Shown one piece after another: positions 1-64,000 of a stretch of DNA of 64,000 nucleotides. This DNA is from Candidatus Saccharicenans sp. (lineage in GTDB: Bacteria; Acidobacteriota; Aminicenantia; Aminicenantales; Saccharicenantaceae). Position numbers and translations under genes: made by a program. How positions within the stretch are numbered: the first letter of the stretch is position 1; every line of letters starts with the position of its first letter. Where the stretch lies: the NCBI GenBank assembly GCA_024653215.1, contig JANLFU010000004.1:155574-219573 (forward strand), written 5' to 3'. The notes beneath the pieces are model-generated. The model saw only the letters and a program-made list of their open reading frames with translations, ran no database searches and was not told where the DNA came from.

Positions 1-34
1 ATTATAATTTGTAAACAATTTCCGGGCCGCTAAA

Positions 35-913
35 ATGAGACATCTTCCTTTGAAGAATAAAAAGTATTTTTCCCCTGCCTCCCTGCTACTCATTTTTCTA
101 ATTCTGTTGCTGTCCGGTTGTATTGAAAGGCAGCCAATCAGGGGCCTGGCAGTAAATGCCATTTTTGGGGACCGGGTGCTCACCGATGACCTGGTTACCA
201 GGTTAAAAGTCAAGTATATCACCACCTCCAGTTTCCAGCCTTTTGACAGGGACTTCCGGGTTGTGGCCGTGGCCACCCGGCAGGATAGAGTCCTTTTTAG
301 AGAAAACCTTGAACCGGAGACCCCTCCCCTAAAATGGCAGGCCGGCCGGGTCTACGAGGTTGAAAGATACCTATATTTCCCAGCGATTATCGACCCCTTC
401 AATCCCGGCATGGTTTCTGGCCTGAAAGTAGAATTCAGGATAGTTCTGGAAAATGGCTCGGGGGGTGAACCGATCATTCTTTATTCCAGGATAATCAAGT
501 TGCTGCCGCGCCCGGCTGACTCTCCCGACGTGGTTTTCATGGAAGGCTGGAAAAAGGTCAGCCGGCTTCCGGCCGGTCCCGGTTTGCCTCTTAGCGAATA
601 CTGGACCGGGGAGAGGGCTGTCTGCCTCCTGAAGAATACGGGCCGGCCGGCCATCCTGATGATAAAAGGCAGGAATTATTCAGACCAGGTTGCCGTTTCC
701 CTGTACCTGGATGAAGGCCTGTTTGACGAATTCAAGCTGGGTCCCGGGGAATTCCGAAAAATCTACCCCATCGGTCCGTTCCCGACGGCTTCCGACCCGG
801 AGTTGCGCCTGACGATTGCGGTGGATAGGACCATTCCCCTCAACAAGGTCTACCCGGACTCCGCTGAAAGCAGTCCCGTTGGGCTCAAGATTGAAAAGGT
901 CTATTTCCGCTGA
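35..913 (+). CDS. Putative lipoprotein of unknown function
   Basis: I do not recognise a family. The 292-residue product begins with a basic stretch, a hydrophobic segment (about residues 15-28) and a lipobox ending LLSGC, so Cys29 should be the lipidated N-terminus of a mature membrane-anchored protein. The rest looks like beta-rich extracytoplasmic sequence with no obvious catalytic motif. The ATG has no clear Shine-Dalgarno sequence. A TATAAT hexamer at 3-8 could be its -10, but the -35 region lies off the window edge. It ends 9 bp before the convergent gene at 923-1552, so no operon partner is visible here. The reading frame and lipobox are convincing; the function is open. Confidence 0.75.
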   Translation: MRHLPLKNKKYFSPASLLLIFLILLLSGCIERQPIRGLAVNAIFGDRVLTDDLVTRLKVKYITTSSFQPFDRDFRVVAVATRQDRVLFRENLEPETPPLKWQAGRVYEVERYLYFPAIIDPFNPGMVSGLKVEFRIVLENGSGGEPIILYSRIIKLLPRPADSPDVVFMEGWKKVSRLPAGPGLPLSEYWTGERAVCLLKNTGRPAILMIKGRNYSDQVAVSLYLDEGLFDEFKLGPGEFRKIYPIGPFPTASDPELRLTIAVDRTIPLNKVYPDSAESSPVGLKIEKVYFR

Positions 914-922
914 GGCTTGACT

Positions 923-1552
923 TTATTTAATCCAGATGGGCGAAGCCGACTCGCTCTTCTTGCGGTTGATTTGGTTCTCATATTGCTGACGCAGGCGGGC
1001 TTCCTCTTCCTGGGCCTTGGTGAGCTTCTCGTAGGTTTCGCTGATTTGCATCTGGACATAGTCTTTGGATTTCATGTCGGTCTGGCCGTAAAACTCGGCC
1101 CAGAGAGAATTCAGCTTCAGGGTCAACAACTCCACGTATTCTTTAGCTTTCTTCCAGGCTTCTTCCAGGGAGCCGCCACTGACATCCTGTGCCCCGGCCG
1201 TTCCCGGGAAAATGCCGCCTGAACCCTGGGGTGGATTTTCCACGTTGACCCGGTGAACGGTGGCGGGGGTTGACTGCTGTGAGCCGGATACCTGTTGCCC
1301 GGCTGGCGGGAAAGTGGCTTCAGCCCCGGCCGTTTCCAGGGTTTGAGGTGGGAGGGTCAGCGCTTCGGTCTTGGTCAGCTTCTCCAGGTCTTTATTGGTT
1401 ACCACCCGGACTTTCTTGTCCTTGAGACTTTCCCGTCTTTCCCGCTCTTTTCTGGCCAGCTCGGCCAGGTTTTCCTCCTGGGCCAGGGCCATGGTCAGCC
1501 CGCAGAAGCTGATGGACAGAAAAATAGAAATTATCTTCTTGAGCAATTTCAT
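923..1552 (-). CDS. Secreted charged/coiled-coil protein, unknown function
   Basis: A 209-residue protein with an N-terminal signal peptide (KLLKKIISIFL..., cleavage probably after the ALA near residue 24). A highly charged segment follows (RKERERRESLKDKKVRVV), then a Pro/Gly/Ser/Thr-rich linker around residues 65-120. The C-terminal helix is rich in Glu, Lys and Gln and is probably a coiled coil (residues 130-200). I recognise no enzyme motif; a periplasmic structural or adaptor role is possible. A near-consensus promoter ends 11 bp before the ATG, and GAGG lies between the promoter and the start. It is transcribed separately from comEC, which lies 294 bp upstream on the same strand. Confidence 0.7.
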   Translation of the reverse strand: MKLLKKIISIFLSISFCGLTMALAQEENLAELARKERERRESLKDKKVRVVTNKDLEKLTKTEALTLPPQTLETAGAEATFPPAGQQVSGSQQSTPATVHRVNVENPPQGSGGIFPGTAGAQDVSGGSLEEAWKKAKEYVELLTLKLNSLWAEFYGQTDMKSKDYVQMQISETYEKLTKAQEEEARLRQQYENQINRKKSESASPIWIK

Positions 1553-1563
1553 CCCTCAATATA

Positions 1564-1592
1564 ATAATACAGCCCCAGGTTAAGCCTGTCAA
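1564..1592 (-). promoter_or_regulatory. Sigma-70-type promoter for the 923-1552 gene
   Basis: Read on the minus strand, TTGACA (1592-1587) is followed by a 17-nt spacer and TATTAT (1569-1564). This matches the housekeeping consensus at 11 of 12 positions with ideal spacing. The start codon is at 1552, so the expected start site leaves a leader of only about 4-5 nt. Confidence 0.6.
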
Positions 1593-1712
1593 ACTGACCG
1601 TCAACAGGCTTCGGGTCATATTTCGGAACCTAGTTATAGGGGGAGCCCTGCTTATTCCTGTCGCCCCGGGCCTGACGGTAGCTTATAGGGCACGAATTGT
1701 GTTTCAGGATTT

Positions 1713-1733
1713 CGGGCAGGCCCGTGTTTTTTT
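1713..1733 (+). terminator. Orphan terminator-like hairpin
   Basis: CGGG CAGG CCCG (1713-1724) is followed by TG and seven T residues (1727-1733), the layout of an intrinsic terminator on the plus strand. The stem is only 4-5 bp. No plus-strand gene ends here: the nearest, 35-913, stops 800 bp upstream and has a minus-strand gene in between. It may end a short unannotated RNA in the 1553-1733 interval, or be fortuitous. Confidence 0.3.
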
Positions 1734-1846
1734 GAGCAAAGCAATAGGTATCAACACTACCTTAGGGAGAAGGGTTGAACGGGCATATGGGCAAATTATC
1801 GATATGAATGGAAAGAAAAATTCACCGGTCAGGAGAAATCGGGGGA

Positions 1847-4231
1847 TCAGTTCATTCCGGCGGCAGCCGTCCTGATGACAAGGCCAGAGGCCCCCTGCTC
1901 AAACCTGACCGCCCCGTCCCGGTCAATTCTCAAGACTTCAATTCCCGCTGCTTCCAGTCTTTCCAGGACCTCGAGGTCGGGAAAGCCGTAGACGTTGTTT
2001 CTGCCGGCCGTGATCACGGCCCAGCGCGGGGACACTGCTTCCAGGAAGGTGGGGCTGGCGGAGGAACGACTGCCATGATGGGGAACTTTGAGGACGGTGG
2101 CTTCTAATTTTCCTGGCCACAGGCGGACCAGGTAATCTTCGACCGGAGCAGTGATGTCGGCTGCCAAGAGAAACGATTGTTCTGCGCAGTCCAACTTCAG
2201 GATCACCGACAGGTCATTCCCGGGATGGAAAAGGGCCTCGGCCTGTTCATCGGGATAGAGCACCTCAACCCGGCAGCCGTCTATCACCTGGCTGAGACCC
2301 GCCCTCAGCATTTTTTTCCTGGTTTTCCGGGAAAGAACCCGGTTAATTTCTTCTGACAGGCGGTTCCCCTTTTCCTCCACGGACCAGAATTCCCCGACCC
2401 GAAAATTTCGGGCCAGGGCCGGCAGTCCACCGGCATGGTCCGGGTGAAAATGGCTGCAGACCAGGTAGTCAATCTTCTTATAACCGCGGTGCCAGAGGTA
2501 GGGTGAAACCAGGCTTTCGCCCGGGTCAAAGCTGCCCTGGACAAAACCCCCAGCATCGATGACCATCACCCGGCTGCCTGGAAACTCCACCACCAGGGAA
2601 TCTCCCTGCCCGACATCCATGAAGGTTACGGTTAGCCTCTCGTTGTGGGGTCGAAAAGGATAGATGATCATCACTAAGAAAAAAACAGACAGCCCGGCTG
2701 CCGTTAAGAGTTTCTGATAGCGGAAGCGGGGTTTTGCCAGGAGCAACAGCAGGCACAGGTAAAACCCGATGACCACCATCGTTGGGGGTGACGGGAGTCG
2801 GTAGGAAAGAGAGTTAAAGGGTTCGAGCCAGGCAGCCACCCAGGAAAAAAATCTTATCAGGTACTTAAGGACAAATGACAGGAGGTGGCCGGCTGCTGGC
2901 AGCATAAGGTTCACCGCCAGGTAGATGTAGCCGACAGCCATGATGAGTCCCATGAGCGGAGCCGCCGGCAGGTTAAGAATAAGGGAAGCGAAGGTCACCC
3001 GGTTAAAATTACTGATTATGACCGGCATGGTGCCGGCCACGGCGGCCAGAGACATGGCTGTCATCTCGGAAACCCGGAAAGGCAACTTCGGCAACACCTT
3101 GAAGATCGGTTTGAAGAACAGCACCAGGCTCAGGGTGGCCAGGAAGGTCAGCTGGAAGCCGACATCTTCCAGGCTGAACGGATTTATCACCAGGAGCACC
3201 AGTGCCGACAGGGCCAGGGTGTTGAGAAGGTTGGTGTCGGCCGAGATTAACTTGCCCAGCAGGAAAAGAGAAGTCATGATGACCGCCCGGAATACCGAGG
3301 GCTGACCCTCGACCAGGAAGGCATAAAAGATGAGCACGGCCAGCAGGATGAGCTGGATGGTCCTCTTCCTGGTGATGAACAGACCGAGGAAAGAATAAAA
3401 CAAGAGACTGACCACGGCCACGTGCGCCCCGGAAATGGCCAGCAGGTGATAGAGCCCGGTCTTCTGAAATTGCCGGTCGGTTTCCGGGTCGAGTCGTCCG
3501 TCGGCTCCCAGGAGCAGGGCTTCCAGCACCGCCCCCTCGGCCGCCAGGGTGAAGCGGTCCGGGCCGGGAAAGTCTTTTTCTATTCCCTTTTGCAGTTTTC
3601 TTCTCAGGCCGGAAAAAAAGCCGGCGGGGGTATGGTTTTTCTGGTTTATCTTCTTGATGAGCAGCGGGCTCTTGGCAAAGGCCCGGGCCTGGATTCGCTG
3701 GCTGCGCAGGTAACGCGGCATGAAATCAGGAAAAAAATTTCTGAAGGTATCTTCCGGACTCAGGGTGGCTGAGAATTCTACCCGGTCTCCGGCCAGAAGC
3801 TCGAGCGGCTCCTGGCTGGTTGAGGAGTGAGCCACGGTCAGCCGGAGTTGGCCTTTTATCCTTTTTTCCACACCGGCCAGCCGGACCTGTTCAACCCCGA
3901 TTATCAGAATATCGCGGTCGGTTCTTCGTTCGGGTGAGCGGAGAACCCGGCCCTTGAAATCAAGATAGCCTTCTACGCTGAGCTGCCTCAGCTCGTTATT
4001 CTGGTGCCGGCTGTATTCCAGGCTGCAGAGGCTGAACCCGGCCAGGAAAAAACCGGCCAGTATCAACCAGAAAGCAGCGCGTTCTTTCTTGAAGCCATAT
4101 CCGAACCAGCCGGCGGCGATGGTAATTCCTGTAAGCAGCGCCAGCTGCCAGGAGTAAACTGCCTTCAAGACAATGGAAAATAAAATGCCGGCGATGAAAC
4201 TGATAGCCGGTATCAGCAGGGGAGCGGGCAT
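1847..4231 (-). CDS. comEC: ComEC/Rec2 DNA-uptake channel protein
   Basis: A 794-residue polytopic inner-membrane protein that should form the channel carrying single-stranded DNA into the cytoplasm during transformation. The N-terminal part has several hydrophobic helices and an OB-like soluble segment. The middle is the competence domain with many membrane spans, including the family-type stretch HLLAISGAHVAVVS near residue 260. The C-terminal part is a metallo-beta-lactamase-like domain with HFHPDHAGG and HHGSRSS metal-binding motifs. Length matches the full three-domain form. The ATG lies 3 nt after the stop of the M20 amidohydrolase, so translational coupling is likely. No other competence gene is visible in the window. 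Confidence 0.95.
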   Translation of the reverse strand: MPAPLLIPAISFIAGILFSIVLKAVYSWQLALLTGITIAAGWFGYGFKKERAAFWLILAGFFLAGFSLCSLEYSRHQNNELRQLSVEGYLDFKGRVLRSPERRTDRDILIIGVEQVRLAGVEKRIKGQLRLTVAHSSTSQEPLELLAGDRVEFSATLSPEDTFRNFFPDFMPRYLRSQRIQARAFAKSPLLIKKINQKNHTPAGFFSGLRRKLQKGIEKDFPGPDRFTLAAEGAVLEALLLGADGRLDPETDRQFQKTGLYHLLAISGAHVAVVSLLFYSFLGLFITRKRTIQLILLAVLIFYAFLVEGQPSVFRAVIMTSLFLLGKLISADTNLLNTLALSALVLLVINPFSLEDVGFQLTFLATLSLVLFFKPIFKVLPKLPFRVSEMTAMSLAAVAGTMPVIISNFNRVTFASLILNLPAAPLMGLIMAVGYIYLAVNLMLPAAGHLLSFVLKYLIRFFSWVAAWLEPFNSLSYRLPSPPTMVVIGFYLCLLLLLAKPRFRYQKLLTAAGLSVFFLVMIIYPFRPHNERLTVTFMDVGQGDSLVVEFPGSRVMVIDAGGFVQGSFDPGESLVSPYLWHRGYKKIDYLVCSHFHPDHAGGLPALARNFRVGEFWSVEEKGNRLSEEINRVLSRKTRKKMLRAGLSQVIDGCRVEVLYPDEQAEALFHPGNDLSVILKLDCAEQSFLLAADITAPVEDYLVRLWPGKLEATVLKVPHHGSRSSASPTFLEAVSPRWAVITAGRNNVYGFPDLEVLERLEAAGIEVLRIDRDGAVRFEQGASGLVIRTAAAGMN

Positions 4232-4234
4232 TTA

Positions 4235-5581
4235 CTATTTGATGGCAGCCGCGCGGTCGGTGCCTTTTAGAGAAGCCTGCTGTTCCAGGGCGCTCAGGAC
4301 CAGGTGGCACATGGCCTTGATGCCCACCGGTATAGCTCTCTCGTCCGGGTTGAAATAAGGACTGTGAAGCGGCGCGGCGCTGGCCTGGCCCGGGCTCCTG
4401 ACCCCGAGCAGGTACATGAAGGCTGGAACCCTTTCGGCCAGCAGGGCAAAGTCTTCGGCCACCATCTGGGGTCTGACCGGTATCACCTGGCCGGGGCCGA
4501 GGGCGTTTTCCAGGACCGGGACCATGGCCTGGACCAGGTCCGGGTGGTTGTAAACCGGGGGCGTGCCCTTTTCATACTTGAAGCTGTAGCTGGCACCGTA
4601 GCTTCCGGTTACACCCCTGATGATATTTTCCATGAGAACCGGCATCCTGTCCCGGACCTTGTCATTCAGGGTGCGGACCGTGCCCTCCATTTCCACCTTC
4701 TCGGCTATGATATTGGCCTTGGTGCCACCCTGGATTTTTCCGATGGTGATGACGGCCGGTTCGGTCGGGTCGATGGCCCGGCTGACGATGGTCTGCAGGT
4801 TGGTGATGACTTCGGCTGCCAGCACCACGGCATCAATTCCTTCCTGGGGTCTGGCCGCGTGAGCACTCTTGCCCTCAATGGTTATGACGAAATTATCCGA
4901 ACTGGCCATCAGATAACCGGCAGCATAACCGGCTTCGCCCACTTTCAGTTCAGGCCAGACGTGGAGGGCGAAGATGGCCCGGACGGCTGGGTTATCCAGG
5001 ACACCCTCCTTTATCATCAGGGCAGCTCCGCCTTCCTGGCCGGCAGGCAGGCCTTCTTCGGCCGGCTGGAAGATGAACTTAACATTGCCCCGGATCCTGT
5101 CCTTCATTTTTGATAGAACGGCAGCCGTGCCCAGGGCAATGGTGGTATGGAAATCGTGCCCGCAGGCATGCATCACCCCCGGGTTGAGCGAACGGTAAGG
5201 GAAAGTGTTCAGTTCCTGGATGGGCAGGGCATCCAGGTCGGCCCGGATGGCCACGGTAGGTCCGCTCAGGGCTCCCCTTAACAGGCCGACCACTCCGGTT
5301 CCGGCCACCCCGGTTTTAACTTCCAGTCCGAGGGAGGTCAACTTGCTGGCCACCAGTTTGGATGTTTCAAACTCGCGGTTGCCGAGCTCGGGATTCATGT
5401 GCAGGAAACGCCGGACCTTGATCATCTCGGCCCGGTTTTTCTCTATCTCCTGGTCAATGGCCTGGGCCAATTTCTGGTCGATATCGGTCTGGGTCTGGGT
5501 CTGGGCCTGGGCCTGGAAAGGCCAGATAATTAACCATGCCAGCAAGCAACCGGATATAAACTTTGCGGTCCTGCTCATCAT
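4235..5581 (-). CDS. Exported M20-family amidohydrolase
   Basis: A zinc-dependent amidohydrolase or peptidase of the N-acyl-amino-acid / hippurate hydrolase group, 448 residues from the chosen ATG. A signal peptide (hydrophobic core LLAWLIIWPF, AQA cleavage site) sends it across the inner membrane. The family metal-binding signatures are present: HACGHD near residue 140 and PAEEG about 35 residues later, followed by the dimerisation domain and a C-terminal His-containing segment. I chose ATG 5581 because AAGGGGG lies 9 nt upstream; an in-frame GTG at 5587 would add two residues. A hexanucleotide repeat encodes a Gln-Ala/Gln-Thr run at the signal cleavage site. The substrate cannot be told from sequence. 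Confidence 0.9.
   Translation of the reverse strand: MMSRTAKFISGCLLAWLIIWPFQAQAQTQTQTDIDQKLAQAIDQEIEKNRAEMIKVRRFLHMNPELGNREFETSKLVASKLTSLGLEVKTGVAGTGVVGLLRGALSGPTVAIRADLDALPIQELNTFPYRSLNPGVMHACGHDFHTTIALGTAAVLSKMKDRIRGNVKFIFQPAEEGLPAGQEGGAALMIKEGVLDNPAVRAIFALHVWPELKVGEAGYAAGYLMASSDNFVITIEGKSAHAARPQEGIDAVVLAAEVITNLQTIVSRAIDPTEPAVITIGKIQGGTKANIIAEKVEMEGTVRTLNDKVRDRMPVLMENIIRGVTGSYGASYSFKYEKGTPPVYNHPDLVQAMVPVLENALGPGQVIPVRPQMVAEDFALLAERVPAFMYLLGVRSPGQASAAPLHSPYFNPDERAIPVGIKAMCHLVLSALEQQASLKGTDRAAAIK
5486..5515. repeat. Hexanucleotide repeat, five units
   Basis: Three GGTCTG units followed by two GGCCTG units lie in tandem inside the amidohydrolase gene. On the coding strand they give an alternating Gln-Ala/Gln-Thr run right at the signal-peptide cleavage region. 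Unit changes keep the reading frame, so copy number could vary without breaking the gene. Confidence 0.8.
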
Positions 5582-5632
5582 GAGCACCTGCCCCCTTATT
5601 GGTGATACAGTCAGGTTAAAAAAATTTATTTG

Positions 5633-5959
5633 TTATTTTTCGGTGTCCAGGTCTTCCGGGAACTCGGGTTCCTTTCTGACATATTCACCCTTTTTCTTTT
5701 CGATGAATTCCTTTATGGCTTCGATTCCCTCTTCGGCTTTTTCTTTGGCAATCTTAACACCTTTTTCCGCTTCCCGGGCCACCCTCTGGTAACCTTCGGC
5801 CGCCAGTTGCTGGCCTTTCTTGGCCTGTTCTTTAATCTTCTGCCTGGTTTCCTTACCGCTGGCCGGGGCAAACAGAATTCCCAGGATAAAGCCAGTGGCT
5901 GCGCCGGCCATGAAGGTCAGCAGATAGTCGACGAAAGAGGACCCTTTGTTATCTGACAT
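5633..5959 (-). CDS. YtxH-domain membrane protein
   Basis: A 108-residue small membrane protein. Residues 8-30 form a glycine-rich transmembrane helix (TFMAGAATGFILGILFAPASG), the hallmark of the YtxH family. A lysine/glutamate-rich amphipathic helix follows and ends in DTEK. The start is well supported by AAGGAG 7 nt before the ATG. It overlaps the upstream DUF948-like gene by 11 bp, so the two are probably made together. YtxH proteins are associated with stress and the envelope, but the biochemical role is unknown. Confidence 0.85.
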   Translation of the reverse strand: MSDNKGSSFVDYLLTFMAGAATGFILGILFAPASGKETRQKIKEQAKKGQQLAAEGYQRVAREAEKGVKIAKEKAEEGIEAIKEFIEKKKGEYVRKEPEFPEDLDTEK

Positions 5960-6320
5960 TTTTCTTCTCCTTTCTTTTTTTCATTAGCTGCCAACCAAAG
6001 CGCAGCAGGGGAAAGAGAACCGGCCAGAAGCGCGAGGCCGGCCTGACCAGCCTGGTGGTCATGAACATGGAAAGTTCCGACAGCCCGGACAGGGTCTTTC
6101 GGGTTGAGTCAATTATGACCCCGGCCTCATCCAGGCGACGGTCGATCTTGTCCTCGATTCTTTCCAGCTTATGCAAGACCAGCTGCAGGTCCTGGAATGA
6201 TTTTTCCGCTTCCCTGGCCGTCCGCCTGAGCTGGGCCAGGAACAGAACCAGGAATACCACCAGCACCGCTGCAGCCACAGTCAGGATCAGGAACAGAACC
6301 TGGTTGAAAGTCAGCAGCAT
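5949..6320 (-). CDS. DUF948-like membrane protein
   Basis: A 123-residue protein with one N-terminal transmembrane helix (about residues 8-30), a charged coiled-coil section (ARAEKSFQDL-like through IEDKIDRRL) and a basic C-terminus (KKRKEKKN). This layout, directly before a YtxH gene, is typical of DUF948 proteins. There is no Shine-Dalgarno sequence before the ATG. A TTGACA / TAATGT promoter ends only 9 nt upstream of the start, suggesting a leaderless or nearly leaderless message. Function is unknown; a membrane-scaffold role is only a guess. Confidence 0.75.
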   Translation of the reverse strand: MLLTFNQVLFLILTVAAAVLVVFLVLFLAQLRRTAREAEKSFQDLQLVLHKLERIEDKIDRRLDEAGVIIDSTRKTLSGLSELSMFMTTRLVRPASRFWPVLFPLLRFGWQLMKKRKEKKNVR

Positions 6321-6329
6321 GATATCTTT

Positions 6330-6359
6330 ACATTAAGGCAAAACGGACGCGGTTGTCAA
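6330..6359 (-). promoter_or_regulatory. Promoter of the DUF948/YtxH pair
   Basis: On the minus strand TTGACA (6359-6354), an 18-nt spacer and TAATGT (6335-6330). The -10 element lies 9 nt from the ATG at 6320, leaving a leader of about 2-3 nt. Confidence 0.5.
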
Positions 6360-6382
6360 TCTTAAAGAATTAAGGCCAGTGG

Positions 6383-7381
6383 TCAGGAGGAACGCGGGCG
6401 GTTTAATAAGTAGATGAAAAACGGAGCCCCGAAAGCGGCCGTGACGACTCCGACGGGAAGTTCTGAGGGGGTCAGGACCAGCCTGGCCAGGAGGTCGGAG
6501 ACAAGCAGGAACAGTCCGCCGGCCAGGGCCGAATGGAGAAAAAGCTGCCGGTGGTCGGGACCGATGATCAGCCTGACCGCGTGCGGCACAATCAGGCCGA
6601 CAAATCCTATTATTCCCGCCACCGAAACCGAGAAGGAAGCCAGCAACGTGGCCAGGAGCAGGAAGACTCTTCTTACCGACCGGACCGGACAGCCGAGCGA
6701 CCGGGCTGTTTCATCCCCGAGGCTGAGCAAGTTCATATCCCGGGCCAGGTATTGGGAAATCAAAACGGCCAGGACCAGGGCGGCGAGTATCAGCCAGACC
6801 TGCTGCCAGTCAGCCAGGGAAAAGCTACCAAGCAACCAGAAAACGGCCTGTTCATAAGCATCGGCCCGGCGGAAAAGAAGGAAAGAGGTCAGGGCCGAGG
6901 CCAGGGCCCCGGCGGCAATACCGGTCAGCAGCAGGGACTCGGTTGTCTGGAAACGCCGTCTTTCTGAAATCAGGTAAACGCTGCTCACCAGGAGCAAGCT
7001 GAACAAAAGGGCCAGCAGGCTCTGGGCCGATAGGCCGGCCAGGTTGAGGGCCAGGCCCAGTTGCAGGCTCAAAACTGCTCCAAATGAAGCTCCTGATGAT
7101 GCCCCGAGGATAAAAGGGTCAGCCAGCGGGTTTCGAAAATAACCCTGGAGTATGGCCCCTGACAGGGACAGGCAGGCTCCGACCAGATAGGCGAGCAGGG
7201 CCCGGGGCAGGCGAAGACCCAGGATGATATCCGTGAGCTCGCTTTTCCCGGAAGTGATCGCATGGAAAATCTCAGCGAGCGAAGTCTTGACCGGACCGAG
7301 CTTCAATGACAGGAGGAATCCAAGAAGTGTAAGAAGCAGCAGGGCCAGCTGCAACCATCTGAGACGCGAGGTGCTTTTCAT
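6383..7381 (-). CDS. FecCD/BtuC-family ABC importer permease
   Basis: A 332-residue inner-membrane permease of the iron-siderophore / haem / cobalamin family. It shows nine to ten hydrophobic helices and family signatures such as GAxLQGYFRNPLADPFILG (residues 75-95) and GLIVPHAVRLIIG (near residue 270), which contact the ATPase and shape the pore. It is the last gene of a three-gene minus-strand operon and overlaps the binding-protein gene by 4 bp (ATGA). The cargo (iron chelate, haem or vitamin B12) cannot be settled from sequence. Confidence 0.92.
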   Translation of the reverse strand: MKSTSRLRWLQLALLLLTLLGFLLSLKLGPVKTSLAEIFHAITSGKSELTDIILGLRLPRALLAYLVGACLSLSGAILQGYFRNPLADPFILGASSGASFGAVLSLQLGLALNLAGLSAQSLLALLFSLLLVSSVYLISERRRFQTTESLLLTGIAAGALASALTSFLLFRRADAYEQAVFWLLGSFSLADWQQVWLILAALVLAVLISQYLARDMNLLSLGDETARSLGCPVRSVRRVFLLLATLLASFSVSVAGIIGFVGLIVPHAVRLIIGPDHRQLFLHSALAGGLFLLVSDLLARLVLTPSELPVGVVTAAFGAPFFIYLLNRPRSS

Positions 7382-8436
7382 TGCTTTCTAACTTTCGGGT
7401 CAGGATACAGTGTCATGACCAGTTGCCGGTAAGCTTCCACCAGCCGCGGAGCGAACCGGCTGAACAGGTCCTCGTTTAGAAAATAAAAGCGACCAGCGCG
7501 AATTGCTGATATTTTCTGGAACGCCGGCTGCGCAGAAAACCAGGCCCTGGCCCGGTCAAAGTCTTCCCGGCTCCGGCACAGAATAAGAATCAGCTCCGGG
7601 TCGTCCTTAATCAGTTTCTCGCGGTTGTAAACCAGCCAGTTTCCTTTTTGCCCGGAGGCCAGATTATCGGCCCGTGCCCTCTGGAGAAGGTAGCTTAGAT
7701 AACTGTCGCGGCCGCAGGTCCAGAGCCCGGAACCCTGGCCGTACATGGTCAGGAAGACTCTTTTCTCCTGGCCGGAAGGCGGTAGGTCTTTTTCTATGGT
7801 CGCAATTTGCTGCTTGAGAGTGGCGATCAGGCTGGCGGCTCTTTCCTGTCGACAGGTGAGCTGGCCAACCCTGGAGATCAACATGAACAGGTCGTCAAAA
7901 GTCCGTCCCGTGTCGAAAACACAGACTGGAATTTTCTGCTCCCATAGCCTGTCTATCACCCGTCTTGGGTTTCCACGGAATCCCAGCACCAGGTCTGGCT
8001 TCAGGCTGCGAATCTTTTCCAGGTTGAGGTCAACCAGGCCGCCCACAACTTCCCTGTTCCTGGCTTCTTCCGGGTAATCGCAATACCTGGTAACCCCGAT
8101 AATTTCCTGCGACAGGCCGAGGGCAAAAAGGATTTCGGTCAAGTTGGGTGCCAGGGAGACAATCCTCTGGGGACAGGAAGCCAGGCTGATTTTGTGGCCG
8201 AGGTCGTCGCGAAATTCAAGGGCCTGGGCAGCCAGGAATGTGGTCAAGAGCAAGAATGTGGCAACAAGCAGGAAAAACCTTGGCAGTAACCAGATTTTGA
8301 AGCCAGTTTTCCCTGGAAATTTATTTTGCCTGTCAATTGTACTGGGTAACCGGCTCCGGGCTGGGTACCAGTCGGAAATATCCCGGGCTTTGGCGTATGA
8401 AATTTTGCCCGAGACCGCGACCGTCTTTTCCCTCAT
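7378..8436 (-). CDS. BtuF-type periplasmic binding protein of ABC importer
   Basis: The substrate-capturing subunit of the importer, 352 residues as annotated. A helical-backbone binding fold is recognised from RIVSLAPNLTEILFALG (near residue 92) and the following GLVDLNLEKIRSLKPDLVLG. The start shares an ATGA overlap with the ATPase gene, but this leaves an unusual stretch of about 48 mostly polar residues before the hydrophobic signal segment (LLPRFFLLVATFLLLTTFLAAQA). I found no good internal ATG, GTG or TTG start in frame, so the long leader may be real or the true start may use a rare codon. No lipobox is visible. Confidence 0.88.
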   Translation of the reverse strand: MREKTVAVSGKISYAKARDISDWYPARSRLPSTIDRQNKFPGKTGFKIWLLPRFFLLVATFLLLTTFLAAQALEFRDDLGHKISLASCPQRIVSLAPNLTEILFALGLSQEIIGVTRYCDYPEEARNREVVGGLVDLNLEKIRSLKPDLVLGFRGNPRRVIDRLWEQKIPVCVFDTGRTFDDLFMLISRVGQLTCRQERAASLIATLKQQIATIEKDLPPSGQEKRVFLTMYGQGSGLWTCGRDSYLSYLLQRARADNLASGQKGNWLVYNREKLIKDDPELILILCRSREDFDRARAWFSAQPAFQKISAIRAGRFYFLNEDLFSRFAPRLVEAYRQLVMTLYPDPKVRKQ

Positions 8437-9278
8437 CTTTCTTCCTCTTCGGCGTCCCTTACTGCAGCCCCGGTTTGTATTAATCCCCGGCCGGGGCCCG
8501 GGTGAACGAGGGAGATTTCAGGCAGGCCGGTGGACCGGTTGGTTCTGACCTCGACTTCAACTCCGAAGGTTTTCCTGATCAGGTCTTTTTCCAGGAGCTC
8601 TTGTGGCCGGCCCCGGGCGATTATTTTCCCGTCCTTTATGAAGATGAGGCTGGAGCAATAGGCAGCAGCCAGGTTGAGGTTATGCTCGGCCACCAGGATG
8701 GCTTTGCCCCGGTCCTTTTGAAGCTCCTGTAATAACCGGTAGACCTGTAGCTGGAAATTAAGGTCCAGGTGGGAACTCGGTTCATCCAGCAGAAGCACCG
8801 GGGTGTCCTGGGCCAGGGCCCTGGCAATCAGCACCCGCTGCCTCTCGCCGCCGCTCAATTCATTGAGCTTTTTTTCTCTGAGCTCGAAGACGTCAGTCAG
8901 CTTCATGGCTTCTTCCACGGCCGCCCGGTCCCGTTCTGAAAATCCGGCCAGACGCCCCGGCTGCCGGTAGTAGCGGGCCATGGCCACGGTCTCCTCCACG
9001 CTGAAATCAAAGACCGGCTCGAACACCTGGGGAACATAGGCCAGAAGCGAAGCAATTTGTCGGGTCCTGAGTTCGAACAGGTTGCGGCCATGGACCGTGA
9101 TTTTTCCTCTGAGCCAGGGGGTTAGCCTCTGAATGGCTTTGACCAGGGTGCTCTTGCCGGAACCGTTGGGGCCACAGACGGCCAGGAATTCGCCCGGCTC
9201 CAGTTCCAGGGAAATTCCGGAAATTACCGGCGGGCCGCCGTAGCCGGCTTCCAGGTTTTCGACCGACAGAAATTTCAT
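8433..9278 (-). CDS. ABC importer ATPase, FecE/BtuD family
   Basis: A 281-residue ATP-binding subunit that drives the importer. It has Walker A GPNGSGKST (near residue 36), the signature LSGGERQRV (near 142), Walker B VLLLDEPSSHLD and the switch His in AEHNLN. About 25 C-terminal residues after the core fold are basic and Glu-rich. It is the first gene of the operon. Upstream are a TATAAT element and a 12-bp-arm inverted repeat that could be an operator (9305-9347). Confidence 0.93.
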   Translation of the reverse strand: MKFLSVENLEAGYGGPPVISGISLELEPGEFLAVCGPNGSGKSTLVKAIQRLTPWLRGKITVHGRNLFELRTRQIASLLAYVPQVFEPVFDFSVEETVAMARYYRQPGRLAGFSERDRAAVEEAMKLTDVFELREKKLNELSGGERQRVLIARALAQDTPVLLLDEPSSHLDLNFQLQVYRLLQELQKDRGKAILVAEHNLNLAAAYCSSLIFIKDGKIIARGRPQELLEKDLIRKTFGVEVEVRTNRSTGLPEISLVHPGPGRGLIQTGAAVRDAEEEER

Positions 9279-9304
9279 CGAAGCGGTTGCCTTTTTCGCA
9301 GACT

Positions 9305-9347
9305 GAATAGCCTATATTATAAATTTATTTTCTCCTATAAGCTATTC
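9305..9347. promoter_or_regulatory. Inverted repeat over the ABC-importer promoter
   Basis: Arms 9305-9316 (GAATAGCCTATA) and 9336-9347 (TATAAGCTATTC) are complementary at 11 of 12 positions, with a 19-bp AT-rich spacer. On the minus strand the promoter lies inside it: -35-like TAGCTT at 9344-9339 is covered by one arm, TATAAT is at 9321-9316, and the other arm covers the end of the -10 and the start site. Arm centres are 31 bp apart, about three helical turns. This geometry suits a repressor such as a metal- or cofactor-sensing regulator. In the minus-strand RNA the mismatch becomes G-U, so a hairpin is the alternative reading. Confidence 0.5.
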
Positions 9348-9382
9348 GACATAAGGGCACCCGGTCCCCGCCCCGCTTTAAG

Positions 9383-9411
9383 TTGACTTTTAGAGCCTCA
9401 AAAATTATCAT
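9383..9411 (+). promoter_or_regulatory. Promoter of leuS operon
   Basis: TTGACT (9383-9388), a 17-nt spacer and TATCAT (9406-9411). The same hexamer pair occurs before rpsT. The predicted leader to the leuS ATG is about 55 nt. Confidence 0.55.
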
Positions 9412-9473
9412 TATAAACTGATTTTTGCGAGTAATTTACCCGGGTAGTTTTTCCCTGAACCGAGGATGCGACC

Positions 9474-11954
9474 ATGAAAGAAGCCTACAATTTTGAACAG
9501 ATCGAAAAGAAGTGGCAGAAAATCTGGGAGGAAAAGCAGGTCTTCGAGGTCAGCGAGGACTCTGACCGTCCGAAATATTATCTCCTGGAGATGTATCCAT
9601 ATCCTTCCGGGCGGATTCACATGGGTCATGTCCGGAATTATTCCATAGGCGACGTCCTGGCCCGCTTCAAGAAGATGAAGGGTTACAATGTCCTTCATCC
9701 CATCGGCTGGGATGCCCTGGGCATGCCGGCCGAGAACGCGGCCATCAAGCACGGCATTCATCCCCAAAAATGGACCCTGGACAACATAGACTACATGCGC
9801 TCCCAGCTAAAAAAGATGGGCTTCAGTTATTGCTGGAGCCGGGAGGTGAACACCTGCCTGCCCGAATACTACAAGTGGAACCAGTGGATTTTCCTGAAGA
9901 TGTTCGAGCAGGGCCTGGCCTACCGCCGGATGAGCTGGGTTAACTGGTGTCCCCAGTGCCGGACGGTCCTGGCCAACGAGCAGGTCATAGCCGGAAGCTG
10001 CTGGCGTTGCGACAGCCAGGTGACCCAGAAAAAGATGGAGCAGTGGTTCCTGAAGATTACAGCCTACGCCGATGAACTGCTCAGCGGGCACGAGCAACTC
10101 AGCCGCTGGCCGGAGCATGTCCTCCAGATGCAGAAGAACTGGATCGGCCGGAGCACCGGGGCCCTGGTTAACTTTCCCGTGCCCTCTCTAAATAAAGCCA
10201 TTGAAGTCTTCACCACCAGGATCGACACCATTTACGGGGCCACCTTCCTGGTGCTGAGCCCCGAGCATCCGCTGGCGGCCGAGCTGGTGGCCAACCACCC
10301 GGACCGGGAAACCCTTAAGGAATGGATGGCCAGAACCATTGCCGAGTCCAGGCTCAGAAGGGAAGAGCGGGACGAGGAAAAGGTGGGCTATGATACCGGA
10401 GTCAAAGCCCTTAACCCCTTTAGCGGCGAGCTGGTGCCCATCTTTCTGGCTAATTATGTGTTAATGGATTACGGCACGGGGGCCATCATGGCCGTGCCGG
10501 CTCACGATCAGCGCGATTACGAGTTTGCCGTCAAATACCGGCTGCCCATCAGGACGGTTATTGCCCCGGCTTCGCCGGATGTCAAGCCTGAAGAAGGGAA
10601 GGCCTTTGAAAGTTACGGGGTGCTGGTCAACTCGGGGCCCTTCAACGGGTTATCGTCGGAAGAAGCCATGGAGAAAATGGCCGCCTACGCTAAAGAAAAA
10701 GGCTTTGGCCAGGCCAGCGTTACCTACCGCCTTAGAGACTGGGGAATCTCCCGTCAGCGGTACTGGGGAACGCCGATTCCGATAATCTACTGCGATAAAT
10801 GCGGGGTTCAGCCCGTGCCCTACGAGCAGCTTCCGGTGGAAATTCCCTACGAGGCCCAGTTCACCGGGGAAGAAGGTTCCCCGCTGGAAAAGGTGCCCCA
10901 TTTTGTCCGGACCACCTGCCCGAAGTGCGGCGGCCCGGCCCGGCGGGAGACCGATACCATGGATACCTTCGTTGATTCTTCCTGGTACTTCTTCCGCTAC
11001 TGTTCGCCTCGCGAGGACAAGATTCCTTTCGTTCCGGAAAAGGCAAGGTACTGGATGCCGGTGGACCTTTACATCGGCGGGGTGGAGCACGCCATCCTGC
11101 ACCTCATATATTCCAGGTTCTTCACCAAGTACCTGCGCGACCTCGGCCTGACCCAGGTCGACGAGCCCTTCCCGCATTATCTGGCCCAGGGGATGGTGAC
11201 CAAGGACGGCTCGGCCATGTCCAAGTCGCGGGGTAACGTGGTGGACCCGGACGACATGATCAAAAGGTACGGAGCCGATGCCCTGCGGGTCTTTATCCTG
11301 TTTGCCTCGCCTCCGGAGAAAGAATTTGCCTGGTCGGAAGAGGGACTGGAAGGCTGCTACCGCTTCATCCTGAGAATCTGGAACATGTTCGAGGAAAACA
11401 GGGAACTATTTTCGGGCGAGGCACCCTCTGCCCCTGAAAAACACGACGAGCCGAGTTATCAGCGCCTGCTCAAGAAACTGCACCAGACGATAAAGAAGGT
11501 GAGCGAGGACATTGAACTCCGCTTCCACCTGAACACGGCCATCAGCGCCCTGATGGAGCTGGTCAACACCCTGAAAAAAGAAAGAGACCAGCTTTACTCC
11601 AGCCACAAGGGCCGGGAACTGCTGCGCCAGGCCCTGGAATCCCTGAACCTGATGCTGGCTCCCTTTGCTCCCCACGTGGCCGAGGAGCTCTGGGAAAGGA
11701 CCGGGCACCGGACGCTGGTGGCTGAAAGCCCCTGGCCGGCTTATGACCCGGAACTGGCCCGGGAAGAAATGGTAACCATTGTCGTCCAGGTTAACGGCAA
11801 GCTCCGCGACAAGTTCGAAGTGCCCGCCGATACTGAAGAGGATGTCCTGAAGGAAAGGGCCCTGGCCCTGCCCCGGATCCAGGAAATCCTTTCTGGGAAA
11901 CAGCCTAAGAAGGTGGTCTGCGTCAGGAACAAGCTGGTTAGCCTGGTGGTCTGA
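9474..11954 (+). CDS. leuS: Leucyl-tRNA synthetase
   Basis: Charges tRNA(Leu) with leucine in the cytoplasm. The 826-residue length fits bacterial LeuRS. The class I signatures are present: HIGH as HMGH within YPSGRIHMGH near residue 45, and KMSKS as MSKSRGN near residue 582. Between them lie a zinc-type cysteine cluster (CPQCRTV ... CWRC) and the CP1 editing domain, and the anticodon-binding and C-terminal domains follow. It starts a plus-strand operon with lptE and holA. The 9-bp gap to lptE implies co-transcription. Confidence 0.98.
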   Translation: MKEAYNFEQIEKKWQKIWEEKQVFEVSEDSDRPKYYLLEMYPYPSGRIHMGHVRNYSIGDVLARFKKMKGYNVLHPIGWDALGMPAENAAIKHGIHPQKWTLDNIDYMRSQLKKMGFSYCWSREVNTCLPEYYKWNQWIFLKMFEQGLAYRRMSWVNWCPQCRTVLANEQVIAGSCWRCDSQVTQKKMEQWFLKITAYADELLSGHEQLSRWPEHVLQMQKNWIGRSTGALVNFPVPSLNKAIEVFTTRIDTIYGATFLVLSPEHPLAAELVANHPDRETLKEWMARTIAESRLRREERDEEKVGYDTGVKALNPFSGELVPIFLANYVLMDYGTGAIMAVPAHDQRDYEFAVKYRLPIRTVIAPASPDVKPEEGKAFESYGVLVNSGPFNGLSSEEAMEKMAAYAKEKGFGQASVTYRLRDWGISRQRYWGTPIPIIYCDKCGVQPVPYEQLPVEIPYEAQFTGEEGSPLEKVPHFVRTTCPKCGGPARRETDTMDTFVDSSWYFFRYCSPREDKIPFVPEKARYWMPVDLYIGGVEHAILHLIYSRFFTKYLRDLGLTQVDEPFPHYLAQGMVTKDGSAMSKSRGNVVDPDDMIKRYGADALRVFILFASPPEKEFAWSEEGLEGCYRFILRIWNMFEENRELFSGEAPSAPEKHDEPSYQRLLKKLHQTIKKVSEDIELRFHLNTAISALMELVNTLKKERDQLYSSHKGRELLRQALESLNLMLAPFAPHVAEELWERTGHRTLVAESPWPAYDPELAREEMVTIVVQVNGKLRDKFEVPADTEEDVLKERALALPRIQEILSGKQPKKVVCVRNKLVSLVV

Positions 11955-11963
11955 ACTGAGTTG

Positions 11964-12482
11964 ATGAAATTCTGGCCGAAATACATAGCCTGCTGCCTGC
12001 TCCTGGCCTGCCTGGCTGCCTGCGGCTATCAACTCCGGGGGAAGGGCAGCTTCTGGCCTCCACAGATGAAGAGAGTCCAGGTCCCGGTCTTCAAGAATTC
12101 TTCCGGGCGGTTCGAGCTGGACCTCAAGCTCACCAGGAGCGTCATCAACGAACTGGTGGCCAGGACCGGGGTGGTCATCGTCAGCGAGCGCAGCCAGGCC
12201 GACGGGCTGCTGAGCGGCGAGGTCCGGGCTTTCAGCGTCCAGCCGATTGCCTTCTCGCCGGCCGGGACGGCCACCAGGTTCAAGATAACCATAACCACCA
12301 GCGTTGTCTTTTCCGACCTGGTCAACCAGAAAGTCCTGTTTTCCGACGAAAATTTCGTTTACACCGAGGAGTATGACATCCCGGAGGGTCTGGATTACGA
12401 AACGATGGAAACCCGGGCCATCGACCGGGCTGCCGAAAAGTATGCTCGGCAGCTGGTGGTTAACCTGGTAGAAGGATTTTAA
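11964..12482 (+). CDS. lptE: LptE lipoprotein of LPS assembly
   Basis: A 172-residue outer-membrane lipoprotein that plugs and supports the LptD translocon delivering lipopolysaccharide to the cell surface. The signal peptide ends in a lipobox LAAC, followed by GYQLRGKG, the characteristic mature start of LptE. The rest has the expected mixed alpha/beta pattern. I start at ATG 11964 rather than the adjacent upstream TTG (11961). It sits between leuS and holA, the same order seen in many proteobacteria, which supports the call. lptD is not in the window. Confidence 0.92.
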   Translation: MKFWPKYIACCLLLACLAACGYQLRGKGSFWPPQMKRVQVPVFKNSSGRFELDLKLTRSVINELVARTGVVIVSERSQADGLLSGEVRAFSVQPIAFSPAGTATRFKITITTSVVFSDLVNQKVLFSDENFVYTEEYDIPEGLDYETMETRAIDRAAEKYARQLVVNLVEGF

Positions 12483-13628
12483 ATGTCAGCCCGCGAACCA
12501 TTCTACCTTCTCTGGAAAAAGGAAATTTCCCCGGACAACCTGGGCCCCGGTCTTTTCGTTTATGGCGAACAGGCCGCATACCTGAGAAAGCTGCTGCAGG
12601 AAGTGGTCGAAAAAGAACGTAACAACGGGGAGCAACTTCAGCTAAAGCCTTATTTTCTTTTTGATAAAGACTGGTCGGAGATCCTGGAGGAAGCCCAGAG
12701 CCAGGACATGTTTCTGTTCACCACTAGGAAAATCCTGGTGGTTTACTTTCCCGAGCCAGAGGATGACGATCCCCAGCTGGCCGAGCGGGCCTTCAGGCAA
12801 CTGGTGGTCCCGTTTGAGAAAGAGATAGAAAGGTACTTTGCTGCTCCGTCTGATGGAGTGTATTTGGTAATTGTTTACCCGGGGAAGTTGAAGAAAGGTA
12901 ACCGGTTGCTGGATTTTTTTAGCCGGCTGAAGACAGGCGCGGGTGGCAATCTCCGGTTGCTGGAGATGAAAACCCCGCGCCCGCCGGAACTTACCGCCTG
13001 GGTTCACGAGGAACTCAGGAAGCGGGGCAAAAAAACCAGCCCCCAGGCCATCAACCGCTTGCTGGAAGCGGCCGGGACCGACCTTTTGCTTCTTGAACAG
13101 GAACTGGAAAAATTGAGCCTTTATTCCGCTGGCCGGCCGGTCATCACCGAAGAAGATATCCTGGCCGTCTGCGCCTTTCAGAAGAGCTATGACAGGTTTG
13201 CCCTCGAGGAAGCGCTGGAGTCCGGAAGCCTGCAGGAAGCGCTGAGCATTACCTCCAGGTTCCTGGCCGAGCAGCCGGATGCCTCCGAGGTCATCAACTA
13301 TTTTACCGGGCTCAGCCGGTACATACTTTCACTGGCCAGGGCCAAGGTGGAAGTGGAAGAGAAGAAGGTTCCGGTCAAGGAAGTCTTCAGCAAGATGCGA
13401 CCCCAGTTGAGCGAGGGCTGGAGCCTGTTTGACCGCAAGCTGGAGGCCTTTTCCGCCTGCCTTAAGGCTTTCAGCCAGAAAGAACTCGATGAGCTGGTGA
13501 GAGAACTGGGCCGGATTGACCTCAAGCTGAAATCGAGCGACCTCGACGCCGGCATAATGATAGAAACCTTTCTGGTCAGGTTTTTTCAGTTGCGGGATAG
13601 AAAAAAGCGGGAGCTTAACCGGCCTTGA
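12483..13628 (+). CDS. holA: DNA polymerase III delta subunit
   Basis: A 381-residue clamp-loader subunit that opens the beta sliding clamp. The N-terminal region shows the family pattern YGEQAAYLRKLLQEV, then a degenerate AAA+ fold, a helical lid (EDILAVCAFQKSYDRFALEEAL) and a C-terminal collar domain ending with IETFLVRFFQLRDRKK. The ATG follows the lptE stop directly. The last 14 bp overlap the end of rpsT on the opposite strand. The partner delta-prime gene (holB) lies at 42.6 kb. Confidence 0.92.
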   Translation: MSAREPFYLLWKKEISPDNLGPGLFVYGEQAAYLRKLLQEVVEKERNNGEQLQLKPYFLFDKDWSEILEEAQSQDMFLFTTRKILVVYFPEPEDDDPQLAERAFRQLVVPFEKEIERYFAAPSDGVYLVIVYPGKLKKGNRLLDFFSRLKTGAGGNLRLLEMKTPRPPELTAWVHEELRKRGKKTSPQAINRLLEAAGTDLLLLEQELEKLSLYSAGRPVITEEDILAVCAFQKSYDRFALEEALESGSLQEALSITSRFLAEQPDASEVINYFTGLSRYILSLARAKVEVEEKKVPVKEVFSKMRPQLSEGWSLFDRKLEAFSACLKAFSQKELDELVRELGRIDLKLKSSDLDAGIMIETFLVRFFQLRDRKKRELNRP

Positions 13629-13893
13629 CCGGCAGGCTCTGGGCTTGCCTGGACAGGCGGGACTTGTAGCGGGAGCCGGTGTTCTTCTTGATGGTTCCCT
13701 TGGCTACTGCCCTGTCTATGGCCTTGAAAACTGACGGCAGGAGAGCCAGGGCGGCTTCCCGGTCTTCGGCCTCTATTTTTTCCCTGAGCTTCTTGATCAG
13801 GGTCTTCATCAGGGATTTATTTCTCTGGTTTACGGCCCGTCTCCGCAAGCTGCGACGGTGCTGTCTGATAGCCGATTTGTGTCTGAGCGCCAT
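13615..13893 (-). CDS. rpsT: Ribosomal protein S20
   Basis: A 92-residue primary 16S rRNA-binding protein of the small subunit. It is Lys/Arg-rich and all helical, with the S20 pattern: MALRHKSAIRQHRRSLRRR at the start, KSLMKTLIKKLR, then KGTIKKNTGSRYKSRLSRQA near the end. AAGGAG lies 6 nt upstream of the ATG, and a TTGACT/TATCAT promoter precedes it. It converges on holA with a 14-bp antisense overlap of the two 3' ends. Confidence 0.97.
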   Translation of the reverse strand: MALRHKSAIRQHRRSLRRRAVNQRNKSLMKTLIKKLREKIEAEDREAALALLPSVFKAIDRAVAKGTIKKNTGSRYKSRLSRQAQSLPVKAG

Positions 13894-13916
13894 CTCTATC
13901 TCCTTTTGAGTGCCAT

Positions 13917-13945
13917 ATGATAGAATAACTCTAACTTAAAGTCAA
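13917..13945 (-). promoter_or_regulatory. rpsT promoter
   Basis: Minus strand: TTGACT (13945-13940), a 17-nt spacer and TATCAT (13922-13917). The expected leader is about 17 nt and contains the AAGGAG ribosome-binding site. Confidence 0.6.
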
Positions 13946-13960
13946 CACTCCGGGCCAGGG

Positions 13961-13993
13961 CCTGGTTCCCGGGGTGGTCTCGGGAGAACCAGG
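13961..13993 (+). promoter_or_regulatory. Hairpin covering the dtd start region
   Basis: CCTGGTTC (13961-13968) pairs perfectly with GAACCAGG (13986-13993), and the helix extends inward with CC/GG pairs. The 3' arm ends on the base before the dtd ATG, and the only Shine-Dalgarno-like GGGAG (13982-13986) is inside it. It could limit ribosome access to dtd. Confidence 0.5.
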
Positions 13994-14446
13994 ATGAAAA
14001 TAGTACTGCAGAGGGTAAAAGAAGCCAGGGTTACGGTGGAAGGCCGGGTGGAAGGAAGCATCGGCCGGGGCCTGTGCCTTCTGGTCGGGGTGGAAAAAGG
14101 TGACAGGGAAGTCGAAGCCGACTGGCTGGCGGCCAAGGTGGCCGAACTACGCATCTTCCCCGATGAAAACGACAAAATGAACCTGTCGGTAAAGGAGGTC
14201 GGGGGCAGCGTCCTGGCGGTTTCCCAGTTTACACTGGCCAGTTCCATCAGAAAGGGGCGTCGCCCGAGCTTCGACAATGCCGAGACCCCGGGGCGGGCCG
14301 CCGAACTTTTTGACTATTTCGTCGGGAAGTTGCGGGAGCAGGGTCTTGAGGTCCAGACCGGGGTCTTCCAGGCCATGATGGAAGTCCACCTGATTAACGA
14401 CGGGCCGGTGACCTTCATCCTGGACTCTCGCCTGAAGCAGCTTTAA
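13994..14446 (+). CDS. dtd: D-aminoacyl-tRNA deacylase
   Basis: A 150-residue homodimeric enzyme that removes D-amino acids (and mischarged glycine) wrongly attached to tRNA. The proofreading motifs are both present: SQFTLAS near residue 77 and the Gly-cisPro motif in NDGPVTF near residue 137. Length matches the family. It is followed by a long non-coding block, so it may be monocistronic. A hairpin abuts the start codon. Confidence 0.96.
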
Positions 14447-15122
14447 GGAGAAGGAACGGACCGGCTACCCGAGAGGTTGCCCGACTGGCGGGGTAATCCG
14501 TGGCTACCGGCAACAGCTCAACTAATTTGGAATCAAAGTTGAAACCACAACCCGGAAAGCTGTCGGCCTGAAGAAGCTGGATTTGGGTGGCAACCTGTTA
14601 GGCGAGTAAACCGCCTTGATTCACCTAGAATGAAACCGCCGGCCAAGATAGAGATATCAGCCGGTCAAGGAAGGTGTGAACGGGACCCCGGTTAAAATAA
14701 TATTTGGATTGCCCGGGGCCCTGACATATGAATAACCATTCATATGTTGGCGGCCGCCGGGATTCAACTGGTGATAAATGATTTTTTATAAAGACCGAAG
14801 AAATCAAGGTTGAAGTGACCTCAAACCCTTCTGGCGACCGGCCAGGTTTGGCCTGAAATTCCCCTGATACTTTCCTGAAGGCAATTTAACGGGGGCGCAT
14901 CTTTTTCCCATTGATTGCCTGCCGGTCCTTTTTGCCGCCGGGGTTACTATTAGAGTCGGTGGTTAGCCGGTAAGCAGCCACTTTGGGAATTCCGAGCAGG
15001 AACCTGGTTAAGGCAGAATTGAACGTTAAGGCAGCCCTTAAAGATCTAAGCGCAAGAGCTGAATTGAAAGGCTCCTGGTCAAGGGGAGAAGATGAAACGG
15101 GTGGGGCGGGCAGGCGCAGTTT
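14447..15122. other. 676-bp non-coding block with stacked palindromes
   Basis: This gap separates the 3' ends of dtd (plus) and ribBA (minus). No ORF with convincing composition occurs on either strand, and I see no match to tRNA, tmRNA, RNase P, SRP or 6S RNA signatures. It holds three contiguous self-complementary elements at 14682-14758 and a direct repeat GTTAAGGCAG (15007-15016 and 15025-15034). An 8-bp inverted pair, ACCGGCTA (14460-14467) and TAGCCGGT (14964-14971), may be chance. The block could be an uncharacterised structured RNA, a decayed gene or a chromosomal architectural site. Confidence 0.6.
14682..14758. repeat. Three back-to-back inverted repeats
   Basis: First, GGGACCCCGG (14682-14691) pairs with CCGGGGCCC (14713-14721), leaving one bulged A and a 21-nt AT-rich loop. 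Second, after two bases, ACATATGAAT (14724-14733) and ATTCATATGT (14738-14747) form a perfect 10-bp stem with an AACC loop. Third, GGCGGCCGCC (14749-14758) is a perfect palindrome. None is followed by a T tract, so these are not ordinary terminators. Confidence 0.7.
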
Positions 15123-16340
15123 TTAAATTATGTCCAGCAGGTGGCCCATCTTTTCTTTCTTGGCCCTGAGGTATTCCAGGTTTTCTTCAGTGGGCGGGAT
15201 CTGGATGGGCACCCTTTCCACGATTTCCAGGCCGTAGCCGCTTAGCCCGCGGAACTTCCTGGGGTTGTTGGTTATCAGGCGAATCTTCCGGATACCCAGG
15301 GCGGCCAGGATCTGGGCCCCGATCCCATAATCACGCTGGTCGGGCTTGAAGCCCAGCCGGCAGTTGGCTTCCACCGTGTCGCAGCCCTCGTCCTGCAGGC
15401 CGTAGGCTTTGATCTTGTTGGCCAGGCCGATGCCCCGGCCCTCGTGGTTGAGCATGTAGAGAATGACTCCTGCTCCTTCCTGCTCTATCATCTGCATGGC
15501 CGTGTGCAGTTGTTCTCCGCAGTCGCAGCGCAGCGAGGCAAAGGCATCACCGGTCAGACACTGAGAATGAGCCCGGACCAGGGTCGGGCGGTCGGCGGAG
15601 ATTACGCCCTTGATCAGGGCCACGTGATGTTCTCCGTGAATTATGTCTTCAAAAACCGCTATCCGGAAGTGGCCGTACCTGGTGGGCAGGTCGGCCTCGG
15701 AAATCTTCCGGACCAGGGTCTCAGTCCGCATCCGGTAGGAGATCAGGTCGGCAATGGTCAGGATGGGGATGCCGTGTTCGCGGCTGAAGGACTCGAGGTC
15801 GGGCATCCGGGCCATCGTCCCGTCTTCCTTCATTATTTCGCAGATGACTCCGGCCGGGTAAAGACCGGCCAGCCTGGCCAGGTCGACCGAGGCTTCGGTC
15901 TGCCCGGCCCTGGCCAGCACACCGCCTTCCCTGGCTTCCAGCGGAAAAATGTGCCCCGGCCTAGCCAGGTCTTCCGGTTTGGTGGCCGGGTTAATGGCCG
16001 TCAGGATGGTCCGGGCCCGGTCGTAGGCGGAGATGCCGGTGGTGATGCCTTCCCGGGCATCGATGGAAACGGTAAAAGCTGTCCCGAACCTGGCCGTGTT
16101 TTCCTGGACCATCGGCGGTAGCTGGAGCTCTTCCACCCGCTGGCGGGTGAGGGACAGGCAGATCAGGCCCCGTCCGAACTTGGCCATGAAATTAATTATT
16201 TCCGGGGTAACCTTTTCGGCCGCCACCATCAGGTCGCCCTCGTTCTCGCGGTCTTCATCGTCGACGATGATGATCAGGCGCCCGGCGCGGACCGCCTCCA
16301 GGGCTTCTTCGACACTGATAGTCATGGGCCGGTTTTCCAT
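15123..16340 (-). CDS. ribBA: Bifunctional DHBP synthase / GTP cyclohydrolase II
   Basis: A 405-residue fused enzyme supplying both riboflavin precursors. The N-terminal half (about residues 1-200) makes 3,4-dihydroxy-2-butanone 4-phosphate from ribulose 5-phosphate and carries the DDEDRENEGDL metal/substrate motif near residue 27. The C-terminal half opens GTP and has the zinc-binding CLTGDAFASLRCDCG near residue 265 plus GRGIGLANK. It is the last gene of the minus-strand run ftsY-ribD-ribE-ribBA, 20 bp after ribE. No ribH (lumazine synthase) follows, so that step must be encoded elsewhere. Confidence 0.97.
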   Translation of the reverse strand: MENRPMTISVEEALEAVRAGRLIIIVDDEDRENEGDLMVAAEKVTPEIINFMAKFGRGLICLSLTRQRVEELQLPPMVQENTARFGTAFTVSIDAREGITTGISAYDRARTILTAINPATKPEDLARPGHIFPLEAREGGVLARAGQTEASVDLARLAGLYPAGVICEIMKEDGTMARMPDLESFSREHGIPILTIADLISYRMRTETLVRKISEADLPTRYGHFRIAVFEDIIHGEHHVALIKGVISADRPTLVRAHSQCLTGDAFASLRCDCGEQLHTAMQMIEQEGAGVILYMLNHEGRGIGLANKIKAYGLQDEGCDTVEANCRLGFKPDQRDYGIGAQILAALGIRKIRLITNNPRKFRGLSGYGLEIVERVPIQIPPTEENLEYLRAKKEKMGHLLDII

Positions 16341-16360
16341 TTCTATGCGGATCTTAAAGG

Positions 16361-16954
16361 TCAGTATTTGTTTCCGGACATAAAATTATACACGTATTTG
16401 CCGATAATGTCACATTCGAGGTTGACCCGGTCTCCCGGGCGAAGGCGGTCAAGGTTGGTTTCCTGGAGGGTGGCCGGGATCAGCTCCACTTCAAAATAAC
16501 CGGCTCCCAGGGTGGCCACGGTCAGGCTGACCCCGTTGACAGCTACCGAGCCCTTGGCCACCAGGAATTTCCTGAGCTCACGGCCGACCCGGATTTTCAG
16601 GCGTTTTCCCGGTCGGCGCGGTTTGACTTCCAGGACCTGGCCCAGGCCGTCTATGTGGCCTGTGACCAGGTGGCCACCAAGCAGAGTTTCCGGGGTCACC
16701 GGCGGCTCCAAATTAACTTCCTGCCCGGGACGCAGCCGGCCCAGGGTGGTCTTTTCCAGGGTTTCTCTGGACAGGTTGAAGACCAGCGAATCGTTTTCCC
16801 TGGCGGCCACGGTCAGGCAGACCCCGTCCACAGCCAGGCTCTGGCCCTTTTCCAGACGGCGGTTCAGCTCGGCCGGGACCTCAATTACCAGCTCGGCCCG
16901 GCTCCGACGGAATTCCCGGAAGCGGCCCCGGTAGGAAATCAGCCCGGTAAACAT
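16361..16954 (-). CDS. ribE: Riboflavin synthase alpha chain
   Basis: Converts two 6,7-dimethyl-8-ribityllumazine molecules to riboflavin plus a pyrimidine. The 197-residue protein begins with the family MFTGLI and consists of two tandem lumazine-binding repeats (about residues 1-95 and 96-190), each with a VDGVCLTV / VNGVSLTV segment. The start codon shares a base with the ribD stop, so translation is coupled. No FMN riboswitch is visible before it, because it lies inside an operon led by ftsY. Confidence 0.96.
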   Translation of the reverse strand: MFTGLISYRGRFREFRRSRAELVIEVPAELNRRLEKGQSLAVDGVCLTVAARENDSLVFNLSRETLEKTTLGRLRPGQEVNLEPPVTPETLLGGHLVTGHIDGLGQVLEVKPRRPGKRLKIRVGRELRKFLVAKGSVAVNGVSLTVATLGAGYFEVELIPATLQETNLDRLRPGDRVNLECDIIGKYVYNFMSGNKY

Positions 16955-18057
16955 CAGAAATATCCTTCAACAATTATATCGTTTCTTATGGCAAAATGCC
17001 GCACTTTTTTGAGCTCCAGGGCCTCGGCCACCGTTTCCGCCCCTCGACCCTCGAAGGGAGTCGGCGATTTTTCTCCCCCGATAAAGCGCGGTGAGAAAAA
17101 GAGATATACCTTGTCGGCCAGTTTCTGCTGGATGAAGGAAGTGAGAACACCGGCTCCGCCCTCGACCAGGACCGAAGAAATTTCCCGGCGCCCGAGTTCT
17201 TCCAGGACTGCTTTCAGGTCGAGCTGTCCGTTCGTTGCCGGTACCCGGATTATTTCCGCTCCTTTTTGCCTTAGCCTGACGGCCCTGTCCTCGGGCCCCT
17301 CCGGCCCGGCAAAAATAATCACCCGCCCACCACGCAGATTTTTCAACAACCTGGCTTCAGCCGGAAAACGCAAATGGGTATCCAGCACCACCCGGTGCCA
17401 TTTTTTCCCGCAAGTGTCTTCCAGCCTTAAGGTCAGTTCCGGGTCGTCCTTGAGGATGGTGTTGATGCCCACCAGGATACCGTCGTGTTCAGCCCGCAGG
17501 TTCTGGACGAAGTATCTGGATTCTGGGCAGGAAATCCACCGGGAATCGCCCGAAGCCGCGGCCATTTTCCCGTCCAGGCTGAGCGCCGCCTTGAGCGTGA
17601 CGAAGGGGATACGAGCAGTAATATATTTAATGTAGGATTCATTGAGCCTTATGTTCAAATGGCCCAGCAACCCGGTTTCGACTTTAATCCCGGCCTGTCG
17701 CAACCGGGCCACGCCCTTTTTGTTAACCAGGGGGTTCGGGTCGTAAGCCGAAACCACCACCCGTTTCAAGCCGGTCTGGAGAAGTCGGTCAACGCAGGGT
17801 GGGGTGCGGCCCCAGTGCACGCAGGGTTCGAGCGTCAGGTAAAGGGTGGCCCCAATGGCCCGCCGGCCGGCCCTCTCCAGGGCCTCTATTTCAGCGTGCG
17901 GTTTACCGGCTTCCTGGTGATAGCCCCAGCCGACTATCTGTCCGGCCTTTACCACCACCGCCCCGACGCAGGGATTGGGGCTGGTCCGGCCCCTGGCCTT
18001 TTCTGCCAGGGAATAGGCCATTTCCATGAATTCCAGGTCTCTGCCCTGGCTGCTCAT
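16954..18057 (-). CDS. ribD: Bifunctional pyrimidine deaminase/reductase of riboflavin synthesis
   Basis: A 367-residue enzyme acting on the product of GTP cyclohydrolase II. The N-terminal deaminase domain has the zinc site HAEIEAL (near residue 53) and PCVHWGRTPPC (near residue 78). The C-terminal NADPH-dependent reductase has the ALSLDGKMAAASGDSRWIS stretch near residue 160 and the VEGGAGV motif near 305. It overlaps the ftsY stop by 4 bp (ATGA), an unusual pairing of protein targeting with vitamin synthesis in one transcript. Confidence 0.96.
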   Translation of the reverse strand: MSSQGRDLEFMEMAYSLAEKARGRTSPNPCVGAVVVKAGQIVGWGYHQEAGKPHAEIEALERAGRRAIGATLYLTLEPCVHWGRTPPCVDRLLQTGLKRVVVSAYDPNPLVNKKGVARLRQAGIKVETGLLGHLNIRLNESYIKYITARIPFVTLKAALSLDGKMAAASGDSRWISCPESRYFVQNLRAEHDGILVGINTILKDDPELTLRLEDTCGKKWHRVVLDTHLRFPAEARLLKNLRGGRVIIFAGPEGPEDRAVRLRQKGAEIIRVPATNGQLDLKAVLEELGRREISSVLVEGGAGVLTSFIQQKLADKVYLFFSPRFIGGEKSPTPFEGRGAETVAEALELKKVRHFAIRNDIIVEGYF

Positions 18058-18938
18058 GACAGCAAAGCCTCGACAAAAGATTCCGCAGAAAATTCCAGCA
18101 GGTCTTTCTCGCTTTCCCCGATGCCCATGAATTTCACCGGAAGGTGCAGCTCGTCGGTTACGGCCAGGACACTGCCTCCCCGGGCCGTTCCGTCGAGCTT
18201 GGTCAGAAAGATTCCGGTTATTCCGGAGAACCGATTGAACTCGCGGGCCTGAACGATGGCATTCTGGCCGATGGTCGAGTCCAGCACCAGCAGGATCTCC
18301 TGGGGAGCCCCGGCAATTTCGCGGCTGATTACCCTCTTTATTTTTTCCAGTTCGGCCATCAGGTTGGAGTAGGTATGAAGGCGCCCGGCCGTGTCCACCA
18401 GCAGCAGGTCATAATTTCTGGCCTTGAAAGATTGAATGGCGTCATAAACAACGGAAGCCGGGTCGGCTCCGCTCTGGCCCTGGACCACCGGCAGGTTGAG
18501 TTTTTTCCCCCAGAGCTGAAGCTGCTCCTGGGCAGCGGCCCGGAAGGTGTCGGCTGCCGCCAGCATCACCTTTTTCCCCTGGCTCTGGTACCGATAGGCC
18601 AGCTTGGCGGCCGAGGTGGTTTTCCCGCCACCGTTGACCCCGACCAGCATCCAGACTGCCGGCCAGGTCTCATTCACCGCCGCTGGCTGGCTGGAAAGCA
18701 GGTTTACCAGTTCCTGCTTGAGCAGGGCCTTGAGGTCGGCCGAGCCAGTCTTCCTGGCCCGGTCTCGAAGACCTGAGATAATGCGGTCAGTAGTGCTGAC
18801 CCCGACGTCGGCCAGGATCAGGAGTTCGTACAGCTCTTCCAGCAGTTCTTCCCGCGGCCGGCTGCTCTGAAACAGCTGTTCCATCCGGCTGAAGATTTCC
18901 CTGGTTTTGCTGAGCTTCTGCTTTAATTTATCGAACAC
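18054..18938 (-). CDS. ftsY: Signal recognition particle receptor FtsY
   Basis: A 294-residue GTPase that docks SRP-ribosome complexes at the inner membrane. It has the minimal NG form: an N domain starting FDKLKQKLSKTRE and a G domain with GVNGGGKTTSAAKLA (near residue 108), DTFRAAA, DTAGRL and TKLDGTARGG. The acidic A domain of some proteobacteria is absent. I chose the GTG at 18938. The open frame runs 34 codons further upstream, but a consensus promoter lies inside that extension and the family start matches here. No Shine-Dalgarno sequence is present, so the message may be leaderless. It leads the rib genes. Confidence 0.95.
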   Translation of the reverse strand: MFDKLKQKLSKTREIFSRMEQLFQSSRPREELLEELYELLILADVGVSTTDRIISGLRDRARKTGSADLKALLKQELVNLLSSQPAAVNETWPAVWMLVGVNGGGKTTSAAKLAYRYQSQGKKVMLAAADTFRAAAQEQLQLWGKKLNLPVVQGQSGADPASVVYDAIQSFKARNYDLLLVDTAGRLHTYSNLMAELEKIKRVISREIAGAPQEILLVLDSTIGQNAIVQAREFNRFSGITGIFLTKLDGTARGGSVLAVTDELHLPVKFMGIGESEKDLLEFSAESFVEALLS

Positions 18939-18947
18939 GGCTTTTGA

Positions 18948-18976
18948 ATTATATTTTTGGCTGCCGGCTATGTCAA
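18948..18976 (-). promoter_or_regulatory. Consensus promoter of ftsY-rib operon
   Basis: Minus strand: TTGACA (18976-18971), a 17-nt spacer and TATAAT (18953-18948), a perfect match to the housekeeping consensus. The -10 lies 9 nt before the GTG start at 18938, leaving a leader of about 2-3 nt. Confidence 0.7.
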
Positions 18977-19002
18977 ACAGCAGCCACCGGTCAGCTCGGC
19001 GG

Positions 19003-19031
19003 TTGTGGAAGCGGTTATCTTGTGTTAAATT
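19003..19031 (+). promoter_or_regulatory. recJ promoter
   Basis: TTGTGG (19003-19008), a 17-nt spacer and TAAATT (19026-19031). The -10 is 7 nt from the recJ ATG at 19039, so transcription should start at or next to the start codon. The -35 match is only moderate. Confidence 0.45.
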
Positions 19032-19038
19032 GAAAAAC

Positions 19039-20742
19039 ATGGAGGCCCGTTACCGATGGCAGATTGCCCCGCCTGACCCCGAGGCCTGGATTCTGGCCCA
19101 GGAACTCAACCTGCCCCACGAGATTGCCACCATCCTGGTCAACCGCGGCCTGCGCTCGGCCTCCGAGGCAGCTTTCTTCCTCTACGGTGGCCTGAATGAA
19201 CTCCACGATCCTTTCCTGATGAAGGGGATGAAGGAAGCCGTGGACCGGATTCGCCGGGCCATAGAGAAGAAAGAAAAGATAGTTATTTTCGGCGATTATG
19301 ATGTCGACGGCATTCTATCGGTAGTGATGCTGGTCAAGGCTCTAAACCTGCTGGGAGGAAGGGTTGAATATTTCATTCCCGAAAGGATGAAAGACGGCTA
19401 CGGTCTCAAGCTCCACCACATGGAAAATATTCTTCAGATGAAGACCGACCTGCTCATCAGCGTCGACTGCGGCATAAAAGCGGTTGATTTTGTTCGCGAG
19501 GCCCGAAGGCATGGGCTGGACGTAATAATAACCGACCATCATCATCCGGGCGAGGTGCTGCCCGAGGCTTTGGCCATCCTGAACCCGGTCCTGGAAAGCT
19601 CCGGTTATCCTGACCGGAACCTGGCCGGCGTGGGTGTGGTCTTCAAGCTGATCCAGGCCATCTTCTTGCGTCTCGGGATTAACCAGGACCTGAACCATTT
19701 CCTGAAGCTGGTCAGCATCGGCACCGTGGCCGACGTGGCCGAGCTCAAGGGTGAAAACCGCATCCTGGTCCGGGAGGGACTGAAGAAGCTAAAGGAAGCC
19801 AGGACTCCCGGCCTGAGAAGCCTGCTCGATGGTTCCGGCCTGAACAACCGGAAACTCAACGAGGTGGACCTGGGTTTCCGGCTGGGGCCGCGGATAAATG
19901 CCGCCGGCCGGCTGGGCATGACCGAAATTGCACTGCAGCTCTTTTTCTCCGAATCGCCCGAGGAATGCAACTCCCTGGTCAAGAAACTTAACGAGCTCAA
20001 CTCGGCCCGGCAGAGGATTGAAGAGAAAATTCTCAAGGAAGCGGTGGAAAAGATTGAGGCCCGCCAGCTGCATCAGAAGTACCGTTTGCTGGTCCTGGGC
20101 AGCGAAAACTGGCACCGCGGGGTCATCGGCATCGTGGCTTCCCGGGTAAAAGAAATTTTCTACCGCCCGGTGATCCTGTTCGCCTATGAAAACGGCCAGG
20201 CCTACGGTTCCGGCCGGAGCGTCCCGGAGCTCTCACTGATCGACCTGGTTAACGAGTGTGCTGACCTATGCCAGAATTTTGGTGGCCACAAGCAGGCCGT
20301 GGGCTGCACCCTAAGCCATGACCGGTTACCCGATTTCAAGGACAGGATAAACAGCCTTGCCCGGGCCAGGATTACAGACGAGCTATTGGAAAGAAAATTA
20401 CAGATTGACTGCCGGCTGAATTTTTCCTCCATCAGCCCGTCTTTCCTGGATTTTTATTCCAGGCTCCTGCCGTTTGGCGTGGGTAACCCGCGACCGGTGT
20501 TTGTGGCCGAAGAGGCCGATGTCCTCAGCGAACCCTCGGTTGTTCAGAACCGGCACCTGAAGTTCTGGGCCCGGCAGTCGGGCCGGGTATTTGAAGTCAT
20601 GGCCTGGGAAAAGGCCAGGTTCTGGCCGCATCTTCGCCGGGGAAGCTCTCTCGACCTGGCTTACTCCCTGCAATTTTCCGATTACCGCGGAAAAAGACAG
20701 ATCACGCTGGCCCTGGAAGACCTTAGGGCCCACCGGGCCTGA
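19039..20742 (+). CDS. recJ: Single-strand-specific 5'-3' exonuclease RecJ
   Basis: A DHH-family nuclease used in recombination, mismatch and base-excision repair; 567 residues. Visible motifs are FGDYDVDGI (motif I, near residue 85), SVDCGIKAV, DHHHPGE (DHH) and GHKQAVGC in the DHHA1 domain, followed by the OB domain that grips single-stranded DNA. I start at the ATG at 19039, where the protein begins MEARYRW; the open frame extends upstream only through the divergent promoter region. It lacks a Shine-Dalgarno sequence. The stop shares a base with the next ATG. Confidence 0.96.
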   Translation: MEARYRWQIAPPDPEAWILAQELNLPHEIATILVNRGLRSASEAAFFLYGGLNELHDPFLMKGMKEAVDRIRRAIEKKEKIVIFGDYDVDGILSVVMLVKALNLLGGRVEYFIPERMKDGYGLKLHHMENILQMKTDLLISVDCGIKAVDFVREARRHGLDVIITDHHHPGEVLPEALAILNPVLESSGYPDRNLAGVGVVFKLIQAIFLRLGINQDLNHFLKLVSIGTVADVAELKGENRILVREGLKKLKEARTPGLRSLLDGSGLNNRKLNEVDLGFRLGPRINAAGRLGMTEIALQLFFSESPEECNSLVKKLNELNSARQRIEEKILKEAVEKIEARQLHQKYRLLVLGSENWHRGVIGIVASRVKEIFYRPVILFAYENGQAYGSGRSVPELSLIDLVNECADLCQNFGGHKQAVGCTLSHDRLPDFKDRINSLARARITDELLERKLQIDCRLNFSSISPSFLDFYSRLLPFGVGNPRPVFVAEEADVLSEPSVVQNRHLKFWARQSGRVFEVMAWEKARFWPHLRRGSSLDLAYSLQFSDYRGKRQITLALEDLRAHRA

Positions 20743-22553
20743 TGCCAGTGAGAATTAAACATAGAGGACTGCCCTCGGTCCTGGGGCTGGCTGCCCTCCT
20801 GCTGTTTTTGCTCCTGGTTATTTTCATCGCCGGCTCGATCTTTTATAACCTGAAGAACAGGAACCGGCAGCCTGAAACCATAAACTCCAGGCCATCCTCA
20901 GTCCAGGCCTATCATGAAAAATTCCAGGCCCTGGAGTTTGCCGGCGAAAAAATGCGTCTCGGACTGAAAGCCGACCAGTTTTCGGTTGATACTAACGGCA
21001 GGCAGCGCCTGGAAGGCAACGTTGAAATCACCGATGAAGAACCGGCCGGGGGAGTCAGGATTATGGCTTCCGGCCTGGTGCTTGACCCGGAAAAGAAACT
21101 GGCCCGGACGGAAGGAGGAGCCAGGCTGGTTTCGGGAAATTTGTGGCTTGAAGCCCAGGAGTTTGAATACGACTTAAAGGATAAGGTGGCCAGGGCTAAG
21201 CAGGCCAGGCTGGAGCGGATGGACCTCAGCCTGAGCGCCGGACGGCTGGTATACCAGGCAGGAAATGGACGCCTTGAATTAGAAGAAGGTATTTCTGGGG
21301 AAATAAAACGGAAGCAGGCTCCTCTTTCTTTCTCGAGCACCGAGCTTATTATTGAATCCGACGGCCTGAGCTTTCAGGGAACCGATTTGAAGCTGGCTTT
21401 CGGTCTGATAAACCTGGCCGCCGGCCGGGTCCGGTTCCGGTTAAAGGAGGTCGGTTCTGCCCTTGATTCGGTCAGCCTGGAGGGCGGGGCCCGGGCCCGA
21501 TGCAGGTTGCGGGCAGAGGAATCTCGATTTCAGGAAGTTAATTTATCCTCCGAACAAATGTTTCTTCAGTCAGGGCGAGATGGGGCGGTCATAAGGACCC
21601 CGGGAGCTTTCGCGGTTGAAAGTTCCGGACAGGAATGGATACTGACCGGCCGGGGCGAAGGGCTTGAGCTTTACATGGAGAATGGACAGCTGGCCCGTCG
21701 CCTTAAGGCCAGCCGCTTCAGGTCCGGCTTGAAGGAGGCTGCAGGCGAAGAATTTCAGCTGGCCGGCCAGAAAGCGGATTATGACCTGGCTTCGGGCCGG
21801 CTCCGGCTCGGCGGCCAGGCTGAGGCCCGGCACCGGCATTTTAACCTGGATTCAGCCAGCCTGGAATTTAGCCTTAATGACAGGAGCTTTTTGGCCCCGG
21901 GCTTCAACCTGGAAATCAGACCCGAATTTTTCGAATCCCCTGCAATGTTTTTTAAAGCAGGAGCATCAATTTATCTTTCCGGCGAGCAGCTGACCGGCCG
22001 GCCTGGTTTTTTTGACCTGAACGGGCGGGTCAGAATCTGGCAGACCGGAGAATTCTGCCGGGCAGAAAAGGCTGGCCTGGATGGTAAAACCGGAGGGGTC
22101 GTCCTGGAAAAGCTTACCGAATCCAGCTGGCTGGTGGAAAGGGCAGACGGCCGTCAGGAAAGGCTGGACCTGCGGGCCGAACAGGCCAGGCTCCAGCCCG
22201 GCGAGAACCGGGCAGATCTTGGCGGAAAGGTGGAGTTCAAGCTTGGTAATTTAGGCCTTAGCTCTGACGAACTTGAGCTGGTCTTCTCCGAAGAAAATCC
22301 CGGCCGGCTGACCCGGCTTGAGGCCCGGGGCCGGGTCAATTTCTCCTGGAAGGGCTATCGAGCCTTCGGGACTCGGGCCGAGGTTGATCTTGTAAATGAA
22401 ACGCTTACCCTGGTCGGGACCCCGAAACTCGTAACCGCCAGCGGAGAAAGGCTGGAAGCCGATAAATTGACTTTGTTTCTGGCCGATGATAGAATCCGCC
22501 TTGAGAACCAGAAGAGAGAGAGGTCGTTGACCATCCTTGTCAGGGGCCAATGA
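20742..22553 (+). CDS. LptC/LptA-type LPS transport protein, fused or extended
   Basis: A 603-residue single-pass protein with one N-terminal transmembrane helix (about residues 13-35), followed by a long periplasmic region of repeated beta-strand pattern (OstA/LptA-like; e.g. LEGNVEI, LEGGARA, LGGQAEA, LGGKVEF). LptC is about 190 residues and LptA about 185, so this one chain could provide the inner-membrane clamp and much of the periplasmic bridge for lipopolysaccharide. The following gene is lptB, overlapping by 4 bp, which strongly supports the assignment. The exact domain borders need structure prediction. Confidence 0.82.
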   Translation: MPVRIKHRGLPSVLGLAALLLFLLLVIFIAGSIFYNLKNRNRQPETINSRPSSVQAYHEKFQALEFAGEKMRLGLKADQFSVDTNGRQRLEGNVEITDEEPAGGVRIMASGLVLDPEKKLARTEGGARLVSGNLWLEAQEFEYDLKDKVARAKQARLERMDLSLSAGRLVYQAGNGRLELEEGISGEIKRKQAPLSFSSTELIIESDGLSFQGTDLKLAFGLINLAAGRVRFRLKEVGSALDSVSLEGGARARCRLRAEESRFQEVNLSSEQMFLQSGRDGAVIRTPGAFAVESSGQEWILTGRGEGLELYMENGQLARRLKASRFRSGLKEAAGEEFQLAGQKADYDLASGRLRLGGQAEARHRHFNLDSASLEFSLNDRSFLAPGFNLEIRPEFFESPAMFFKAGASIYLSGEQLTGRPGFFDLNGRVRIWQTGEFCRAEKAGLDGKTGGVVLEKLTESSWLVERADGRQERLDLRAEQARLQPGENRADLGGKVEFKLGNLGLSSDELELVFSEENPGRLTRLEARGRVNFSWKGYRAFGTRAEVDLVNETLTLVGTPKLVTASGERLEADKLTLFLADDRIRLENQKRERSLTILVRGQ

Positions 22554-23278
22554 GATTCCTGAAAGCCGTCAATCTGAGCAAAAGGTATGGTCAGCGCCGG
22601 GTCGTCGATAACCTTAGCCTTGAAGTAAGCACCGGGGAAGCCGTCGGGCTTCTGGGCCCCAACGGGGCCGGCAAAACCACCACTTTTTCCATAATCATCG
22701 GTCTGGTCGAAGCGGATGGTGGCCAGGTCTGGCTGGACGGGGAGGAGTTGACTTCTCTTCCCGCCTATCTGAGGGCCAGGAAAGGGCTTGGATTCCTTCC
22801 CCAGGAACCGTCAGTTTTCCGCGGGCTCAGCGTCGAGGAAAACCTGCAGCTGGTACTACAGAGCTGCCCGGGAACTGCCACCCCCGGAAACATTAAAGAA
22901 ACAACCGCCACCCTGCTTGAGGATTTCGGGCTGGCTTCCCTGGCCCGGAGCCGGGCCGACCGCCTGTCTGGTGGTGAGCGCCGCAAGCTGGAAATCGCCC
23001 GGGCCATGGCCCGGCGGCCGGTCTTTTTGTTGCTGGATGAACCGTTCAGTGAGCTCGACCCCATGGCCGTGGCCGACCTTCAGGGAATTATCCGTAAACT
23101 GAAAGACAGGGGAATAGGGGTCCTGTTGACTGACCACCGGCTCCGGGAGGCTCTGGGCGTCCTGGATAGAATTTACATTATGAATGGTGGTAAAATTATT
23201 GCTGAAGGAAGGCCGGACGAGGTCCTGGAGAAAAAAGAGGTGCGAGAGATATACCTCGGCCCCGACTTCCGTCTATAA
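22550..23278 (+). CDS. lptB: LPS-export ABC ATPase LptB
   Basis: A 242-residue cytoplasmic ATPase that powers extraction of lipopolysaccharide by LptFG. Motifs: Walker A GPNGAGKTT (near residue 37), signature LSGGERRKLEIA (near 140), Walker B LLLDEPF and the switch His in TDHRLRE. The LGFLPQEPSVFRGLSVEENL stretch is typical of LptB. It lies between the LptC/LptA-like gene and rpoN, matching the proteobacterial lptA-lptB-rpoN order. lptF and lptG are not in this window. Confidence 0.95.
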   Translation: MRFLKAVNLSKRYGQRRVVDNLSLEVSTGEAVGLLGPNGAGKTTTFSIIIGLVEADGGQVWLDGEELTSLPAYLRARKGLGFLPQEPSVFRGLSVEENLQLVLQSCPGTATPGNIKETTATLLEDFGLASLARSRADRLSGGERRKLEIARAMARRPVFLLLDEPFSELDPMAVADLQGIIRKLKDRGIGVLLTDHRLREALGVLDRIYIMNGGKIIAEGRPDEVLEKKEVREIYLGPDFRL

Positions 23279-23289
23279 TTTGTGCGGCC

Positions 23290-24741
23290 ATGATGAAGCA
23301 GAAACTCGACCAGAAACAGGTGCAGAAGCTGGTGATGGCCCCTGCCCTGCAACAGGCCATTCGTCTGCTCCAGCTGACCAACCTGGAATTGCAGGAGGTT
23401 ATCAATCAGGAGCTGGAGGAAAACCCTCTGCTGGAAACCGAAGAAGAGGTGCCGCAGGAAATATTGGCTTCCAGTCCGGCCGCTGAAGAAGTAAAAGGTG
23501 AGGAGGAACTGGAGCCGGCCAGCGGGGCCCCGGATGAATTTGACGAAATAATCTTTGCCGCCGGTTTCCAGGATTATTTTGACGAAGAGATTCCATATTC
23601 CGGGCAGGGAGAACAGGACCGGGTGCCGTTTGAAAACATGGTTTCCCGGAGCCCCTCCCTGTGGGACCACCTGAGCTGGCAGGCTGGCCTGACTTTTTTT
23701 GAAGCCGACGAGCTGGAGATAGCCGAGTTCATCATCGGCAACCTGAATGACGATGGCTACCTGACCATCAGCCCGGAAGAGATTGCCGACCGTCTGCAGA
23801 AGCCGCTGGAAAAGGTGGAAGCAGTCCGGCAAAAAATCAAGATGTTTGACCCGCCGGGCTGCGGCAGCCTGGTCCTGAGCGAAGCCCTGCTGGCCCAGAT
23901 GGATTCCCTCAACCTGCAGGACGAGGTGGCCAGGAAGATTATCAGCGACTACCTTCCTTACCTCCAGAAAGCCGACCACCAGGAACTGGCCCGGCTGCTC
24001 AACCTGAGCCTGCCCGAGTTGAAACTTCACCTGGACCTGATCAAGAACCTGGACCCGGCCCCCGGGCATAAATACAGCGAGGACCGCGACCTCTACGTGG
24101 TGCCCGATATCTTCGTGGTCAAGGAAGACGGGGAGTGGAAAGTCTACCTGAACGAGGAGGGCCTGCCCAGGCTCCGGCTCAACCATTATTACCGGCATCT
24201 TATCGAGGCCGGCCTCAAGGATGACCGCGAGACCACCCGGTTTCTAAAGGATAAGATGAAGAGGGCCCTGTGGTTCATCCGCAGCCTGGACCAGAGAAAC
24301 CGGACTATTTACCGGGTGGCCAGGTACATAGTCGACCGCCAGAAGGATTTCCTGGAGCAGGGCCTGGACCACATCAAGCCGATGACCCTGCTGGAGGTGG
24401 CCCGGGAGCTCGGGCTGCACGAGTCAACCATCGGGAGGGTGGTGGCCAACAAGTACATGATGACCCCGCTGGGTCTGTACCCCCTGAAATTTTTCTTCCA
24501 CAAGTCGCTCAGCGGGACCTACGGAGAGGAAGTATCCTCGCTCCGGATCAAGGAGAGAATCAGGAAGCTCATCGAGAACGAGGACCGCAACAGCCCCTTG
24601 AGCGACGATGAAATTGTTGATATATTATCCAGAGAGAATATCCAGATTGCCCGGAGGACCGTGGCCAAGTACCGGGGTCAGCTTGACATCCCGCCTTCCC
24701 ATATAAGAAAAAAGAAATTTATGATGGAGGAAGTAACATGA
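23290..24741 (+). CDS. rpoN: RNA polymerase sigma-54 factor
   Basis: A 483-residue sigma factor that directs transcription from -24/-12 promoters and needs enhancer-binding ATPases. The Gln/Leu-rich region I (residues 5-50) ends ELEENPLLE, an acidic region II follows, then the core-binding domain. The helix-turn-helix (MTLLEVARELGLHESTIGR) precedes the RpoN box ARRTVAKYR near residue 460. Two ATGs are adjacent at 23290 and 23293. It is followed by hpf and regulatory PTS genes, as in proteobacteria. I saw no convincing -24/-12 promoter in the window. Confidence 0.97.
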   Translation: MMKQKLDQKQVQKLVMAPALQQAIRLLQLTNLELQEVINQELEENPLLETEEEVPQEILASSPAAEEVKGEEELEPASGAPDEFDEIIFAAGFQDYFDEEIPYSGQGEQDRVPFENMVSRSPSLWDHLSWQAGLTFFEADELEIAEFIIGNLNDDGYLTISPEEIADRLQKPLEKVEAVRQKIKMFDPPGCGSLVLSEALLAQMDSLNLQDEVARKIISDYLPYLQKADHQELARLLNLSLPELKLHLDLIKNLDPAPGHKYSEDRDLYVVPDIFVVKEDGEWKVYLNEEGLPRLRLNHYYRHLIEAGLKDDRETTRFLKDKMKRALWFIRSLDQRNRTIYRVARYIVDRQKDFLEQGLDHIKPMTLLEVARELGLHESTIGRVVANKYMMTPLGLYPLKFFFHKSLSGTYGEEVSSLRIKERIRKLIENEDRNSPLSDDEIVDILSRENIQIARRTVAKYRGQLDIPPSHIRKKKFMMEEVT

Positions 24742-25262
24742 TTGTGAATTTTACCGCCCGGCGCACCGAGCTGACGGATGAAATTAAAGACTACTGCCAG
24801 AAGAGGCTGGAAAGAATGGAGAAGATCTTAAGGGATATTCTTGAGATTGATATTATACTGAGCGAGCAGCGCAATCGTAAAAAGGTGGACCTGCAGGTCA
24901 AGCGGCGGGGCGAGGACTTTGTCATCTCCGAAGAGACCAACGATGTCTTCAATTCCCTGAACCAGGCCTTCGACAGCCTGGAGAAAAAGATAGTCAAGGA
25001 AAGAAGAAAAATGATACAGAGAAGGCGCCGGCCGGCCGGCCGGGAAGAATCCCTGGCCGGGCTGGAGATGGTCGAACCGGCCCCGCGCCTCCTGCGCCTT
25101 CCCTATTTCTCGGACAAGCCGATCAGCGTCCAGGAAGCCCTGCTGCAGCTGGAAGAGGGCAAAAAAGAGGTTTTCCTGTTCCGCAAGGAAGGCAGCGAGA
25201 GCTGGGCCGCAGTTTTCCGCCGCAAGGACGGGAAAATTGCCCTGGTTGATCCTGAAGGATAA
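24738..25262 (+). CDS. hpf: Ribosome hibernation promoting factor, long form
   Basis: A 174-residue protein that inactivates ribosomes in slow growth. The N-terminal domain (about 1-100) has the HPF/YfiA fold pattern (NFTARRTELTDEIKDYCQKR, then DFVISEETNDVFNSLNQAFD). A linker of basic and Gly/Pro residues joins a C-terminal domain (about 115-174) with FSDKPISVQEALLQLEEG, which in long HPFs dimerises ribosomes into 100S particles. It overlaps the rpoN stop by 4 bp. Having the long form next to rpoN mixes features of Gram-positive HPF with a proteobacterial-type operon. Confidence 0.92.
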   Translation: MIVNFTARRTELTDEIKDYCQKRLERMEKILRDILEIDIILSEQRNRKKVDLQVKRRGEDFVISEETNDVFNSLNQAFDSLEKKIVKERRKMIQRRRRPAGREESLAGLEMVEPAPRLLRLPYFSDKPISVQEALLQLEEGKKEVFLFRKEGSESWAAVFRRKDGKIALVDPEG

Positions 25263-25307
25263 CATATAGAAAATAAAGAAAAAGTCTGAAAGAAGGAGTC
25301 GGCCGCA

Positions 25308-25772
25308 GTGAGATTGTCGAACATCATCAAGGAAAAAAACATTCTGCTGGAAATGAAGGCCCAGAAGAAGGAAGAAGCCCTGGCCGAACTGGCCACCTAT
25401 CTTAAGAAACAGAAGATTATCAACCACGAAAAGGAAATTATAGAAAAGCTGTTGCAGCGGGAAACCCTCGGCAGCACGGCCCTGGGTGAGGGCATTGCCA
25501 TTCCTCACTGCAAGGCCAAGGGGATCAAGAACCCGATCCTGATGGTGGGAATATCCCGGAACGGGGTCAATTTCGAGGCGCCAGACGGCAAACCGGTCAA
25601 GGTCTTTTTCCTGTTAATAACTTCCCCGGATGACCCCAGCCTGAACCTGCAGATCCTGGCCCTGATCGCCCAGCTGGTTAAAAAGTCTCCCGAACTCAAA
25701 TCAAAGCTGCTGGCCGCCGAGGGCGCCCGGGAAGCCCTGGAAATCATAAGAGAGCAGGAAGAAAAAGCCTGA
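25308..25772 (+). CDS. ptsN: Nitrogen-PTS EIIA protein
   Basis: A 154-residue regulatory phosphocarrier of the fructose/mannitol EIIA fold. The phosphorylatable histidine is His67 in GEGIAIPHCKA, and the family stretch VFFLLITSPDDPSLNLQILA follows. It starts with GTG at 25308, preceded by GAAGGAG. It carries no EIIB or EIIC domain, so it should regulate targets according to its phosphorylation by HPr or an NPr-like carrier rather than transport sugar. It shares a base with the hprK start. Confidence 0.94.
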   Translation: MRLSNIIKEKNILLEMKAQKKEEALAELATYLKKQKIINHEKEIIEKLLQRETLGSTALGEGIAIPHCKAKGIKNPILMVGISRNGVNFEAPDGKPVKVFFLLITSPDDPSLNLQILALIAQLVKKSPELKSKLLAAEGAREALEIIREQEEKA

Positions 25773-26413
25773 TGGCCGCCGGCAAGACAGGAAAGACTGC
25801 GGGTCAGCCTGAAAAGGGCAGGCCGGCCGGGCCCGGCGGCTCCGGTTTTCTTCCCGGTACCGAAACTTCTCCCCAGGTGGTGATTTCTGCCGGCCTGCTG
25901 AAGATCTTCGGGGTGGGCACCCTGATCATCGGCGACAGCGGGGTGGGCAAGAGCGAGAGCTCGCTGGAACTCATCGCCCGCGGTCATAAATTTGTCTCCG
26001 ATGACGTGGTGGAAATTTTCCGGGACGAAAAAGGCCTGCTCCACGGCCGCTCTCCCCGGCTGACCAGGAATTTCATGGAAATCAGGGGGCTGGGCATCAT
26101 CAACATCAAGGAGATTTTTGGGGCCCGGGCCATCCTGGAGGAAACCCCGATCGACCTGGTCATCAGGCTCAAGAAGTGGAGCAAGAAAATGGAAATTGAC
26201 CGGCTCGGTCTCAAGTTTCCTGAGGACTTTAGGCTGGCCGGGATGACCGTTCCCCAGTTGCATATCCCGGTGGCCCCCGGTCGGAATATCGCCACCCTGA
26301 TCGAGGTGGCCTGCCGGGTGTTTCTCCTGAGAAAAAAAGGATACGAAGCCGCCCAGGACATAGTCCGGCGGCTGGACAGGAAACTGGCCAGGAAAAATGA
26401 AAAATCATCGTAA
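25772..26413 (+). CDS. hprK: HPr kinase/phosphorylase, catalytic domain only
   Basis: A bifunctional enzyme that phosphorylates and dephosphorylates Ser46 of HPr. The catalytic core is intact: Walker A GDSGVGKSES at about residues 54-63, the HprK signature EIRGLGIIN near residue 107, and the K3-loop-like PVAPGRN near 168. The protein has only 213 residues against about 310 in classical enzymes. The whole N-terminal domain is replaced by some 33 Gly/Pro/Lys-rich residues, a form also known from alphaproteobacteria. Neighbouring HPr has both His15 and Ser46, so the substrate is in the same operon. Confidence 0.93.
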   Translation: MAAGKTGKTAGQPEKGRPAGPGGSGFLPGTETSPQVVISAGLLKIFGVGTLIIGDSGVGKSESSLELIARGHKFVSDDVVEIFRDEKGLLHGRSPRLTRNFMEIRGLGIINIKEIFGARAILEETPIDLVIRLKKWSKKMEIDRLGLKFPEDFRLAGMTVPQLHIPVAPGRNIATLIEVACRVFLLRKKGYEAAQDIVRRLDRKLARKNEKSS

Positions 26414-27260
26414 GGGTACTGACTTTATCGTGGTCACCGGTCTGTCCGGGTCCGGCAAGACCGTGGTCAGCCGGTTTCTGGAGGACATGGGTTATTATTG
26501 CGTCGATAACCTGCCGGCCAAGCTGATCCCGGAGCTGGTTGACCTGTGGCTCAGGAAAAAGGTGGAAATAGACCGGATGGCCCTGGTGGTGGACATCCGT
26601 GAGCCCAGGTTCCTGGCCGAGTTCCCGGATATTGTCAGGCAGCTCAAGGTCAAGCCCTTTCTTATCTTCCTGGAAGCCACGGATGAAGCCCTGGTCAAGA
26701 GGTTCAGCGAAAGCCGCCGGCCGCATCCCCTGGCCAGGAACAAGTCGGTTCTATCCGGGGTCAGGCTGGAGAGAAGAAAACTGGCCCATATCAGGGATAT
26801 GGCCGATGAGGTGATAGACACCACCGGCCTGACCATTTCCCAGCTCAAGGAGCAGGTTTTCGACCGGATATTGAGGAAAAAGCAGCGTCACCTTCAGGTC
26901 TTCGTGATCAGCTTTGGCTACAAGTATGGTTTGCCTCTTGATTCCGACCTGGTGTTTGACACCAGGTTTCTGCCCAATCCTTATTACCTGGACAACCTGC
27001 GCCAGCTCGATGGCCGCAGCCAGAAGGTCCGGGACTTCGTCCTGAACTCGGATGAAACCAGGGCTTTCCTGACCAGGCTCTACGATTTCGTCGATTACCT
27101 CCTGCCCGGGTTCCTGAAGGAGGGCAAGAGCAGCCTGACCATTTCGGTGGGTTGCACCGGCGGCCGGCACCGCTCGGTGGTCATCGCCGAAGCCCTCAAG
27201 GCTCACCTGAAGGCCAGGAAACTGGCCGTAAAAATAATTCACCGGGATATTTATAAGTAA
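26397..27260 (+). CDS. rapZ: RapZ/YvcJ-family nucleotide-binding adaptor
   Basis: A 287-residue P-loop protein. In Escherichia coli it senses glucosamine 6-phosphate and hands a small RNA to RNase E; in other bacteria it has less defined regulatory roles. It shows Walker A GLSGSGKTV near residue 15, DNLPAKLIPEL, the Walker-B-like LVVDIRE and the C-terminal GCTGGRHRSV that binds the ligand. The start overlaps hprK by 17 bp. The PTS gene neighbourhood is typical. The RNA partners cannot be inferred here. Confidence 0.94.
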   Translation: MKNHRKGTDFIVVTGLSGSGKTVVSRFLEDMGYYCVDNLPAKLIPELVDLWLRKKVEIDRMALVVDIREPRFLAEFPDIVRQLKVKPFLIFLEATDEALVKRFSESRRPHPLARNKSVLSGVRLERRKLAHIRDMADEVIDTTGLTISQLKEQVFDRILRKKQRHLQVFVISFGYKYGLPLDSDLVFDTRFLPNPYYLDNLRQLDGRSQKVRDFVLNSDETRAFLTRLYDFVDYLLPGFLKEGKSSLTISVGCTGGRHRSVVIAEALKAHLKARKLAVKIIHRDIYK

Positions 27261-27307
27261 GGCCGAATCGGTTAAAATATACAGGAAAATTTTTCCGGGC
27301 GGTGTGC

Positions 27308-27715
27308 ATGATCGGCGGAGTCATAGTATCTCACGGGCGACTGGCCGAAGAGCTGCTCAATGCTCTGACCATAATCCTGGGCGAGGCCCCGAACATCGAA
27401 CCCATTTCCATAGGCTGGTATGACGACGTGGAAGAATCAAAGAAGAAGATCAGCCAGAGCCTGAAGAAGGTCGACCAGAAAAACGGGGTGATCATCTTCA
27501 CCGACATGTTCGGCGGCACTCCCTCCAACCTGAGCTTCAGCTTCCTGGCCGAGAACAAGATTGAAATCATAACCGGGGTCAACCTGCCGATGTTGATCAA
27601 GTTCGTTTCCCTGCAGCGGAGCAACAACCTCAAGGACGTGGCCAAGAAGGTGGCCGAGCAGGGCAAGAAAAACATTCACCTGGCCAGCGCGCTGCTCAGT
27701 TCCAGGTCAAAGTAA
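27308..27715 (+). CDS. Mannose-family PTS EIIA domain protein
   Basis: A stand-alone EIIA(Man)-fold protein, 135 residues from the ATG at 27308 (a GTG two codons upstream is possible). The phospho-acceptor is His9 in VSHGRLAEEL, and TDMFGGTPSN near residue 63 is the family's active-site loop. No EIIB, EIIC or EIID gene is nearby, so it is probably a second regulatory output of HPr. This EIIA sits between rapZ and ptsH in several non-enteric bacteria. Confidence 0.92.
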   Translation: MIGGVIVSHGRLAEELLNALTIILGEAPNIEPISIGWYDDVEESKKKISQSLKKVDQKNGVIIFTDMFGGTPSNLSFSFLAENKIEIITGVNLPMLIKFVSLQRSNNLKDVAKKVAEQGKKNIHLASALLSSRSK

Positions 27716-27727
27716 AATCGAACGGCC

Positions 27728-27997
27728 ATGATTGAAAAGAAAATTGTCATAAAAAATAAACTGGGCCTGCACGCCAGGGCAGCCGTCAAGTTCGTCAACC
27801 TGGCCAACCGTTACAGTGCCTCGGTTAAAATCATCAAGGACAGCAATGAGGTGGACGGCAAGAGCATCCTGGGTATTCTGACCCTGGCCGCTTCCCAGGG
27901 AACCCCGATCAAGCTGGTGGTAAACGGCCGCGATGAGGCCCAGGCCATGAAGGCCCTGTGCGAACTCATTAACAACAAGTTTGGCGAAGAAGAGTAG
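27728..27997 (+). CDS. ptsH: Phosphocarrier protein HPr
   Basis: An 89-residue carrier that takes phosphate from enzyme I at His15 (GLHARAA) and passes it to EIIA proteins. The regulatory site Ser46 is present (GKSILGIL), matching the HprK encoded two genes upstream of its immediate neighbour. Length is normal. The stop is 1 nt before the ptsI ATG. Confidence 0.97.
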   Translation: MIEKKIVIKNKLGLHARAAVKFVNLANRYSASVKIIKDSNEVDGKSILGILTLAASQGTPIKLVVNGRDEAQAMKALCELINNKFGEEE

Positions 27998-27998
27998 T

Positions 27999-29765
27999 AT
28001 GGAAATTATCAGGCTGCGCGGTCTGGGAGTCTCCCCCGGAATTGCCATGGGGGAAGCCTCGCTGTCTGAACGCGTGGTTTTTACCTCCCGGCGGGAACCC
28101 ATCGGCGAGCGCCAGGTGGAAGAGGAGCTCAAAAGGCTGCAGCGGGCCCTGGACCGGACCAGGCAGGAGCTCACCGAGCTCAAGGAGCACGTCCGGGAAA
28201 GAATCGGGGACGAGCAGGCCTTCATATTTGACGCCCACCTGATGATGCTCGACGACCAGATGCTCCTGAGCAGCCTGGAAAAAATCATTAGGGAAGAGAA
28301 GGTCAGGACGGAATGGGCCATTTCCCGGGTCAATACCCACTTTGAGACTCTTTTCGATTCCCTGAGCGACGAGTATTTCCAGCAGAGGAAGACCGACCTG
28401 TCGGATGTCCTGGCCAGAATCTACCGCAACCTGGAAAGGAAAAGGGACAAAAAAGAGGACTCGGATAAGCCAACCATACTGGTGGCTCATGAACTCCTGC
28501 CATCAGAGGTGGCTCTGAGCATCAGCCGCAAGAAGATCATCGGGATGGCCCTGGACATGGGCGGCCAGACCTCGCACACGGCCATCCTGGCCAGGTCCCT
28601 GGGCATCCCGGCCGTGGTGGGCCTGCACGATATCAGCCTTCAGGTAAAGAGTGGGGATTTTATCATCGTGGACGGGACCGACGGCGAGGTCATCATCAAC
28701 CCCACCCCGGCCGTCAGGAGAGAGTTCCAGAGCAAGAAGGAACGATACGAGGTCTACCAGCGGGAGCTGAAGAAGATCGCCAGGCTCAAGCCGGAGACCC
28801 TGGACGGGGCCAGGTTCAAACCCCTGGCCAACATCGAACTGCCCGAAGAAGTGGAAGCCGCCTTTTCTTACGGGGCCGAGGGAATCGGGCTGTTCCGTTC
28901 GGAATTTATATACCTGCAGCGACCCAGCCTGCCCTCGGAGGAAGACCACCTGGCCATCTACCAGAAGATGGCCAGCAGCACTCACCCCCGGCCGGTCTAC
29001 ATCAGGACCATTGATATAGGCGGGGAGAAGAGCCTGCCCCAGCTCAACATCGAAAAGGAACCCAACCCGGCCCTGGGCCTGCGGGCCATCCGCTTTTCCC
29101 TGAAAAACCGGGAGCTGTTTCGCACCCAGATCCGGGCCATCCTCAAGGCCAGCGCCAGGAAAAACGTCAGGTTGATGGTGCCCATGATCACCGAGGTGGA
29201 GGAGGTCATCGAGTTAAAGCGCATCGTCGAAGAGCTGAAGGCCGAACTGAAAGAAAAGAAAGTGCCCTTTGACGAGAACATTCCCATCGGGGTGATGATC
29301 GAGGTCCCGGCCGCGGCCGTGCTGATTGAGAGTATCATCAAGGAAGTTGATTATGTCAGCATCGGTACCAACGACTTGATCCAGTACTACCTGGCGGTCG
29401 ACCGTGGCAACGAATCGGTTTCCTATCTCTTCAAGCCTCACCACCCGGCCGTGCTCAGGTTGCTGGACCAGGTCATCAAGGTCGTTAACCGTGAGGGCAA
29501 GGAAGTGACAGTGTGCGGCGAGATGGCCGCCGACCCGCTGTCGGCCATCATGCTGCTGGGCATGGGACTGAGAACTTTCAGCATGAACCCGATTTTTATT
29601 CCCAAGGTCAAGAAAGCCCTCAGGGCAGTTGAATTAAAAACCGCGGAAGAGGCGGTGGCCGAGGCCCTGAAACTGAAAACGGCCAGGGAAATAGAAGAAT
29701 TCATGATAGAGGCAATTTTGCGCCGGCATCCTGAGGCTTTTCTGATGAGCCAGATTATAAGCTGA
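27999..29765 (+). CDS. ptsI: PTS enzyme I (phosphoenolpyruvate-protein phosphotransferase)
   Basis: Starts the phosphorelay by taking phosphate from phosphoenolpyruvate; 588 residues from the ATG at 27999 (a TTG upstream inside ptsH is less likely). The active His is in GGQTSHTAIL near residue 192, and the PEP-binding signature IGTNDLIQYYLAVDRGN is near 455, with GEMA following. It has no N-terminal GAF domain, so it is a conventional EI rather than a PtsP-type EI(Ntr). It ends 4 bp from the convergent cupin gene. Confidence 0.97.
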   Translation: MEIIRLRGLGVSPGIAMGEASLSERVVFTSRREPIGERQVEEELKRLQRALDRTRQELTELKEHVRERIGDEQAFIFDAHLMMLDDQMLLSSLEKIIREEKVRTEWAISRVNTHFETLFDSLSDEYFQQRKTDLSDVLARIYRNLERKRDKKEDSDKPTILVAHELLPSEVALSISRKKIIGMALDMGGQTSHTAILARSLGIPAVVGLHDISLQVKSGDFIIVDGTDGEVIINPTPAVRREFQSKKERYEVYQRELKKIARLKPETLDGARFKPLANIELPEEVEAAFSYGAEGIGLFRSEFIYLQRPSLPSEEDHLAIYQKMASSTHPRPVYIRTIDIGGEKSLPQLNIEKEPNPALGLRAIRFSLKNRELFRTQIRAILKASARKNVRLMVPMITEVEEVIELKRIVEELKAELKEKKVPFDENIPIGVMIEVPAAAVLIESIIKEVDYVSIGTNDLIQYYLAVDRGNESVSYLFKPHHPAVLRLLDQVIKVVNREGKEVTVCGEMAADPLSAIMLLGMGLRTFSMNPIFIPKVKKALRAVELKTAEEAVAEALKLKTAREIEEFMIEAILRRHPEAFLMSQIIS

Positions 29766-29769
29766 TTTT

Positions 29770-30147
29770 CTAATCCCGGCCGTAAACGTCTTCCAGCCGG
29801 ACGATGTCATCCTCGCCGGAATCTCCCAGCCACAGTTCCATCACCCGGGCCGGAAGTGGTCCAACACCCTTCAGGCGGTGGGGAGTCCCGGCTGGAATGA
29901 ATATTTCTTCTCCCGGTTGCGGTTGCCAGGTCTTTTCCCCGAGGGTTATTTCCAGTCCCGGGTCCAGAACCACCCAGTATTCGCTGCGCTTCCGGTGGTA
30001 TTGAAGGGACAGCAGCCCCCCGGGATTTACGGTGATTATTTTCAGGCTGGAGGCCAGCTCATGGGGATAGCTGCGAAACTTCCCCCACGGCCTGTTTTCC
30101 TCGTAGATAAGCTCGCTTATCTTTTCGGACCCTGGAATCTCAGCCAC
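29770..30147 (-). CDS. Single-domain cupin, mannose-6-phosphate isomerase type II-like
   Basis: A 125-residue cupin resembling the C-terminal isomerase domain of bifunctional ManC/AlgA enzymes. It has ENRPWGKFRSYPH, the metal-ligand motif LQYHRKRSEYWVVL, and PGEEIFIPAGTPHRL. As a lone domain it could be a phosphosugar isomerase or a related sugar-nucleotide enzyme. The start is GTG with GGAGG upstream; no better ATG is in frame. It is the last gene of the pal-cpoB-ssb run. Its 3' end nearly touches the convergent ptsI. Confidence 0.8.
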   Translation of the reverse strand: MAEIPGSEKISELIYEENRPWGKFRSYPHELASSLKIITVNPGGLLSLQYHRKRSEYWVVLDPGLEITLGEKTWQPQPGEEIFIPAGTPHRLKGVGPLPARVMELWLGDSGEDDIVRLEDVYGRD

Positions 30148-30173
30148 GACATGCCTCCGGTCAGGCGGTAAAA

Positions 30174-30647
30174 CTAAAAGGGAATTTCGTCATCCCCTTC
30201 GGTCGATGGCGTCTCCTCGGGGAATTCCTCTGTGGCCGGCTCAGAAATTTCAGGGAAGTCCTCAGCGGTACCGGCCTCGACCTGGGCCTCGGCCTGGGGC
30301 GGCACTCTCTTACCGAGGAGAACGATGTTAACCGCTTCCACCTCGGTGCTGTTGCGGCGATTGCCGTCGCGGTCTTCCCAGGAACGCCAGCGCAGCCGGC
30401 CCTCGACCATGACCTGTCTTCCGGTCTCCAGGAACCGGTCGCAGAACTCGGCCAGCGGTCCCCAGGCCACGATGCGATGATACTCGGTCCGATCCGTGGC
30501 CTGCCTGGTCTCACGGTTGTAAATCTGCTCGTTGGTGGCCACCTGAAACCTGGCCACGGCCCGGCCTGAAGGTATATGCCGGATTTCGGGTTTTTTTACC
30601 AGATTTCCCACCAGGATGACTTTGTTGAAACTGTTTCTATCTCTCAT
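30174..30647 (-). CDS. ssb: Single-stranded DNA-binding protein
   Basis: A 157-residue tetrameric SSB that protects single-stranded DNA and recruits repair and replication proteins. The OB fold is seen in FNKVILVGNLVKKPEIRH and the DRTEYHRIVAWGPLAEF stretch. A disordered Glu/Pro-rich tail ends with the protein-interaction tip DDEIPF. The ATG overlaps the cpoB-side stop arrangement (ATGA), so it is co-translated with the Tol-Pal genes. That unusual setting may tie ssb level to envelope-gene transcription. Confidence 0.96.
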   Translation of the reverse strand: MRDRNSFNKVILVGNLVKKPEIRHIPSGRAVARFQVATNEQIYNRETRQATDRTEYHRIVAWGPLAEFCDRFLETGRQVMVEGRLRWRSWEDRDGNRRNSTEVEAVNIVLLGKRVPPQAEAQVEAGTAEDFPEISEPATEEFPEETPSTEGDDEIPF

Positions 30648-31492
30648 TTGTTCCCCAGTTCGTTGATTTTTTGCTGGGCCAGGCGCGCTTCTTCCTGCGT
30701 CGGGTACTTGGCCACCAGCAGCTTGAAGGTGGCCAGGGCCTCGTCCTTCCGGCCCAGCTGGACCAGGCTCATACCCTTCTTCAGGTAAGCGGCGGGAACC
30801 TTGTCTCCGGCCGGGTAGCTGATCAGAAGCTCGTTAAAGGCGTCGATGGCCTGCTGGTACTGTTCCTGGCTGTAGTGGCACTCGCCGATCCAGTACAGGG
30901 CGTTGTCGGATAGGGGAGTGTTCGGGTACTGTTGCAGAAAGAGCTTGAAGCTGTCGATGGCCAGGGAATAGTTGCCCTTCAGGTAGTCGCCGTAAGCGTT
31001 GTTGTACATTTCCTGGGCCGGGATGTTGACCGTGGCCGGCTTCTTAGTTTCAGCCGGTTGGGGCTCTGTCTTTCCGGCCTGGGGTTTTGCGGTTTTTCCG
31101 GTCTTTTCATCGACCCTGGCCGGCGGGGTCAGGTTCTGGATGGCCTGCAGGATGTCGTTCAGGATGGCCGTCTGGAACTGGACCTCTTCCAGCTTGCTGT
31201 TCAGGAGCTGGAACTGAACCGGGATGTTCCGGAAGTCTTCCTTGAGTGCCACCTGCTCGGCCTGGGTTTTTCTTATGAGATCCCCGAGGAGCTTGACCTG
31301 GTCTTTTAGTTCCTGCAGGTCGGCCTGGTTCTTCTTGAGCAGGGTGCTGAGTTCCTGGACCTGCAGCTTGAGGGCCTGGATGTCCTCATACATCAACTCG
31401 TAAGTCTTCTTGGTCTGGCCGGCGGCCGGGGACAGCAAGCCCAGCCCCAGGCCAAAGACAAGAAAAAGACACAGTCTTGAATTTTTTAACAA
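30644..31492 (-). CDS. cpoB: Tol-Pal accessory protein CpoB/YbgF-like
   Basis: A 282-residue periplasmic protein with a signal peptide, a coiled-coil N-terminal trimerisation region (residues 28-110) and three TPR repeats at the C-terminus (from about residue 155; ALYWIGECHYSQEQYQQAI is typical). CpoB links peptidoglycan synthesis to Tol-Pal constriction during division. It starts with TTG one nucleotide after the pal stop. It belongs to the pal promoter unit together with ssb. Confidence 0.92.
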   Translation of the reverse strand: MLKNSRLCLFLVFGLGLGLLSPAAGQTKKTYELMYEDIQALKLQVQELSTLLKKNQADLQELKDQVKLLGDLIRKTQAEQVALKEDFRNIPVQFQLLNSKLEEVQFQTAILNDILQAIQNLTPPARVDEKTGKTAKPQAGKTEPQPAETKKPATVNIPAQEMYNNAYGDYLKGNYSLAIDSFKLFLQQYPNTPLSDNALYWIGECHYSQEQYQQAIDAFNELLISYPAGDKVPAAYLKKGMSLVQLGRKDEALATFKLLVAKYPTQEEARLAQQKINELGNK

Positions 31493-31493
31493 T

Positions 31494-32045
31494 TTATTTC
31501 CCGATTATCAGGAATTGAGCTCTCCTGTTCTTGGCCCAGGCGGTCTCGTCATGACCCGGGTCCAGGGGCTGGCTCTTGCCGTAGGATATGATTCTTATTC
31601 TGTCAGCGGAAATACCGAGGCTCACCAGGTAATCCATGGTGCTCTTGGCTCTCTTCTCGCCCAGGGCCAGGTTGTACTCCTCGGTGCCTCTCTCATCGCA
31701 GTGGCCTTCGACCAGGATCTTGACCGTGGGGTATTTTTTCAGCCAGGAGGCGTTGGCTTCCAGGACCGGAACGGCATCGGGCCTGATATTGTACCTGTCG
31801 TAGTCGAAATGGATCATGGCCAGCGGTTTTTCCTGGTTGATCTCTTCCAGGGTCTTCTTCAGGAAGATTTCTTCTTCGGTCAGGACCGGTTCCTTGATGG
31901 CCGGTTCTTCAACCTTTTCCACCTTCGGCTGTTCCTGGGCCTGCGGTGGCGGCGGGGGCGGGACTTCCTTGGCCTTCTTCTTGCAGGAAGCTGCAAAGGA
32001 CAGTACCAGGATTACGGTCAGGAAAAGAACCAGAAATTTTTTCAT
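31494..32045 (-). CDS. pal: Peptidoglycan-associated lipoprotein Pal
   Basis: A 183-residue outer-membrane lipoprotein that binds peptidoglycan and TolB. The signal peptide ends in the lipobox FAASC. A Lys/Pro-rich linker follows, including a run of six prolines, then an OmpA-like domain (about residues 75-183) with the peptidoglycan-binding pattern VEGHCDERGTEEYNLALGEK and NRRAQF. AGGAGG lies 6 nt before the ATG. A consensus-like promoter and a 5' hairpin precede it. Confidence 0.97.
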   Translation of the reverse strand: MKKFLVLFLTVILVLSFAASCKKKAKEVPPPPPPQAQEQPKVEKVEEPAIKEPVLTEEEIFLKKTLEEINQEKPLAMIHFDYDRYNIRPDAVPVLEANASWLKKYPTVKILVEGHCDERGTEEYNLALGEKRAKSTMDYLVSLGISADRIRIISYGKSQPLDPGHDETAWAKNRRAQFLIIGK

Positions 32046-32064
32046 AACTCCTCCTCATCTGGTG

Positions 32065-32093
32065 GTGGCTCGCAAGTCAGAGCTCAGAGCCAC
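32065..32093 (-). promoter_or_regulatory. Hairpin at the 5' end of the pal leader
   Basis: In the minus-strand RNA GTGGCTC (32093-32087) and GAGCCAC (32071-32065) form a perfect 7-bp stem with a 15-nt loop. It begins within a few bases of the predicted transcript start and leaves the AGGAGG site free. The layout resembles 5' stem-loops that stabilise abundant envelope mRNAs. Confidence 0.5.
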
Positions 32094-32097
32094 TCAA

Positions 32098-32126
32098 TTT
32101 ATACAATGAAGATTTCAGGCTGTCAA
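32098..32126 (-). promoter_or_regulatory. pal promoter
   Basis: Minus strand: TTGACA (32126-32121), a 17-nt spacer and TATAAA (32103-32098). The expected leader to the pal ATG is about 46 nt. It allows pal-cpoB-ssb-cupin to be expressed apart from tolQRAB. Confidence 0.65.
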
Positions 32127-32139
32127 CAGAATAACCGGC

Positions 32140-33426
32140 TCAGTTGGTCCAGTTGGCCAGCTTGTTTTCTCCCTGGGAGGTCAGGCAGCGCAGGTTGCTG
32201 GCGTCGTAATCCACAGAATAGACCTGAATACTGCCCGACATGTTGGAAGAGAAAATGATGTGGCGTCCGTCGGGTGACCAGCTGGGGGATTCGTTCCGGG
32301 CCCTGGTCTCGGTGAGCTTGGTGATCTTATTGGTCTTGAGGTTCAGGATGTAAATATCAAAAAAGTTGTCCACCCGGGAGACAAAGGCGATTCTTTCGCC
32401 GTCGGGCGACCAGGCCGGGGCATCCAGGTAGTTTCCGCCGAAACTGACCTTGCGGACATTGCCCCCTTCCGCGTCCATGATGTAGATCTGCGGTGTTCCC
32501 GTTCGGTCCGAAGTGAAGGCAATTTCGCGGCCGGTCGGCGACCAGCTGGGAGCAGTGTCTATGGCGCTGTTAAAGGTTATTCTCCGGGCGTTGCTACCGT
32601 CGGCCCCGGCCACGTATATTTCGGAATTCCCGTCCCTGGTGGAACAAAAAGCCAGCTTCTTGCCATCGGGCGAAAAAGCCCCTGAGAAATTAGTGCCTTT
32701 GGTTGAGACCGGAACCAGCTTGCCCTCGTATGGATAAAGAATGTAAAGATCTGGATTCCCGGCCCGGTAGGAGGTAAAGACGATGGCCCGCTGGTCGGGC
32801 GACCAGGCCGGCATGTAATCACGCCACTTGTTGAAGGTCAGCCGGGTCTGGTTGGCCCCGTCGTAATCCATCATGTACAGTTCGTCGTTTCCGTCGCGGT
32901 TGGAGACAAAAACTATCTTGGTGGTGAAGTAGGGCTTTTCGCCGTAGAGCTTCATCAGCTCGTCGGCCACCCGGTGCGCCACCAGCCGGAAAACGCCCGG
33001 GTCCGCCTGGTATCTTTTGCCCAGGATCATTTTTTCGCTTTTTACATCGTAGATTTTGACCTCGAAGATGACCCGGTTCTGGGACTGGCTGACCTCGCCC
33101 ACGACCAGGATCCTGGCCTGGATGGATTCCCAGTCCTTGAAGAATATTTCTTTAGGATTCAACGGTCGGATGTAGTTCAGGTGCTCCCGCGGCACCAGGG
33201 AAAATACCCGGCTGTAGTTAAGGTCGTCGGCGAGAACCCGGTGGATGGTCTCGGCCGCTTCCCGGGCTTCGGCTGATGAGGCATCGGTAACGAATGGCGG
33301 CAGGGCCAGAGAGATGGCCGGGACGCCCTCCCTGATGGTCAGGACGATTTCCTGCTGGGAGAACAGGCTCAATCCGCCGGCAGTCAGGATGATAAAACAC
33401 AGGATCCAGGTGGCTGATTTTTTCAT
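32140..33426 (-). CDS. tolB: Tol-Pal translocation protein TolB
   Basis: A 428-residue periplasmic protein that shuttles between TolA and Pal. It has a signal peptide, an alpha/beta N-terminal domain (about 25-150) and a six-bladed beta-propeller built of repeated SPDGxxIAFxSxRDGxxxIY units; WSPDG or its variants occur six times. It overlaps tolA by 4 bp. Length and domain order match the family. Confidence 0.97.
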
Positions 33427-34265
33427 TTGCTCCGCTCGAAAATAAGATGCACGACCAGGTAGTCGCTCTCAAAGTCCCTCGGGAGAGGCGGGAAAGGAGC
33501 GGCCAGCTCCACCGCCCTCCTGGCCGTCAGGTCCAGGGCCGGAAGCTCCGAGGGCTGTTCTATCTTCAGGTCGGCGACCTGCCCGTTGCGCAGAATCTTA
33601 AAATAGATCACCGACTGATATTCTCCGCTGTAATCAAGATGGCTGGTGGCTGTAAACCAGTTAGAGGAGACCCGGTCTATTATGATCTGGAGATAGTAAG
33701 TGAACGGGAAGGACGAGGTCCCCAGCGGGTCGCCATAACCGCCGCCGAAACCACCCGGTCCTTCACCAACTCCGATTCTGAGCCCGGAGCCACCACCGCC
33801 ACCCCCTCCGGTTCCCGTGCCGCCAGTTTGCCCGGTTTCTGAACCGCTGGACGCCGCCGTCTGGGTACCGGGTTGAGGGGCGGAAATTTCAGTCTTTTTG
33901 GCCGGGGCCGGTTTCTTGCTGGTGGGCCTGGCTTTTTCGACCGGGTGCCGCAGGGATGATTCGCTGCTGGCCTGGGTTTTCTGGGGAACCGTCAGTTCTT
34001 TCATGGTTTCCTTCTGGGCCACCGGGGCCGGTTGAGCCGGTTTTCCGCCGCCTGGTCCGGACCCGGAGCCGCTGCCTCCTCCGCCCCCGCCTCCTCCGGG
34101 CAGGCCGACAAAATTCAGGTTGACATAATGAACCATTCCAGGTTTCTTGGGTCCGGCCAGCTGATTGGAAAGTCCAATCAGCGCAAACAGTATTATATGA
34201 AAGAAAACCGACAGGATAACAGCTCTCTTGAAGGAACTGCTCATGGCCAGAGAGGGTTTCATCAA
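33423..34265 (-). CDS. tolA: TolA/TonB-like energy transducer with glycine-rich middle
   Basis: A 280-residue inner-membrane protein with one N-terminal transmembrane helix (about residues 13-33), an extended periplasmic region and a C-terminal TonB/TolA-type domain (about 190-280) that should reach TolB-Pal. The gene order between tolR and tolB argues for TolA. Instead of the long alpha-helical domain II of enteric TolA, the middle is two glycine-rich stretches (near residues 55-75 and 145-180) around a Lys/Pro/Ala linker. Confidence 0.87.
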
Positions 34266-34720
34266 CTGGTCTGTTTCCTGGCTGGCGGTTTTTCCAGCGG
34301 TTCGGTAACCAGGCCGACTATTTCAATCCCTGATTTTTTAACGATGTCCAGAATCTGGATGAGCTGGCCGTAATTCAGGTTGCGGTCAGCCCGGATGTAG
34401 ATTATTTTCTTGGTCTTGTTGAAGAAGTATTCCTGAAGGCGCCTTTCCAGCAGGTTGACGTTGATCACCGATTCCCCGAGATGAATGTAACCGTCGGCGG
34501 TGATGGTCAGGGTCAGGCCCTCTTCGGCCGGGGCCGATTCGGTTTCGGCCTGGGGCAGGTTGATGCCGATGCCGGATTGCATCATGGGCGCGGTCACCAT
34601 GAAAATGATCAGGAGCACCAGCATGACGTCAACCAAAGGGGTGACGTTGATTTCCGACATGGATGTGCCCAGGCGCCTCCGGCCGCCGGAAGCCGGAGCC
34701 GGGTTGAGATTAACCGCCAT
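34262..34720 (-). CDS. tolR: TolR/ExbD-family proton-channel subunit
   Basis: A 152-residue protein with a short cytoplasmic start, one transmembrane helix (about 24-44) and a periplasmic dimerisation domain. The helix follows the family motif INVTPLVDVMLVLLIIFMV, with Asp at about residue 32 as the expected proton-carrying residue. It overlaps tolA by 4 bp and tolQ by 11 bp. Confidence 0.94.
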   Translation of the reverse strand: MAVNLNPAPASGGRRRLGTSMSEINVTPLVDVMLVLLIIFMVTAPMMQSGIGINLPQAETESAPAEEGLTLTITADGYIHLGESVINVNLLERRLQEYFFNKTKKIIYIRADRNLNYGQLIQILDIVKKSGIEIVGLVTEPLEKPPARKQTS

Positions 34721-35378
34721 AAGCCCTTTCTATTATGTTTAAGAATTCAAGACTGAAATCGTCCATCATGGATATCATTTCCTTGATGCGGCCCAGGAAA
34801 TAATTATAGGCGATGACCGCCGGGATGGCTGCGAACAGACCCACGGCCGTGGCGATCAGGGCCTCGGCGATGCCGGGAGCCACCGTTACCAGGCTGGCCG
34901 AGCGGACCACCCCAATTTTGTGGAAAGAATCCATGATTCCCCAGACGGTGCCGAGAAGGCCGATGAAGGGGGTAACACTGCCGCAGGTGGCCAGGAAGCT
35001 CATCATTTTTTCCAGACGGTTGATTTCGGCGTTGGAGGCCCTGAGCAGGGAGCGGTTGATGCTTTCCAGCTTTTCTCCATTTATGGACCCCTGAGGCTGC
35101 GGGTTGGACCTGGTCAGGTGTACCAGCTCCTTGAAGCCGGCCTGGAACAGGCTGGCCAGGGGGCTGTTCTTGTACTTGCGGGCCGCTTCGTTGACTTCAT
35201 TCAGGGATTTGCTGCGCCGGAAGACTTCCAGGAAATTCTGTGAAGCGGCCTCGGCCGCCCTTATACTCCGCCTTTTGTAGATGATTATGGCCCACGAAAA
35301 AACAGAGAAAATGACCAGAATCAAGAGGATAAGTTTGACGACTATGGTAGCTTGCGATATCAGGCTGAAAACATTCAT
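34710..35378 (-). CDS. tolQ: TolQ/ExbB-family motor subunit
   Basis: A 222-residue inner-membrane protein with three hydrophobic helices that forms the proton-driven motor with TolR. The conserved second/third-helix region TPFIGLLGTVWGIMDSF and the VAPGIAEALIATAVGL stretch are clear. No Shine-Dalgarno sequence precedes the ATG, and the -10 element is only 9 nt upstream. It leads the tolQRAB run. Confidence 0.95.
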   Translation of the reverse strand: MNVFSLISQATIVVKLILLILVIFSVFSWAIIIYKRRSIRAAEAASQNFLEVFRRSKSLNEVNEAARKYKNSPLASLFQAGFKELVHLTRSNPQPQGSINGEKLESINRSLLRASNAEINRLEKMMSFLATCGSVTPFIGLLGTVWGIMDSFHKIGVVRSASLVTVAPGIAEALIATAVGLFAAIPAVIAYNYFLGRIKEMISMMDDFSLEFLNIIERAYGG

Positions 35379-35387
35379 AACTTTTTC

Positions 35388-35416
35388 AAGTTAACATACG
35401 GAACGGGGTCTGTCAA
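35388..35416 (-). promoter_or_regulatory. tolQRAB promoter
   Basis: Minus strand: TTGACA (35416-35411), a 17-nt spacer and TAACTT (35393-35388). The start codon begins at 35378, so the leader would be about 2-3 nt. Confidence 0.5.
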
Positions 35417-35498
35417 TCAGATAGGGTCGGGCTGGCCGGGCCGGCCGCTCGAGGGACAGGGTTTGATGCTGCCGCTAATAGTGGACAGAGTGGCCTAC

Positions 35499-35527
35499 TT
35501 GACGGCCGGGCTTTAAAGCGGTTTAAT
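35499..35527 (+). promoter_or_regulatory. Promoter of the potassium-uptake genes
   Basis: TTGACG (35499-35504), a 17-nt spacer and TTTAAT (35522-35527). The expected leader is about 16 nt and includes GAGGG (35541-35545) before the TTG start. The 13-bp palindrome GGCCGG-G-CCGGCC lies upstream at 35434-35446. Confidence 0.5.
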
Positions 35528-35549
35528 TAAGGACTTATAAGAGGGCAAA

Positions 35550-36893
35550 TTGAATAATTTTAAGAAAAAGCTGGTGCATCCGCCCCGGTTGTTGGCCCTG
35601 AGCTTCCTGGCGGCCATAATCGCCGGGACCATCATTCTTTCTATGCCTTTTTCCACCCAGACCGGGAGGATTCCCCTGATAGATGCCCTCTTCACCTCTA
35701 CCTCGGCCATCTGTGTTACCGGGTTGATCGTGGTCGATACCCCGAATTACTTCAGCCCATTGGGGCTCGGCCTCCTGCTGGTTCTCATCCAGCTTGGTGG
35801 CCTGGGGATCATGACTTTTTCCAGCTTTATCCTGATGACCGCCGGCAGACGGGTCAGCCTATCCGACAAACTGGTGGTCGAGGGTTCCTTCCGCCCGGCG
35901 GCCATTTCGGATTTCCGGTCGCTGCTGCGGGATGTTTTCCTGTTCACTTTCGGTTTCGAATTGATTGGAGCCGCCCTCCTAATGTTGAAATTCTCGGAGA
36001 TTGGTTCCTGGTCCAGGGCCCTGGCCCTGTCCGTCTTCCACTCTGTTTCGGCTTTCTGCAACGCCGGGTTTTCGCTTTTTTCTGATAACCTGGTAGCCTT
36101 CCGCGGAGATACCCTGGTCAACCTGGTTATGATCTTTCTGATTGTTTTCGGAGGTCTTGGTTTTTTTGTCCTGCAGGAAGTGAAGCTGGCCCTTAGAAGC
36201 AGCCTACACAGGGAGAGGGTTAAGTTTTCGCTCCATACCAAGTTCGTGGCGGCCATTACCCTGGGAATCATACTGACCGGGGCCATCCTGCTGTTTCTGA
36301 TGGAATTCGACCGGGGTTTTTCCAGCCTCCCATTTAAAGAAAAGGTTCTGGCCGCGGTTTTCCAGGTGGTTTCGGCCCGGACCGCTGGCTTTAATACAGT
36401 GGACCTGAGCAGTCTGTCTGTGGCTTCTTTGTTGTTACTCATTCTGATAATGTTTGTTGGGGCTTCGCCGGGCTCGACTGGAGGCGGGGTTAAGACCACC
36501 ACCTTTGGAGTGATCTTCGCTTTCCTGCGATCCCGTATCCATGGTCATGAAGTCCCGCAGATTTTCTCCAGGGCCATAAAGAACGAGGACATCATCAAGG
36601 CCTACACCCTGGTGTCACTGGCCATGTCTCTTGTTTTCGCCTCAACCCTGGCCCTCCTAATCATTCAGCCCCAGCTGGCTTTGAAAGAAGCCCTGTTCGA
36701 GGTGGTCTCGGCCTTCGGCACCGTTGGCCTGTCGCTGGGCATCACCCCGAACCTCCATCCCCTGAACAAGCTGATTCTGGTAGTTACCATGTATCTTGGC
36801 CGGATCGGGCCCCTGACCATGCTTTATGCCTTCAGCCGGGTTAAGCCGGCCGGTCATTACCAGTTTATTGAAGAAAGCATCATGGTGGGCTAA
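35550..36893 (+). CDS. ktrB: Ktr/Trk-type potassium channel-like subunit
   Basis: A 447-residue membrane protein with four M1-P-M2 repeats typical of TrkH/KtrB. Filter-region stretches are visible (STSAICVTGLIVVDT near residue 50, HSVSAFCNAGFSLF near 165, SARTAGFNTVDL near 280, SAFGTVGLSLG near 385). The length and lack of long extra helices suggest KtrB. It starts with TTG, supported by GAGGG 5 nt upstream. The regulatory subunit gene follows 38 bp later. Confidence 0.93.
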   Translation: MNNFKKKLVHPPRLLALSFLAAIIAGTIILSMPFSTQTGRIPLIDALFTSTSAICVTGLIVVDTPNYFSPLGLGLLLVLIQLGGLGIMTFSSFILMTAGRRVSLSDKLVVEGSFRPAAISDFRSLLRDVFLFTFGFELIGAALLMLKFSEIGSWSRALALSVFHSVSAFCNAGFSLFSDNLVAFRGDTLVNLVMIFLIVFGGLGFFVLQEVKLALRSSLHRERVKFSLHTKFVAAITLGIILTGAILLFLMEFDRGFSSLPFKEKVLAAVFQVVSARTAGFNTVDLSSLSVASLLLLILIMFVGASPGSTGGGVKTTTFGVIFAFLRSRIHGHEVPQIFSRAIKNEDIIKAYTLVSLAMSLVFASTLALLIIQPQLALKEALFEVVSAFGTVGLSLGITPNLHPLNKLILVVTMYLGRIGPLTMLYAFSRVKPAGHYQFIEESIMVG

Positions 36894-36931
36894 AATATCC
36901 GCAAGAACGGGCTTTATCCAGGAGTAACAAA

Positions 36932-37588
36932 ATGAGATTTGCCGTTATCGGTCTTGGAAGTTTTGGCAGTTATCTGGCTAAAACGCTGTATGAAAAGGGC
37001 CACGAAGTCCTGGTCATAGACAAAGATAAGGATAAGGTCGAAGAGGCCAAGGATTTTTCCAGCCAGGCTGTCTGGATGGACTCGGCCGACAAGGAAAGCC
37101 TGCAAGCTCTGGGAGTTCAGGACATGGATGTGGTGGTGGTCAGCCTGGGGCCGGAGATGGAACCTTCGATTCTGACAGTCCTTTACCTTCATGAACTGGG
37201 TGTCAACCGTATCCTGGCCAAGGCCCTGAGCCCGGACCACGGCAAGATCCTGGAGGCCATCGGGGCCACCGAGGTCATCTATCCGGAGAGGGACATGGCC
37301 ACGAGGCTGGCCCAGCGCCTGAGCTCCAGGAATGTCCTGGAGTATCTACCCCTGGCCGAAAACATCAGCATTCAGGAAATTGTGCCGCCCGAGGCCTTTA
37401 TCGGAAAGAAGCTGAGGGACCTGGACCTGACCAACCGTTACCGGGTCCAGGTGATAGCGGTCAGGCAGCTGGTGCCCGACCGCCTGATTTTCATCCCCGG
37501 GGCGGACTTTGTGATCAAGGACAGCGATGTCCTGGTGGTCATGGGCGAGGAAGAAAATATCGCCGAACTATGCGCCTGTAAGAAGTAA
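36932..37588 (+). CDS. ktrA: Ktr/Trk regulatory subunit with RCK domains
   Basis: A 218-residue cytoplasmic protein that gates the potassium channel. The N-terminal Rossmann RCK_N domain has GLGSFGSYLAKTLYEKGHEV and binds nucleotide; an RCK_C domain follows (about residues 135-218). CAGGAG lies before the ATG. Its last 21 bp overlap the 3' end of the helicase gene on the other strand. Confidence 0.93.
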   Translation: MRFAVIGLGSFGSYLAKTLYEKGHEVLVIDKDKDKVEEAKDFSSQAVWMDSADKESLQALGVQDMDVVVVSLGPEMEPSILTVLYLHELGVNRILAKALSPDHGKILEAIGATEVIYPERDMATRLAQRLSSRNVLEYLPLAENISIQEIVPPEAFIGKKLRDLDLTNRYRVQVIAVRQLVPDRLIFIPGADFVIKDSDVLVVMGEEENIAELCACKK

Positions 37589-39928
37589 TTTCTGCAGGAT
37601 GGCCCTGGCCACCTGCTTGGCCTTTTCCCCGCTTTCCCGGACCGGTCCCACGCAGGAAGGACAGCCCTCTTCGCAGGGACAGGCTTCAATCGTCCCCAGG
37701 CAGGCCTGGAGCAGGCTGGCCTTCAGTTCGAACAGGGCCGGGCTGAGGCCGATGCCGCCGGGAAAGTTGTCATAGAGAAACAGGTTGGGGGAAAAGTCCG
37801 GGCTGAGAAAGACCCTGTTTTTTTCGTCCTGCGGCAGGCGATGGCGGGGCAGGTCCCGGGGCGGCAGGGACTGGCCGGAAAAGTTGTCGCCGATGGCCAC
37901 GCCCAGGTCGTGCAGGTCGCACATCAGGAACAGGGGGGCCACGTGGTGGAGCAGGTAGGACAGGCCGAACAGGCCGTTGGTCCTCTGCTCCGGAGTGAAG
38001 GGCAGGGTCTGGTAGATTTCGGCCGGGACAGTCAGCCAGAAACTGGTGGTACTCATTTCGTTCTGGGGCAGCTGCAGTTCTCCAGCCCCCACGTTTTCCA
38101 TCGTGTGGAACTTGATTTTCTTGAAACCCACCACCTGGGTGGCCACGTGGACCTCGCCGTGAGAGACCCAGCCCTGGGGAATGTCCTTCCGGTCAAAGAC
38201 ATCAAGGATCTTGACGTTGGTGTAATCTATGGCGTCGGTGAAGTAATCAACGTCGGTCTTCTTGACGTAGGCCTTTCGCTGCTCGTAGTCGAATTCTTCC
38301 ACGAAGTACTGTTCACCCTCGCAGATGTAGATGGCCTTGGGGTGCAGGGTGGTCAGGGCCGAGGAAAAGTCCACCTCGGCAATCACCCGAGGTTTTTCGG
38401 TTGTATCCACCACCACGAAGTTGTCGGAACTGATGCTGCGCAGGGAGATGGCATCGGCCGGGTAGGCCTCTGAAGTCCAGAACCATTTATTCTGGGTGTG
38501 GTGGAGCATTTGTTCTTCTTCCAGCAATTTCAATATTTCGCCGATTTCCACCGTGCCGAATTTCTCCCCGTCTTCAAAGGGCAGCTCAAAGGCGGCGCAC
38601 TGGATATGACTGACCAGGATGGACAGGTTGTCGGGGTTGATCAGGGCCATTTCAGGCGGACTGGAGAAAAAATAATCAGGGTGGGTGATGATGAACTGGT
38701 CCAGGGGAGCCGAGGAGGCCACCAGGACCGCCGCCGACTTTCCTGTCTTGCGCCCGGCCCGGCCGGCCCTCTGCCAGGTGCTGGCTATGGTTCCCGGGTA
38801 GCCGGCTAGGACGGCCACGTCCAGGGTACCGATGTCTATCCCCAGCTCCAGGGCGTTGGTGGACACCACCCCCAGGATTTTCCCTTCTCTCAAACCTTTT
38901 TCTATTTCCCGGCGCCGGACCGGCAGGTAACCGCCACGGTAACCGCGGATCAGGCCTTCATCCTTTAGGCCCTTTTCTATGTCATCTTTCAGGTAGGTGA
39001 CCAGGACCTCGGTCAGCAAGCGGCTCTGGGCGAAGACGATCGTCTGCAGCTGTTCCTTGAGGAAAATGGTGGCGATCCGACGGGCCTCGTTGATGTAGGA
39101 CCTCCTGATTCCCAGATGGGGGTTGACCACAGGCGGGGTGTAGAAAACGAAGTATTTTTCTCCGGCCGGGGCCCCGTTCTGGTCGATGAGTTCCACCGGT
39201 TCCTCGATCATTTTCTGGGCCATGTCCCGGGGATTGGCGATGGTGGCCGTGGACAGGATGAACTGTGGTTTGGCCCCGTAGAAGCTGGCGATTCTTTTAA
39301 GCCGCCTGATGACGTTGGCCACATGGCTGCCGAACACGCCCCGGTAGTTATGCAGCTCGTCGATGATGATATATTTCAGGTTCTCGAACAGTTTTATCCA
39401 CTTGGTGTGATGGGGCAGGATGCCGGAATGCAGCATGTCGGGGTTGGTGATGATTATGTGTCCCTGGCTGCGGATGGCCCGGCGGGCGTCCTGCGGCGTG
39501 TCTCCGTCGTAGGTGAAGATCTTTATTTCCTCGCCCAGAAGCTCTATGGTTTCGTCCAGCTCGGCCCGCTGGTCCTGGCTAAGGGCCTTGGTCGGAAATA
39601 GATAGATAGCCCGGCTGGACGGGTCACGGAGAATACAATCCAGGACCGGAAGGTTGTAGCAGAGTGTTTTCCCGGAGGCGGTCGGGGTGACCACCACCAC
39701 GTTCTTCCCCTCCCTGATCTTTTGCCAGGCCTGGCTCTGGTGGGAATAAAGCGAACCGAACCCTTTCTTCTTCAGTGCTTCCACCAGGCGGGGATGAACA
39801 TCCGGGGGATAGTCGTTGAAACTTCCGGGCCGCGGCGGCAGGTATTTTATGGTGGTTATGGAACCGTAAGGAGCGGCCATCTCCCGGAGGGTGCTGATGG
39901 CCCGATGCAGGCGGTCTTCTTTGTTCAT
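37568..39928 (-). CDS. DEAD/DEAH helicase with DUF1998 (YprA/MrfA-like)
   Basis: A 786-residue superfamily 2 helicase. Motifs: Walker A TPTASGKT near residue 80, motif II DELH near 192, STATIANP, and motif VI QRAGRAGRKTGKS near 390. The C-terminal DUF1998 region holds a cysteine cluster (CPCEEGCPSC) that binds zinc in this family. Bacillus MrfA, the best-known relative, repairs mitomycin-type DNA damage with MrfB. It is divergent from uvrA, with a shared near-palindrome between them, which fits a repair role. No mrfB-like nuclease gene is adjacent. Confidence 0.9.
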   Translation of the reverse strand: MNKEDRLHRAISTLREMAAPYGSITTIKYLPPRPGSFNDYPPDVHPRLVEALKKKGFGSLYSHQSQAWQKIREGKNVVVVTPTASGKTLCYNLPVLDCILRDPSSRAIYLFPTKALSQDQRAELDETIELLGEEIKIFTYDGDTPQDARRAIRSQGHIIITNPDMLHSGILPHHTKWIKLFENLKYIIIDELHNYRGVFGSHVANVIRRLKRIASFYGAKPQFILSTATIANPRDMAQKMIEEPVELIDQNGAPAGEKYFVFYTPPVVNPHLGIRRSYINEARRIATIFLKEQLQTIVFAQSRLLTEVLVTYLKDDIEKGLKDEGLIRGYRGGYLPVRRREIEKGLREGKILGVVSTNALELGIDIGTLDVAVLAGYPGTIASTWQRAGRAGRKTGKSAAVLVASSAPLDQFIITHPDYFFSSPPEMALINPDNLSILVSHIQCAAFELPFEDGEKFGTVEIGEILKLLEEEQMLHHTQNKWFWTSEAYPADAISLRSISSDNFVVVDTTEKPRVIAEVDFSSALTTLHPKAIYICEGEQYFVEEFDYEQRKAYVKKTDVDYFTDAIDYTNVKILDVFDRKDIPQGWVSHGEVHVATQVVGFKKIKFHTMENVGAGELQLPQNEMSTTSFWLTVPAEIYQTLPFTPEQRTNGLFGLSYLLHHVAPLFLMCDLHDLGVAIGDNFSGQSLPPRDLPRHRLPQDEKNRVFLSPDFSPNLFLYDNFPGGIGLSPALFELKASLLQACLGTIEACPCEEGCPSCVGPVRESGEKAKQVARAILQKLLLTGA

Positions 39929-39945
39929 GGCGGTTAATCGTTGCT

Positions 39946-39974
39946 ATTATAAAATAAAGGACGGGATTATTAAA
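39946..39974 (-). promoter_or_regulatory. Helicase-gene promoter
   Basis: Minus strand: -35-like TTTAAT (39974-39969), a 17-nt spacer and TATAAT (39951-39946). The predicted leader is about 10 nt without a Shine-Dalgarno sequence. The -35 falls inside the near-palindrome at 39961-39979. Confidence 0.45.
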
Positions 39975-39979
39975 CCCGT
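39961..39979. promoter_or_regulatory. Near-palindrome between uvrA and the helicase gene
   Basis: ACGGG-N9-CCCGT, with the inner bases also largely symmetric (ACGGGATTATTAAACCCGT). It lies over the helicase -35 and just upstream of the uvrA promoter. Because both flanking genes concern DNA repair, a LexA-like or other damage-response operator is a reasonable hypothesis. I did not find a second copy in the window. Confidence 0.45.
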
Positions 39980-40010
39980 TTCCGGCCCTCGGAAATCCAC
40001 CCAGAAGTGC

Positions 40011-40016
40011 TAAAAT
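40011..40016 (+). promoter_or_regulatory. uvrA -10 element
   Basis: TAAAAT lies 6 nt before the uvrA ATG (40023), so transcription should begin at the start codon itself. No good -35 is visible (best is a 3-of-6 match near 39989), a pattern described for leaderless genes with TANNNT elements. Confidence 0.45.
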
Positions 40017-40022
40017 ATAGCC

Positions 40023-42548
40023 ATGCTCCAGGAAATCAGGGTGCGCAAGGCGGCCCAGCACAATCTCAAGAAAATTGATGTTGAGCTGCCCAGGAACCGT
40101 CTGGTCATAGTCACCGGGCCCAGCGGCTCGGGCAAATCTTCCCTGGCCTTTGACACCCTGTTTGCCGAGGGACAGCGGAGATACATAGAGTGCCTTTCGG
40201 CTTACGCCCGGCAATTTATCGAGCAGCTGGAGAAGCCTGAAGTCGAGTCGATCGAAGGCCTGTCCCCGGCCATTTCAGTTGACCAGAAGACCATCTCTTT
40301 CAACCCGCGGTCGACGGTCGGTACCATAACTGAAATTTACGACCTGCTGCGCCTCCTGTATGCCCGGCTGGGAACAATGTACTGTCCCGACTGCCGGGTG
40401 CCGGTTGTGGCCAGCAGCCGTGAGCAGATCCTGGAGATGATCGGTTCCAGGTTTTCCGGGCGAAATATCATGATTCTGGCCCCTGTGGTCCGTGGGCGGA
40501 AAGGCGAGTACCAGCAGCTGCTGGAAAAATTCAGGAAAAAGGGTTTCCTGAGAGCCCGGATTGACGGCTGGATGCATGACCTGGAAGAAAAAATCCGCCT
40601 GGACAGGAACAGAAAACATAGCATCGAAATCCTGGTGGACGAGTTAAAGCTGGAACCAGGAAAGGAGCGTCGCTTGCAGGAGGCCGTGGAGAAAAGCCTG
40701 GAGATGGCCGAAGGTGGGGTGCTGGTGCTGGAGGCCTCCGGCCAGGAATCTTATTTCTCCAGGAAGCTGGCCTGTCCCTCCTGTGGTCGCAGTTTCCAGC
40801 CGCTGGAACCCAGGAATTTTTCTTTCAACAGTCCTTATGGTGCCTGCGGCCGGTGCCACGGACTGGGCTACCTTACCACTCTTAACGAGTGGGGCGAGGT
40901 GGAGCTGACCTCAGACCTCTGCCCCGACTGCCGGGGCCAGAGACTGAAAAAAGAAAGTCTCTGGGTCAGAATCGACGGTCTGAACATCCACGAGCTGGCC
41001 TCGCTCGACGTGGATCGCCTGCTTGAAAAAATAGACAAACTGAGTTTTTCCGGCCAGGTTCAGACGGTGGCCGAAAAAATATTGAAGGAAGTGAAAGACC
41101 GGTTACTGGTGATGAGGGAACTCGGCCTGTCCTATCTTGACCTCAACCGGACCGGCTCCTCGCTGTCGGGCGGCGAGGCCCAGAGAATCAGGCTGGCTGC
41201 CCAGGTCGGTTCCAGGTTGCGGGGTATTCTCTACGTGCTGGATGAGCCGACCATCGGCCTTCACCAGCGGGATAACGGCCAGCTGATCAGGCTGCTCCGC
41301 CAGCTCCGTGATGCCGGGAACTCCATAGTGGTGGTTGAGCATGATGAGCAGACCATTCGTTCAGCCGATTACCTGATTGACCTGGGGCCAGGGGCCGGTG
41401 AAAACGGCGGGCGGGTGGTGGCCTGCGGTCCGCTCCAGGAGGTTCTGAACTCGAGAGAGTCTCTGACCGCCCAGTACCTGCGGGGAGAAAAAGCGGTGCC
41501 GGTGCCGGCGGTCCGCCGGACTCCCTCCGGCTGGCTTACAGTCCGGGGCGCGGCCGAGCATAATCTTAAGGACATAGATGTCAGTTTTCCCCTGGGGGTG
41601 ATGACGGCCGTAACCGGGGTTTCGGGTTCGGGCAAGAGCAGCCTGGTTTATGACGTTCTTTACCGGGCCCTGTTGAAGAAGTTTTACCGGGCCAAAGTTC
41701 AGCCGGGAAAGCACCGGGCACTTGAGGGGCTGGAGAATATAGACAAGGTAGTTTCAGTTGACCAGAAGCCGATAGGCCGGACGCCCAGGTCCAACCCGGC
41801 TACCTATACCGGAATTTTCGGGCACCTGCGGCAGCTTTTTTCCCTGACCCCGGAGGCCCGCCGGAAGGGATACCGCCCCGGACGTTTCAGTTTCAACGTT
41901 CACGGCGGACGCTGCGAGGACTGCCAGGGAGCCGGGGTGAAAAAGGTGGAAATGCATTTCCTGCCCGACGTCTATGTCACCTGCGACCGCTGCCACGGCC
42001 GGAGGTACAACAAGGAAACGCTGGCCGTAACCTACCACGGGAAAAACATCGCCGATTTTCTGGACATGACAGTGGACGAGGCCTTTGACCTGCTCCGGGC
42101 CCACCCCTCGCTCCGCCGCAAGCTGGAGCTGCTGAAGCAGGTGGGACTGGGTTATCTCAGGCTGGGCCAGCCGGCACCACAGCTATCGGGTGGAGAGGCC
42201 CAGAGAATCAAGCTGACCCGGGAGCTCAGCCGCCGCGATACCGGAAAGACGCTCTATCTTCTGGATGAACCGACCACCGGGCTCCATTTTGACGATGTCA
42301 GCAAGCTGCTCAAAGTCCTGGAAAGGCTGGTGGAAATGGGCAACACGGTGATCATAATCGAGCATAACCTTGAAGTTATCAAGTATTGCGATTACATTAT
42401 TGACCTGGGCCCGGAGGGCGGGCAGGCTGGCGGGGAAGTGGTGGCGGCCGGGCGGCCGGAAGAGGTGGCCCTGGTGGAAAAATCCCACACCGGTCGTTAT
42501 CTGCGCCAGGTGCTCTTGTCCGGGGTGCACGGCGGGTTGAGAGGATAG
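40023..42548 (+). CDS. uvrA: Excinuclease ABC subunit A, shortened form
   Basis: The damage-scanning ATPase of nucleotide excision repair, here 841 residues. Present are Walker A I GPSGSGKSS (about 32-40), the UvrB-binding region, zinc finger I (CPSC...CGRC, about 250-278), a CPDC pair near 300, signature I LSGGEAQRI near 381, Walker A II SGSGKSS, zinc finger II (CEDC...CDRC) and signature II. Classical UvrA has about 940 residues. Nearly the whole difference lies between zinc finger I and signature I, where only about 20 residues join GLG to CPDC. It lacks a Shine-Dalgarno sequence. Confidence 0.95.
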   Translation: MLQEIRVRKAAQHNLKKIDVELPRNRLVIVTGPSGSGKSSLAFDTLFAEGQRRYIECLSAYARQFIEQLEKPEVESIEGLSPAISVDQKTISFNPRSTVGTITEIYDLLRLLYARLGTMYCPDCRVPVVASSREQILEMIGSRFSGRNIMILAPVVRGRKGEYQQLLEKFRKKGFLRARIDGWMHDLEEKIRLDRNRKHSIEILVDELKLEPGKERRLQEAVEKSLEMAEGGVLVLEASGQESYFSRKLACPSCGRSFQPLEPRNFSFNSPYGACGRCHGLGYLTTLNEWGEVELTSDLCPDCRGQRLKKESLWVRIDGLNIHELASLDVDRLLEKIDKLSFSGQVQTVAEKILKEVKDRLLVMRELGLSYLDLNRTGSSLSGGEAQRIRLAAQVGSRLRGILYVLDEPTIGLHQRDNGQLIRLLRQLRDAGNSIVVVEHDEQTIRSADYLIDLGPGAGENGGRVVACGPLQEVLNSRESLTAQYLRGEKAVPVPAVRRTPSGWLTVRGAAEHNLKDIDVSFPLGVMTAVTGVSGSGKSSLVYDVLYRALLKKFYRAKVQPGKHRALEGLENIDKVVSVDQKPIGRTPRSNPATYTGIFGHLRQLFSLTPEARRKGYRPGRFSFNVHGGRCEDCQGAGVKKVEMHFLPDVYVTCDRCHGRRYNKETLAVTYHGKNIADFLDMTVDEAFDLLRAHPSLRRKLELLKQVGLGYLRLGQPAPQLSGGEAQRIKLTRELSRRDTGKTLYLLDEPTTGLHFDDVSKLLKVLERLVEMGNTVIIIEHNLEVIKYCDYIIDLGPEGGQAGGEVVAAGRPEEVALVEKSHTGRYLRQVLLSGVHGGLRG

Positions 42549-42554
42549 CGCGGG

Positions 42555-43550
42555 ATGAGTTTCAGGGACATCTGGGGAAACGAACAGGTAAAGCAGATTT
42601 TGAGACTTTCCCTGGGCAAAGGCAGGCTGCCCAACTCCCTGCTATTTTTTGGACCGGCCGGGACCGGCAAGCTGAAAACGGCCCTGACCGTGGCCAAGGC
42701 CTTAAACTGCCTGGAGAAGACTGACGATTCCTGCGACCGCTGCGATTCCTGCTTGAAAATAGACCGGGGACAGCATCCCAACGTTCGGGTCATCACCCGG
42801 GACAAGAACCGCGAGCAGATCGTTAAAGAACAAATTGAAGAGGTAAATTACCTGTCTACCCTGAGGCCCTGGGGCCGGGGGCGACTGGTTTTCATCATCG
42901 ATGAAGCCGAAAGAATGAACGAAACAGTGGCCAATTCGTTGCTCAAGACCCTGGAAGAGCCGCGGTCGTTTGCCTATTTCATCCTGGTCACGGAAGACCT
43001 GCAGCTCATTCTGCCCACCATCCGCTCCCGCTGCCAGGTCCTGAGGTTCAATCCTCTCAGCCAGGAAGAGGTGGAAAGAGCCCTCCTGGACCGCGGGTTC
43101 CCGGCCGAGAGGGCCCGGCTCCTGGCGCAGGCTTCCGAGGGTAACCTGGAGTCTGTGCTGGAAACTGACTGGGACGAGTTCCTGGCCGGGCGCAACCAGG
43201 CCTGGCTGGTCTTCAAGCAGCTGCTGGAGGCAGGCGAGGCAGAAGACTTCCTGAGCCTGGTGGCTGGCCGGGCCAGAAAGGATGCTCTGTCCGGGTTCAG
43301 GGAAACCCTGAAATTCTTTTCGGTTTTTTTCCGCGACCTGCTGGTGGTCCAGGCCGGTCGGAAGGAGCTTCTGCTCAACCCCGATCTCGGCCCCGAACTG
43401 GAACGGGTCTCCCGCCTGGTCCCGGCCGAGAAGGCCGGTCGGGCCGTCCGGCTGGTGGAGGATTACCTCGGGCGCTTAAAGAAGAACCCGAATTTGGCTA
43501 TAATGGGTAGTGAACTCACAATTTTTTTTAGAGAGATCAGAAATGGCTGA
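42555..43550 (+). CDS. holB: DNA polymerase III delta-prime subunit
   Basis: A 331-residue stator subunit of the clamp loader. It shows the AAA+ fold with a P-loop-like GPAGTGKLK near residue 33 in which the usual Thr/Ser after Lys is Leu. A zinc module (CDRCDSCLKI) and the sensor stretch LLKTLEEPRSFAYFILVTED follow. The degenerate P-loop agrees with delta-prime not hydrolysing ATP in well-studied clamp loaders. It follows uvrA by 6 bp and overlaps the PSP1 gene start. Confidence 0.92.
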   Translation: MSFRDIWGNEQVKQILRLSLGKGRLPNSLLFFGPAGTGKLKTALTVAKALNCLEKTDDSCDRCDSCLKIDRGQHPNVRVITRDKNREQIVKEQIEEVNYLSTLRPWGRGRLVFIIDEAERMNETVANSLLKTLEEPRSFAYFILVTEDLQLILPTIRSRCQVLRFNPLSQEEVERALLDRGFPAERARLLAQASEGNLESVLETDWDEFLAGRNQAWLVFKQLLEAGEAEDFLSLVAGRARKDALSGFRETLKFFSVFFRDLLVVQAGRKELLLNPDLGPELERVSRLVPAEKAGRAVRLVEDYLGRLKKNPNLAIMGSELTIFFREIRNG

Positions 43551-44229
43551 AGCTGTGCTCTTGCTGTCGGAGTCCACCGGCAAGATTATCCGGGCCCTCC
43601 GGGGCGAGGAGCCCCTGGAAGTGGGGGACTACTGCCTGGTGGAGTCCGAGTACGGCGGCGACCTGGCCATGGTGATCGACCTCGATAGCGAGCTGGCCCG
43701 TTGCCCCAAGGCTGCCCGTCGGGCGGTCAAAATAATCAGGAAGGCCACCGAAGAAGATATAAAGAAATTCAACTGGCTCAGGGACAGGGAGAAGAAGGCC
43801 TTTGAATTCTGCCTGAGCCGGATCAAGGCCCGCAACCTGCCGATGAAGCTGGTTGCGGTCCGCTATTTCTTCAACGAGAAGAAAGGCATCTTTTATTATA
43901 CGGCCGACGGCCGGATCGACTTCCGTCAGCTGGTAAAGGATCTGGCCAAGGAACTGAGAATGCGGATCGAAATGCGTCAGATCGGGGTCAGGGATGAAGC
44001 CAAGCTGGTGGGCGGGCTGGGTGTCTGCGGCCGTCCCCTGTGCTGTTTTTCCTTCATTAAGAACTTTGAGCCCATCACCATTCAGAAGGCCAGGAAGCAG
44101 CAGATTGTGATTAACCCCACCAAGATCTCAGGCCTGTGCGGACGACTGATGTGCTGTCTGGCTTTTGAAGAAGAAAGTAAAGGCCGGCTTTATATCGAAG
44201 AACTCGGTGGTGATTTGATCGAAGACTAG
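43543..44229 (+). CDS. PSP1-domain protein (YaaT/RicT-like)
   Basis: A 228-residue protein of the PSP1 family, which in Bacillus (RicT/YaaT) is part of an iron-sulfur complex affecting RNase Y activity and development. Typical features are the central RIEMRQIGVRDEAKLVGGLG and the cysteine-rich motifs CGRPLCCFSF and CGRLMCCLAF (about residues 165-210). I start at ATG 43543, inside the end of holB; the frame is open a little further upstream but without a better start. The holB neighbour is conserved in many phyla. Confidence 0.92.
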   Translation: MAEAVLLLSESTGKIIRALRGEEPLEVGDYCLVESEYGGDLAMVIDLDSELARCPKAARRAVKIIRKATEEDIKKFNWLRDREKKAFEFCLSRIKARNLPMKLVAVRYFFNEKKGIFYYTADGRIDFRQLVKDLAKELRMRIEMRQIGVRDEAKLVGGLGVCGRPLCCFSFIKNFEPITIQKARKQQIVINPTKISGLCGRLMCCLAFEEESKGRLYIEELGGDLIED

Positions 44230-44246
44230 TTGCCTGCTATCCTGCC

Positions 44247-44894
44247 TTACTTAGCGGAAATCTTGAACTGCACCCGGCTGGAAACGGCGATCAGCGTTCC
44301 GTCAGGTCCAAAGGCCTTGACCTGCCAGGAGTACTTTTCCCCTGGTACCATCTTAGCCTTGACCTCGTCGGGGAGGGTAATCCGGTTCTCCCTGGTGGTG
44401 GCTTTCCACAGGACTTTACCATTGAAGATGGAAATCTGGTACTCGATATTTTCACCCAGTTTTTTCCACTCGAACGAGGACGGTATCTGGTTCATGTCGA
44501 TGACCGGAGAAATCAGGGTGATGGAAGAGCCGCGGACCGTTTCTTCATCGGTCAGAAAGAAGTTGGGGGCTGGCGCCTGGCCACGCGGCAGAACGGCAAA
44601 GACTATGATCATGACCAGCAGGGCGGTGACTCCGGCGAAGGCCAGCTGCCTGACGGTCAGGAAAGAAGCCACCTCTCTCCGGAGTCCGGCCAGGACGGAG
44701 GAGCGAGTTTCTTCCTTTTCTTCCAGCAGGGCCGGGTTGTTCTTGATGGTCCGGATGATGACATCTCTTTCCTGGAGCTTCTCGAAGCAGGAAGAACAAT
44801 TGAAATAATGTTCTTCGAAGGCCTCTTTATCCCTTTCGCTAAGTTTGTTAAGCAGGTACCCATCGATCAGGTCTTCAAACTTGCATTTGCTCAT
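44247..44894 (-). CDS. Zinc-finger anti-sigma factor with outer sensor-like domain
   Basis: A 215-residue single-pass membrane protein. The cytoplasmic N-terminus has the ZAS motif HYFNCSSC (His-x3-Cys-x2-Cys, residues 29-36), a sigma-binding helical region follows, then a transmembrane helix (about 84-106) and a beta-rich outer region of about 105 residues resembling a fibronectin-III-type fold. It is encoded 66 bp after the ECF sigma gene, the usual arrangement for a sigma/anti-sigma pair. The signal sensed is unknown. Confidence 0.85.
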   Translation of the reverse strand: MSKCKFEDLIDGYLLNKLSERDKEAFEEHYFNCSSCFEKLQERDVIIRTIKNNPALLEEKEETRSSVLAGLRREVASFLTVRQLAFAGVTALLVMIIVFAVLPRGQAPAPNFFLTDEETVRGSSITLISPVIDMNQIPSSFEWKKLGENIEYQISIFNGKVLWKATTRENRITLPDEVKAKMVPGEKYSWQVKAFGPDGTLIAVSSRVQFKISAK

Positions 44895-44960
44895 TTTAAT
44901 CCGCCTTCCCTTTTCTTCACCCTTTTAGTCGCCGGAATCAGGCAAAAGTGGAAAAAATTT

Positions 44961-45458
44961 TCATGGTTTCAGCTCTTTTCTTATCAGTTTCAGGGCATAG
45001 TTGACCAGTTCACTGACCTTTCTGGTGGACACCCCCAGGTGCCGGGCCACCTCTTCGCGACTAAGCTCTTGATAATAATAAAGATAAAGAACTTCCCGAT
45101 ATTTGGGCTTCAACCTGGACAGGGCCCTTTTTACCTTTTCTGACATTTCGGCCACCTCCAGGGTTTCCTGGGGGTCAGGAAAAGGAGCCGGCTCCGGGGC
45201 GTATTTCATGACCTTGGTCTTTTCTCTTATATAGTCGACGATCCGGCGGGAAGTTATGGTATAGACAAAGGTTCCCAGGGAGGAATCACCCCGGAATTCC
45301 CCGGTCTGGAGTTTTTCCAGGACCTGGGAAAGTATTTCCGAAACCAGGTCCTCGCAGTCGGTGTTCTGGGCTCCCAGGGCTTTGCGCACCCGGAAGGCTA
45401 TGATCGGCCGATAGCGGACCATCAGCTCCTGGATATCTTCATCTACCCTTGGTCGCAT
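44961..45458 (-). CDS. ECF-type RNA polymerase sigma factor
   Basis: A 165-residue group IV sigma factor. Region 2 is seen around residues 10-85 (CEDLVSEILSQVLEKL, then FVYTITSRRIVDYIREK), and region 4 around 105-160 (LSRLKPKYREVLYLYYYQ, then the helix-turn-helix SREEVARHLGVSTRKVSELV). The anti-sigma gene follows directly. The leader has AAAGGAAG but about 17 nt from the ATG, which is far, so the start could be reassessed. Its regulon is not evident from this window. Confidence 0.9.
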   Translation of the reverse strand: MRPRVDEDIQELMVRYRPIIAFRVRKALGAQNTDCEDLVSEILSQVLEKLQTGEFRGDSSLGTFVYTITSRRIVDYIREKTKVMKYAPEPAPFPDPQETLEVAEMSEKVKRALSRLKPKYREVLYLYYYQELSREEVARHLGVSTRKVSELVNYALKLIRKELKP

Positions 45459-45591
45459 GTCTGAACCCGGTTGCTTCCTTTAACTACAAATTCATATGTT
45501 CCTGATGAAAATATCATATCTTCCACCCATTTTTCAATTTTTTCTTTGGCCTGGCGACTAATTTTTTGCCCCTTGAGGAAGCGGAGGGCCT

Positions 45592-45780
45592 ATGACACCA
45601 TCAGCCAAGAATGAAAAAATGAAGTTTTTCCGGACAGAAGAATCCTTCTGTCGTTATCTGGAGCTACTGGCCCGCAGCCGGGGATACGTCCTGGTGGAAA
45701 CCTCTCCCCTGGTCAGGACCAGGACCGAGGCTGCTTCCGGCTCGACCGGCTTCTCGGGCCAGACGGAAAGGGTCAGGTGA
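45592..45780 (+). CDS. Small hypothetical protein upstream of HD-GYP gene
   Basis: A 62-residue ORF beginning MTPSAKNEKMKFF, with a helix-prone EESFCRYLELLARSRGYVLVE section and a polar Ser/Thr/Arg-rich tail. I recognise no family. A GGAGG-like sequence (GCGGAGGGCCT) lies before the ATG, and its stop shares a base with the following ATG, a coupling pattern that favours a real gene. It may be a small partner of the HD-GYP protein. Confidence 0.5.
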   Translation: MTPSAKNEKMKFFRTEESFCRYLELLARSRGYVLVETSPLVRTRTEAASGSTGFSGQTERVR

Positions 45781-46709
45781 TGAAGGAAGACCGCCAGAAG
45801 AAATTGGCTGCGGCCGAAAACGAAGGCAGAAAAGACAGGAACAGGTATCTGGCCGCGGTCCAGGAAAACTCCAGGGTTAAGGTCTTTGACCTCAGCTGGC
45901 TCAAGACCAACTGGGACATTCAGGGCTGGGGCCAGGTGGCTTCGGCTCTGCTTAACTCTCCTTATAGCTCGCCTTACGCCCTGTCGAAAATTGAAGCTTT
46001 CCTTAAAGCCAGCCGCATACTGGACCGGCTGGAAAATGCCATTCGCCAGGAAGAATTTGTCCGCATCCCCGGGCTGAAAAACCTGTTTAACGAAAGCAGG
46101 TTCTTTAACTCGGAGTTGATCTATTTCCTGGCCGCGACCGACAGCCGGGAGGAGAGCCTCGGCCATTCCAGGTTTGTAGCCGCTTACACCGTTTTGCTGG
46201 CCCAGGCCGCCGGCGTCACCAGCCGCCGGAGCCTGCTGGACATCGAGCGCGGGGCCCTGCTCCATGACCTGGGGAAGGTCGGAATTCCCGAGGACATTCT
46301 GCAGAAGAAGGGACCGCTGACCGATGAAGAGATGGAAATCATAAAATATCATCCTCTGATCGGCTTCGCCATGATCGAGGAATTCAGCTTCCTGCAGGGG
46401 GCGGCCGAAATTGTTCTCTTTCACCATGAACGGTTTGACGGAACCGGCTACCCCTTCGGCCTCCAGGGTGAGGAAATTCCCTTGAGCGCCAGGCTCTTTT
46501 CGCTGGCCGACACCATTGACGCCATCACCTCGGACCGGCCTTACCGCCGGAGTCGCGGTTTTGAAGATGCCCTGGAAGAAATCAAGCTCTGCAGCGGCAC
46601 CCAGTTTGACCCGCGCCTGGTCGAGGTAACCCTTGAAATCCCGCCTGAGAAGTGGAGAAAGGTTAAAGAGAAGGTTCTAAAATCCCTGCGGCAGCCAGCC
46701 GTCAATTAG
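45780..46709 (+). CDS. HD-GYP domain protein, likely c-di-GMP phosphodiesterase
   Basis: A 309-residue protein. The C-terminal half (about 130-290) is an HD-GYP domain with HDLGKVGIP near residue 162, the following YHPLIG histidine, HHERFDGTGYP near 216 and ADTIDAITSDRPYR. The metal-binding residues are intact, so cyclic-di-GMP hydrolysis is plausible. The N-terminal 130 residues are helical and match no receiver or PAS domain I can recognise. It converges on ftsK with a 21-bp gap. Confidence 0.88.
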   Translation: MKEDRQKKLAAAENEGRKDRNRYLAAVQENSRVKVFDLSWLKTNWDIQGWGQVASALLNSPYSSPYALSKIEAFLKASRILDRLENAIRQEEFVRIPGLKNLFNESRFFNSELIYFLAATDSREESLGHSRFVAAYTVLLAQAAGVTSRRSLLDIERGALLHDLGKVGIPEDILQKKGPLTDEEMEIIKYHPLIGFAMIEEFSFLQGAAEIVLFHHERFDGTGYPFGLQGEEIPLSARLFSLADTIDAITSDRPYRRSRGFEDALEEIKLCSGTQFDPRLVEVTLEIPPEKWRKVKEKVLKSLRQPAVN

Positions 46710-46730
46710 TCAGCCTGTTACCCCTGGCCT

Positions 46731-49082
46731 TCAAGTCTTATCTTCCGGTACCTTGGCTTTCTGCCTGTCCTTAAAATAGGACTTGGGGTCAACCAGGATT
46801 TCCCGTGGTTTGGCTCCTTCGGAAGGACCGATAATTCCTTCCAGCTCCATCTGGTCTATTATCCTGGAGGCCCGGGCATAGCCTAGTTTCAGTTTCCTCT
46901 GCAGGTAGGAGGCCGAGGCCTGCCCGGTGGCCAGGACCAGCTCCACCGCCCGGTCGAACAGTTCGTCCTTCTCTCCCAGGTCGCCCTCGAGAGTCAGGTC
47001 TCCGGTCCGCTTCAGGATCTGCATGATCCGGTCGTCGAATTCGGGCTGGCCCTGGTCTTTTACGAACTTAACCAGGCGCTGAACCTCGGGGATGGAGACA
47101 TAGGCACAGTGCAGCCTGATGATTCTTGGATAGTTGGGTGGCATGAATAGCATGTCGCCCAGGCCCAGGAGTTTTTCGGCGCCAACGGTATCGATGATGA
47201 CCCGGGAGTCAATCTTGGACGGGACCTTGAAGGCAATCCGGCTGTTAAAGTTGTTCTTGATGGTGCCGGTTATGACGTCAATCGATGGCCTCTGGGTGGC
47301 CATGACCAGGTGAATACCCACGGCCCGGGCCAGCTGGGCCAGCCGGCCGATGCAGTATTCCACGTCCTGGGGACTGGTCATCATCAGTTCAGCCAGCTCG
47401 TCGATGATGATGACAATGTAAGGAAGCGGCTTGAGCCTGGCCTTTTCTTCTTCGCTCAATTTGCCCTTTTTCTGTTCGAGCAGGGCCCGGACCTGCTGGT
47501 TGTACTGCTCGATGTTCCTGACCTTCATCTGCCCGAGCTGACGCAGCCGCTCTTCCATCTTCTTCACGGCATCCATCAGGATGATGCCGGCCTTCTTGGA
47601 GTCGTTGACCACGGGCGCCAGCAGGTGGGGGATGCCGTCGTAGAGGGTGAATTCCAGGCGCTTGGGGTCGATCAGGATCAGCTTGACTTCATCCGGAGTG
47701 GCCTTGTACAGGATGCTGGCGATCAGGGCATTGAGGGCCACGCTCTTCCCGGTGCCGGTGGCGCCAGCAATCAGCAGGTGGGGCATGATGGCCAGGTCGG
47801 TGATGTAAACATCGCCGTGGACGGTCTTGCCCAGGGCAAAGGTCAGCTTGGAGGCAGAATTCTGGAATTTCTCCGACTGGATGATATCTCTTAGTTTTAT
47901 TATTTCTCGCTTGTTATTTGGGATTTCAATGCCCAGCGAGGATTTTCCCGGGATGCGCTGGATGCGCACTGCTTCAGCCTCCAGGGCCAGCGACAGCTCC
48001 TCGCTCAGCCCGGCCACCTGGCTGACCTTTATGCCGGCGTCCGGGAAATATTCGTAGGTGGTGATGACCGGACCCGGGTGATATTCCCGGACCTCTCCGG
48101 ATACCTTGAATTCCAGCAGCTTCTCTTCGATCCGGCGCTTTTTTTCAAACAGCTCATCGCGGTCAATTTTTTCCGTGGGTTTGCCCGGGTCAAGCAGGCT
48201 GAACGGCGGGAACCGGTAGTCGCCTGATTTCCTCAGGTCCGGAAGCAGCATTTTTTCTCCAACCGGCTCTTCTTTTTTCCTGGCAGCCGGTGGTTTTTCC
48301 GCCGGCTTCGGAGGTTTTTTCTCCTCGACCGGGAGAGTTTCCCTGACTGGTTTTTCGGTAAGGCTCCTGGCTTCGGCCGCTGTGGCGCGGGAGGCGGCCA
48401 GCTTTTCTCTGGCCTCTTTCTCAGCCAGCTTCTTCTTGAGCTTTTCTTGCTTTCGCTCCTTCTGGTACTGGCTGATCCTGATAATGACCTGGCCGGTGGT
48501 ATTCTTGAAAAGCCTGGCGAAAAAGTCGACGGTCCGGGCCAGGCTCCAGTGAGTGGTGAAAATCAGCAACAGGGCCAGAAGGCAGAGCAGGAGGATGAAA
48601 GACCCGGTGTGGTTAAGATAGCGGACAAAAAAATTGCCTATCAGTTCCCCAAGCAACCCCCCGGCCGGGAATTCTTTTCCCCTCCAGGGGGCCCTTTCCA
48701 GGACCAGATAAAGAAGGGGAGAAAGCACCAGGAGATAGAGCAGTCCGTTCAGGCTGCGCTTGAAGAGCCGGCCTGACTGCCCGGGAAACAGGCTCCTGAT
48801 TCCCAGGTAGCCCAGGGCCAGCGGCAGAAAGAGGGCCATCAGGCCGAAGACCTGCAACAGGCTTTCGGCAAAACCGGCCCCGAGCTTTCCCCCGAAGTTC
48901 TGGATGCGGTGCCCGGGGGGAGAAGTGCTGGCCCAGGTCGGGTCGGCCGGGTTATAGGTAAAAATACTGAGAAAGGAAAAGGCGGCCAGGAAGATGAGAA
49001 TTACCGAAATAACTTCGGCCAGGATCTTGTTCTTCCGGCCTTCTTTTTTCTCTGATTTTTTTTCCTTCTTAGCTCTGGCCAT
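46731..49082 (-). CDS. ftsK: DNA translocase FtsK/SpoIIIE
   Basis: A 783-residue septal motor that pumps chromosomal DNA through the closing septum. Four N-terminal transmembrane helices (about residues 25-175) are followed by a charged Lys/Glu/Pro linker, then the RecA-like motor with Walker A GATGTGKSV near residue 443 and Walker B IIIDELAELM. The C-terminal winged-helix gamma domain (about 715-775; ATGQASASYLQRKLKLGYARA) would read KOPS-type polarity sequences. An extended -10 promoter lies just upstream. Confidence 0.97.
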   Translation of the reverse strand: MARAKKEKKSEKKEGRKNKILAEVISVILIFLAAFSFLSIFTYNPADPTWASTSPPGHRIQNFGGKLGAGFAESLLQVFGLMALFLPLALGYLGIRSLFPGQSGRLFKRSLNGLLYLLVLSPLLYLVLERAPWRGKEFPAGGLLGELIGNFFVRYLNHTGSFILLLCLLALLLIFTTHWSLARTVDFFARLFKNTTGQVIIRISQYQKERKQEKLKKKLAEKEAREKLAASRATAAEARSLTEKPVRETLPVEEKKPPKPAEKPPAARKKEEPVGEKMLLPDLRKSGDYRFPPFSLLDPGKPTEKIDRDELFEKKRRIEEKLLEFKVSGEVREYHPGPVITTYEYFPDAGIKVSQVAGLSEELSLALEAEAVRIQRIPGKSSLGIEIPNNKREIIKLRDIIQSEKFQNSASKLTFALGKTVHGDVYITDLAIMPHLLIAGATGTGKSVALNALIASILYKATPDEVKLILIDPKRLEFTLYDGIPHLLAPVVNDSKKAGIILMDAVKKMEERLRQLGQMKVRNIEQYNQQVRALLEQKKGKLSEEEKARLKPLPYIVIIIDELAELMMTSPQDVEYCIGRLAQLARAVGIHLVMATQRPSIDVITGTIKNNFNSRIAFKVPSKIDSRVIIDTVGAEKLLGLGDMLFMPPNYPRIIRLHCAYVSIPEVQRLVKFVKDQGQPEFDDRIMQILKRTGDLTLEGDLGEKDELFDRAVELVLATGQASASYLQRKLKLGYARASRIIDQMELEGIIGPSEGAKPREILVDPKSYFKDRQKAKVPEDKT

Positions 49083-49090
49083 TTTTCCTG

Positions 49091-49099
49091 ATTATAGCA
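49091..49099 (-). promoter_or_regulatory. Extended -10 promoter of ftsK
   Basis: Minus strand TGCTATAAT (49099-49091), an extended -10 (TGnTATAAT) with no good -35. It ends 8 nt before the ATG at 49082. AGGA is present between them, but the predicted leader of 1-3 nt would exclude it. Confidence 0.5.
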
Positions 49100-49103
49100 C
49101 AGG

Positions 49104-49129
49104 GACCCGACGGTTTTCATCGTCGGGTC
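49104..49129. terminator. Hairpin between rsmA and ftsK
   Basis: GACCCGACG (49104-49112) and CGTCGGGTC (49121-49129) form a perfect 9-bp stem with an 8-nt loop, overlapping the rsmA stop codon. No U tract follows on the minus strand, so termination would be weak or factor-assisted. It separates rsmA from the ftsK promoter. Confidence 0.5.
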
Positions 49130-49950
49130 TAAATTTTACGGTTATTTTCCTTGAGCAATTGAAAAAGTGAAACCAGGATCTCCGGTTTAAGTTCTTCGGC
49201 TCTCACCTGTTCACCGAGCGACAGGCACTGCAGAGCTCGCCTGACATTTTCTCTCCTGTATCCGGCGCTCTCCAGGTTGCGGCCCAGGGTCTTTCTACGC
49301 TGGCAGAAGGCATCCTTAAGAAAGGTGAAAAGTTCGTCCTCAATCTCCGCGGGAAAGAATAGGGGCTGGTTCCTTTTCAGAAAAAGGACGCAGGCCGAGT
49401 CGACCCTGGGCGGTGGACTGAAAGCTCCCGGGCCCACCCGGAATAGCAACTGGCAATCAAAATAATTCTGGAGCAGAATGGACAGCGGAGCATAATTCTT
49501 CCCACCCGGGGTAGCCGTTATCCGCTGGGCCACTTCTTTCTGAAACAAAAATACCGCCCGCTCCACCTGGTCTTTCACTTCGAGCAGGACAAAAAGGACC
49601 TGGCTGGAGATATGGTAGGGGAGATTTCCGGCCAGTTTAACCTTTTCTCCGGGCCGACAGTGGCCGGCAATAATTCCGGGAAGGTCCAGTTTCAGAATAT
49701 CTCCGGCGATTATTTCCAGGTTGCCCGGCCTGTTTTTCTCAAGAATTTCTACCAGGGCATAATCCTTTTCGATGGCCAGAACCCGGCCGGCCCTGGCCGC
49801 CAGGGGAAAGGTCAGGGCCCCCTGGCCGGGACCGATTTCCACCACCAGGTCTTCCGGCCCGGGCTCCACCGCTGCCACGATTTTTTGCAGGATTCGTTTC
49901 TCGTGCAGAAAATGCTGGCCGAGAAGCTGACGCCTGGTTTTCCTGCCCAA
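49129..49950 (-). CDS. rsmA: 16S rRNA dimethyladenosine transferase RsmA/KsgA
   Basis: Dimethylates two adjacent adenines near the 3' end of 16S rRNA during small-subunit assembly. The 273-residue product starts near GQHFL and has the SAM-binding motif VEIGPGQGALT near residue 38, then the catalytic NLPYHIS near 107. A C-terminal helical domain follows. The start is TTG at 49950, preceded by GAAGGGA about 10 nt upstream. It lies between the symporter gene and ftsK on the same strand. Confidence 0.95.
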   Translation of the reverse strand: MGRKTRRQLLGQHFLHEKRILQKIVAAVEPGPEDLVVEIGPGQGALTFPLAARAGRVLAIEKDYALVEILEKNRPGNLEIIAGDILKLDLPGIIAGHCRPGEKVKLAGNLPYHISSQVLFVLLEVKDQVERAVFLFQKEVAQRITATPGGKNYAPLSILLQNYFDCQLLFRVGPGAFSPPPRVDSACVLFLKRNQPLFFPAEIEDELFTFLKDAFCQRRKTLGRNLESAGYRRENVRRALQCLSLGEQVRAEELKPEILVSLFQLLKENNRKI

Positions 49951-49997
49951 CTTTAATTTCCCTTCAGGTAGCTTTATTTTTTAAGAGCGGCCCGGCC

Positions 49998-51239
49998 TCA
50001 GGCCTGTCCGGCCGGTCTCTTCTCTTCCGAGCGATGAATGATGACCGAGGCGGCCATGTTGCCGATCATGTTAACTGTCGTCCGGCACATGTCCAGCAAC
50101 CGGTCCACCCCGAGAATCAGGGCCACACCCTCGAGTGGTATGCCAATCTGTTTTAAGACCATGGCCAGCATGATCATGCCGGCCCCGGGCACGCCAGCCG
50201 TACCTATGGAAGCCAGAATGGCCATCAGGACTATGGTGGCCTGGGCACCCAGGCTAAGTGGAATGCCGTAAATCTGGGCGATGAAAACTGCGGCCACACC
50301 CTGATATAGGGCCGTACCGTCCATGTTGATGGTGGCTCCCAGCGGAACCACGAAACTGGAATATTCTTTTTTAACTTTCAACTCATCGAGGCATTCCAGG
50401 GCCACCGGGATGGTGGCGTTAGAGCTGGAAGTGGAAAAGGCGATGAGCATGGCATCGGAAGTTCCCTTAAAAAACCTGCCCGGTTTCATCCTGCCCAAGA
50501 ATTTTACCAGGAGGCCGTCGATAACCAGGGCATGAAAGGTCAGGCCCAGGATGGTTACCAGCGCATACTTCAACAGGGTTACCAGGATGCCCAGGCCGAA
50601 CTGCCCTATTATTGAGGCCAGCAGGGCCAGGACCCCATAGGGAGCAAACTTCATCACCAGGTTGACCACCTGTAGAACGGTTTCGTTGATTCCGTCGAAG
50701 AAGTGCAAAATCGGTTTTGATTTTTCCGGCGTTATCAGGCTCAGGCACAGTCCGAAGACCAGGGCCAGGAAAATGACCTGAAGCATTTCCCCTTCGGCCA
50801 TGGCTTTAACCGGGTTGGTGGGCACGATGTTGACCAGGACCGAAATCAGCGAAGGTTTTTCCTGGGCCACCGAGATCTTGTTCTGGGCGGCCTGCTGGTA
50901 ATTTTTCAAGAGTTCCTGTTTGACCTGCTCGTTAAGTCCCATCCCGGGCTTCAGGATATTGGCGGCCAGAAGACCGATGGTAATGGCTATGGCCGTGGTC
51001 AGGGTGAAATAGAGAAAGGTCTTGAGACCCACCCGCCCCAGCTTCTTGATGTCTCCCAGGCTGGCCGTTCCCAGGGCCAGGGAGAAAAAGACCAGGGGAA
51101 CCACCACCATGGTGATGAGGCGGATAAAAATGGTGCCAATAAACTCGATGCTCCTGGCCTTGGGCCCCAGGACCAGGCCGGCCACCACCCCGAGAAAAAG
51201 CCCGATAAAAATCTTGGTATGAAGGGGGACCTTCTTCAT
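49998..51239 (-). CDS. Dicarboxylate/amino-acid:cation symporter (DAACS family)
   Basis: A 413-residue transporter of the GltP/DctA family, moving glutamate, aspartate or C4-dicarboxylates with Na+ or H+. It shows eight hydrophobic segments, the serine-rich hairpin FSTSSSNATIPVALE near residue 270 and the NMDGTALYQGV motif near 308, followed by PGAGMIMLAMVL. AAGGAG lies about 11 nt before the ATG. Substrate preference cannot be fixed from sequence. Confidence 0.93.
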   Translation of the reverse strand: MKKVPLHTKIFIGLFLGVVAGLVLGPKARSIEFIGTIFIRLITMVVVPLVFFSLALGTASLGDIKKLGRVGLKTFLYFTLTTAIAITIGLLAANILKPGMGLNEQVKQELLKNYQQAAQNKISVAQEKPSLISVLVNIVPTNPVKAMAEGEMLQVIFLALVFGLCLSLITPEKSKPILHFFDGINETVLQVVNLVMKFAPYGVLALLASIIGQFGLGILVTLLKYALVTILGLTFHALVIDGLLVKFLGRMKPGRFFKGTSDAMLIAFSTSSSNATIPVALECLDELKVKKEYSSFVVPLGATINMDGTALYQGVAAVFIAQIYGIPLSLGAQATIVLMAILASIGTAGVPGAGMIMLAMVLKQIGIPLEGVALILGVDRLLDMCRTTVNMIGNMAASVIIHRSEEKRPAGQA

Positions 51240-51330
51240 TTCGATGTCTTCTCCTTGTCATCCGGAAAGAACACAACAGAGTGTTTATATGCTAAAAGCC
51301 GTCCGGCTGTAAAGTCCGGAGTATCAGGAG

Positions 51331-51346
51331 CCTGGCCATGGCCAGG
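51331..51346. promoter_or_regulatory. 16-bp perfect palindrome upstream of receiver gene
   Basis: CCTGGCCATGGCCAGG is exactly self-complementary and directly abuts the -35 hexamer at 51347. That position suits an activator or repressor dimer. Confidence 0.5.
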
Positions 51347-51376
51347 TTGACAAGGCCTTTAGCCTTAAACTAAAAT
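51347..51376 (+). promoter_or_regulatory. Promoter of receiver-accD-folC run
   Basis: TTGACA (51347-51352), an 18-nt spacer and TAAAAT (51371-51376). The ATG at 51390 is 13 nt beyond the -10, giving a leader of about 6-7 nt with no Shine-Dalgarno sequence. Confidence 0.55.
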
Positions 51377-51389
51377 TGGCTTGATTGAA

Positions 51390-51833
51390 ATGACCGAGAA
51401 GAAAATCCTGATCGTCGACTACGAGCCGTCTTCGCTGGAAAACCTGTCCCGGATACTCAAAAACATAAAGGTCCAGGTCATCCAGGCCACCGATGGAGCC
51501 CAGGCCTATGACCTGTTCAAGGAAGAAAAGCCAGACCTGGTCATCCTGGAAGCCATCCTGCCGAAACTCCATGGCTTTGACCTGACCAGGAAAATTGTCC
51601 AGGACTCCCAGGGAACGGTGCCGGTCATCATACTGACCGGACTTTACAAGGGGCCTCAGTACAAGCATGAAGCCGTGGCTAACCTGGGAGCGGCTGAATA
51701 TCTGGAAAAGCCTTTTAACCCCGACGTTCTGCTGGAAATAGTCAGCCGGCTGCTTAGTGCCGAAGAAGAAATCGAAGACGTTTTGCCTGACCCCGATTCG
51801 GTTTTATCGTTGATTGAGCCCAAGGGCAAGTAG
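51390..51833 (+). CDS. Stand-alone receiver domain with Glu at the phosphosite
   Basis: A 147-residue response-regulator receiver fold with a short acidic tail and no output domain. Compared with CheY-type domains, one acidic-pocket residue is kept (Asp10 in IVDYEP) while the next is Tyr. The phospho-acceptor position in DLVILEAILP is Glu54 instead of Asp. Thr83 (ILTG) and Lys107 (EKPF) are conserved. Glu may mimic the phosphorylated state, so this could be a constitutively active or non-phosphorylated regulator. It precedes accD by 56 bp; no histidine kinase is nearby. An in-frame TTG at 51381 is a less likely start. Confidence 0.88.
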   Translation: MTEKKILIVDYEPSSLENLSRILKNIKVQVIQATDGAQAYDLFKEEKPDLVILEAILPKLHGFDLTRKIVQDSQGTVPVIILTGLYKGPQYKHEAVANLGAAEYLEKPFNPDVLLEIVSRLLSAEEEIEDVLPDPDSVLSLIEPKGK

Positions 51834-51889
51834 GACGACCCGAGGAAGGCTGGAATAAACAGGATCCCTGGAATCGAGGAGGAGTGGTA

Positions 51890-52687
51890 ATGAATGAAGG
51901 TTTATGGACCAGGTGCAATAATTGCCAGAAAATTCTCTACAAGCAGGACATAATAGATAACCTGAATGTCTGTCCCCAGTGCAACTACCATTTCCGCCTG
52001 GGCGCCCTGGAACGATTGCAACAGCTTTTTGACGATGGCCGGTTCGAGCTTCTCGACCAGGATATCTACCCGGTTGATTTCCTGGGTTTCCAGGACCAGC
52101 AGAAGTACGAGGTCAGGTTGAAGGACAGCCAGAAGAAAACCGGCCTGCCCGAGGCCATCGTCACCGCGCGGGGCACCCTGGGTGGACTCCCGGTCATAAT
52201 CCAGGCCATGGAGTTTGCCTTCATGGGCGGCAGCATGGGCTCGGTGGTCGGCGAGAAGGTGGCCAGGGCGGCCGAGAGAGCCGTGGAAGAAAAGTTGCCA
52301 TTGATCATCATTTCCTGCTCCGGCGGGGCCAGGATGCAGGAGGGGATGATGTCCCTGATGCAGATGATCAAGACGGCCGCGGCCCTGGCCCGGCTGTCCG
52401 AGGCCAGGTTGCCCTACATTTCAGTGCTGGCCGATCCCACCACCGGTGGCACCACCGCCAGTTTTGCCATGCTGGGCGATATCAACATCGCCGAGCCCAA
52501 CGCCCTGATCGGCTTTGCCGGACCCAGGGTCATCGAGCAGACCATTAAAGAGAAGCTGCCCAAGGGATTCCAGAGAGCCGAGTTCCTGCTGGCTCACGGC
52601 ATGCTGGATGACGTGGTGGAAAGAAAGTACCTGCGTAATTACCTGATCAAGGCCCTGCGCCTGTTTCTGAACCGGCCGGAAGCTTAA
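51890..52687 (+). CDS. accD: Acetyl-CoA carboxylase carboxyltransferase beta subunit
   Basis: With AccA it transfers the carboxyl group from biotin to acetyl-CoA, the first step of fatty-acid synthesis. The 265-residue protein has an N-terminal zinc ribbon (CNNCQKI ... CPQC, residues 9-31). The carboxyltransferase core shows SCSGGARMQEGMMSLMQM near residue 143 and DPTTGGTTASFA. A strong GAGGAGG site precedes the ATG at 51890. accA is not in the window. folC follows after 6 bp, a common pair. Confidence 0.97.
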   Translation: MNEGLWTRCNNCQKILYKQDIIDNLNVCPQCNYHFRLGALERLQQLFDDGRFELLDQDIYPVDFLGFQDQQKYEVRLKDSQKKTGLPEAIVTARGTLGGLPVIIQAMEFAFMGGSMGSVVGEKVARAAERAVEEKLPLIIISCSGGARMQEGMMSLMQMIKTAAALARLSEARLPYISVLADPTTGGTTASFAMLGDINIAEPNALIGFAGPRVIEQTIKEKLPKGFQRAEFLLAHGMLDDVVERKYLRNYLIKALRLFLNRPEA

Positions 52688-52693
52688 GGTTTA

Positions 52694-53998
52694 ATGCGCC
52701 CTCTCGCCTCTTACCCCTATCTTGAGCAGGCCCAGCTTTTTGGCATCCGCCTGGGACTGGAGAACATTCAGGCGGTGCTGGAGGACTTCGGGCAGCCTCA
52801 CCGCAACTATCCTGTCATCCACGTGGCCGGCACCAACGGCAAGGGTTCGGTCTGCGCCATGCTGGAGAATATTTTCAGGTTGCATGGCTACCGGACCGGT
52901 CTGTATACCTCTCCCCACCTGGTGGATGTCAGGGAAAGAATCCAGGTTAACGGTAGCCTGATACGGGAAAAAGAACTCAAGGAATTGCTGGGTGAGATAG
53001 AAAAAAGCGAAAAAAGGCTGAAGGTTGAAGGCCGGGTGGCCGGGGCCCTGACCTACTTTGAGATACTGACCATTGCTGCCTTTCTTTACTTCGCCCGTAA
53101 AAAGGTGGACCTGGCCGTTCTGGAGGTCGGGATGGGCGGCCGGTTTGACGCCACCAACGTGGTCAGGCCCGAGGTTTCGGTCATAACCACTATTTCTTAT
53201 GACCATCAGCAATACCTGGGTTCCGACCTGGGGAAAATAGCCTTCGAAAAGGCCGGGATAGTCAAGGAAAAGGTACCCTGTGTCTGTGGAGTCAGGAACC
53301 TGGAAGCACTGAGGGTCATCAAGAAAAAATGCCATGATGCGGACGCTCCGCTGATCCGGGTTTTCGAAAAAAAGAAAAAATTCAGCGTGGTGGAAAACAG
53401 GCGGGGCGAGGTTTTTCTTTACCGAACGGACTCCGCCACTTACAGGTTCAGGCCGTCTCTTCCCGGCCAGCACCAGGGTGAAAATGCGGCCGTGGCCATT
53501 GCCACTGCGGAAGTAATGATGGATCGGGGCTGGAAGCTAAGCAAAAAAAAGATAATCCAGGGGGTGGAAAGCGCCTCCTGGCCTGGCCGACTGGAAATTT
53601 TCGGTTCCACTCCGCCCGTGGTCCTGGACGGATGCCACAATGAGGCCGGGGCCAGGGTGGTCAACAAGTTCTGGAAAAAGACCTTTAACCGGCCGGCCAT
53701 CCTGGTCTTTGGAGTTATGAAGGACAAGGATATAGGGAAAATAGCCCGCTGGCTGTTTCCCCTGGCCTGGCGGATAATCCTGACCCGCCCTTCACTGGAG
53801 AGGGCGGCCGGGCCTCTGGACATAGCTGCCCGGTTGCCCGGGTACCGGGGCAAGTATTTCCTGGAGGAGACGGTGCCCTCTGCCCTCAATCTGGCCCTGG
53901 TCCTGTCCGGCGGGGAAATACCGGTGCTGGTGGCCGGCTCTCTATTCCTGGTGGGTGAAGCCAGGCAGTTTCTTCAATCTAAGGCCAGGATGGGTTAG
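52694..53998 (+). CDS. folC: Folylpolyglutamate / dihydrofolate synthase
   Basis: A 434-residue ATP-dependent ligase adding glutamate to folates (and possibly to dihydropteroate). Motifs: P-loop HVAGTNGKGSVCAML near residue 50, EVGMGGRFDATNV near 145, and the C-terminal LDGCHNEAGA near 312. The ATG is 6 bp after the accD stop with AAGG just upstream. It ends 76 bp before the ATP synthase genes. Confidence 0.95.
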   Translation: MRPLASYPYLEQAQLFGIRLGLENIQAVLEDFGQPHRNYPVIHVAGTNGKGSVCAMLENIFRLHGYRTGLYTSPHLVDVRERIQVNGSLIREKELKELLGEIEKSEKRLKVEGRVAGALTYFEILTIAAFLYFARKKVDLAVLEVGMGGRFDATNVVRPEVSVITTISYDHQQYLGSDLGKIAFEKAGIVKEKVPCVCGVRNLEALRVIKKKCHDADAPLIRVFEKKKKFSVVENRRGEVFLYRTDSATYRFRPSLPGQHQGENAAVAIATAEVMMDRGWKLSKKKIIQGVESASWPGRLEIFGSTPPVVLDGCHNEAGARVVNKFWKKTFNRPAILVFGVMKDKDIGKIARWLFPLAWRIILTRPSLERAAGPLDIAARLPGYRGKYFLEETVPSALNLALVLSGGEIPVLVAGSLFLVGEARQFLQSKARMG

Positions 53999-54022
53999 AC
54001 TGCCCTCCGGCCAGGTTGCTTT

Positions 54023-54052
54023 TTGACCCCTTTAATGTTATTTTTTTATTCT
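54023..54052 (+). promoter_or_regulatory. Possible promoter of ATP synthase genes
   Basis: TTGACC (54023-54028), an 18-nt spacer and TATTCT (54047-54052) in an AT-rich stretch. GAAAGG (54061-54066) follows as ribosome-binding site for the GTG start at 54075. Confidence 0.4.
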
Positions 54053-54074
54053 TATAGACTGAAAGGTTAGAACC

Positions 54075-54491
54075 GTGTTACAGGTCGACCTGACATTCAT
54101 AGCAGTCTTTGTGCTGGTCTGGGTTCTGGTCATCGTCCTGGGCCGGGTGTTCTTCAAGCCATACCTTAACATCCGGGAAAGGCGGAGGAATATCCTGGAG
54201 GAGAATGAAAGGACCTATCGCCAGGCGATGCGAGACTATGAAAGCCACCTTCAGCAGGTCGAATCCGGCCTGAAAGAGGCCCGGCTGGAATCCCAGCTCC
54301 TCAGGGAAAAAATCGTTTCTGAGGCCATGAACGAGAAGGCCAGGCTGGTGGCCGATATCCAGGCTGAAGTCAAGCAACAGGTGGCCGCGGCCCGGGTGGA
54401 ACTCAGCCAGCAGACGGAGAAACTCAAGGACGAGCTCGGCCGGGAAGTCGAAGGCCTGGCCCGGCAGCTCGAGGAGAAGATACTCCATTGA
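54075..54491 (+). CDS. ATP synthase Fo b-type subunit (first copy)
   Basis: A 138-residue peripheral-stalk protein with one N-terminal transmembrane helix (about 6-26) followed by a long charged helix for dimerisation. It is shorter than the second b gene that overlaps it by 4 bp, so the pair may form a b/b' heterodimer as in cyanobacteria and several other phyla. The start is GTG with GAAAGG upstream. Confidence 0.88.
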   Translation: MLQVDLTFIAVFVLVWVLVIVLGRVFFKPYLNIRERRRNILEENERTYRQAMRDYESHLQQVESGLKEARLESQLLREKIVSEAMNEKARLVADIQAEVKQQVAAARVELSQQTEKLKDELGREVEGLARQLEEKILH

Positions 54492-55081
54492 TAGGATTCC
54501 GGCCCGAATCCAAGCCGTTGACCCTGGTCTTCCTGGTCCTCGTTCTGAGTGCCCAGGGGCTGGCCGAAGAGGCCCACGGGCATTTTGACCTGGCCACCTT
54601 TCTGGGGCAGGTCCTGAACTTCGTGGTCCTGTTCGGCGGGCTGGCCTACCTGCTGCGAAAACCTCTTAATGAATACCTGAAAGGCAGGGTAGAACAGATA
54701 GCAGCCCGGTTGCGCCAGGCCGAGGCCATGAAGCAGGAATCCCTTCAGAAACTGGAGGAAGCCAGAACCCGGCTGAACAATTTGGCCGGGGAAATTCAGG
54801 TCCTGAAAGACCAGGCCAGGGAAGAGGCCGAACGCGAAAGAGCAGCCATCCGCCAGGAGGCCGAGAAAGAAGCTGAGAGGTTGAGAAAACTGGCCCGGGA
54901 AGAAATCGATGCCATGGTCAGGCTGAGCATCAGGGATTTGAAAGCCTATGCCATAGACCTCAGCGTCTCCCTGGCCGAAAAAAGGATAAAGGAAAAACTG
55001 ACTCCCGAGCTGCACCGGAAGTTGATACACAGAGCCATCGACAGGTTAAGGTCAACCAATGAACCATCGGTTAATAGTTAG
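54488..55081 (+). CDS. atpF: ATP synthase Fo b-type subunit (second copy, signal-like start)
   Basis: A 197-residue peripheral-stalk subunit. Two hydrophobic segments are seen: a signal-peptide-like LTLVFLVLVLSAQGLA (about 12-27) and a second helix LNFVVLFGGLAYLL (about 43-57), then a long coiled-coil region. A signal-like leader on b is known from some deltaproteobacterial and acidobacterial enzymes. It starts with TTG inside the end of the previous gene and overlaps atpH by 23 bp. Confidence 0.9.
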   Translation: MIGFRPESKPLTLVFLVLVLSAQGLAEEAHGHFDLATFLGQVLNFVVLFGGLAYLLRKPLNEYLKGRVEQIAARLRQAEAMKQESLQKLEEARTRLNNLAGEIQVLKDQAREEAERERAAIRQEAEKEAERLRKLAREEIDAMVRLSIRDLKAYAIDLSVSLAEKRIKEKLTPELHRKLIHRAIDRLRSTNEPSVNS

Positions 55082-55601
55082 AAGATATGCCAGGGGGCTG
55101 GCCCGGGCCGTGGACCGGGAACCCGAGTTTAAGGCCTGCCTGGAACAGCTCAGGGCCCTGACCGAATTGATCAAGGCCACCCCCTCCCTGACTTATGCCC
55201 TGACCTCGGCCTTCATTCCCGTTAACCAGAAAAAGTTGATGGTGGAAGAGATTCTCAAACGGTTGGATCTTGACCCCAGGCTGGCCCGCCTGGTCAAGCT
55301 GCTGACCGAGAAGGAAAAAATGTCCCTGCTTCCGGAAATCCTGGACGAGTTGCCTGGAGTCTGGGCCGAGGAAAAAGGGATAGAAGTCTTTGAAATAGAT
55401 TCGGCGGTGGACCTGACCGAAGAAGAAAAAACCGAGCTCCAGAGAACCCTGGAGGAGAGATGGAAAAAACCCGTCCGTCTTAATTTCCGGATTAATCCGG
55501 AGATCATCGGCGGGCTGGTTCTGAAGAAGGGGAATGTTCATTATGACGTTTCGGTCAGGGGTGGCCTGCTGAAGTTGAAGGAAATAGTCAGCCAGAGGTA
55601 A
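55059..55601 (+). CDS. atpH: ATP synthase delta subunit
   Basis: A 180-residue subunit joining the b stalk to the top of the alpha3beta3 head. The N-terminal helical domain contains [11 protein letters not shown], and the C-terminal signature [20 protein letters not shown] is clear. Length is normal. Start and stop are tightly packed with neighbours (23-bp overlap upstream, 4-bp gap downstream). Confidence 0.95.
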
Positions 55602-55605
55602 AAAG

Positions 55606-59711
<4,106 letters not shown>

Positions 59712-59722
<11 letters not shown>

Positions 59723-60464
59723 GTTTGACCCCGGGATAAGACCGGATGAAAGTTTAGATACTTTTTACCGCGGGCGGATTCTGGTCCTGCAGAGAAAGAA
59801 CGGCTTCCGCTTTTCGCTGGATGCTCCGCTCCTGGCCGATTTCATCACCACCAGGGAAGGAGAGGAGCTGCTGGAGGTGGGCACCGGTTGTGGCATCATT
59901 TCTCTACTGCTGAGCCTGAAGCCCTTCAAGCATATCCTGGCCCTGGAAGTTCAACCGGCCCTGGTGGAACTGGCCCGCCGCAACATCCTGCTCAACAACC
60001 TGGAGGGTCGGGTCACCGTCCTCCAGAAAGACTTCCGCCAGTATCAACCAAACCGCAAGTTTGATGTCATTTTTTCCAACCCGCCCTACATCCGGCGCAA
60101 CAGCGGCTTTTTAAGCCCCTCGGAAGAAAAAAATATTGCCAAGCACGAGTTGCTCTGCAGCCTGGAAGAGCTGCTGGGCTTCACCAGGAACTGGCTGAAG
60201 GAAACCGGACGGGCCTACTTCATCTTTCCCGGCAACCGCCGGGCCGAGTTTGAGGAAGAGCTGGAAACACAGGGTCTCAAGCTCAGGTCCAGCCGGTCGG
60301 TCTATCCCCGGGAAAACGAACCGGCCAATTTCTTTCTGGCCGAGTGTGGCTTTTCGGCCCCTGGTTACCGGGATATCCCGCCCCTCATTCTCTACGGTCC
60401 GGACGGGAAATACACCCGGGAGGCCGAGGAAATTTTCGCCGGCCGGGCCGGCCGCGAAGGCTGA
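59712..60464 (+). CDS. SAM-dependent methyltransferase, TrmN6-like
   Basis: A 250-residue N6-adenine methyltransferase. The SAM site LLEVGTGCGIISLLLSL is near residue 50 and the catalytic FSNPPYIRR near 118. The sequence resembles tRNA1(Val) adenine-37 methyltransferase (YfiC/TrmN6) and the related HemK-like group. I start at ATG 59712, overlapping atpC by 11 bp; ATG 59715 is equally possible. No tRNA gene is nearby to support the target. Confidence 0.85.
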
Positions 60465-60498
60465 AATTGACAGTCGCCGTGCCGACGATTAAAATGCC

Positions 60499-60527
60499 TT
60501 GGATTAAGGATATTAAAAATATAGGAT
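60499..60527 (+). promoter_or_regulatory. Possible promoter of VKOR-DsbA gene
   Basis: TTGGAT (60499-60504), a 17-nt spacer and TAGGAT (60522-60527) in an AT-rich gap. The match is moderate (4 of 6 at -35, 4 of 6 at -10). GAGGTG precedes the ATG at 60573. Confidence 0.35.
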
Positions 60528-60572
60528 TAGTAGGAAATCCGGATTAATAAAATCGCTGGAGCGAGGTGTTAG

Positions 60573-61844
60573 ATGGACAGAAGCCTGACCCTTAGAAGTT
60601 ACTGGCTGAGGTTCTGGAGTTTTCTGGCCGGCCTGGGCATGGCCGTTTTTTCCTACCTGACCATCGACCATTTTTTCCAGGCCAATTTCCCGGAGACCAT
60701 TTTCACCGGGGCCTTCTGCGATATCAGCGCCTTCTTTAACTGCGACAGTTCGGCCTATTCTTCCATCGCCCATTTCCAGGGAGTCCCGCTGGGTTACTGG
60801 GGGCTGGTCCTGGGAATACTGGTGATGGTGGGAGCGGTGCTACCCTCGGTCAGGCTGGAGAGGGTTAACAAGCTGTTGTCCCTGCTCAACGCCCTGGGAG
60901 TCATATCGCTTTTTATCTACTCGGTATTCTTCCTGAAAAGCCTGTGCCTGCTCTGTTCCGGCTTTTATGTTTTCTCGCTTCTTAACTTTTTCCTGTTCTG
61001 GAAGTACGGCGTCAGGAACGAATATCCGGGCCTCTACGGCTTTTTCCGGGACCTGGTATTCGGGTCCATCAAGCCACTGGTGGTCATCGGGGTTCTGACC
61101 CTGATGGGCGCCTACGGCTTTCACCTGTTTTATCAGGCCAAAAAAGACGCCCAGCTGGGAGGTGTAGCCACGAAAATCGTCAAGGAATTTTACAGCCTGG
61201 AAACCGTTAAGAACCCCAGTTTGATTTCGCCCTACTGGACAGCCAGGGCCACCGAGAAGTTCGAGGAGGCACCCATCCGCATCATTGAATACGGAGACTT
61301 CCTCTGCTCCGACTGCCTGTTCCTGTTCAAGCAACTGGAAAGGATCAAGAAAGAATATGCCGGCAAGATCAACATCGCCTTCCAGTTCTTCCCGCTCGAG
61401 GCCAAGTGCAATGACGTGGTGGACAAGGACAAGCATCCCGGTTCCTGCGATCTTTCTTATATTGCCGCCTATGACCCTTCCAAGTTCCTTCAGATCCATG
61501 ATGAAATCTTCAGGAACTTTGAGAAGGCCAAGAATCCCGAGTGGCGGTTGCAGCTGGCCAGAAAGTACGGCGTGGAAGCTGCCCTGAACGATGAGAAGAC
61601 CAAGGCCCTGGTCCGACAGATTATTGAAACCGGCAAGGAGTATGAAAAAACTTCGGAACGTTTCCCCTACGGTATTCGCTCGACTCCGACCCTCATCATA
61701 AATAACAGGATGATCATCGGGACGCTGCCCTACGCTCACCTGAAGGCGATTATAGAGTCGTTACTGACCGAGCAGGAGAAGCCGGCCTCGGGCGAGACCA
61801 AGTTCCTGGAAAACTGGGTAGACACCAGAAAGCTGAAGAAGTAG
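60573..61844 (+). CDS. VKOR-DsbA fusion, disulfide-forming enzyme
   Basis: A 423-residue membrane protein that should make disulfide bonds in exported proteins and pass electrons to quinone. The N-terminal half is vitamin K epoxide reductase-like, with four or five helices, loop cysteines Cys49 and Cys57 and the active pair CLLC at 125-128. The C-terminal half is a periplasmic thioredoxin/DsbA-type domain with CSDC at 245-248 and the cis-Pro region RSTPTLIINN. Extra cysteines (CNDVVDKDKHPGSC) may form another bond. Fusing donor and oxidase makes separate DsbA and DsbB unnecessary. Confidence 0.93.
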   Translation: MDRSLTLRSYWLRFWSFLAGLGMAVFSYLTIDHFFQANFPETIFTGAFCDISAFFNCDSSAYSSIAHFQGVPLGYWGLVLGILVMVGAVLPSVRLERVNKLLSLLNALGVISLFIYSVFFLKSLCLLCSGFYVFSLLNFFLFWKYGVRNEYPGLYGFFRDLVFGSIKPLVVIGVLTLMGAYGFHLFYQAKKDAQLGGVATKIVKEFYSLETVKNPSLISPYWTARATEKFEEAPIRIIEYGDFLCSDCLFLFKQLERIKKEYAGKINIAFQFFPLEAKCNDVVDKDKHPGSCDLSYIAAYDPSKFLQIHDEIFRNFEKAKNPEWRLQLARKYGVEAALNDEKTKALVRQIIETGKEYEKTSERFPYGIRSTPTLIINNRMIIGTLPYAHLKAIIESLLTEQEKPASGETKFLENWVDTRKLKK

Positions 61845-61847
61845 CCG

Positions 61848-61882
61848 GGCCAAAGAGCCGGGAGCCGTCCGGCTTCCTGGCC
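61848..61882. terminator. Hairpin between convergent genes
   Basis: AGCCGG (61856-61861) pairs with CCGGCT (61869-61874), and GGCCA (61848-61852) with TGGCC (61878-61882) around an internal loop. No T tract follows on either strand, so any terminator function is uncertain. Confidence 0.4.
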
Positions 61883-61897
61883 AGCTTGTTAACCTGT

Positions 61898-63031
61898 TCA
61901 GCCAGCCTGGGTAGTCTCTTTAATTATTATTCCCTTTTTTTCCAGCCCCTCTCTGACGAAAAGGAAGACTTCCGGCTCGAAGCCCAGCCTTTCCGGGGCG
62001 ATAATACCCTTCTTGTTTATGAGGCCTCGGGCCAGGGCCCGGGCCAGCATGGTGGCCGTGTACCCGGTGGTCCTGGCCATGCTGTGAATTCCGCTGGCGC
62101 GGTCGAAGCGGTCCAGTAGCTCAAAGGTCAGGCGGAGCGGCCGGCCGTGCTTCTCTCCTTCAACCACCACTCTGAGCACCGTCAGGTCCTCGTCTCCGGG
62201 CCGGAGCTCCAGGCGGGAGAAAAGGATCCTGGCGGTGAAGTCAACGGGCCTGACCTGCTGGCCGTCAACCTCAACCGGCCTGGAGTCGAAGAAGCCTGCC
62301 TCCCGGAGCATCAACATCTTCTCCCTGTGCCCGGGATAGCGCAGGGTTTTTTCTTTCATGTCCGGGAAGTCCAGGGTCTTGAGGAGAGTGCGCAGCCCGT
62401 CGGTGTTGAAGGCTTCCAGGGTGCCCAGTTCCTCGAACTCCACGAATTCCGGGTCGGACAGGGCTTCTCTTACCACCACCCGACCTCCCTCTTTCAGCCT
62501 GGCCGGCCTGAGGTATTCTTCGATGACGTCCAGCGGGGAGAAAACTGCCTTGTATTCGAACGGCCATTGCCTGATTGAGGGCAGGCCGCCGACGTAGATG
62601 CGTAACGAATTTCCTTTATCCAAACGGCTCAAGCCGTGGGCGCTCAGCAGGTTGCTCAGTCCCGGGGCCACCCCGGCGTCGACCACGGCCGTAGCCCCTT
62701 TTTCCCGGGCCAGGGCCTCCAGTTCAAACGGGTCTTCGGGGAAGAAAGCTATGTCGACCACGTCTTTCCCGGTCTCAAGGCAAGTTTTCAGAGTCTGAAA
62801 GCCCAGCCAGCCGGGCAGGGCATTGAGCACCAGGTCCTGTGCGCTGATTATTTCTTTTAAGTCTTGAGCCCGGCTCAGGTCAGCCGGGACAGTTTTCAGT
62901 CCACGCTCGGCCAGGTCCTTCAGCCTGGCTTCATCCCGATCGGCGGCAGAAACCTCAAAACCTTTTTCCGAGGCCAGGTCCAGGGCCATGGCCCGGCCGA
63001 CCAGCCCGGCTCCCAAAACGATGATTTTCAT
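61898..63031 (-). CDS. Saccharopine dehydrogenase-family oxidoreductase
   Basis: A 377-residue protein with an N-terminal NAD(P) Rossmann motif GAGLVGRAMALDL (residues 7-19), DRDEARLKDLAERG, and the family segment VVDAGVAPGLSNLLSAHGL near residue 120. The C-terminal domain holds the dehydrogenase substrate region. Relatives act on saccharopine, lysine or other amino-acid adducts, so the true substrate is open. AAAGGAG lies 8 nt before the ATG. A possible leader with an intrinsic terminator precedes it. Confidence 0.88.
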   Translation of the reverse strand: MKIIVLGAGLVGRAMALDLASEKGFEVSAADRDEARLKDLAERGLKTVPADLSRAQDLKEIISAQDLVLNALPGWLGFQTLKTCLETGKDVVDIAFFPEDPFELEALAREKGATAVVDAGVAPGLSNLLSAHGLSRLDKGNSLRIYVGGLPSIRQWPFEYKAVFSPLDVIEEYLRPARLKEGGRVVVREALSDPEFVEFEELGTLEAFNTDGLRTLLKTLDFPDMKEKTLRYPGHREKMLMLREAGFFDSRPVEVDGQQVRPVDFTARILFSRLELRPGDEDLTVLRVVVEGEKHGRPLRLTFELLDRFDRASGIHSMARTTGYTATMLARALARGLINKKGIIAPERLGFEPEVFLFVREGLEKKGIIIKETTQAG

Positions 63032-63103
63032 CGGCTTGCTCCTTTCTTTCTTCCAGGACTCGGGGTTATGGGGAAATGGCCTGAGAAGCGGGGCGGGAAA
63101 AGA

Positions 63104-63181
63104 TCACAAGCCGCTGAAATGGTTGACGTAGAAGATAAGAAGAAAAAGGCTTCCGTTTAAGCCGCTCATGTTTATCTTCAT
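63104..63181 (-). CDS. Possible 25-residue hydrophobic leader peptide
   Basis: ATG at 63181 to TGA at 63104 would encode a 25-residue peptide with a hydrophobic core SLFLLIFYV. It lies in the predicted leader of the dehydrogenase gene and spans the putative terminator. No Shine-Dalgarno sequence precedes it, so it may be chance. Confidence 0.2.
   Translation of the reverse strand: MKINMSGLNGSLFLLIFYVNHFSGL
63142..63163 (-). terminator. Intrinsic-terminator-like hairpin in leader
   Basis: On the minus strand GGCTT (63163-63159), loop AAACGG, AAGCC (63152-63148), then TTTTTCTTCTT. The stem has only 5 bp. It lies about 45-60 nt downstream of the predicted start site and before the dehydrogenase gene, a position suited to attenuation. 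Confidence 0.35.
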
Positions 63182-63212
63182 GTTATAAGACTGCTCCGGG
63201 GACCGCAGGCCC

Positions 63213-63242
63213 ATTCTAATCAACAGGACCGGTGGCCGTCAA
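63213..63242 (-). promoter_or_regulatory. Possible promoter of dehydrogenase gene
   Basis: Minus strand: TTGACG (63242-63237), an 18-nt spacer and TAGAAT (63218-63213). The leader to the ATG at 63031 would be about 175 nt. Confidence 0.4.
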
Positions 63243-63431
63243 TCGCGGCCTGTCCACCTGGTTTGCGGTCTCGATCTGAATCCTGGACTTCGGGAGTCTG
63301 ACCTGGCCCTAAGGCGTCTTTGCCTGATGTTATTCCTGCCGCCTCATACAAAAATTGCCAGCACCAGAATGTTAAGACCCCTCCTGGACAGACAGCCGGA
63401 TAACCGGGGACAGCCCCCGGCCCGGACAATT

Positions 63432-64000
63432 TTATTTCTGGCCGAAAGCCTTCTTTATTTCGGCCAGGCCCACGCCAAAAATTTTCCTGGCGATCGGGTC
63501 CAGGTCTTTCTCCTCGCCCTGGATGTGGATGGTGGTGTGCACGTGCCGCAGCGATTCTCCGGGGTTGAGGATGGCTCCGGGCGAGGAAGTCTCCAGTTCG
63601 TAGAACGGCCCGAAAGGCTTGGCCCCGGGAGCAGCCGGGCCATCGTTATAGCTGTTGACCACGTCTCCAGCATATGGGTCCTTCTGAATTTCCCACATGG
63701 AGTTGACATAGCTGTGTTCGGCCGGGTTGTCGGGCAGGGTCAGGTGGACAATGGTCAGAACGCGGTTTCCGGCATCGTAGCTTCCACAGAAGGGAAGAAC
63801 CCGCAGGGGCGAGATCCCGATCTTGCTGCGATACTGGCCGTCCCCCTTGAAATAGATGACGCCGTCGGCGATTTTAAGGCGGTCAGCCGGCACCTTGCCA
63901 AAGTAGGCGTCGTTGACCACCGGCCCGAGTTCTTCTTCCGGTCCCATTTTATAAGGAATAACTATGGTGGTATCGGGCGAAGGGTTGAACATGCCCAGGA
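63432..64000 (-). CDS. C-terminal part of a protein of unknown function (DUF6786-like)
   Basis: The frame is open to the window edge, so the true start lies beyond 64000; the 5'-most visible in-frame ATG is at 63992. About 188 residues are visible. They are beta-rich, with PADRLKIADGVIYFKGDGQYRSKIG, and end in NPGESLRHVHTTIHIQGEE and a short helix. The pattern reminds me of DUF6786 proteins, secreted proteins of unknown function, but I hold this loosely. No enzyme motif is recognised. A GC-rich hairpin follows the stop. Confidence 0.7.
   Translation of the reverse strand, partial: LGMFNPSPDTTIVIPYKMGPEEELGPVVNDAYFGKVPADRLKIADGVIYFKGDGQYRSKIGISPLRVLPFCGSYDAGNRVLTIVHLTLPDNPAEHSYVNSMWEIQKDPYAGDVVNSYNDGPAAPGAKPFGPFYELETSSPGAILNPGESLRHVHTTIHIQGEEKDLDPIARKIFGVGLAEIKKAFGQK

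Follow-up and report, generated by a model that had tools for sequence, protein, structure and literature searches.

Genes that have a TANNNT motif about 12 bp ahead of the start codon and no Shine-Dalgarno (SD) sequence are described as TA-led genes by Zheng et al. (2011; PMC3160421), where the Acidobacteria are listed with leaderless genes in 3/3 genomes, at 13.3% (9.7-19.4%). In Deinococcus-Thermus, a -10 box directly before the ORF acts as a promoter, beside a class of RBS-led genes (PMC12340547), and in Mycobacterium, leaderless and SD-led genes are reported side by side (PMC3898074, PMC4633059).

The genes described here resemble the TA-led genes in having TANNNT near the start and no SD, and the Deinococcus-Thermus genes in having the -10 element adjacent to the ORF, with RBS-led genes coexisting in the same genome. 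The statistics of Zheng et al. are given per genome, whereas here spacing is compared gene by gene across an order, and the main text of that paper has no word in aminicenan-. The Deinococcus boxes lie at 6-7 nt, whereas gaps of 8-9 nt are at least as common here: gaps of 6-7 and 8-9 nt are in a ratio of 28:37 in the pooled data and of 12:2 in D. deserti (p 0.006), so that the two classes are about equal and the dominance of 6-7 nt gaps is not found. Several -35 boxes are perfect TTGACA, which is another difference from Deinococcus-Thermus. The leaderless genes of Mycobacterium have been mapped experimentally, whereas those described here are known from sequence alone. The near-leaderless mode is already known; what is new is its predicted use in this lineage and the apparent order-deep conservation at ftsY.

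Predicted near promoters in the window

The window, a stretch of 64,000 nucleotides, comes from a genome whose LeuRS has 99% identity with that of Candidatus Saccharicenans subterraneus, a member of the class Candidatus Aminicenantia, which GTDB places in the Acidobacteriota. The guess of an Acidobacteriota-like lineage in the first-pass annotation was therefore right. Its remark that this promoter placement may be little described there holds for this class, within the literature searched, but not for the phylum, for which leaderless genes are already on record (PMC3160421).

All six -10 elements that had been placed 6-9 nt ahead of a start codon are present (Table 1), as are the two looser cases at 1552 and 51390, and the SD is missing in five of the six close cases, the exception being ftsK. 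A perfect TTGACA at 17-18 bp from the -10 element precedes ftsY, tolQ, the DUF948-like gene, the 1552 gene and the 51390 gene, and recJ, ftsK and the uvrA paralogue have no consensus -35. These TTGACA elements, and the TATAAT 10 nt ahead of rpoN, add to what the first-pass annotation listed. The AGGAG-type leaders of the contrast genes pal (the product of which is of the OmpA family in Pfam), ytxH and accD are confirmed. AGGAG also precedes a 92-aa frame at 13893 (-), which may be rpsT.

The gene names are retained in part. The Pfam search gives fits for FtsK, TolQ/ExbB, RecJ and an SRP54-type GTPase (FtsY), but the DUF948-like gene scores 29.6 bits, under the curated cut-off of 37.2 bits, and the "uvrA" of the window is an 841-aa UvrA paralogue, a longer UvrA being encoded elsewhere in the genome.

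Table 1. Positions of promoter elements and start codons in the window (gap, nucleotides between the -10 hexamer and the start codon)
Feature	Positions	Strand	-35 and spacer	-10	Sequence to start	Start codon	Gap (nt)
ftsY promoter	18936..18976	-	TTGACA 18971-18976, 17 bp	TATAAT 18948-18953	TCAAAAGCC	GTG 18936-18938	9
tolQ promoter	35376..35416	-	TTGACA 35411-35416, 17 bp	TAACTT 35388-35393	GAAAAAGTT	ATG 35376-35378	9
DUF948-like gene promoter	6318..6359	-	TTGACA 6354-6359, 18 bp	TAATGT 6330-6335	AAAGATATC	ATG 6318-6320	9
ftsK promoter	49080..49120	-		extended, TGC+TATAAT (hexamer 49091-49096)	CAGGAAAA	ATG 49080-49082	8
ftsK weak -35	49115-49120	-	ATGAAA, 18 bp
recJ promoter	19003..19041	+	weak, TTGTGG 19003-19008, 17 bp	TAAATT 19026-19031	GAAAAAC	ATG 19039-19041	7
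uvrA-paralogue promoter	40007..40025	+	no consensus	GTGC, TAAAAT 40011-40016	ATAGCC	ATG 40023-40025	6
1552 gene (borderline)	1550..1592	-	TTGACA 1587-1592, 17 bp	TATTAT 1564-1569		ATG 1550-1552	11
Response-regulator gene, 51390 (borderline)	51347..51392	+	TTGACA 51347-51352, 18 bp	TAAAAT 51371-51376		ATG 51390-51392	13
rpoN (sigma-54) start, within same-strand gene run	23274..23292	+	no consensus	TATAAT 23274-23279		ATG 23290	10

Placement of the -10 element across genomes

The genome-wide tests cover about a third of the source genome, with transcription units inferred from gene distance only and with 100 dinucleotide shuffles as the null, which for the SD-less genes were likewise held SD-free. 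The raw TANNNT profile over all genes, with no SD split, has no peak, and when all 415 unit-leading genes are considered, the count of TANNNT at 5-11 nt (63, with 52.2 expected and a maximum of 70 in the 100 shuffles) is not significant. Taken alone, the flat profile would have refuted the first-pass reading by the criterion given there. The excess emerges after the SD split. Among the 213 SD-less genes that probably lead a unit, TANNNT is found in 56 (28.8 in shuffles, maximum 39), a 5/6 match to TATAAT at 5-11 nt in 24 (6.4, maximum 11) and a -35/-10 pair in 10 (0.4, maximum 2). The same pipeline finds 17/73 against 3.5 in the positive control, Deinococcus deserti, and no excess in E. coli (8/70 against 8.7). 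Operon-internal genes have no excess in the source genome (8/109 against 7.5), in genome G007, from another genus of the family (0 against 0.2), or in genome G086, from another family of the order (5 against 6.9).

The split of TAnnnT distances by SD, which the first-pass annotation had proposed as a check, is thus favourable in the third of the source genome covered and also in G007 (11/93, with 3.5 in shuffles and a maximum of 8; for the strict motif, 6 with 0.6 in shuffles). In G086 the outcome is divided: plain TANNNT has no excess (22 against 17.4, maximum 26) and the strict motif reaches but does not pass the null maximum (11, with 4.6 in shuffles and a maximum of 11), but the -35/-10 pair is above it (6 against 0.2, maximum 2). 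The near placement of the -10 element is beyond chance if SD-less genes are taken separately or a -35 is required as well, and not otherwise, and the class is restricted to the first genes of transcription units.

The SD itself depends on distance. In the source genome it is present in 3/31 genes with the promoter at 4-11 nt and in 66/105 with the promoter at 16-51 nt; the near and far values are 1/8 and 37/42 in G007, and 1/10 and 15/30 in G086. When the three genomes are pooled the rise with distance has a p value of 5e-13, although this step is partly mechanical, as an SD has little space when the -10 element is near the start codon. Neither the anti-SD nor bS21 has been lost, to judge from the 16S of two congeners, where the anti-SD GGATCACCTCCTTT is intact, and from the presence of bS21; there is no 16S match in the assembly of the source genome itself.

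Conservation of the spacing in relatives

The conservation is deepest for ftsY. Gap 9, the absence of an SD and a purine at nucleotide 7 after the -10 hexamer are seen in 30/30 fetched loci of the family (own locus included). In the other families of the order, the start codon is at gap 9 in six and at gap 8 in one of the seven readable genomes, and the first usable start is 6-9 nt from the promoter in all seven; a second start codon lies 3 nt away in four of the seven, which makes the exact spacing ambiguous there. The near promoter is missing in both readable genomes (2/2) of another family of the class, of which a third genome is unreadable. Beyond the class, none of 28 phylum loci scores as high as 11 for a promoter at 3-13 nt; a further 18 genomes of this survey gave a match without a locus, of which 15 are outside the class and three are class-mates covered by the order-level comparison. 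The order-deep keeping of near-promoter spacing is, as far as these predicted promoters indicate, a property of ftsY above all.

The other near promoters are conserved over shorter ranges. In ftsK, TANNNT is at gap 6-8 in 19/23 assessed loci of the family (of 29), and its AGGA is poorly conserved: by eye, the 12 loci of the genus comprise three with CAGGAAAA (own included), six with CAGAAAAA and three others. The DUF948-like gene has gap 9 and no SD in 8/8 readable relatives (10 sampled), and recJ has gap 7 in 6/6 congeners and is unreadable in other genera. For tolQ, gap 9 is found in 17 of the 29 assessed family loci, all 17 from its own genus; the other 12 have 11-14 nt, six of them as TANNNT, so that among these loci the spacing is not retained in other genera. 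For the uvrA paralogue, a family scan restricted to gaps of 4-14 nt covers 27 assessed loci (30 in total), of which 16 have gap 6, 11 have gap 8-9 and none has an SD; a scan without this limit favours other sites in the own genome and in 3/10 relatives.

The borderline genes are more variable. The 1552 gene, readable in 5/10 relatives, has spacings of 11, 10 and 15 nt without an SD and of 18 and 19 nt with one, and may be shifting towards an SD-led leader with increasing distance. The 51390 gene has 9-16 nt in eight relatives, and rpoN has gap 8-11 in 6/10 relatives, the rest being different. Across six congeners, identical spacing is found for 22/24 near promoters and 24/46 far promoters (p 0.001), or for 22/26 near promoters (p 0.01) when two near rows dropped by the rule are added. 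Some genes with longer leaders are likewise conserved in spacing, such as the gene at 35550 (22 nt in 5/6).

Predicted leaders and competing explanations

At sigma70-type promoters, transcription begins some 7 nt past the -10 hexamer, and on leaderless mRNAs the 5'-proximal start codon is recognised without SD pairing, by 70S ribosomes or by IF2 with initiator tRNA. It is very probable that the near promoters are of this type and abut the start codons, giving leaders of 0-5 nt and translation without an SD. In a minority of the likely unit-leading genes of this Saccharicenans species, the housekeeping promoter would have its -10 element ending about 6-11 nt ahead of the start codon, without an SD and often with TTGACA at 17-18 bp. 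The predicted leader would be 0 nt at gap 6 and about 3-5 nt at gaps 9-11, thus 3 nt for ftsY, tolQ and the DUF948-like gene, and on these messages the start codon would be recognised by the 70S ribosome or by IF2 with initiator tRNA. The other genes, which bear an SD, would have longer leaders and initiate in the usual SD-dependent way. The leaderless-type reading of the first-pass annotation is supported by the SD-split test and by the spacing conserved between species; as leaders of 2-5 nt are expected at gaps of 8-11 nt, "near-leaderless" appears to fit better than strictly leaderless.

It is also conceivable, though unlikely, that the Aminicenantales have a distinct and fixed mode, in which +1 lies exactly 3 nt before the start (spacing 9), the 3-nt leader is itself under selection (ftsY being the example throughout the order) and the ribosome reads these mRNAs differently from both leaderless and SD-led ones. 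This possibility is given a lower weight because of the ambiguous order-level starts and of the purine, which is weak outside ftsY and was dropped as a general mark of +1: at gaps of 7-11 nt it is found at nucleotide 7 in 14/18 genes of the source genome, 5/8 of G086 and 1/4 of G007, and a figure of 85% includes the gap-6 genes, in which nucleotide 7 is the start codon itself.

Quite improbable is an origin of the mRNAs at promoters further upstream, with long SD-less leaders in which the AT-rich element would be a signal for ribosomal protein S1 or an unstructured region. SD-less genes without a near promoter are indeed common, since 124/415 unit-leading genes have neither an SD nor a promoter scoring at least 11, but what is conserved in ftsY and tolQ is a -35 and a -10 hexamer 17 bp apart, while the spacer varies, as for a footprint of RNA polymerase, and there is no excess inside operons.

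Still harder to accept is that the promoters are real but the genes ordinary, with translation starting further along the frame, at a codon that has a leader and an SD of its own. Start prediction from the sequence is uncertain: the home-made codon-usage caller that supplied the start codons misplaced those of ftsY, recJ and the 51390 gene, and two adjacent start codons occur in the four order-level ftsY genes noted above. Against this, the variation at the three codon positions in codons 2-16 of ftsY, tolQ, ftsK and the uvrA paralogue (pooled) is 0.10, 0.055 and 0.34, which is coding-like and fits a frame read from the proposed starts, and in three congeners the open frame of ftsY is about 295 codons, which is the length from the GTG.

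Least credible is chance, that is, a picking of the best cases from AT-rich upstream DNA that often gives TAnnnT: plain TANNNT is about as dense at other distances when the SD is ignored and the all-gene count is within the shuffles, but the null tests with the SD held absent show an excess, TTGACA is properly spaced in three of the six genes, and the spacing is kept across species for ftsY, the DUF948-like gene, recJ and ftsK and within the genus for tolQ and the uvrA paralogue, which speaks against chance for the window genes, while single unconserved cases elsewhere may be due to it.

Two further ideas were tried and rejected. The first is a nucleotide-excision-repair gene set: a near -10 element precedes both UvrA genes and mfd, but neither uvrB nor uvrC has one in the own genome (the uvrB start is mostly outside the loci fetched from relatives). 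The second is a conserved GCC ahead of the start codon, which is seen in some cases but is not confined to genes with a near promoter. An FtsK-based plasmid search was uninformative.

The near-promoter reading would extend near-leaderless expression, on the evidence of genome sequences, to an order represented here by metagenome-assembled records only, and suggests that single genes, ftsY above all, can retain this architecture across families. Genes of this kind are prone to wrong start calls, as happened to ftsY with the codon-usage caller. The conserved spacings also provide testable +1 positions without RNA; for ftsY, the predicted +1 is the G three bases ahead of the GTG.

Near promoters in the window and across the genome

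The first-pass annotation had proposed that the -10 elements lie so close to several start codons that the mRNAs would be leaderless or nearly so. On re-reading of the window sequence, C31:155574-219573 of the assembly, the annotated spacings hold for the six close -10 elements (uvrA paralogue, recJ, ftsK, ftsY, tolQ and the DUF948 gene) and for the two looser ones, at 1552 and 51390. A feature absent from that annotation is the perfect TTGACA, found 17-18 bp from the -10 element of ftsY, tolQ, the DUF948 gene, the 1552 gene and the 51390 gene. The -10 element of ftsK is of the extended type, GTGC precedes that of the uvrA paralogue, and the -35 element of recJ is weak.

Genes were called in 852,897 bases, about a third of the genome (assembly of 2.60 Mb, 36 contigs, 92% complete), with a home-made, codon-usage based procedure that is blind to upstream signals. 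Any of AGGA, GGAG and GAGG within 20 nt counted as a Shine-Dalgarno (SD) sequence. Genes were considered unit-leading when the distance to the upstream neighbour exceeds 30 nt or the neighbour is on the opposite strand, and operon-internal when the distance is at most 30 nt. In the full gene set, the TANNNT profile has no peak by the start codon, neither in this run nor in an earlier, smaller one of 0.46 Mb. Such a flat profile was what the annotation had named as speaking against its proposal; after the split by SD, which it had also suggested, the near-start signal is seen in the 213 SD-less unit-leading genes and is absent in the 202 SD-bearing ones. In the former, 56 genes with TANNNT are observed versus 28.8 in shuffled sequences (100 dinucleotide shuffles per test, likewise held SD-free), with 24 versus 6.4 for five-of-six matches to TATAAT and 10 versus 0.4 for a -35 plus -10 pair. 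The TANNNT surplus of about 27 genes shrinks to 11 over all 415 genes (63 versus 52.2), because SD-bearing genes have fewer such motifs. By the same test, operon-internal genes and 200 kb of E. coli are without excess, and the known signal of the positive control, D. deserti, is recovered from 250 kb of plasmid 2. In G086, a genome from another family of the order, the -35/-10 pair is the one motif whose count rises above the null maximum.

Promoter distance, SD sequences and predicted transcription start

With a score of at least 11, 193 promoters are found, of which 31 end 4-11 nt before the start codon (near promoters). An SD sequence is present in 3/31 of these, in 4/9 at 12-15 nt and in 66/105 at 16-51 nt, and the corresponding values at 4-11 and 16-51 nt are 1/8 and 37/42 in G007 (another genus of the family, 68.5% GC) and 1/10 and 15/30 in G086 (40.8% GC), this step being partly mechanical, because a near -10 element takes up the SD space.

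The SD-less near-promoter genes number 28, and their commonest gaps, counted from the end of the -10 element to the start codon, are 6 (9/28) and 9 nt (7/28). When the three genomes are pooled, gaps of 6-7 and 8-9 nt occur in a ratio of 28:37, compared with 12:2 in D. deserti (background matches are included in both), such that the spacing is shifted here toward 8-9 nt. In the far promoters, purines make up 43% at nucleotide 6 after the -10 element and 62% at nucleotide 7; in G007, nucleotide 6 is C in 54% and nucleotide 7 a purine in 58%. This base pattern is in keeping with a predicted +1 near nucleotide 7. The 85% purine at nucleotide 7 of the near promoters includes the gap-6 genes, where the start codon supplies this nucleotide; with gaps of 7-11 nt, a purine is found in 14/18 (own genome), 5/8 (G086) and 1/4 (G007). 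As the purine signal is weak outside ftsY, the predicted leader length (gap minus 6) rests mainly on general sigma70 promoter geometry.

Conservation of the near promoters

The conservation record is clear for ftsY. In 30/30 family loci, including the own one (fetched from 33 genomes with a match), the gap to GTG/ATG is exactly 9 nt, SD is absent and nucleotide 7 is a purine; the family scan was limited to gaps of 4-14 nt and to starts no more than 15 nt from the aligned one, and direct reading without this limit gives the same spacing. In other families of the order (7/8 genomes readable), none has an SD sequence and a start is found at gap 9 in six and at gap 8 in one, with a second start codon 3 nt away in 4/7, one of which yields gap 6. 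The gap is 6 nt in the class-mate G065; the near promoter is missing in 2/2 readable class-mates of family f2 (a third is unreadable) and in all 28 loci outside the class. In three congeners, the ftsY open frame is about the length of the GTG version only.

The gap is 9 nt in 8/8 readable relatives for the DUF948 gene and 7 nt in 6/6 congeners for recJ. TANNNT is found at 6-8 nt in 19/23 assessed ftsK loci (29 total), and the uvrA paralogue has gap 6 in 16 and 8-9 in 11 of 27 assessed loci (30 total), both when scanning gaps 4-14; in an unlimited scan of the paralogue, other sites are preferred in the own genome and 3/10 relatives. For tolQ, gap 9 occurs in 17/29 assessed loci (30 total) and is not kept in other genera. 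The sampled species are kin, so that these counts are not over independent loci. Across six congeners, spacing is identical in 22/24 comparisons for near and 24/46 for far promoters (p 0.001), counting only strong promoters on both sides with an exact start codon; this leaves out recJ and the uvrA paralogue (weak scores) and two 1552-gene relatives with SD at 18 and 19 nt (start rule), and adding back the latter two gives 22/26 (p 0.01).

For the 1552 gene, the distance from -10 to start among congeners is 10, 11, 15, 18 or 19 nt, and SD is present only at 18 or 19 nt. It is possible that these sequences capture a natural transition from a short leader to an SD-led leader. The promoter-like pair upstream of the 22550 start is 54-55 nt from it in 10/10 relatives read; this conservation may be coding, because the pair sits in coding DNA.

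Lineage and gene identities

The LeuRS of the window is 99% identical to that of Candidatus Saccharicenans subterraneus, assigned at NCBI to the class Candidatus Aminicenantia, which GTDB places in Acidobacteriota, and this bears out the suggested Acidobacteriota-like lineage. The suggestion that the arrangement is little described holds in part. In Zheng et al. 2011 (PMC3160421), leaderless genes are reported for Acidobacteria (13.3%, 9.7-19.4, 3/3 genomes); literature searches found no report on leaderless genes in Aminicenantes or Aminicenantota, or on Saccharicenans promoters. On these grounds, the near-leaderless genes predicted here are a known phenomenon extended to a new lineage.

Outside the window there are 24 of the SD-less near-promoter genes; Pfam was run on 23 and gave a family match for 22. 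They are mostly housekeeping genes (quinolinate and nicotinate phosphoribosyltransferase, GMP synthase, EPSP synthase, MurB, GatC, YchF, a Glu/Gln-type tRNA synthetase, UvrA, Mfd and others), and no one pathway stands out. Both UvrA genes have a -10 element near the start codon; uvrB and uvrC of the same genome are ordinary, without this arrangement. YchF, itself one of the near-promoter candidates, is reported in E. coli to restrain the translation of leaderless mRNA (PMC8138138).

Coordinates of the features discussed
Feature	Coordinates	Strand	Remarks
UvrA paralogue	window 40023-42548	+	841 aa; Pfam UvrA DNA-binding match absent; the paralogue is present in the family genomes
Longer UvrA	C31:50501-53203		second UvrA beside the 841-aa paralogue
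YchF	L102:6726-7799	-	TTGACA, gap 6; -10 is TTTACT, i.e. not TANNNT
ftsY start	window 18936-19040	-	probably GTG 18938 rather than the in-frame upstream ATG 19040 of the longest ORF
1552 gene	window 923-1592	-	
Promoter-like pair	window 22467-22495	+	within the gene upstream of the 22550 start
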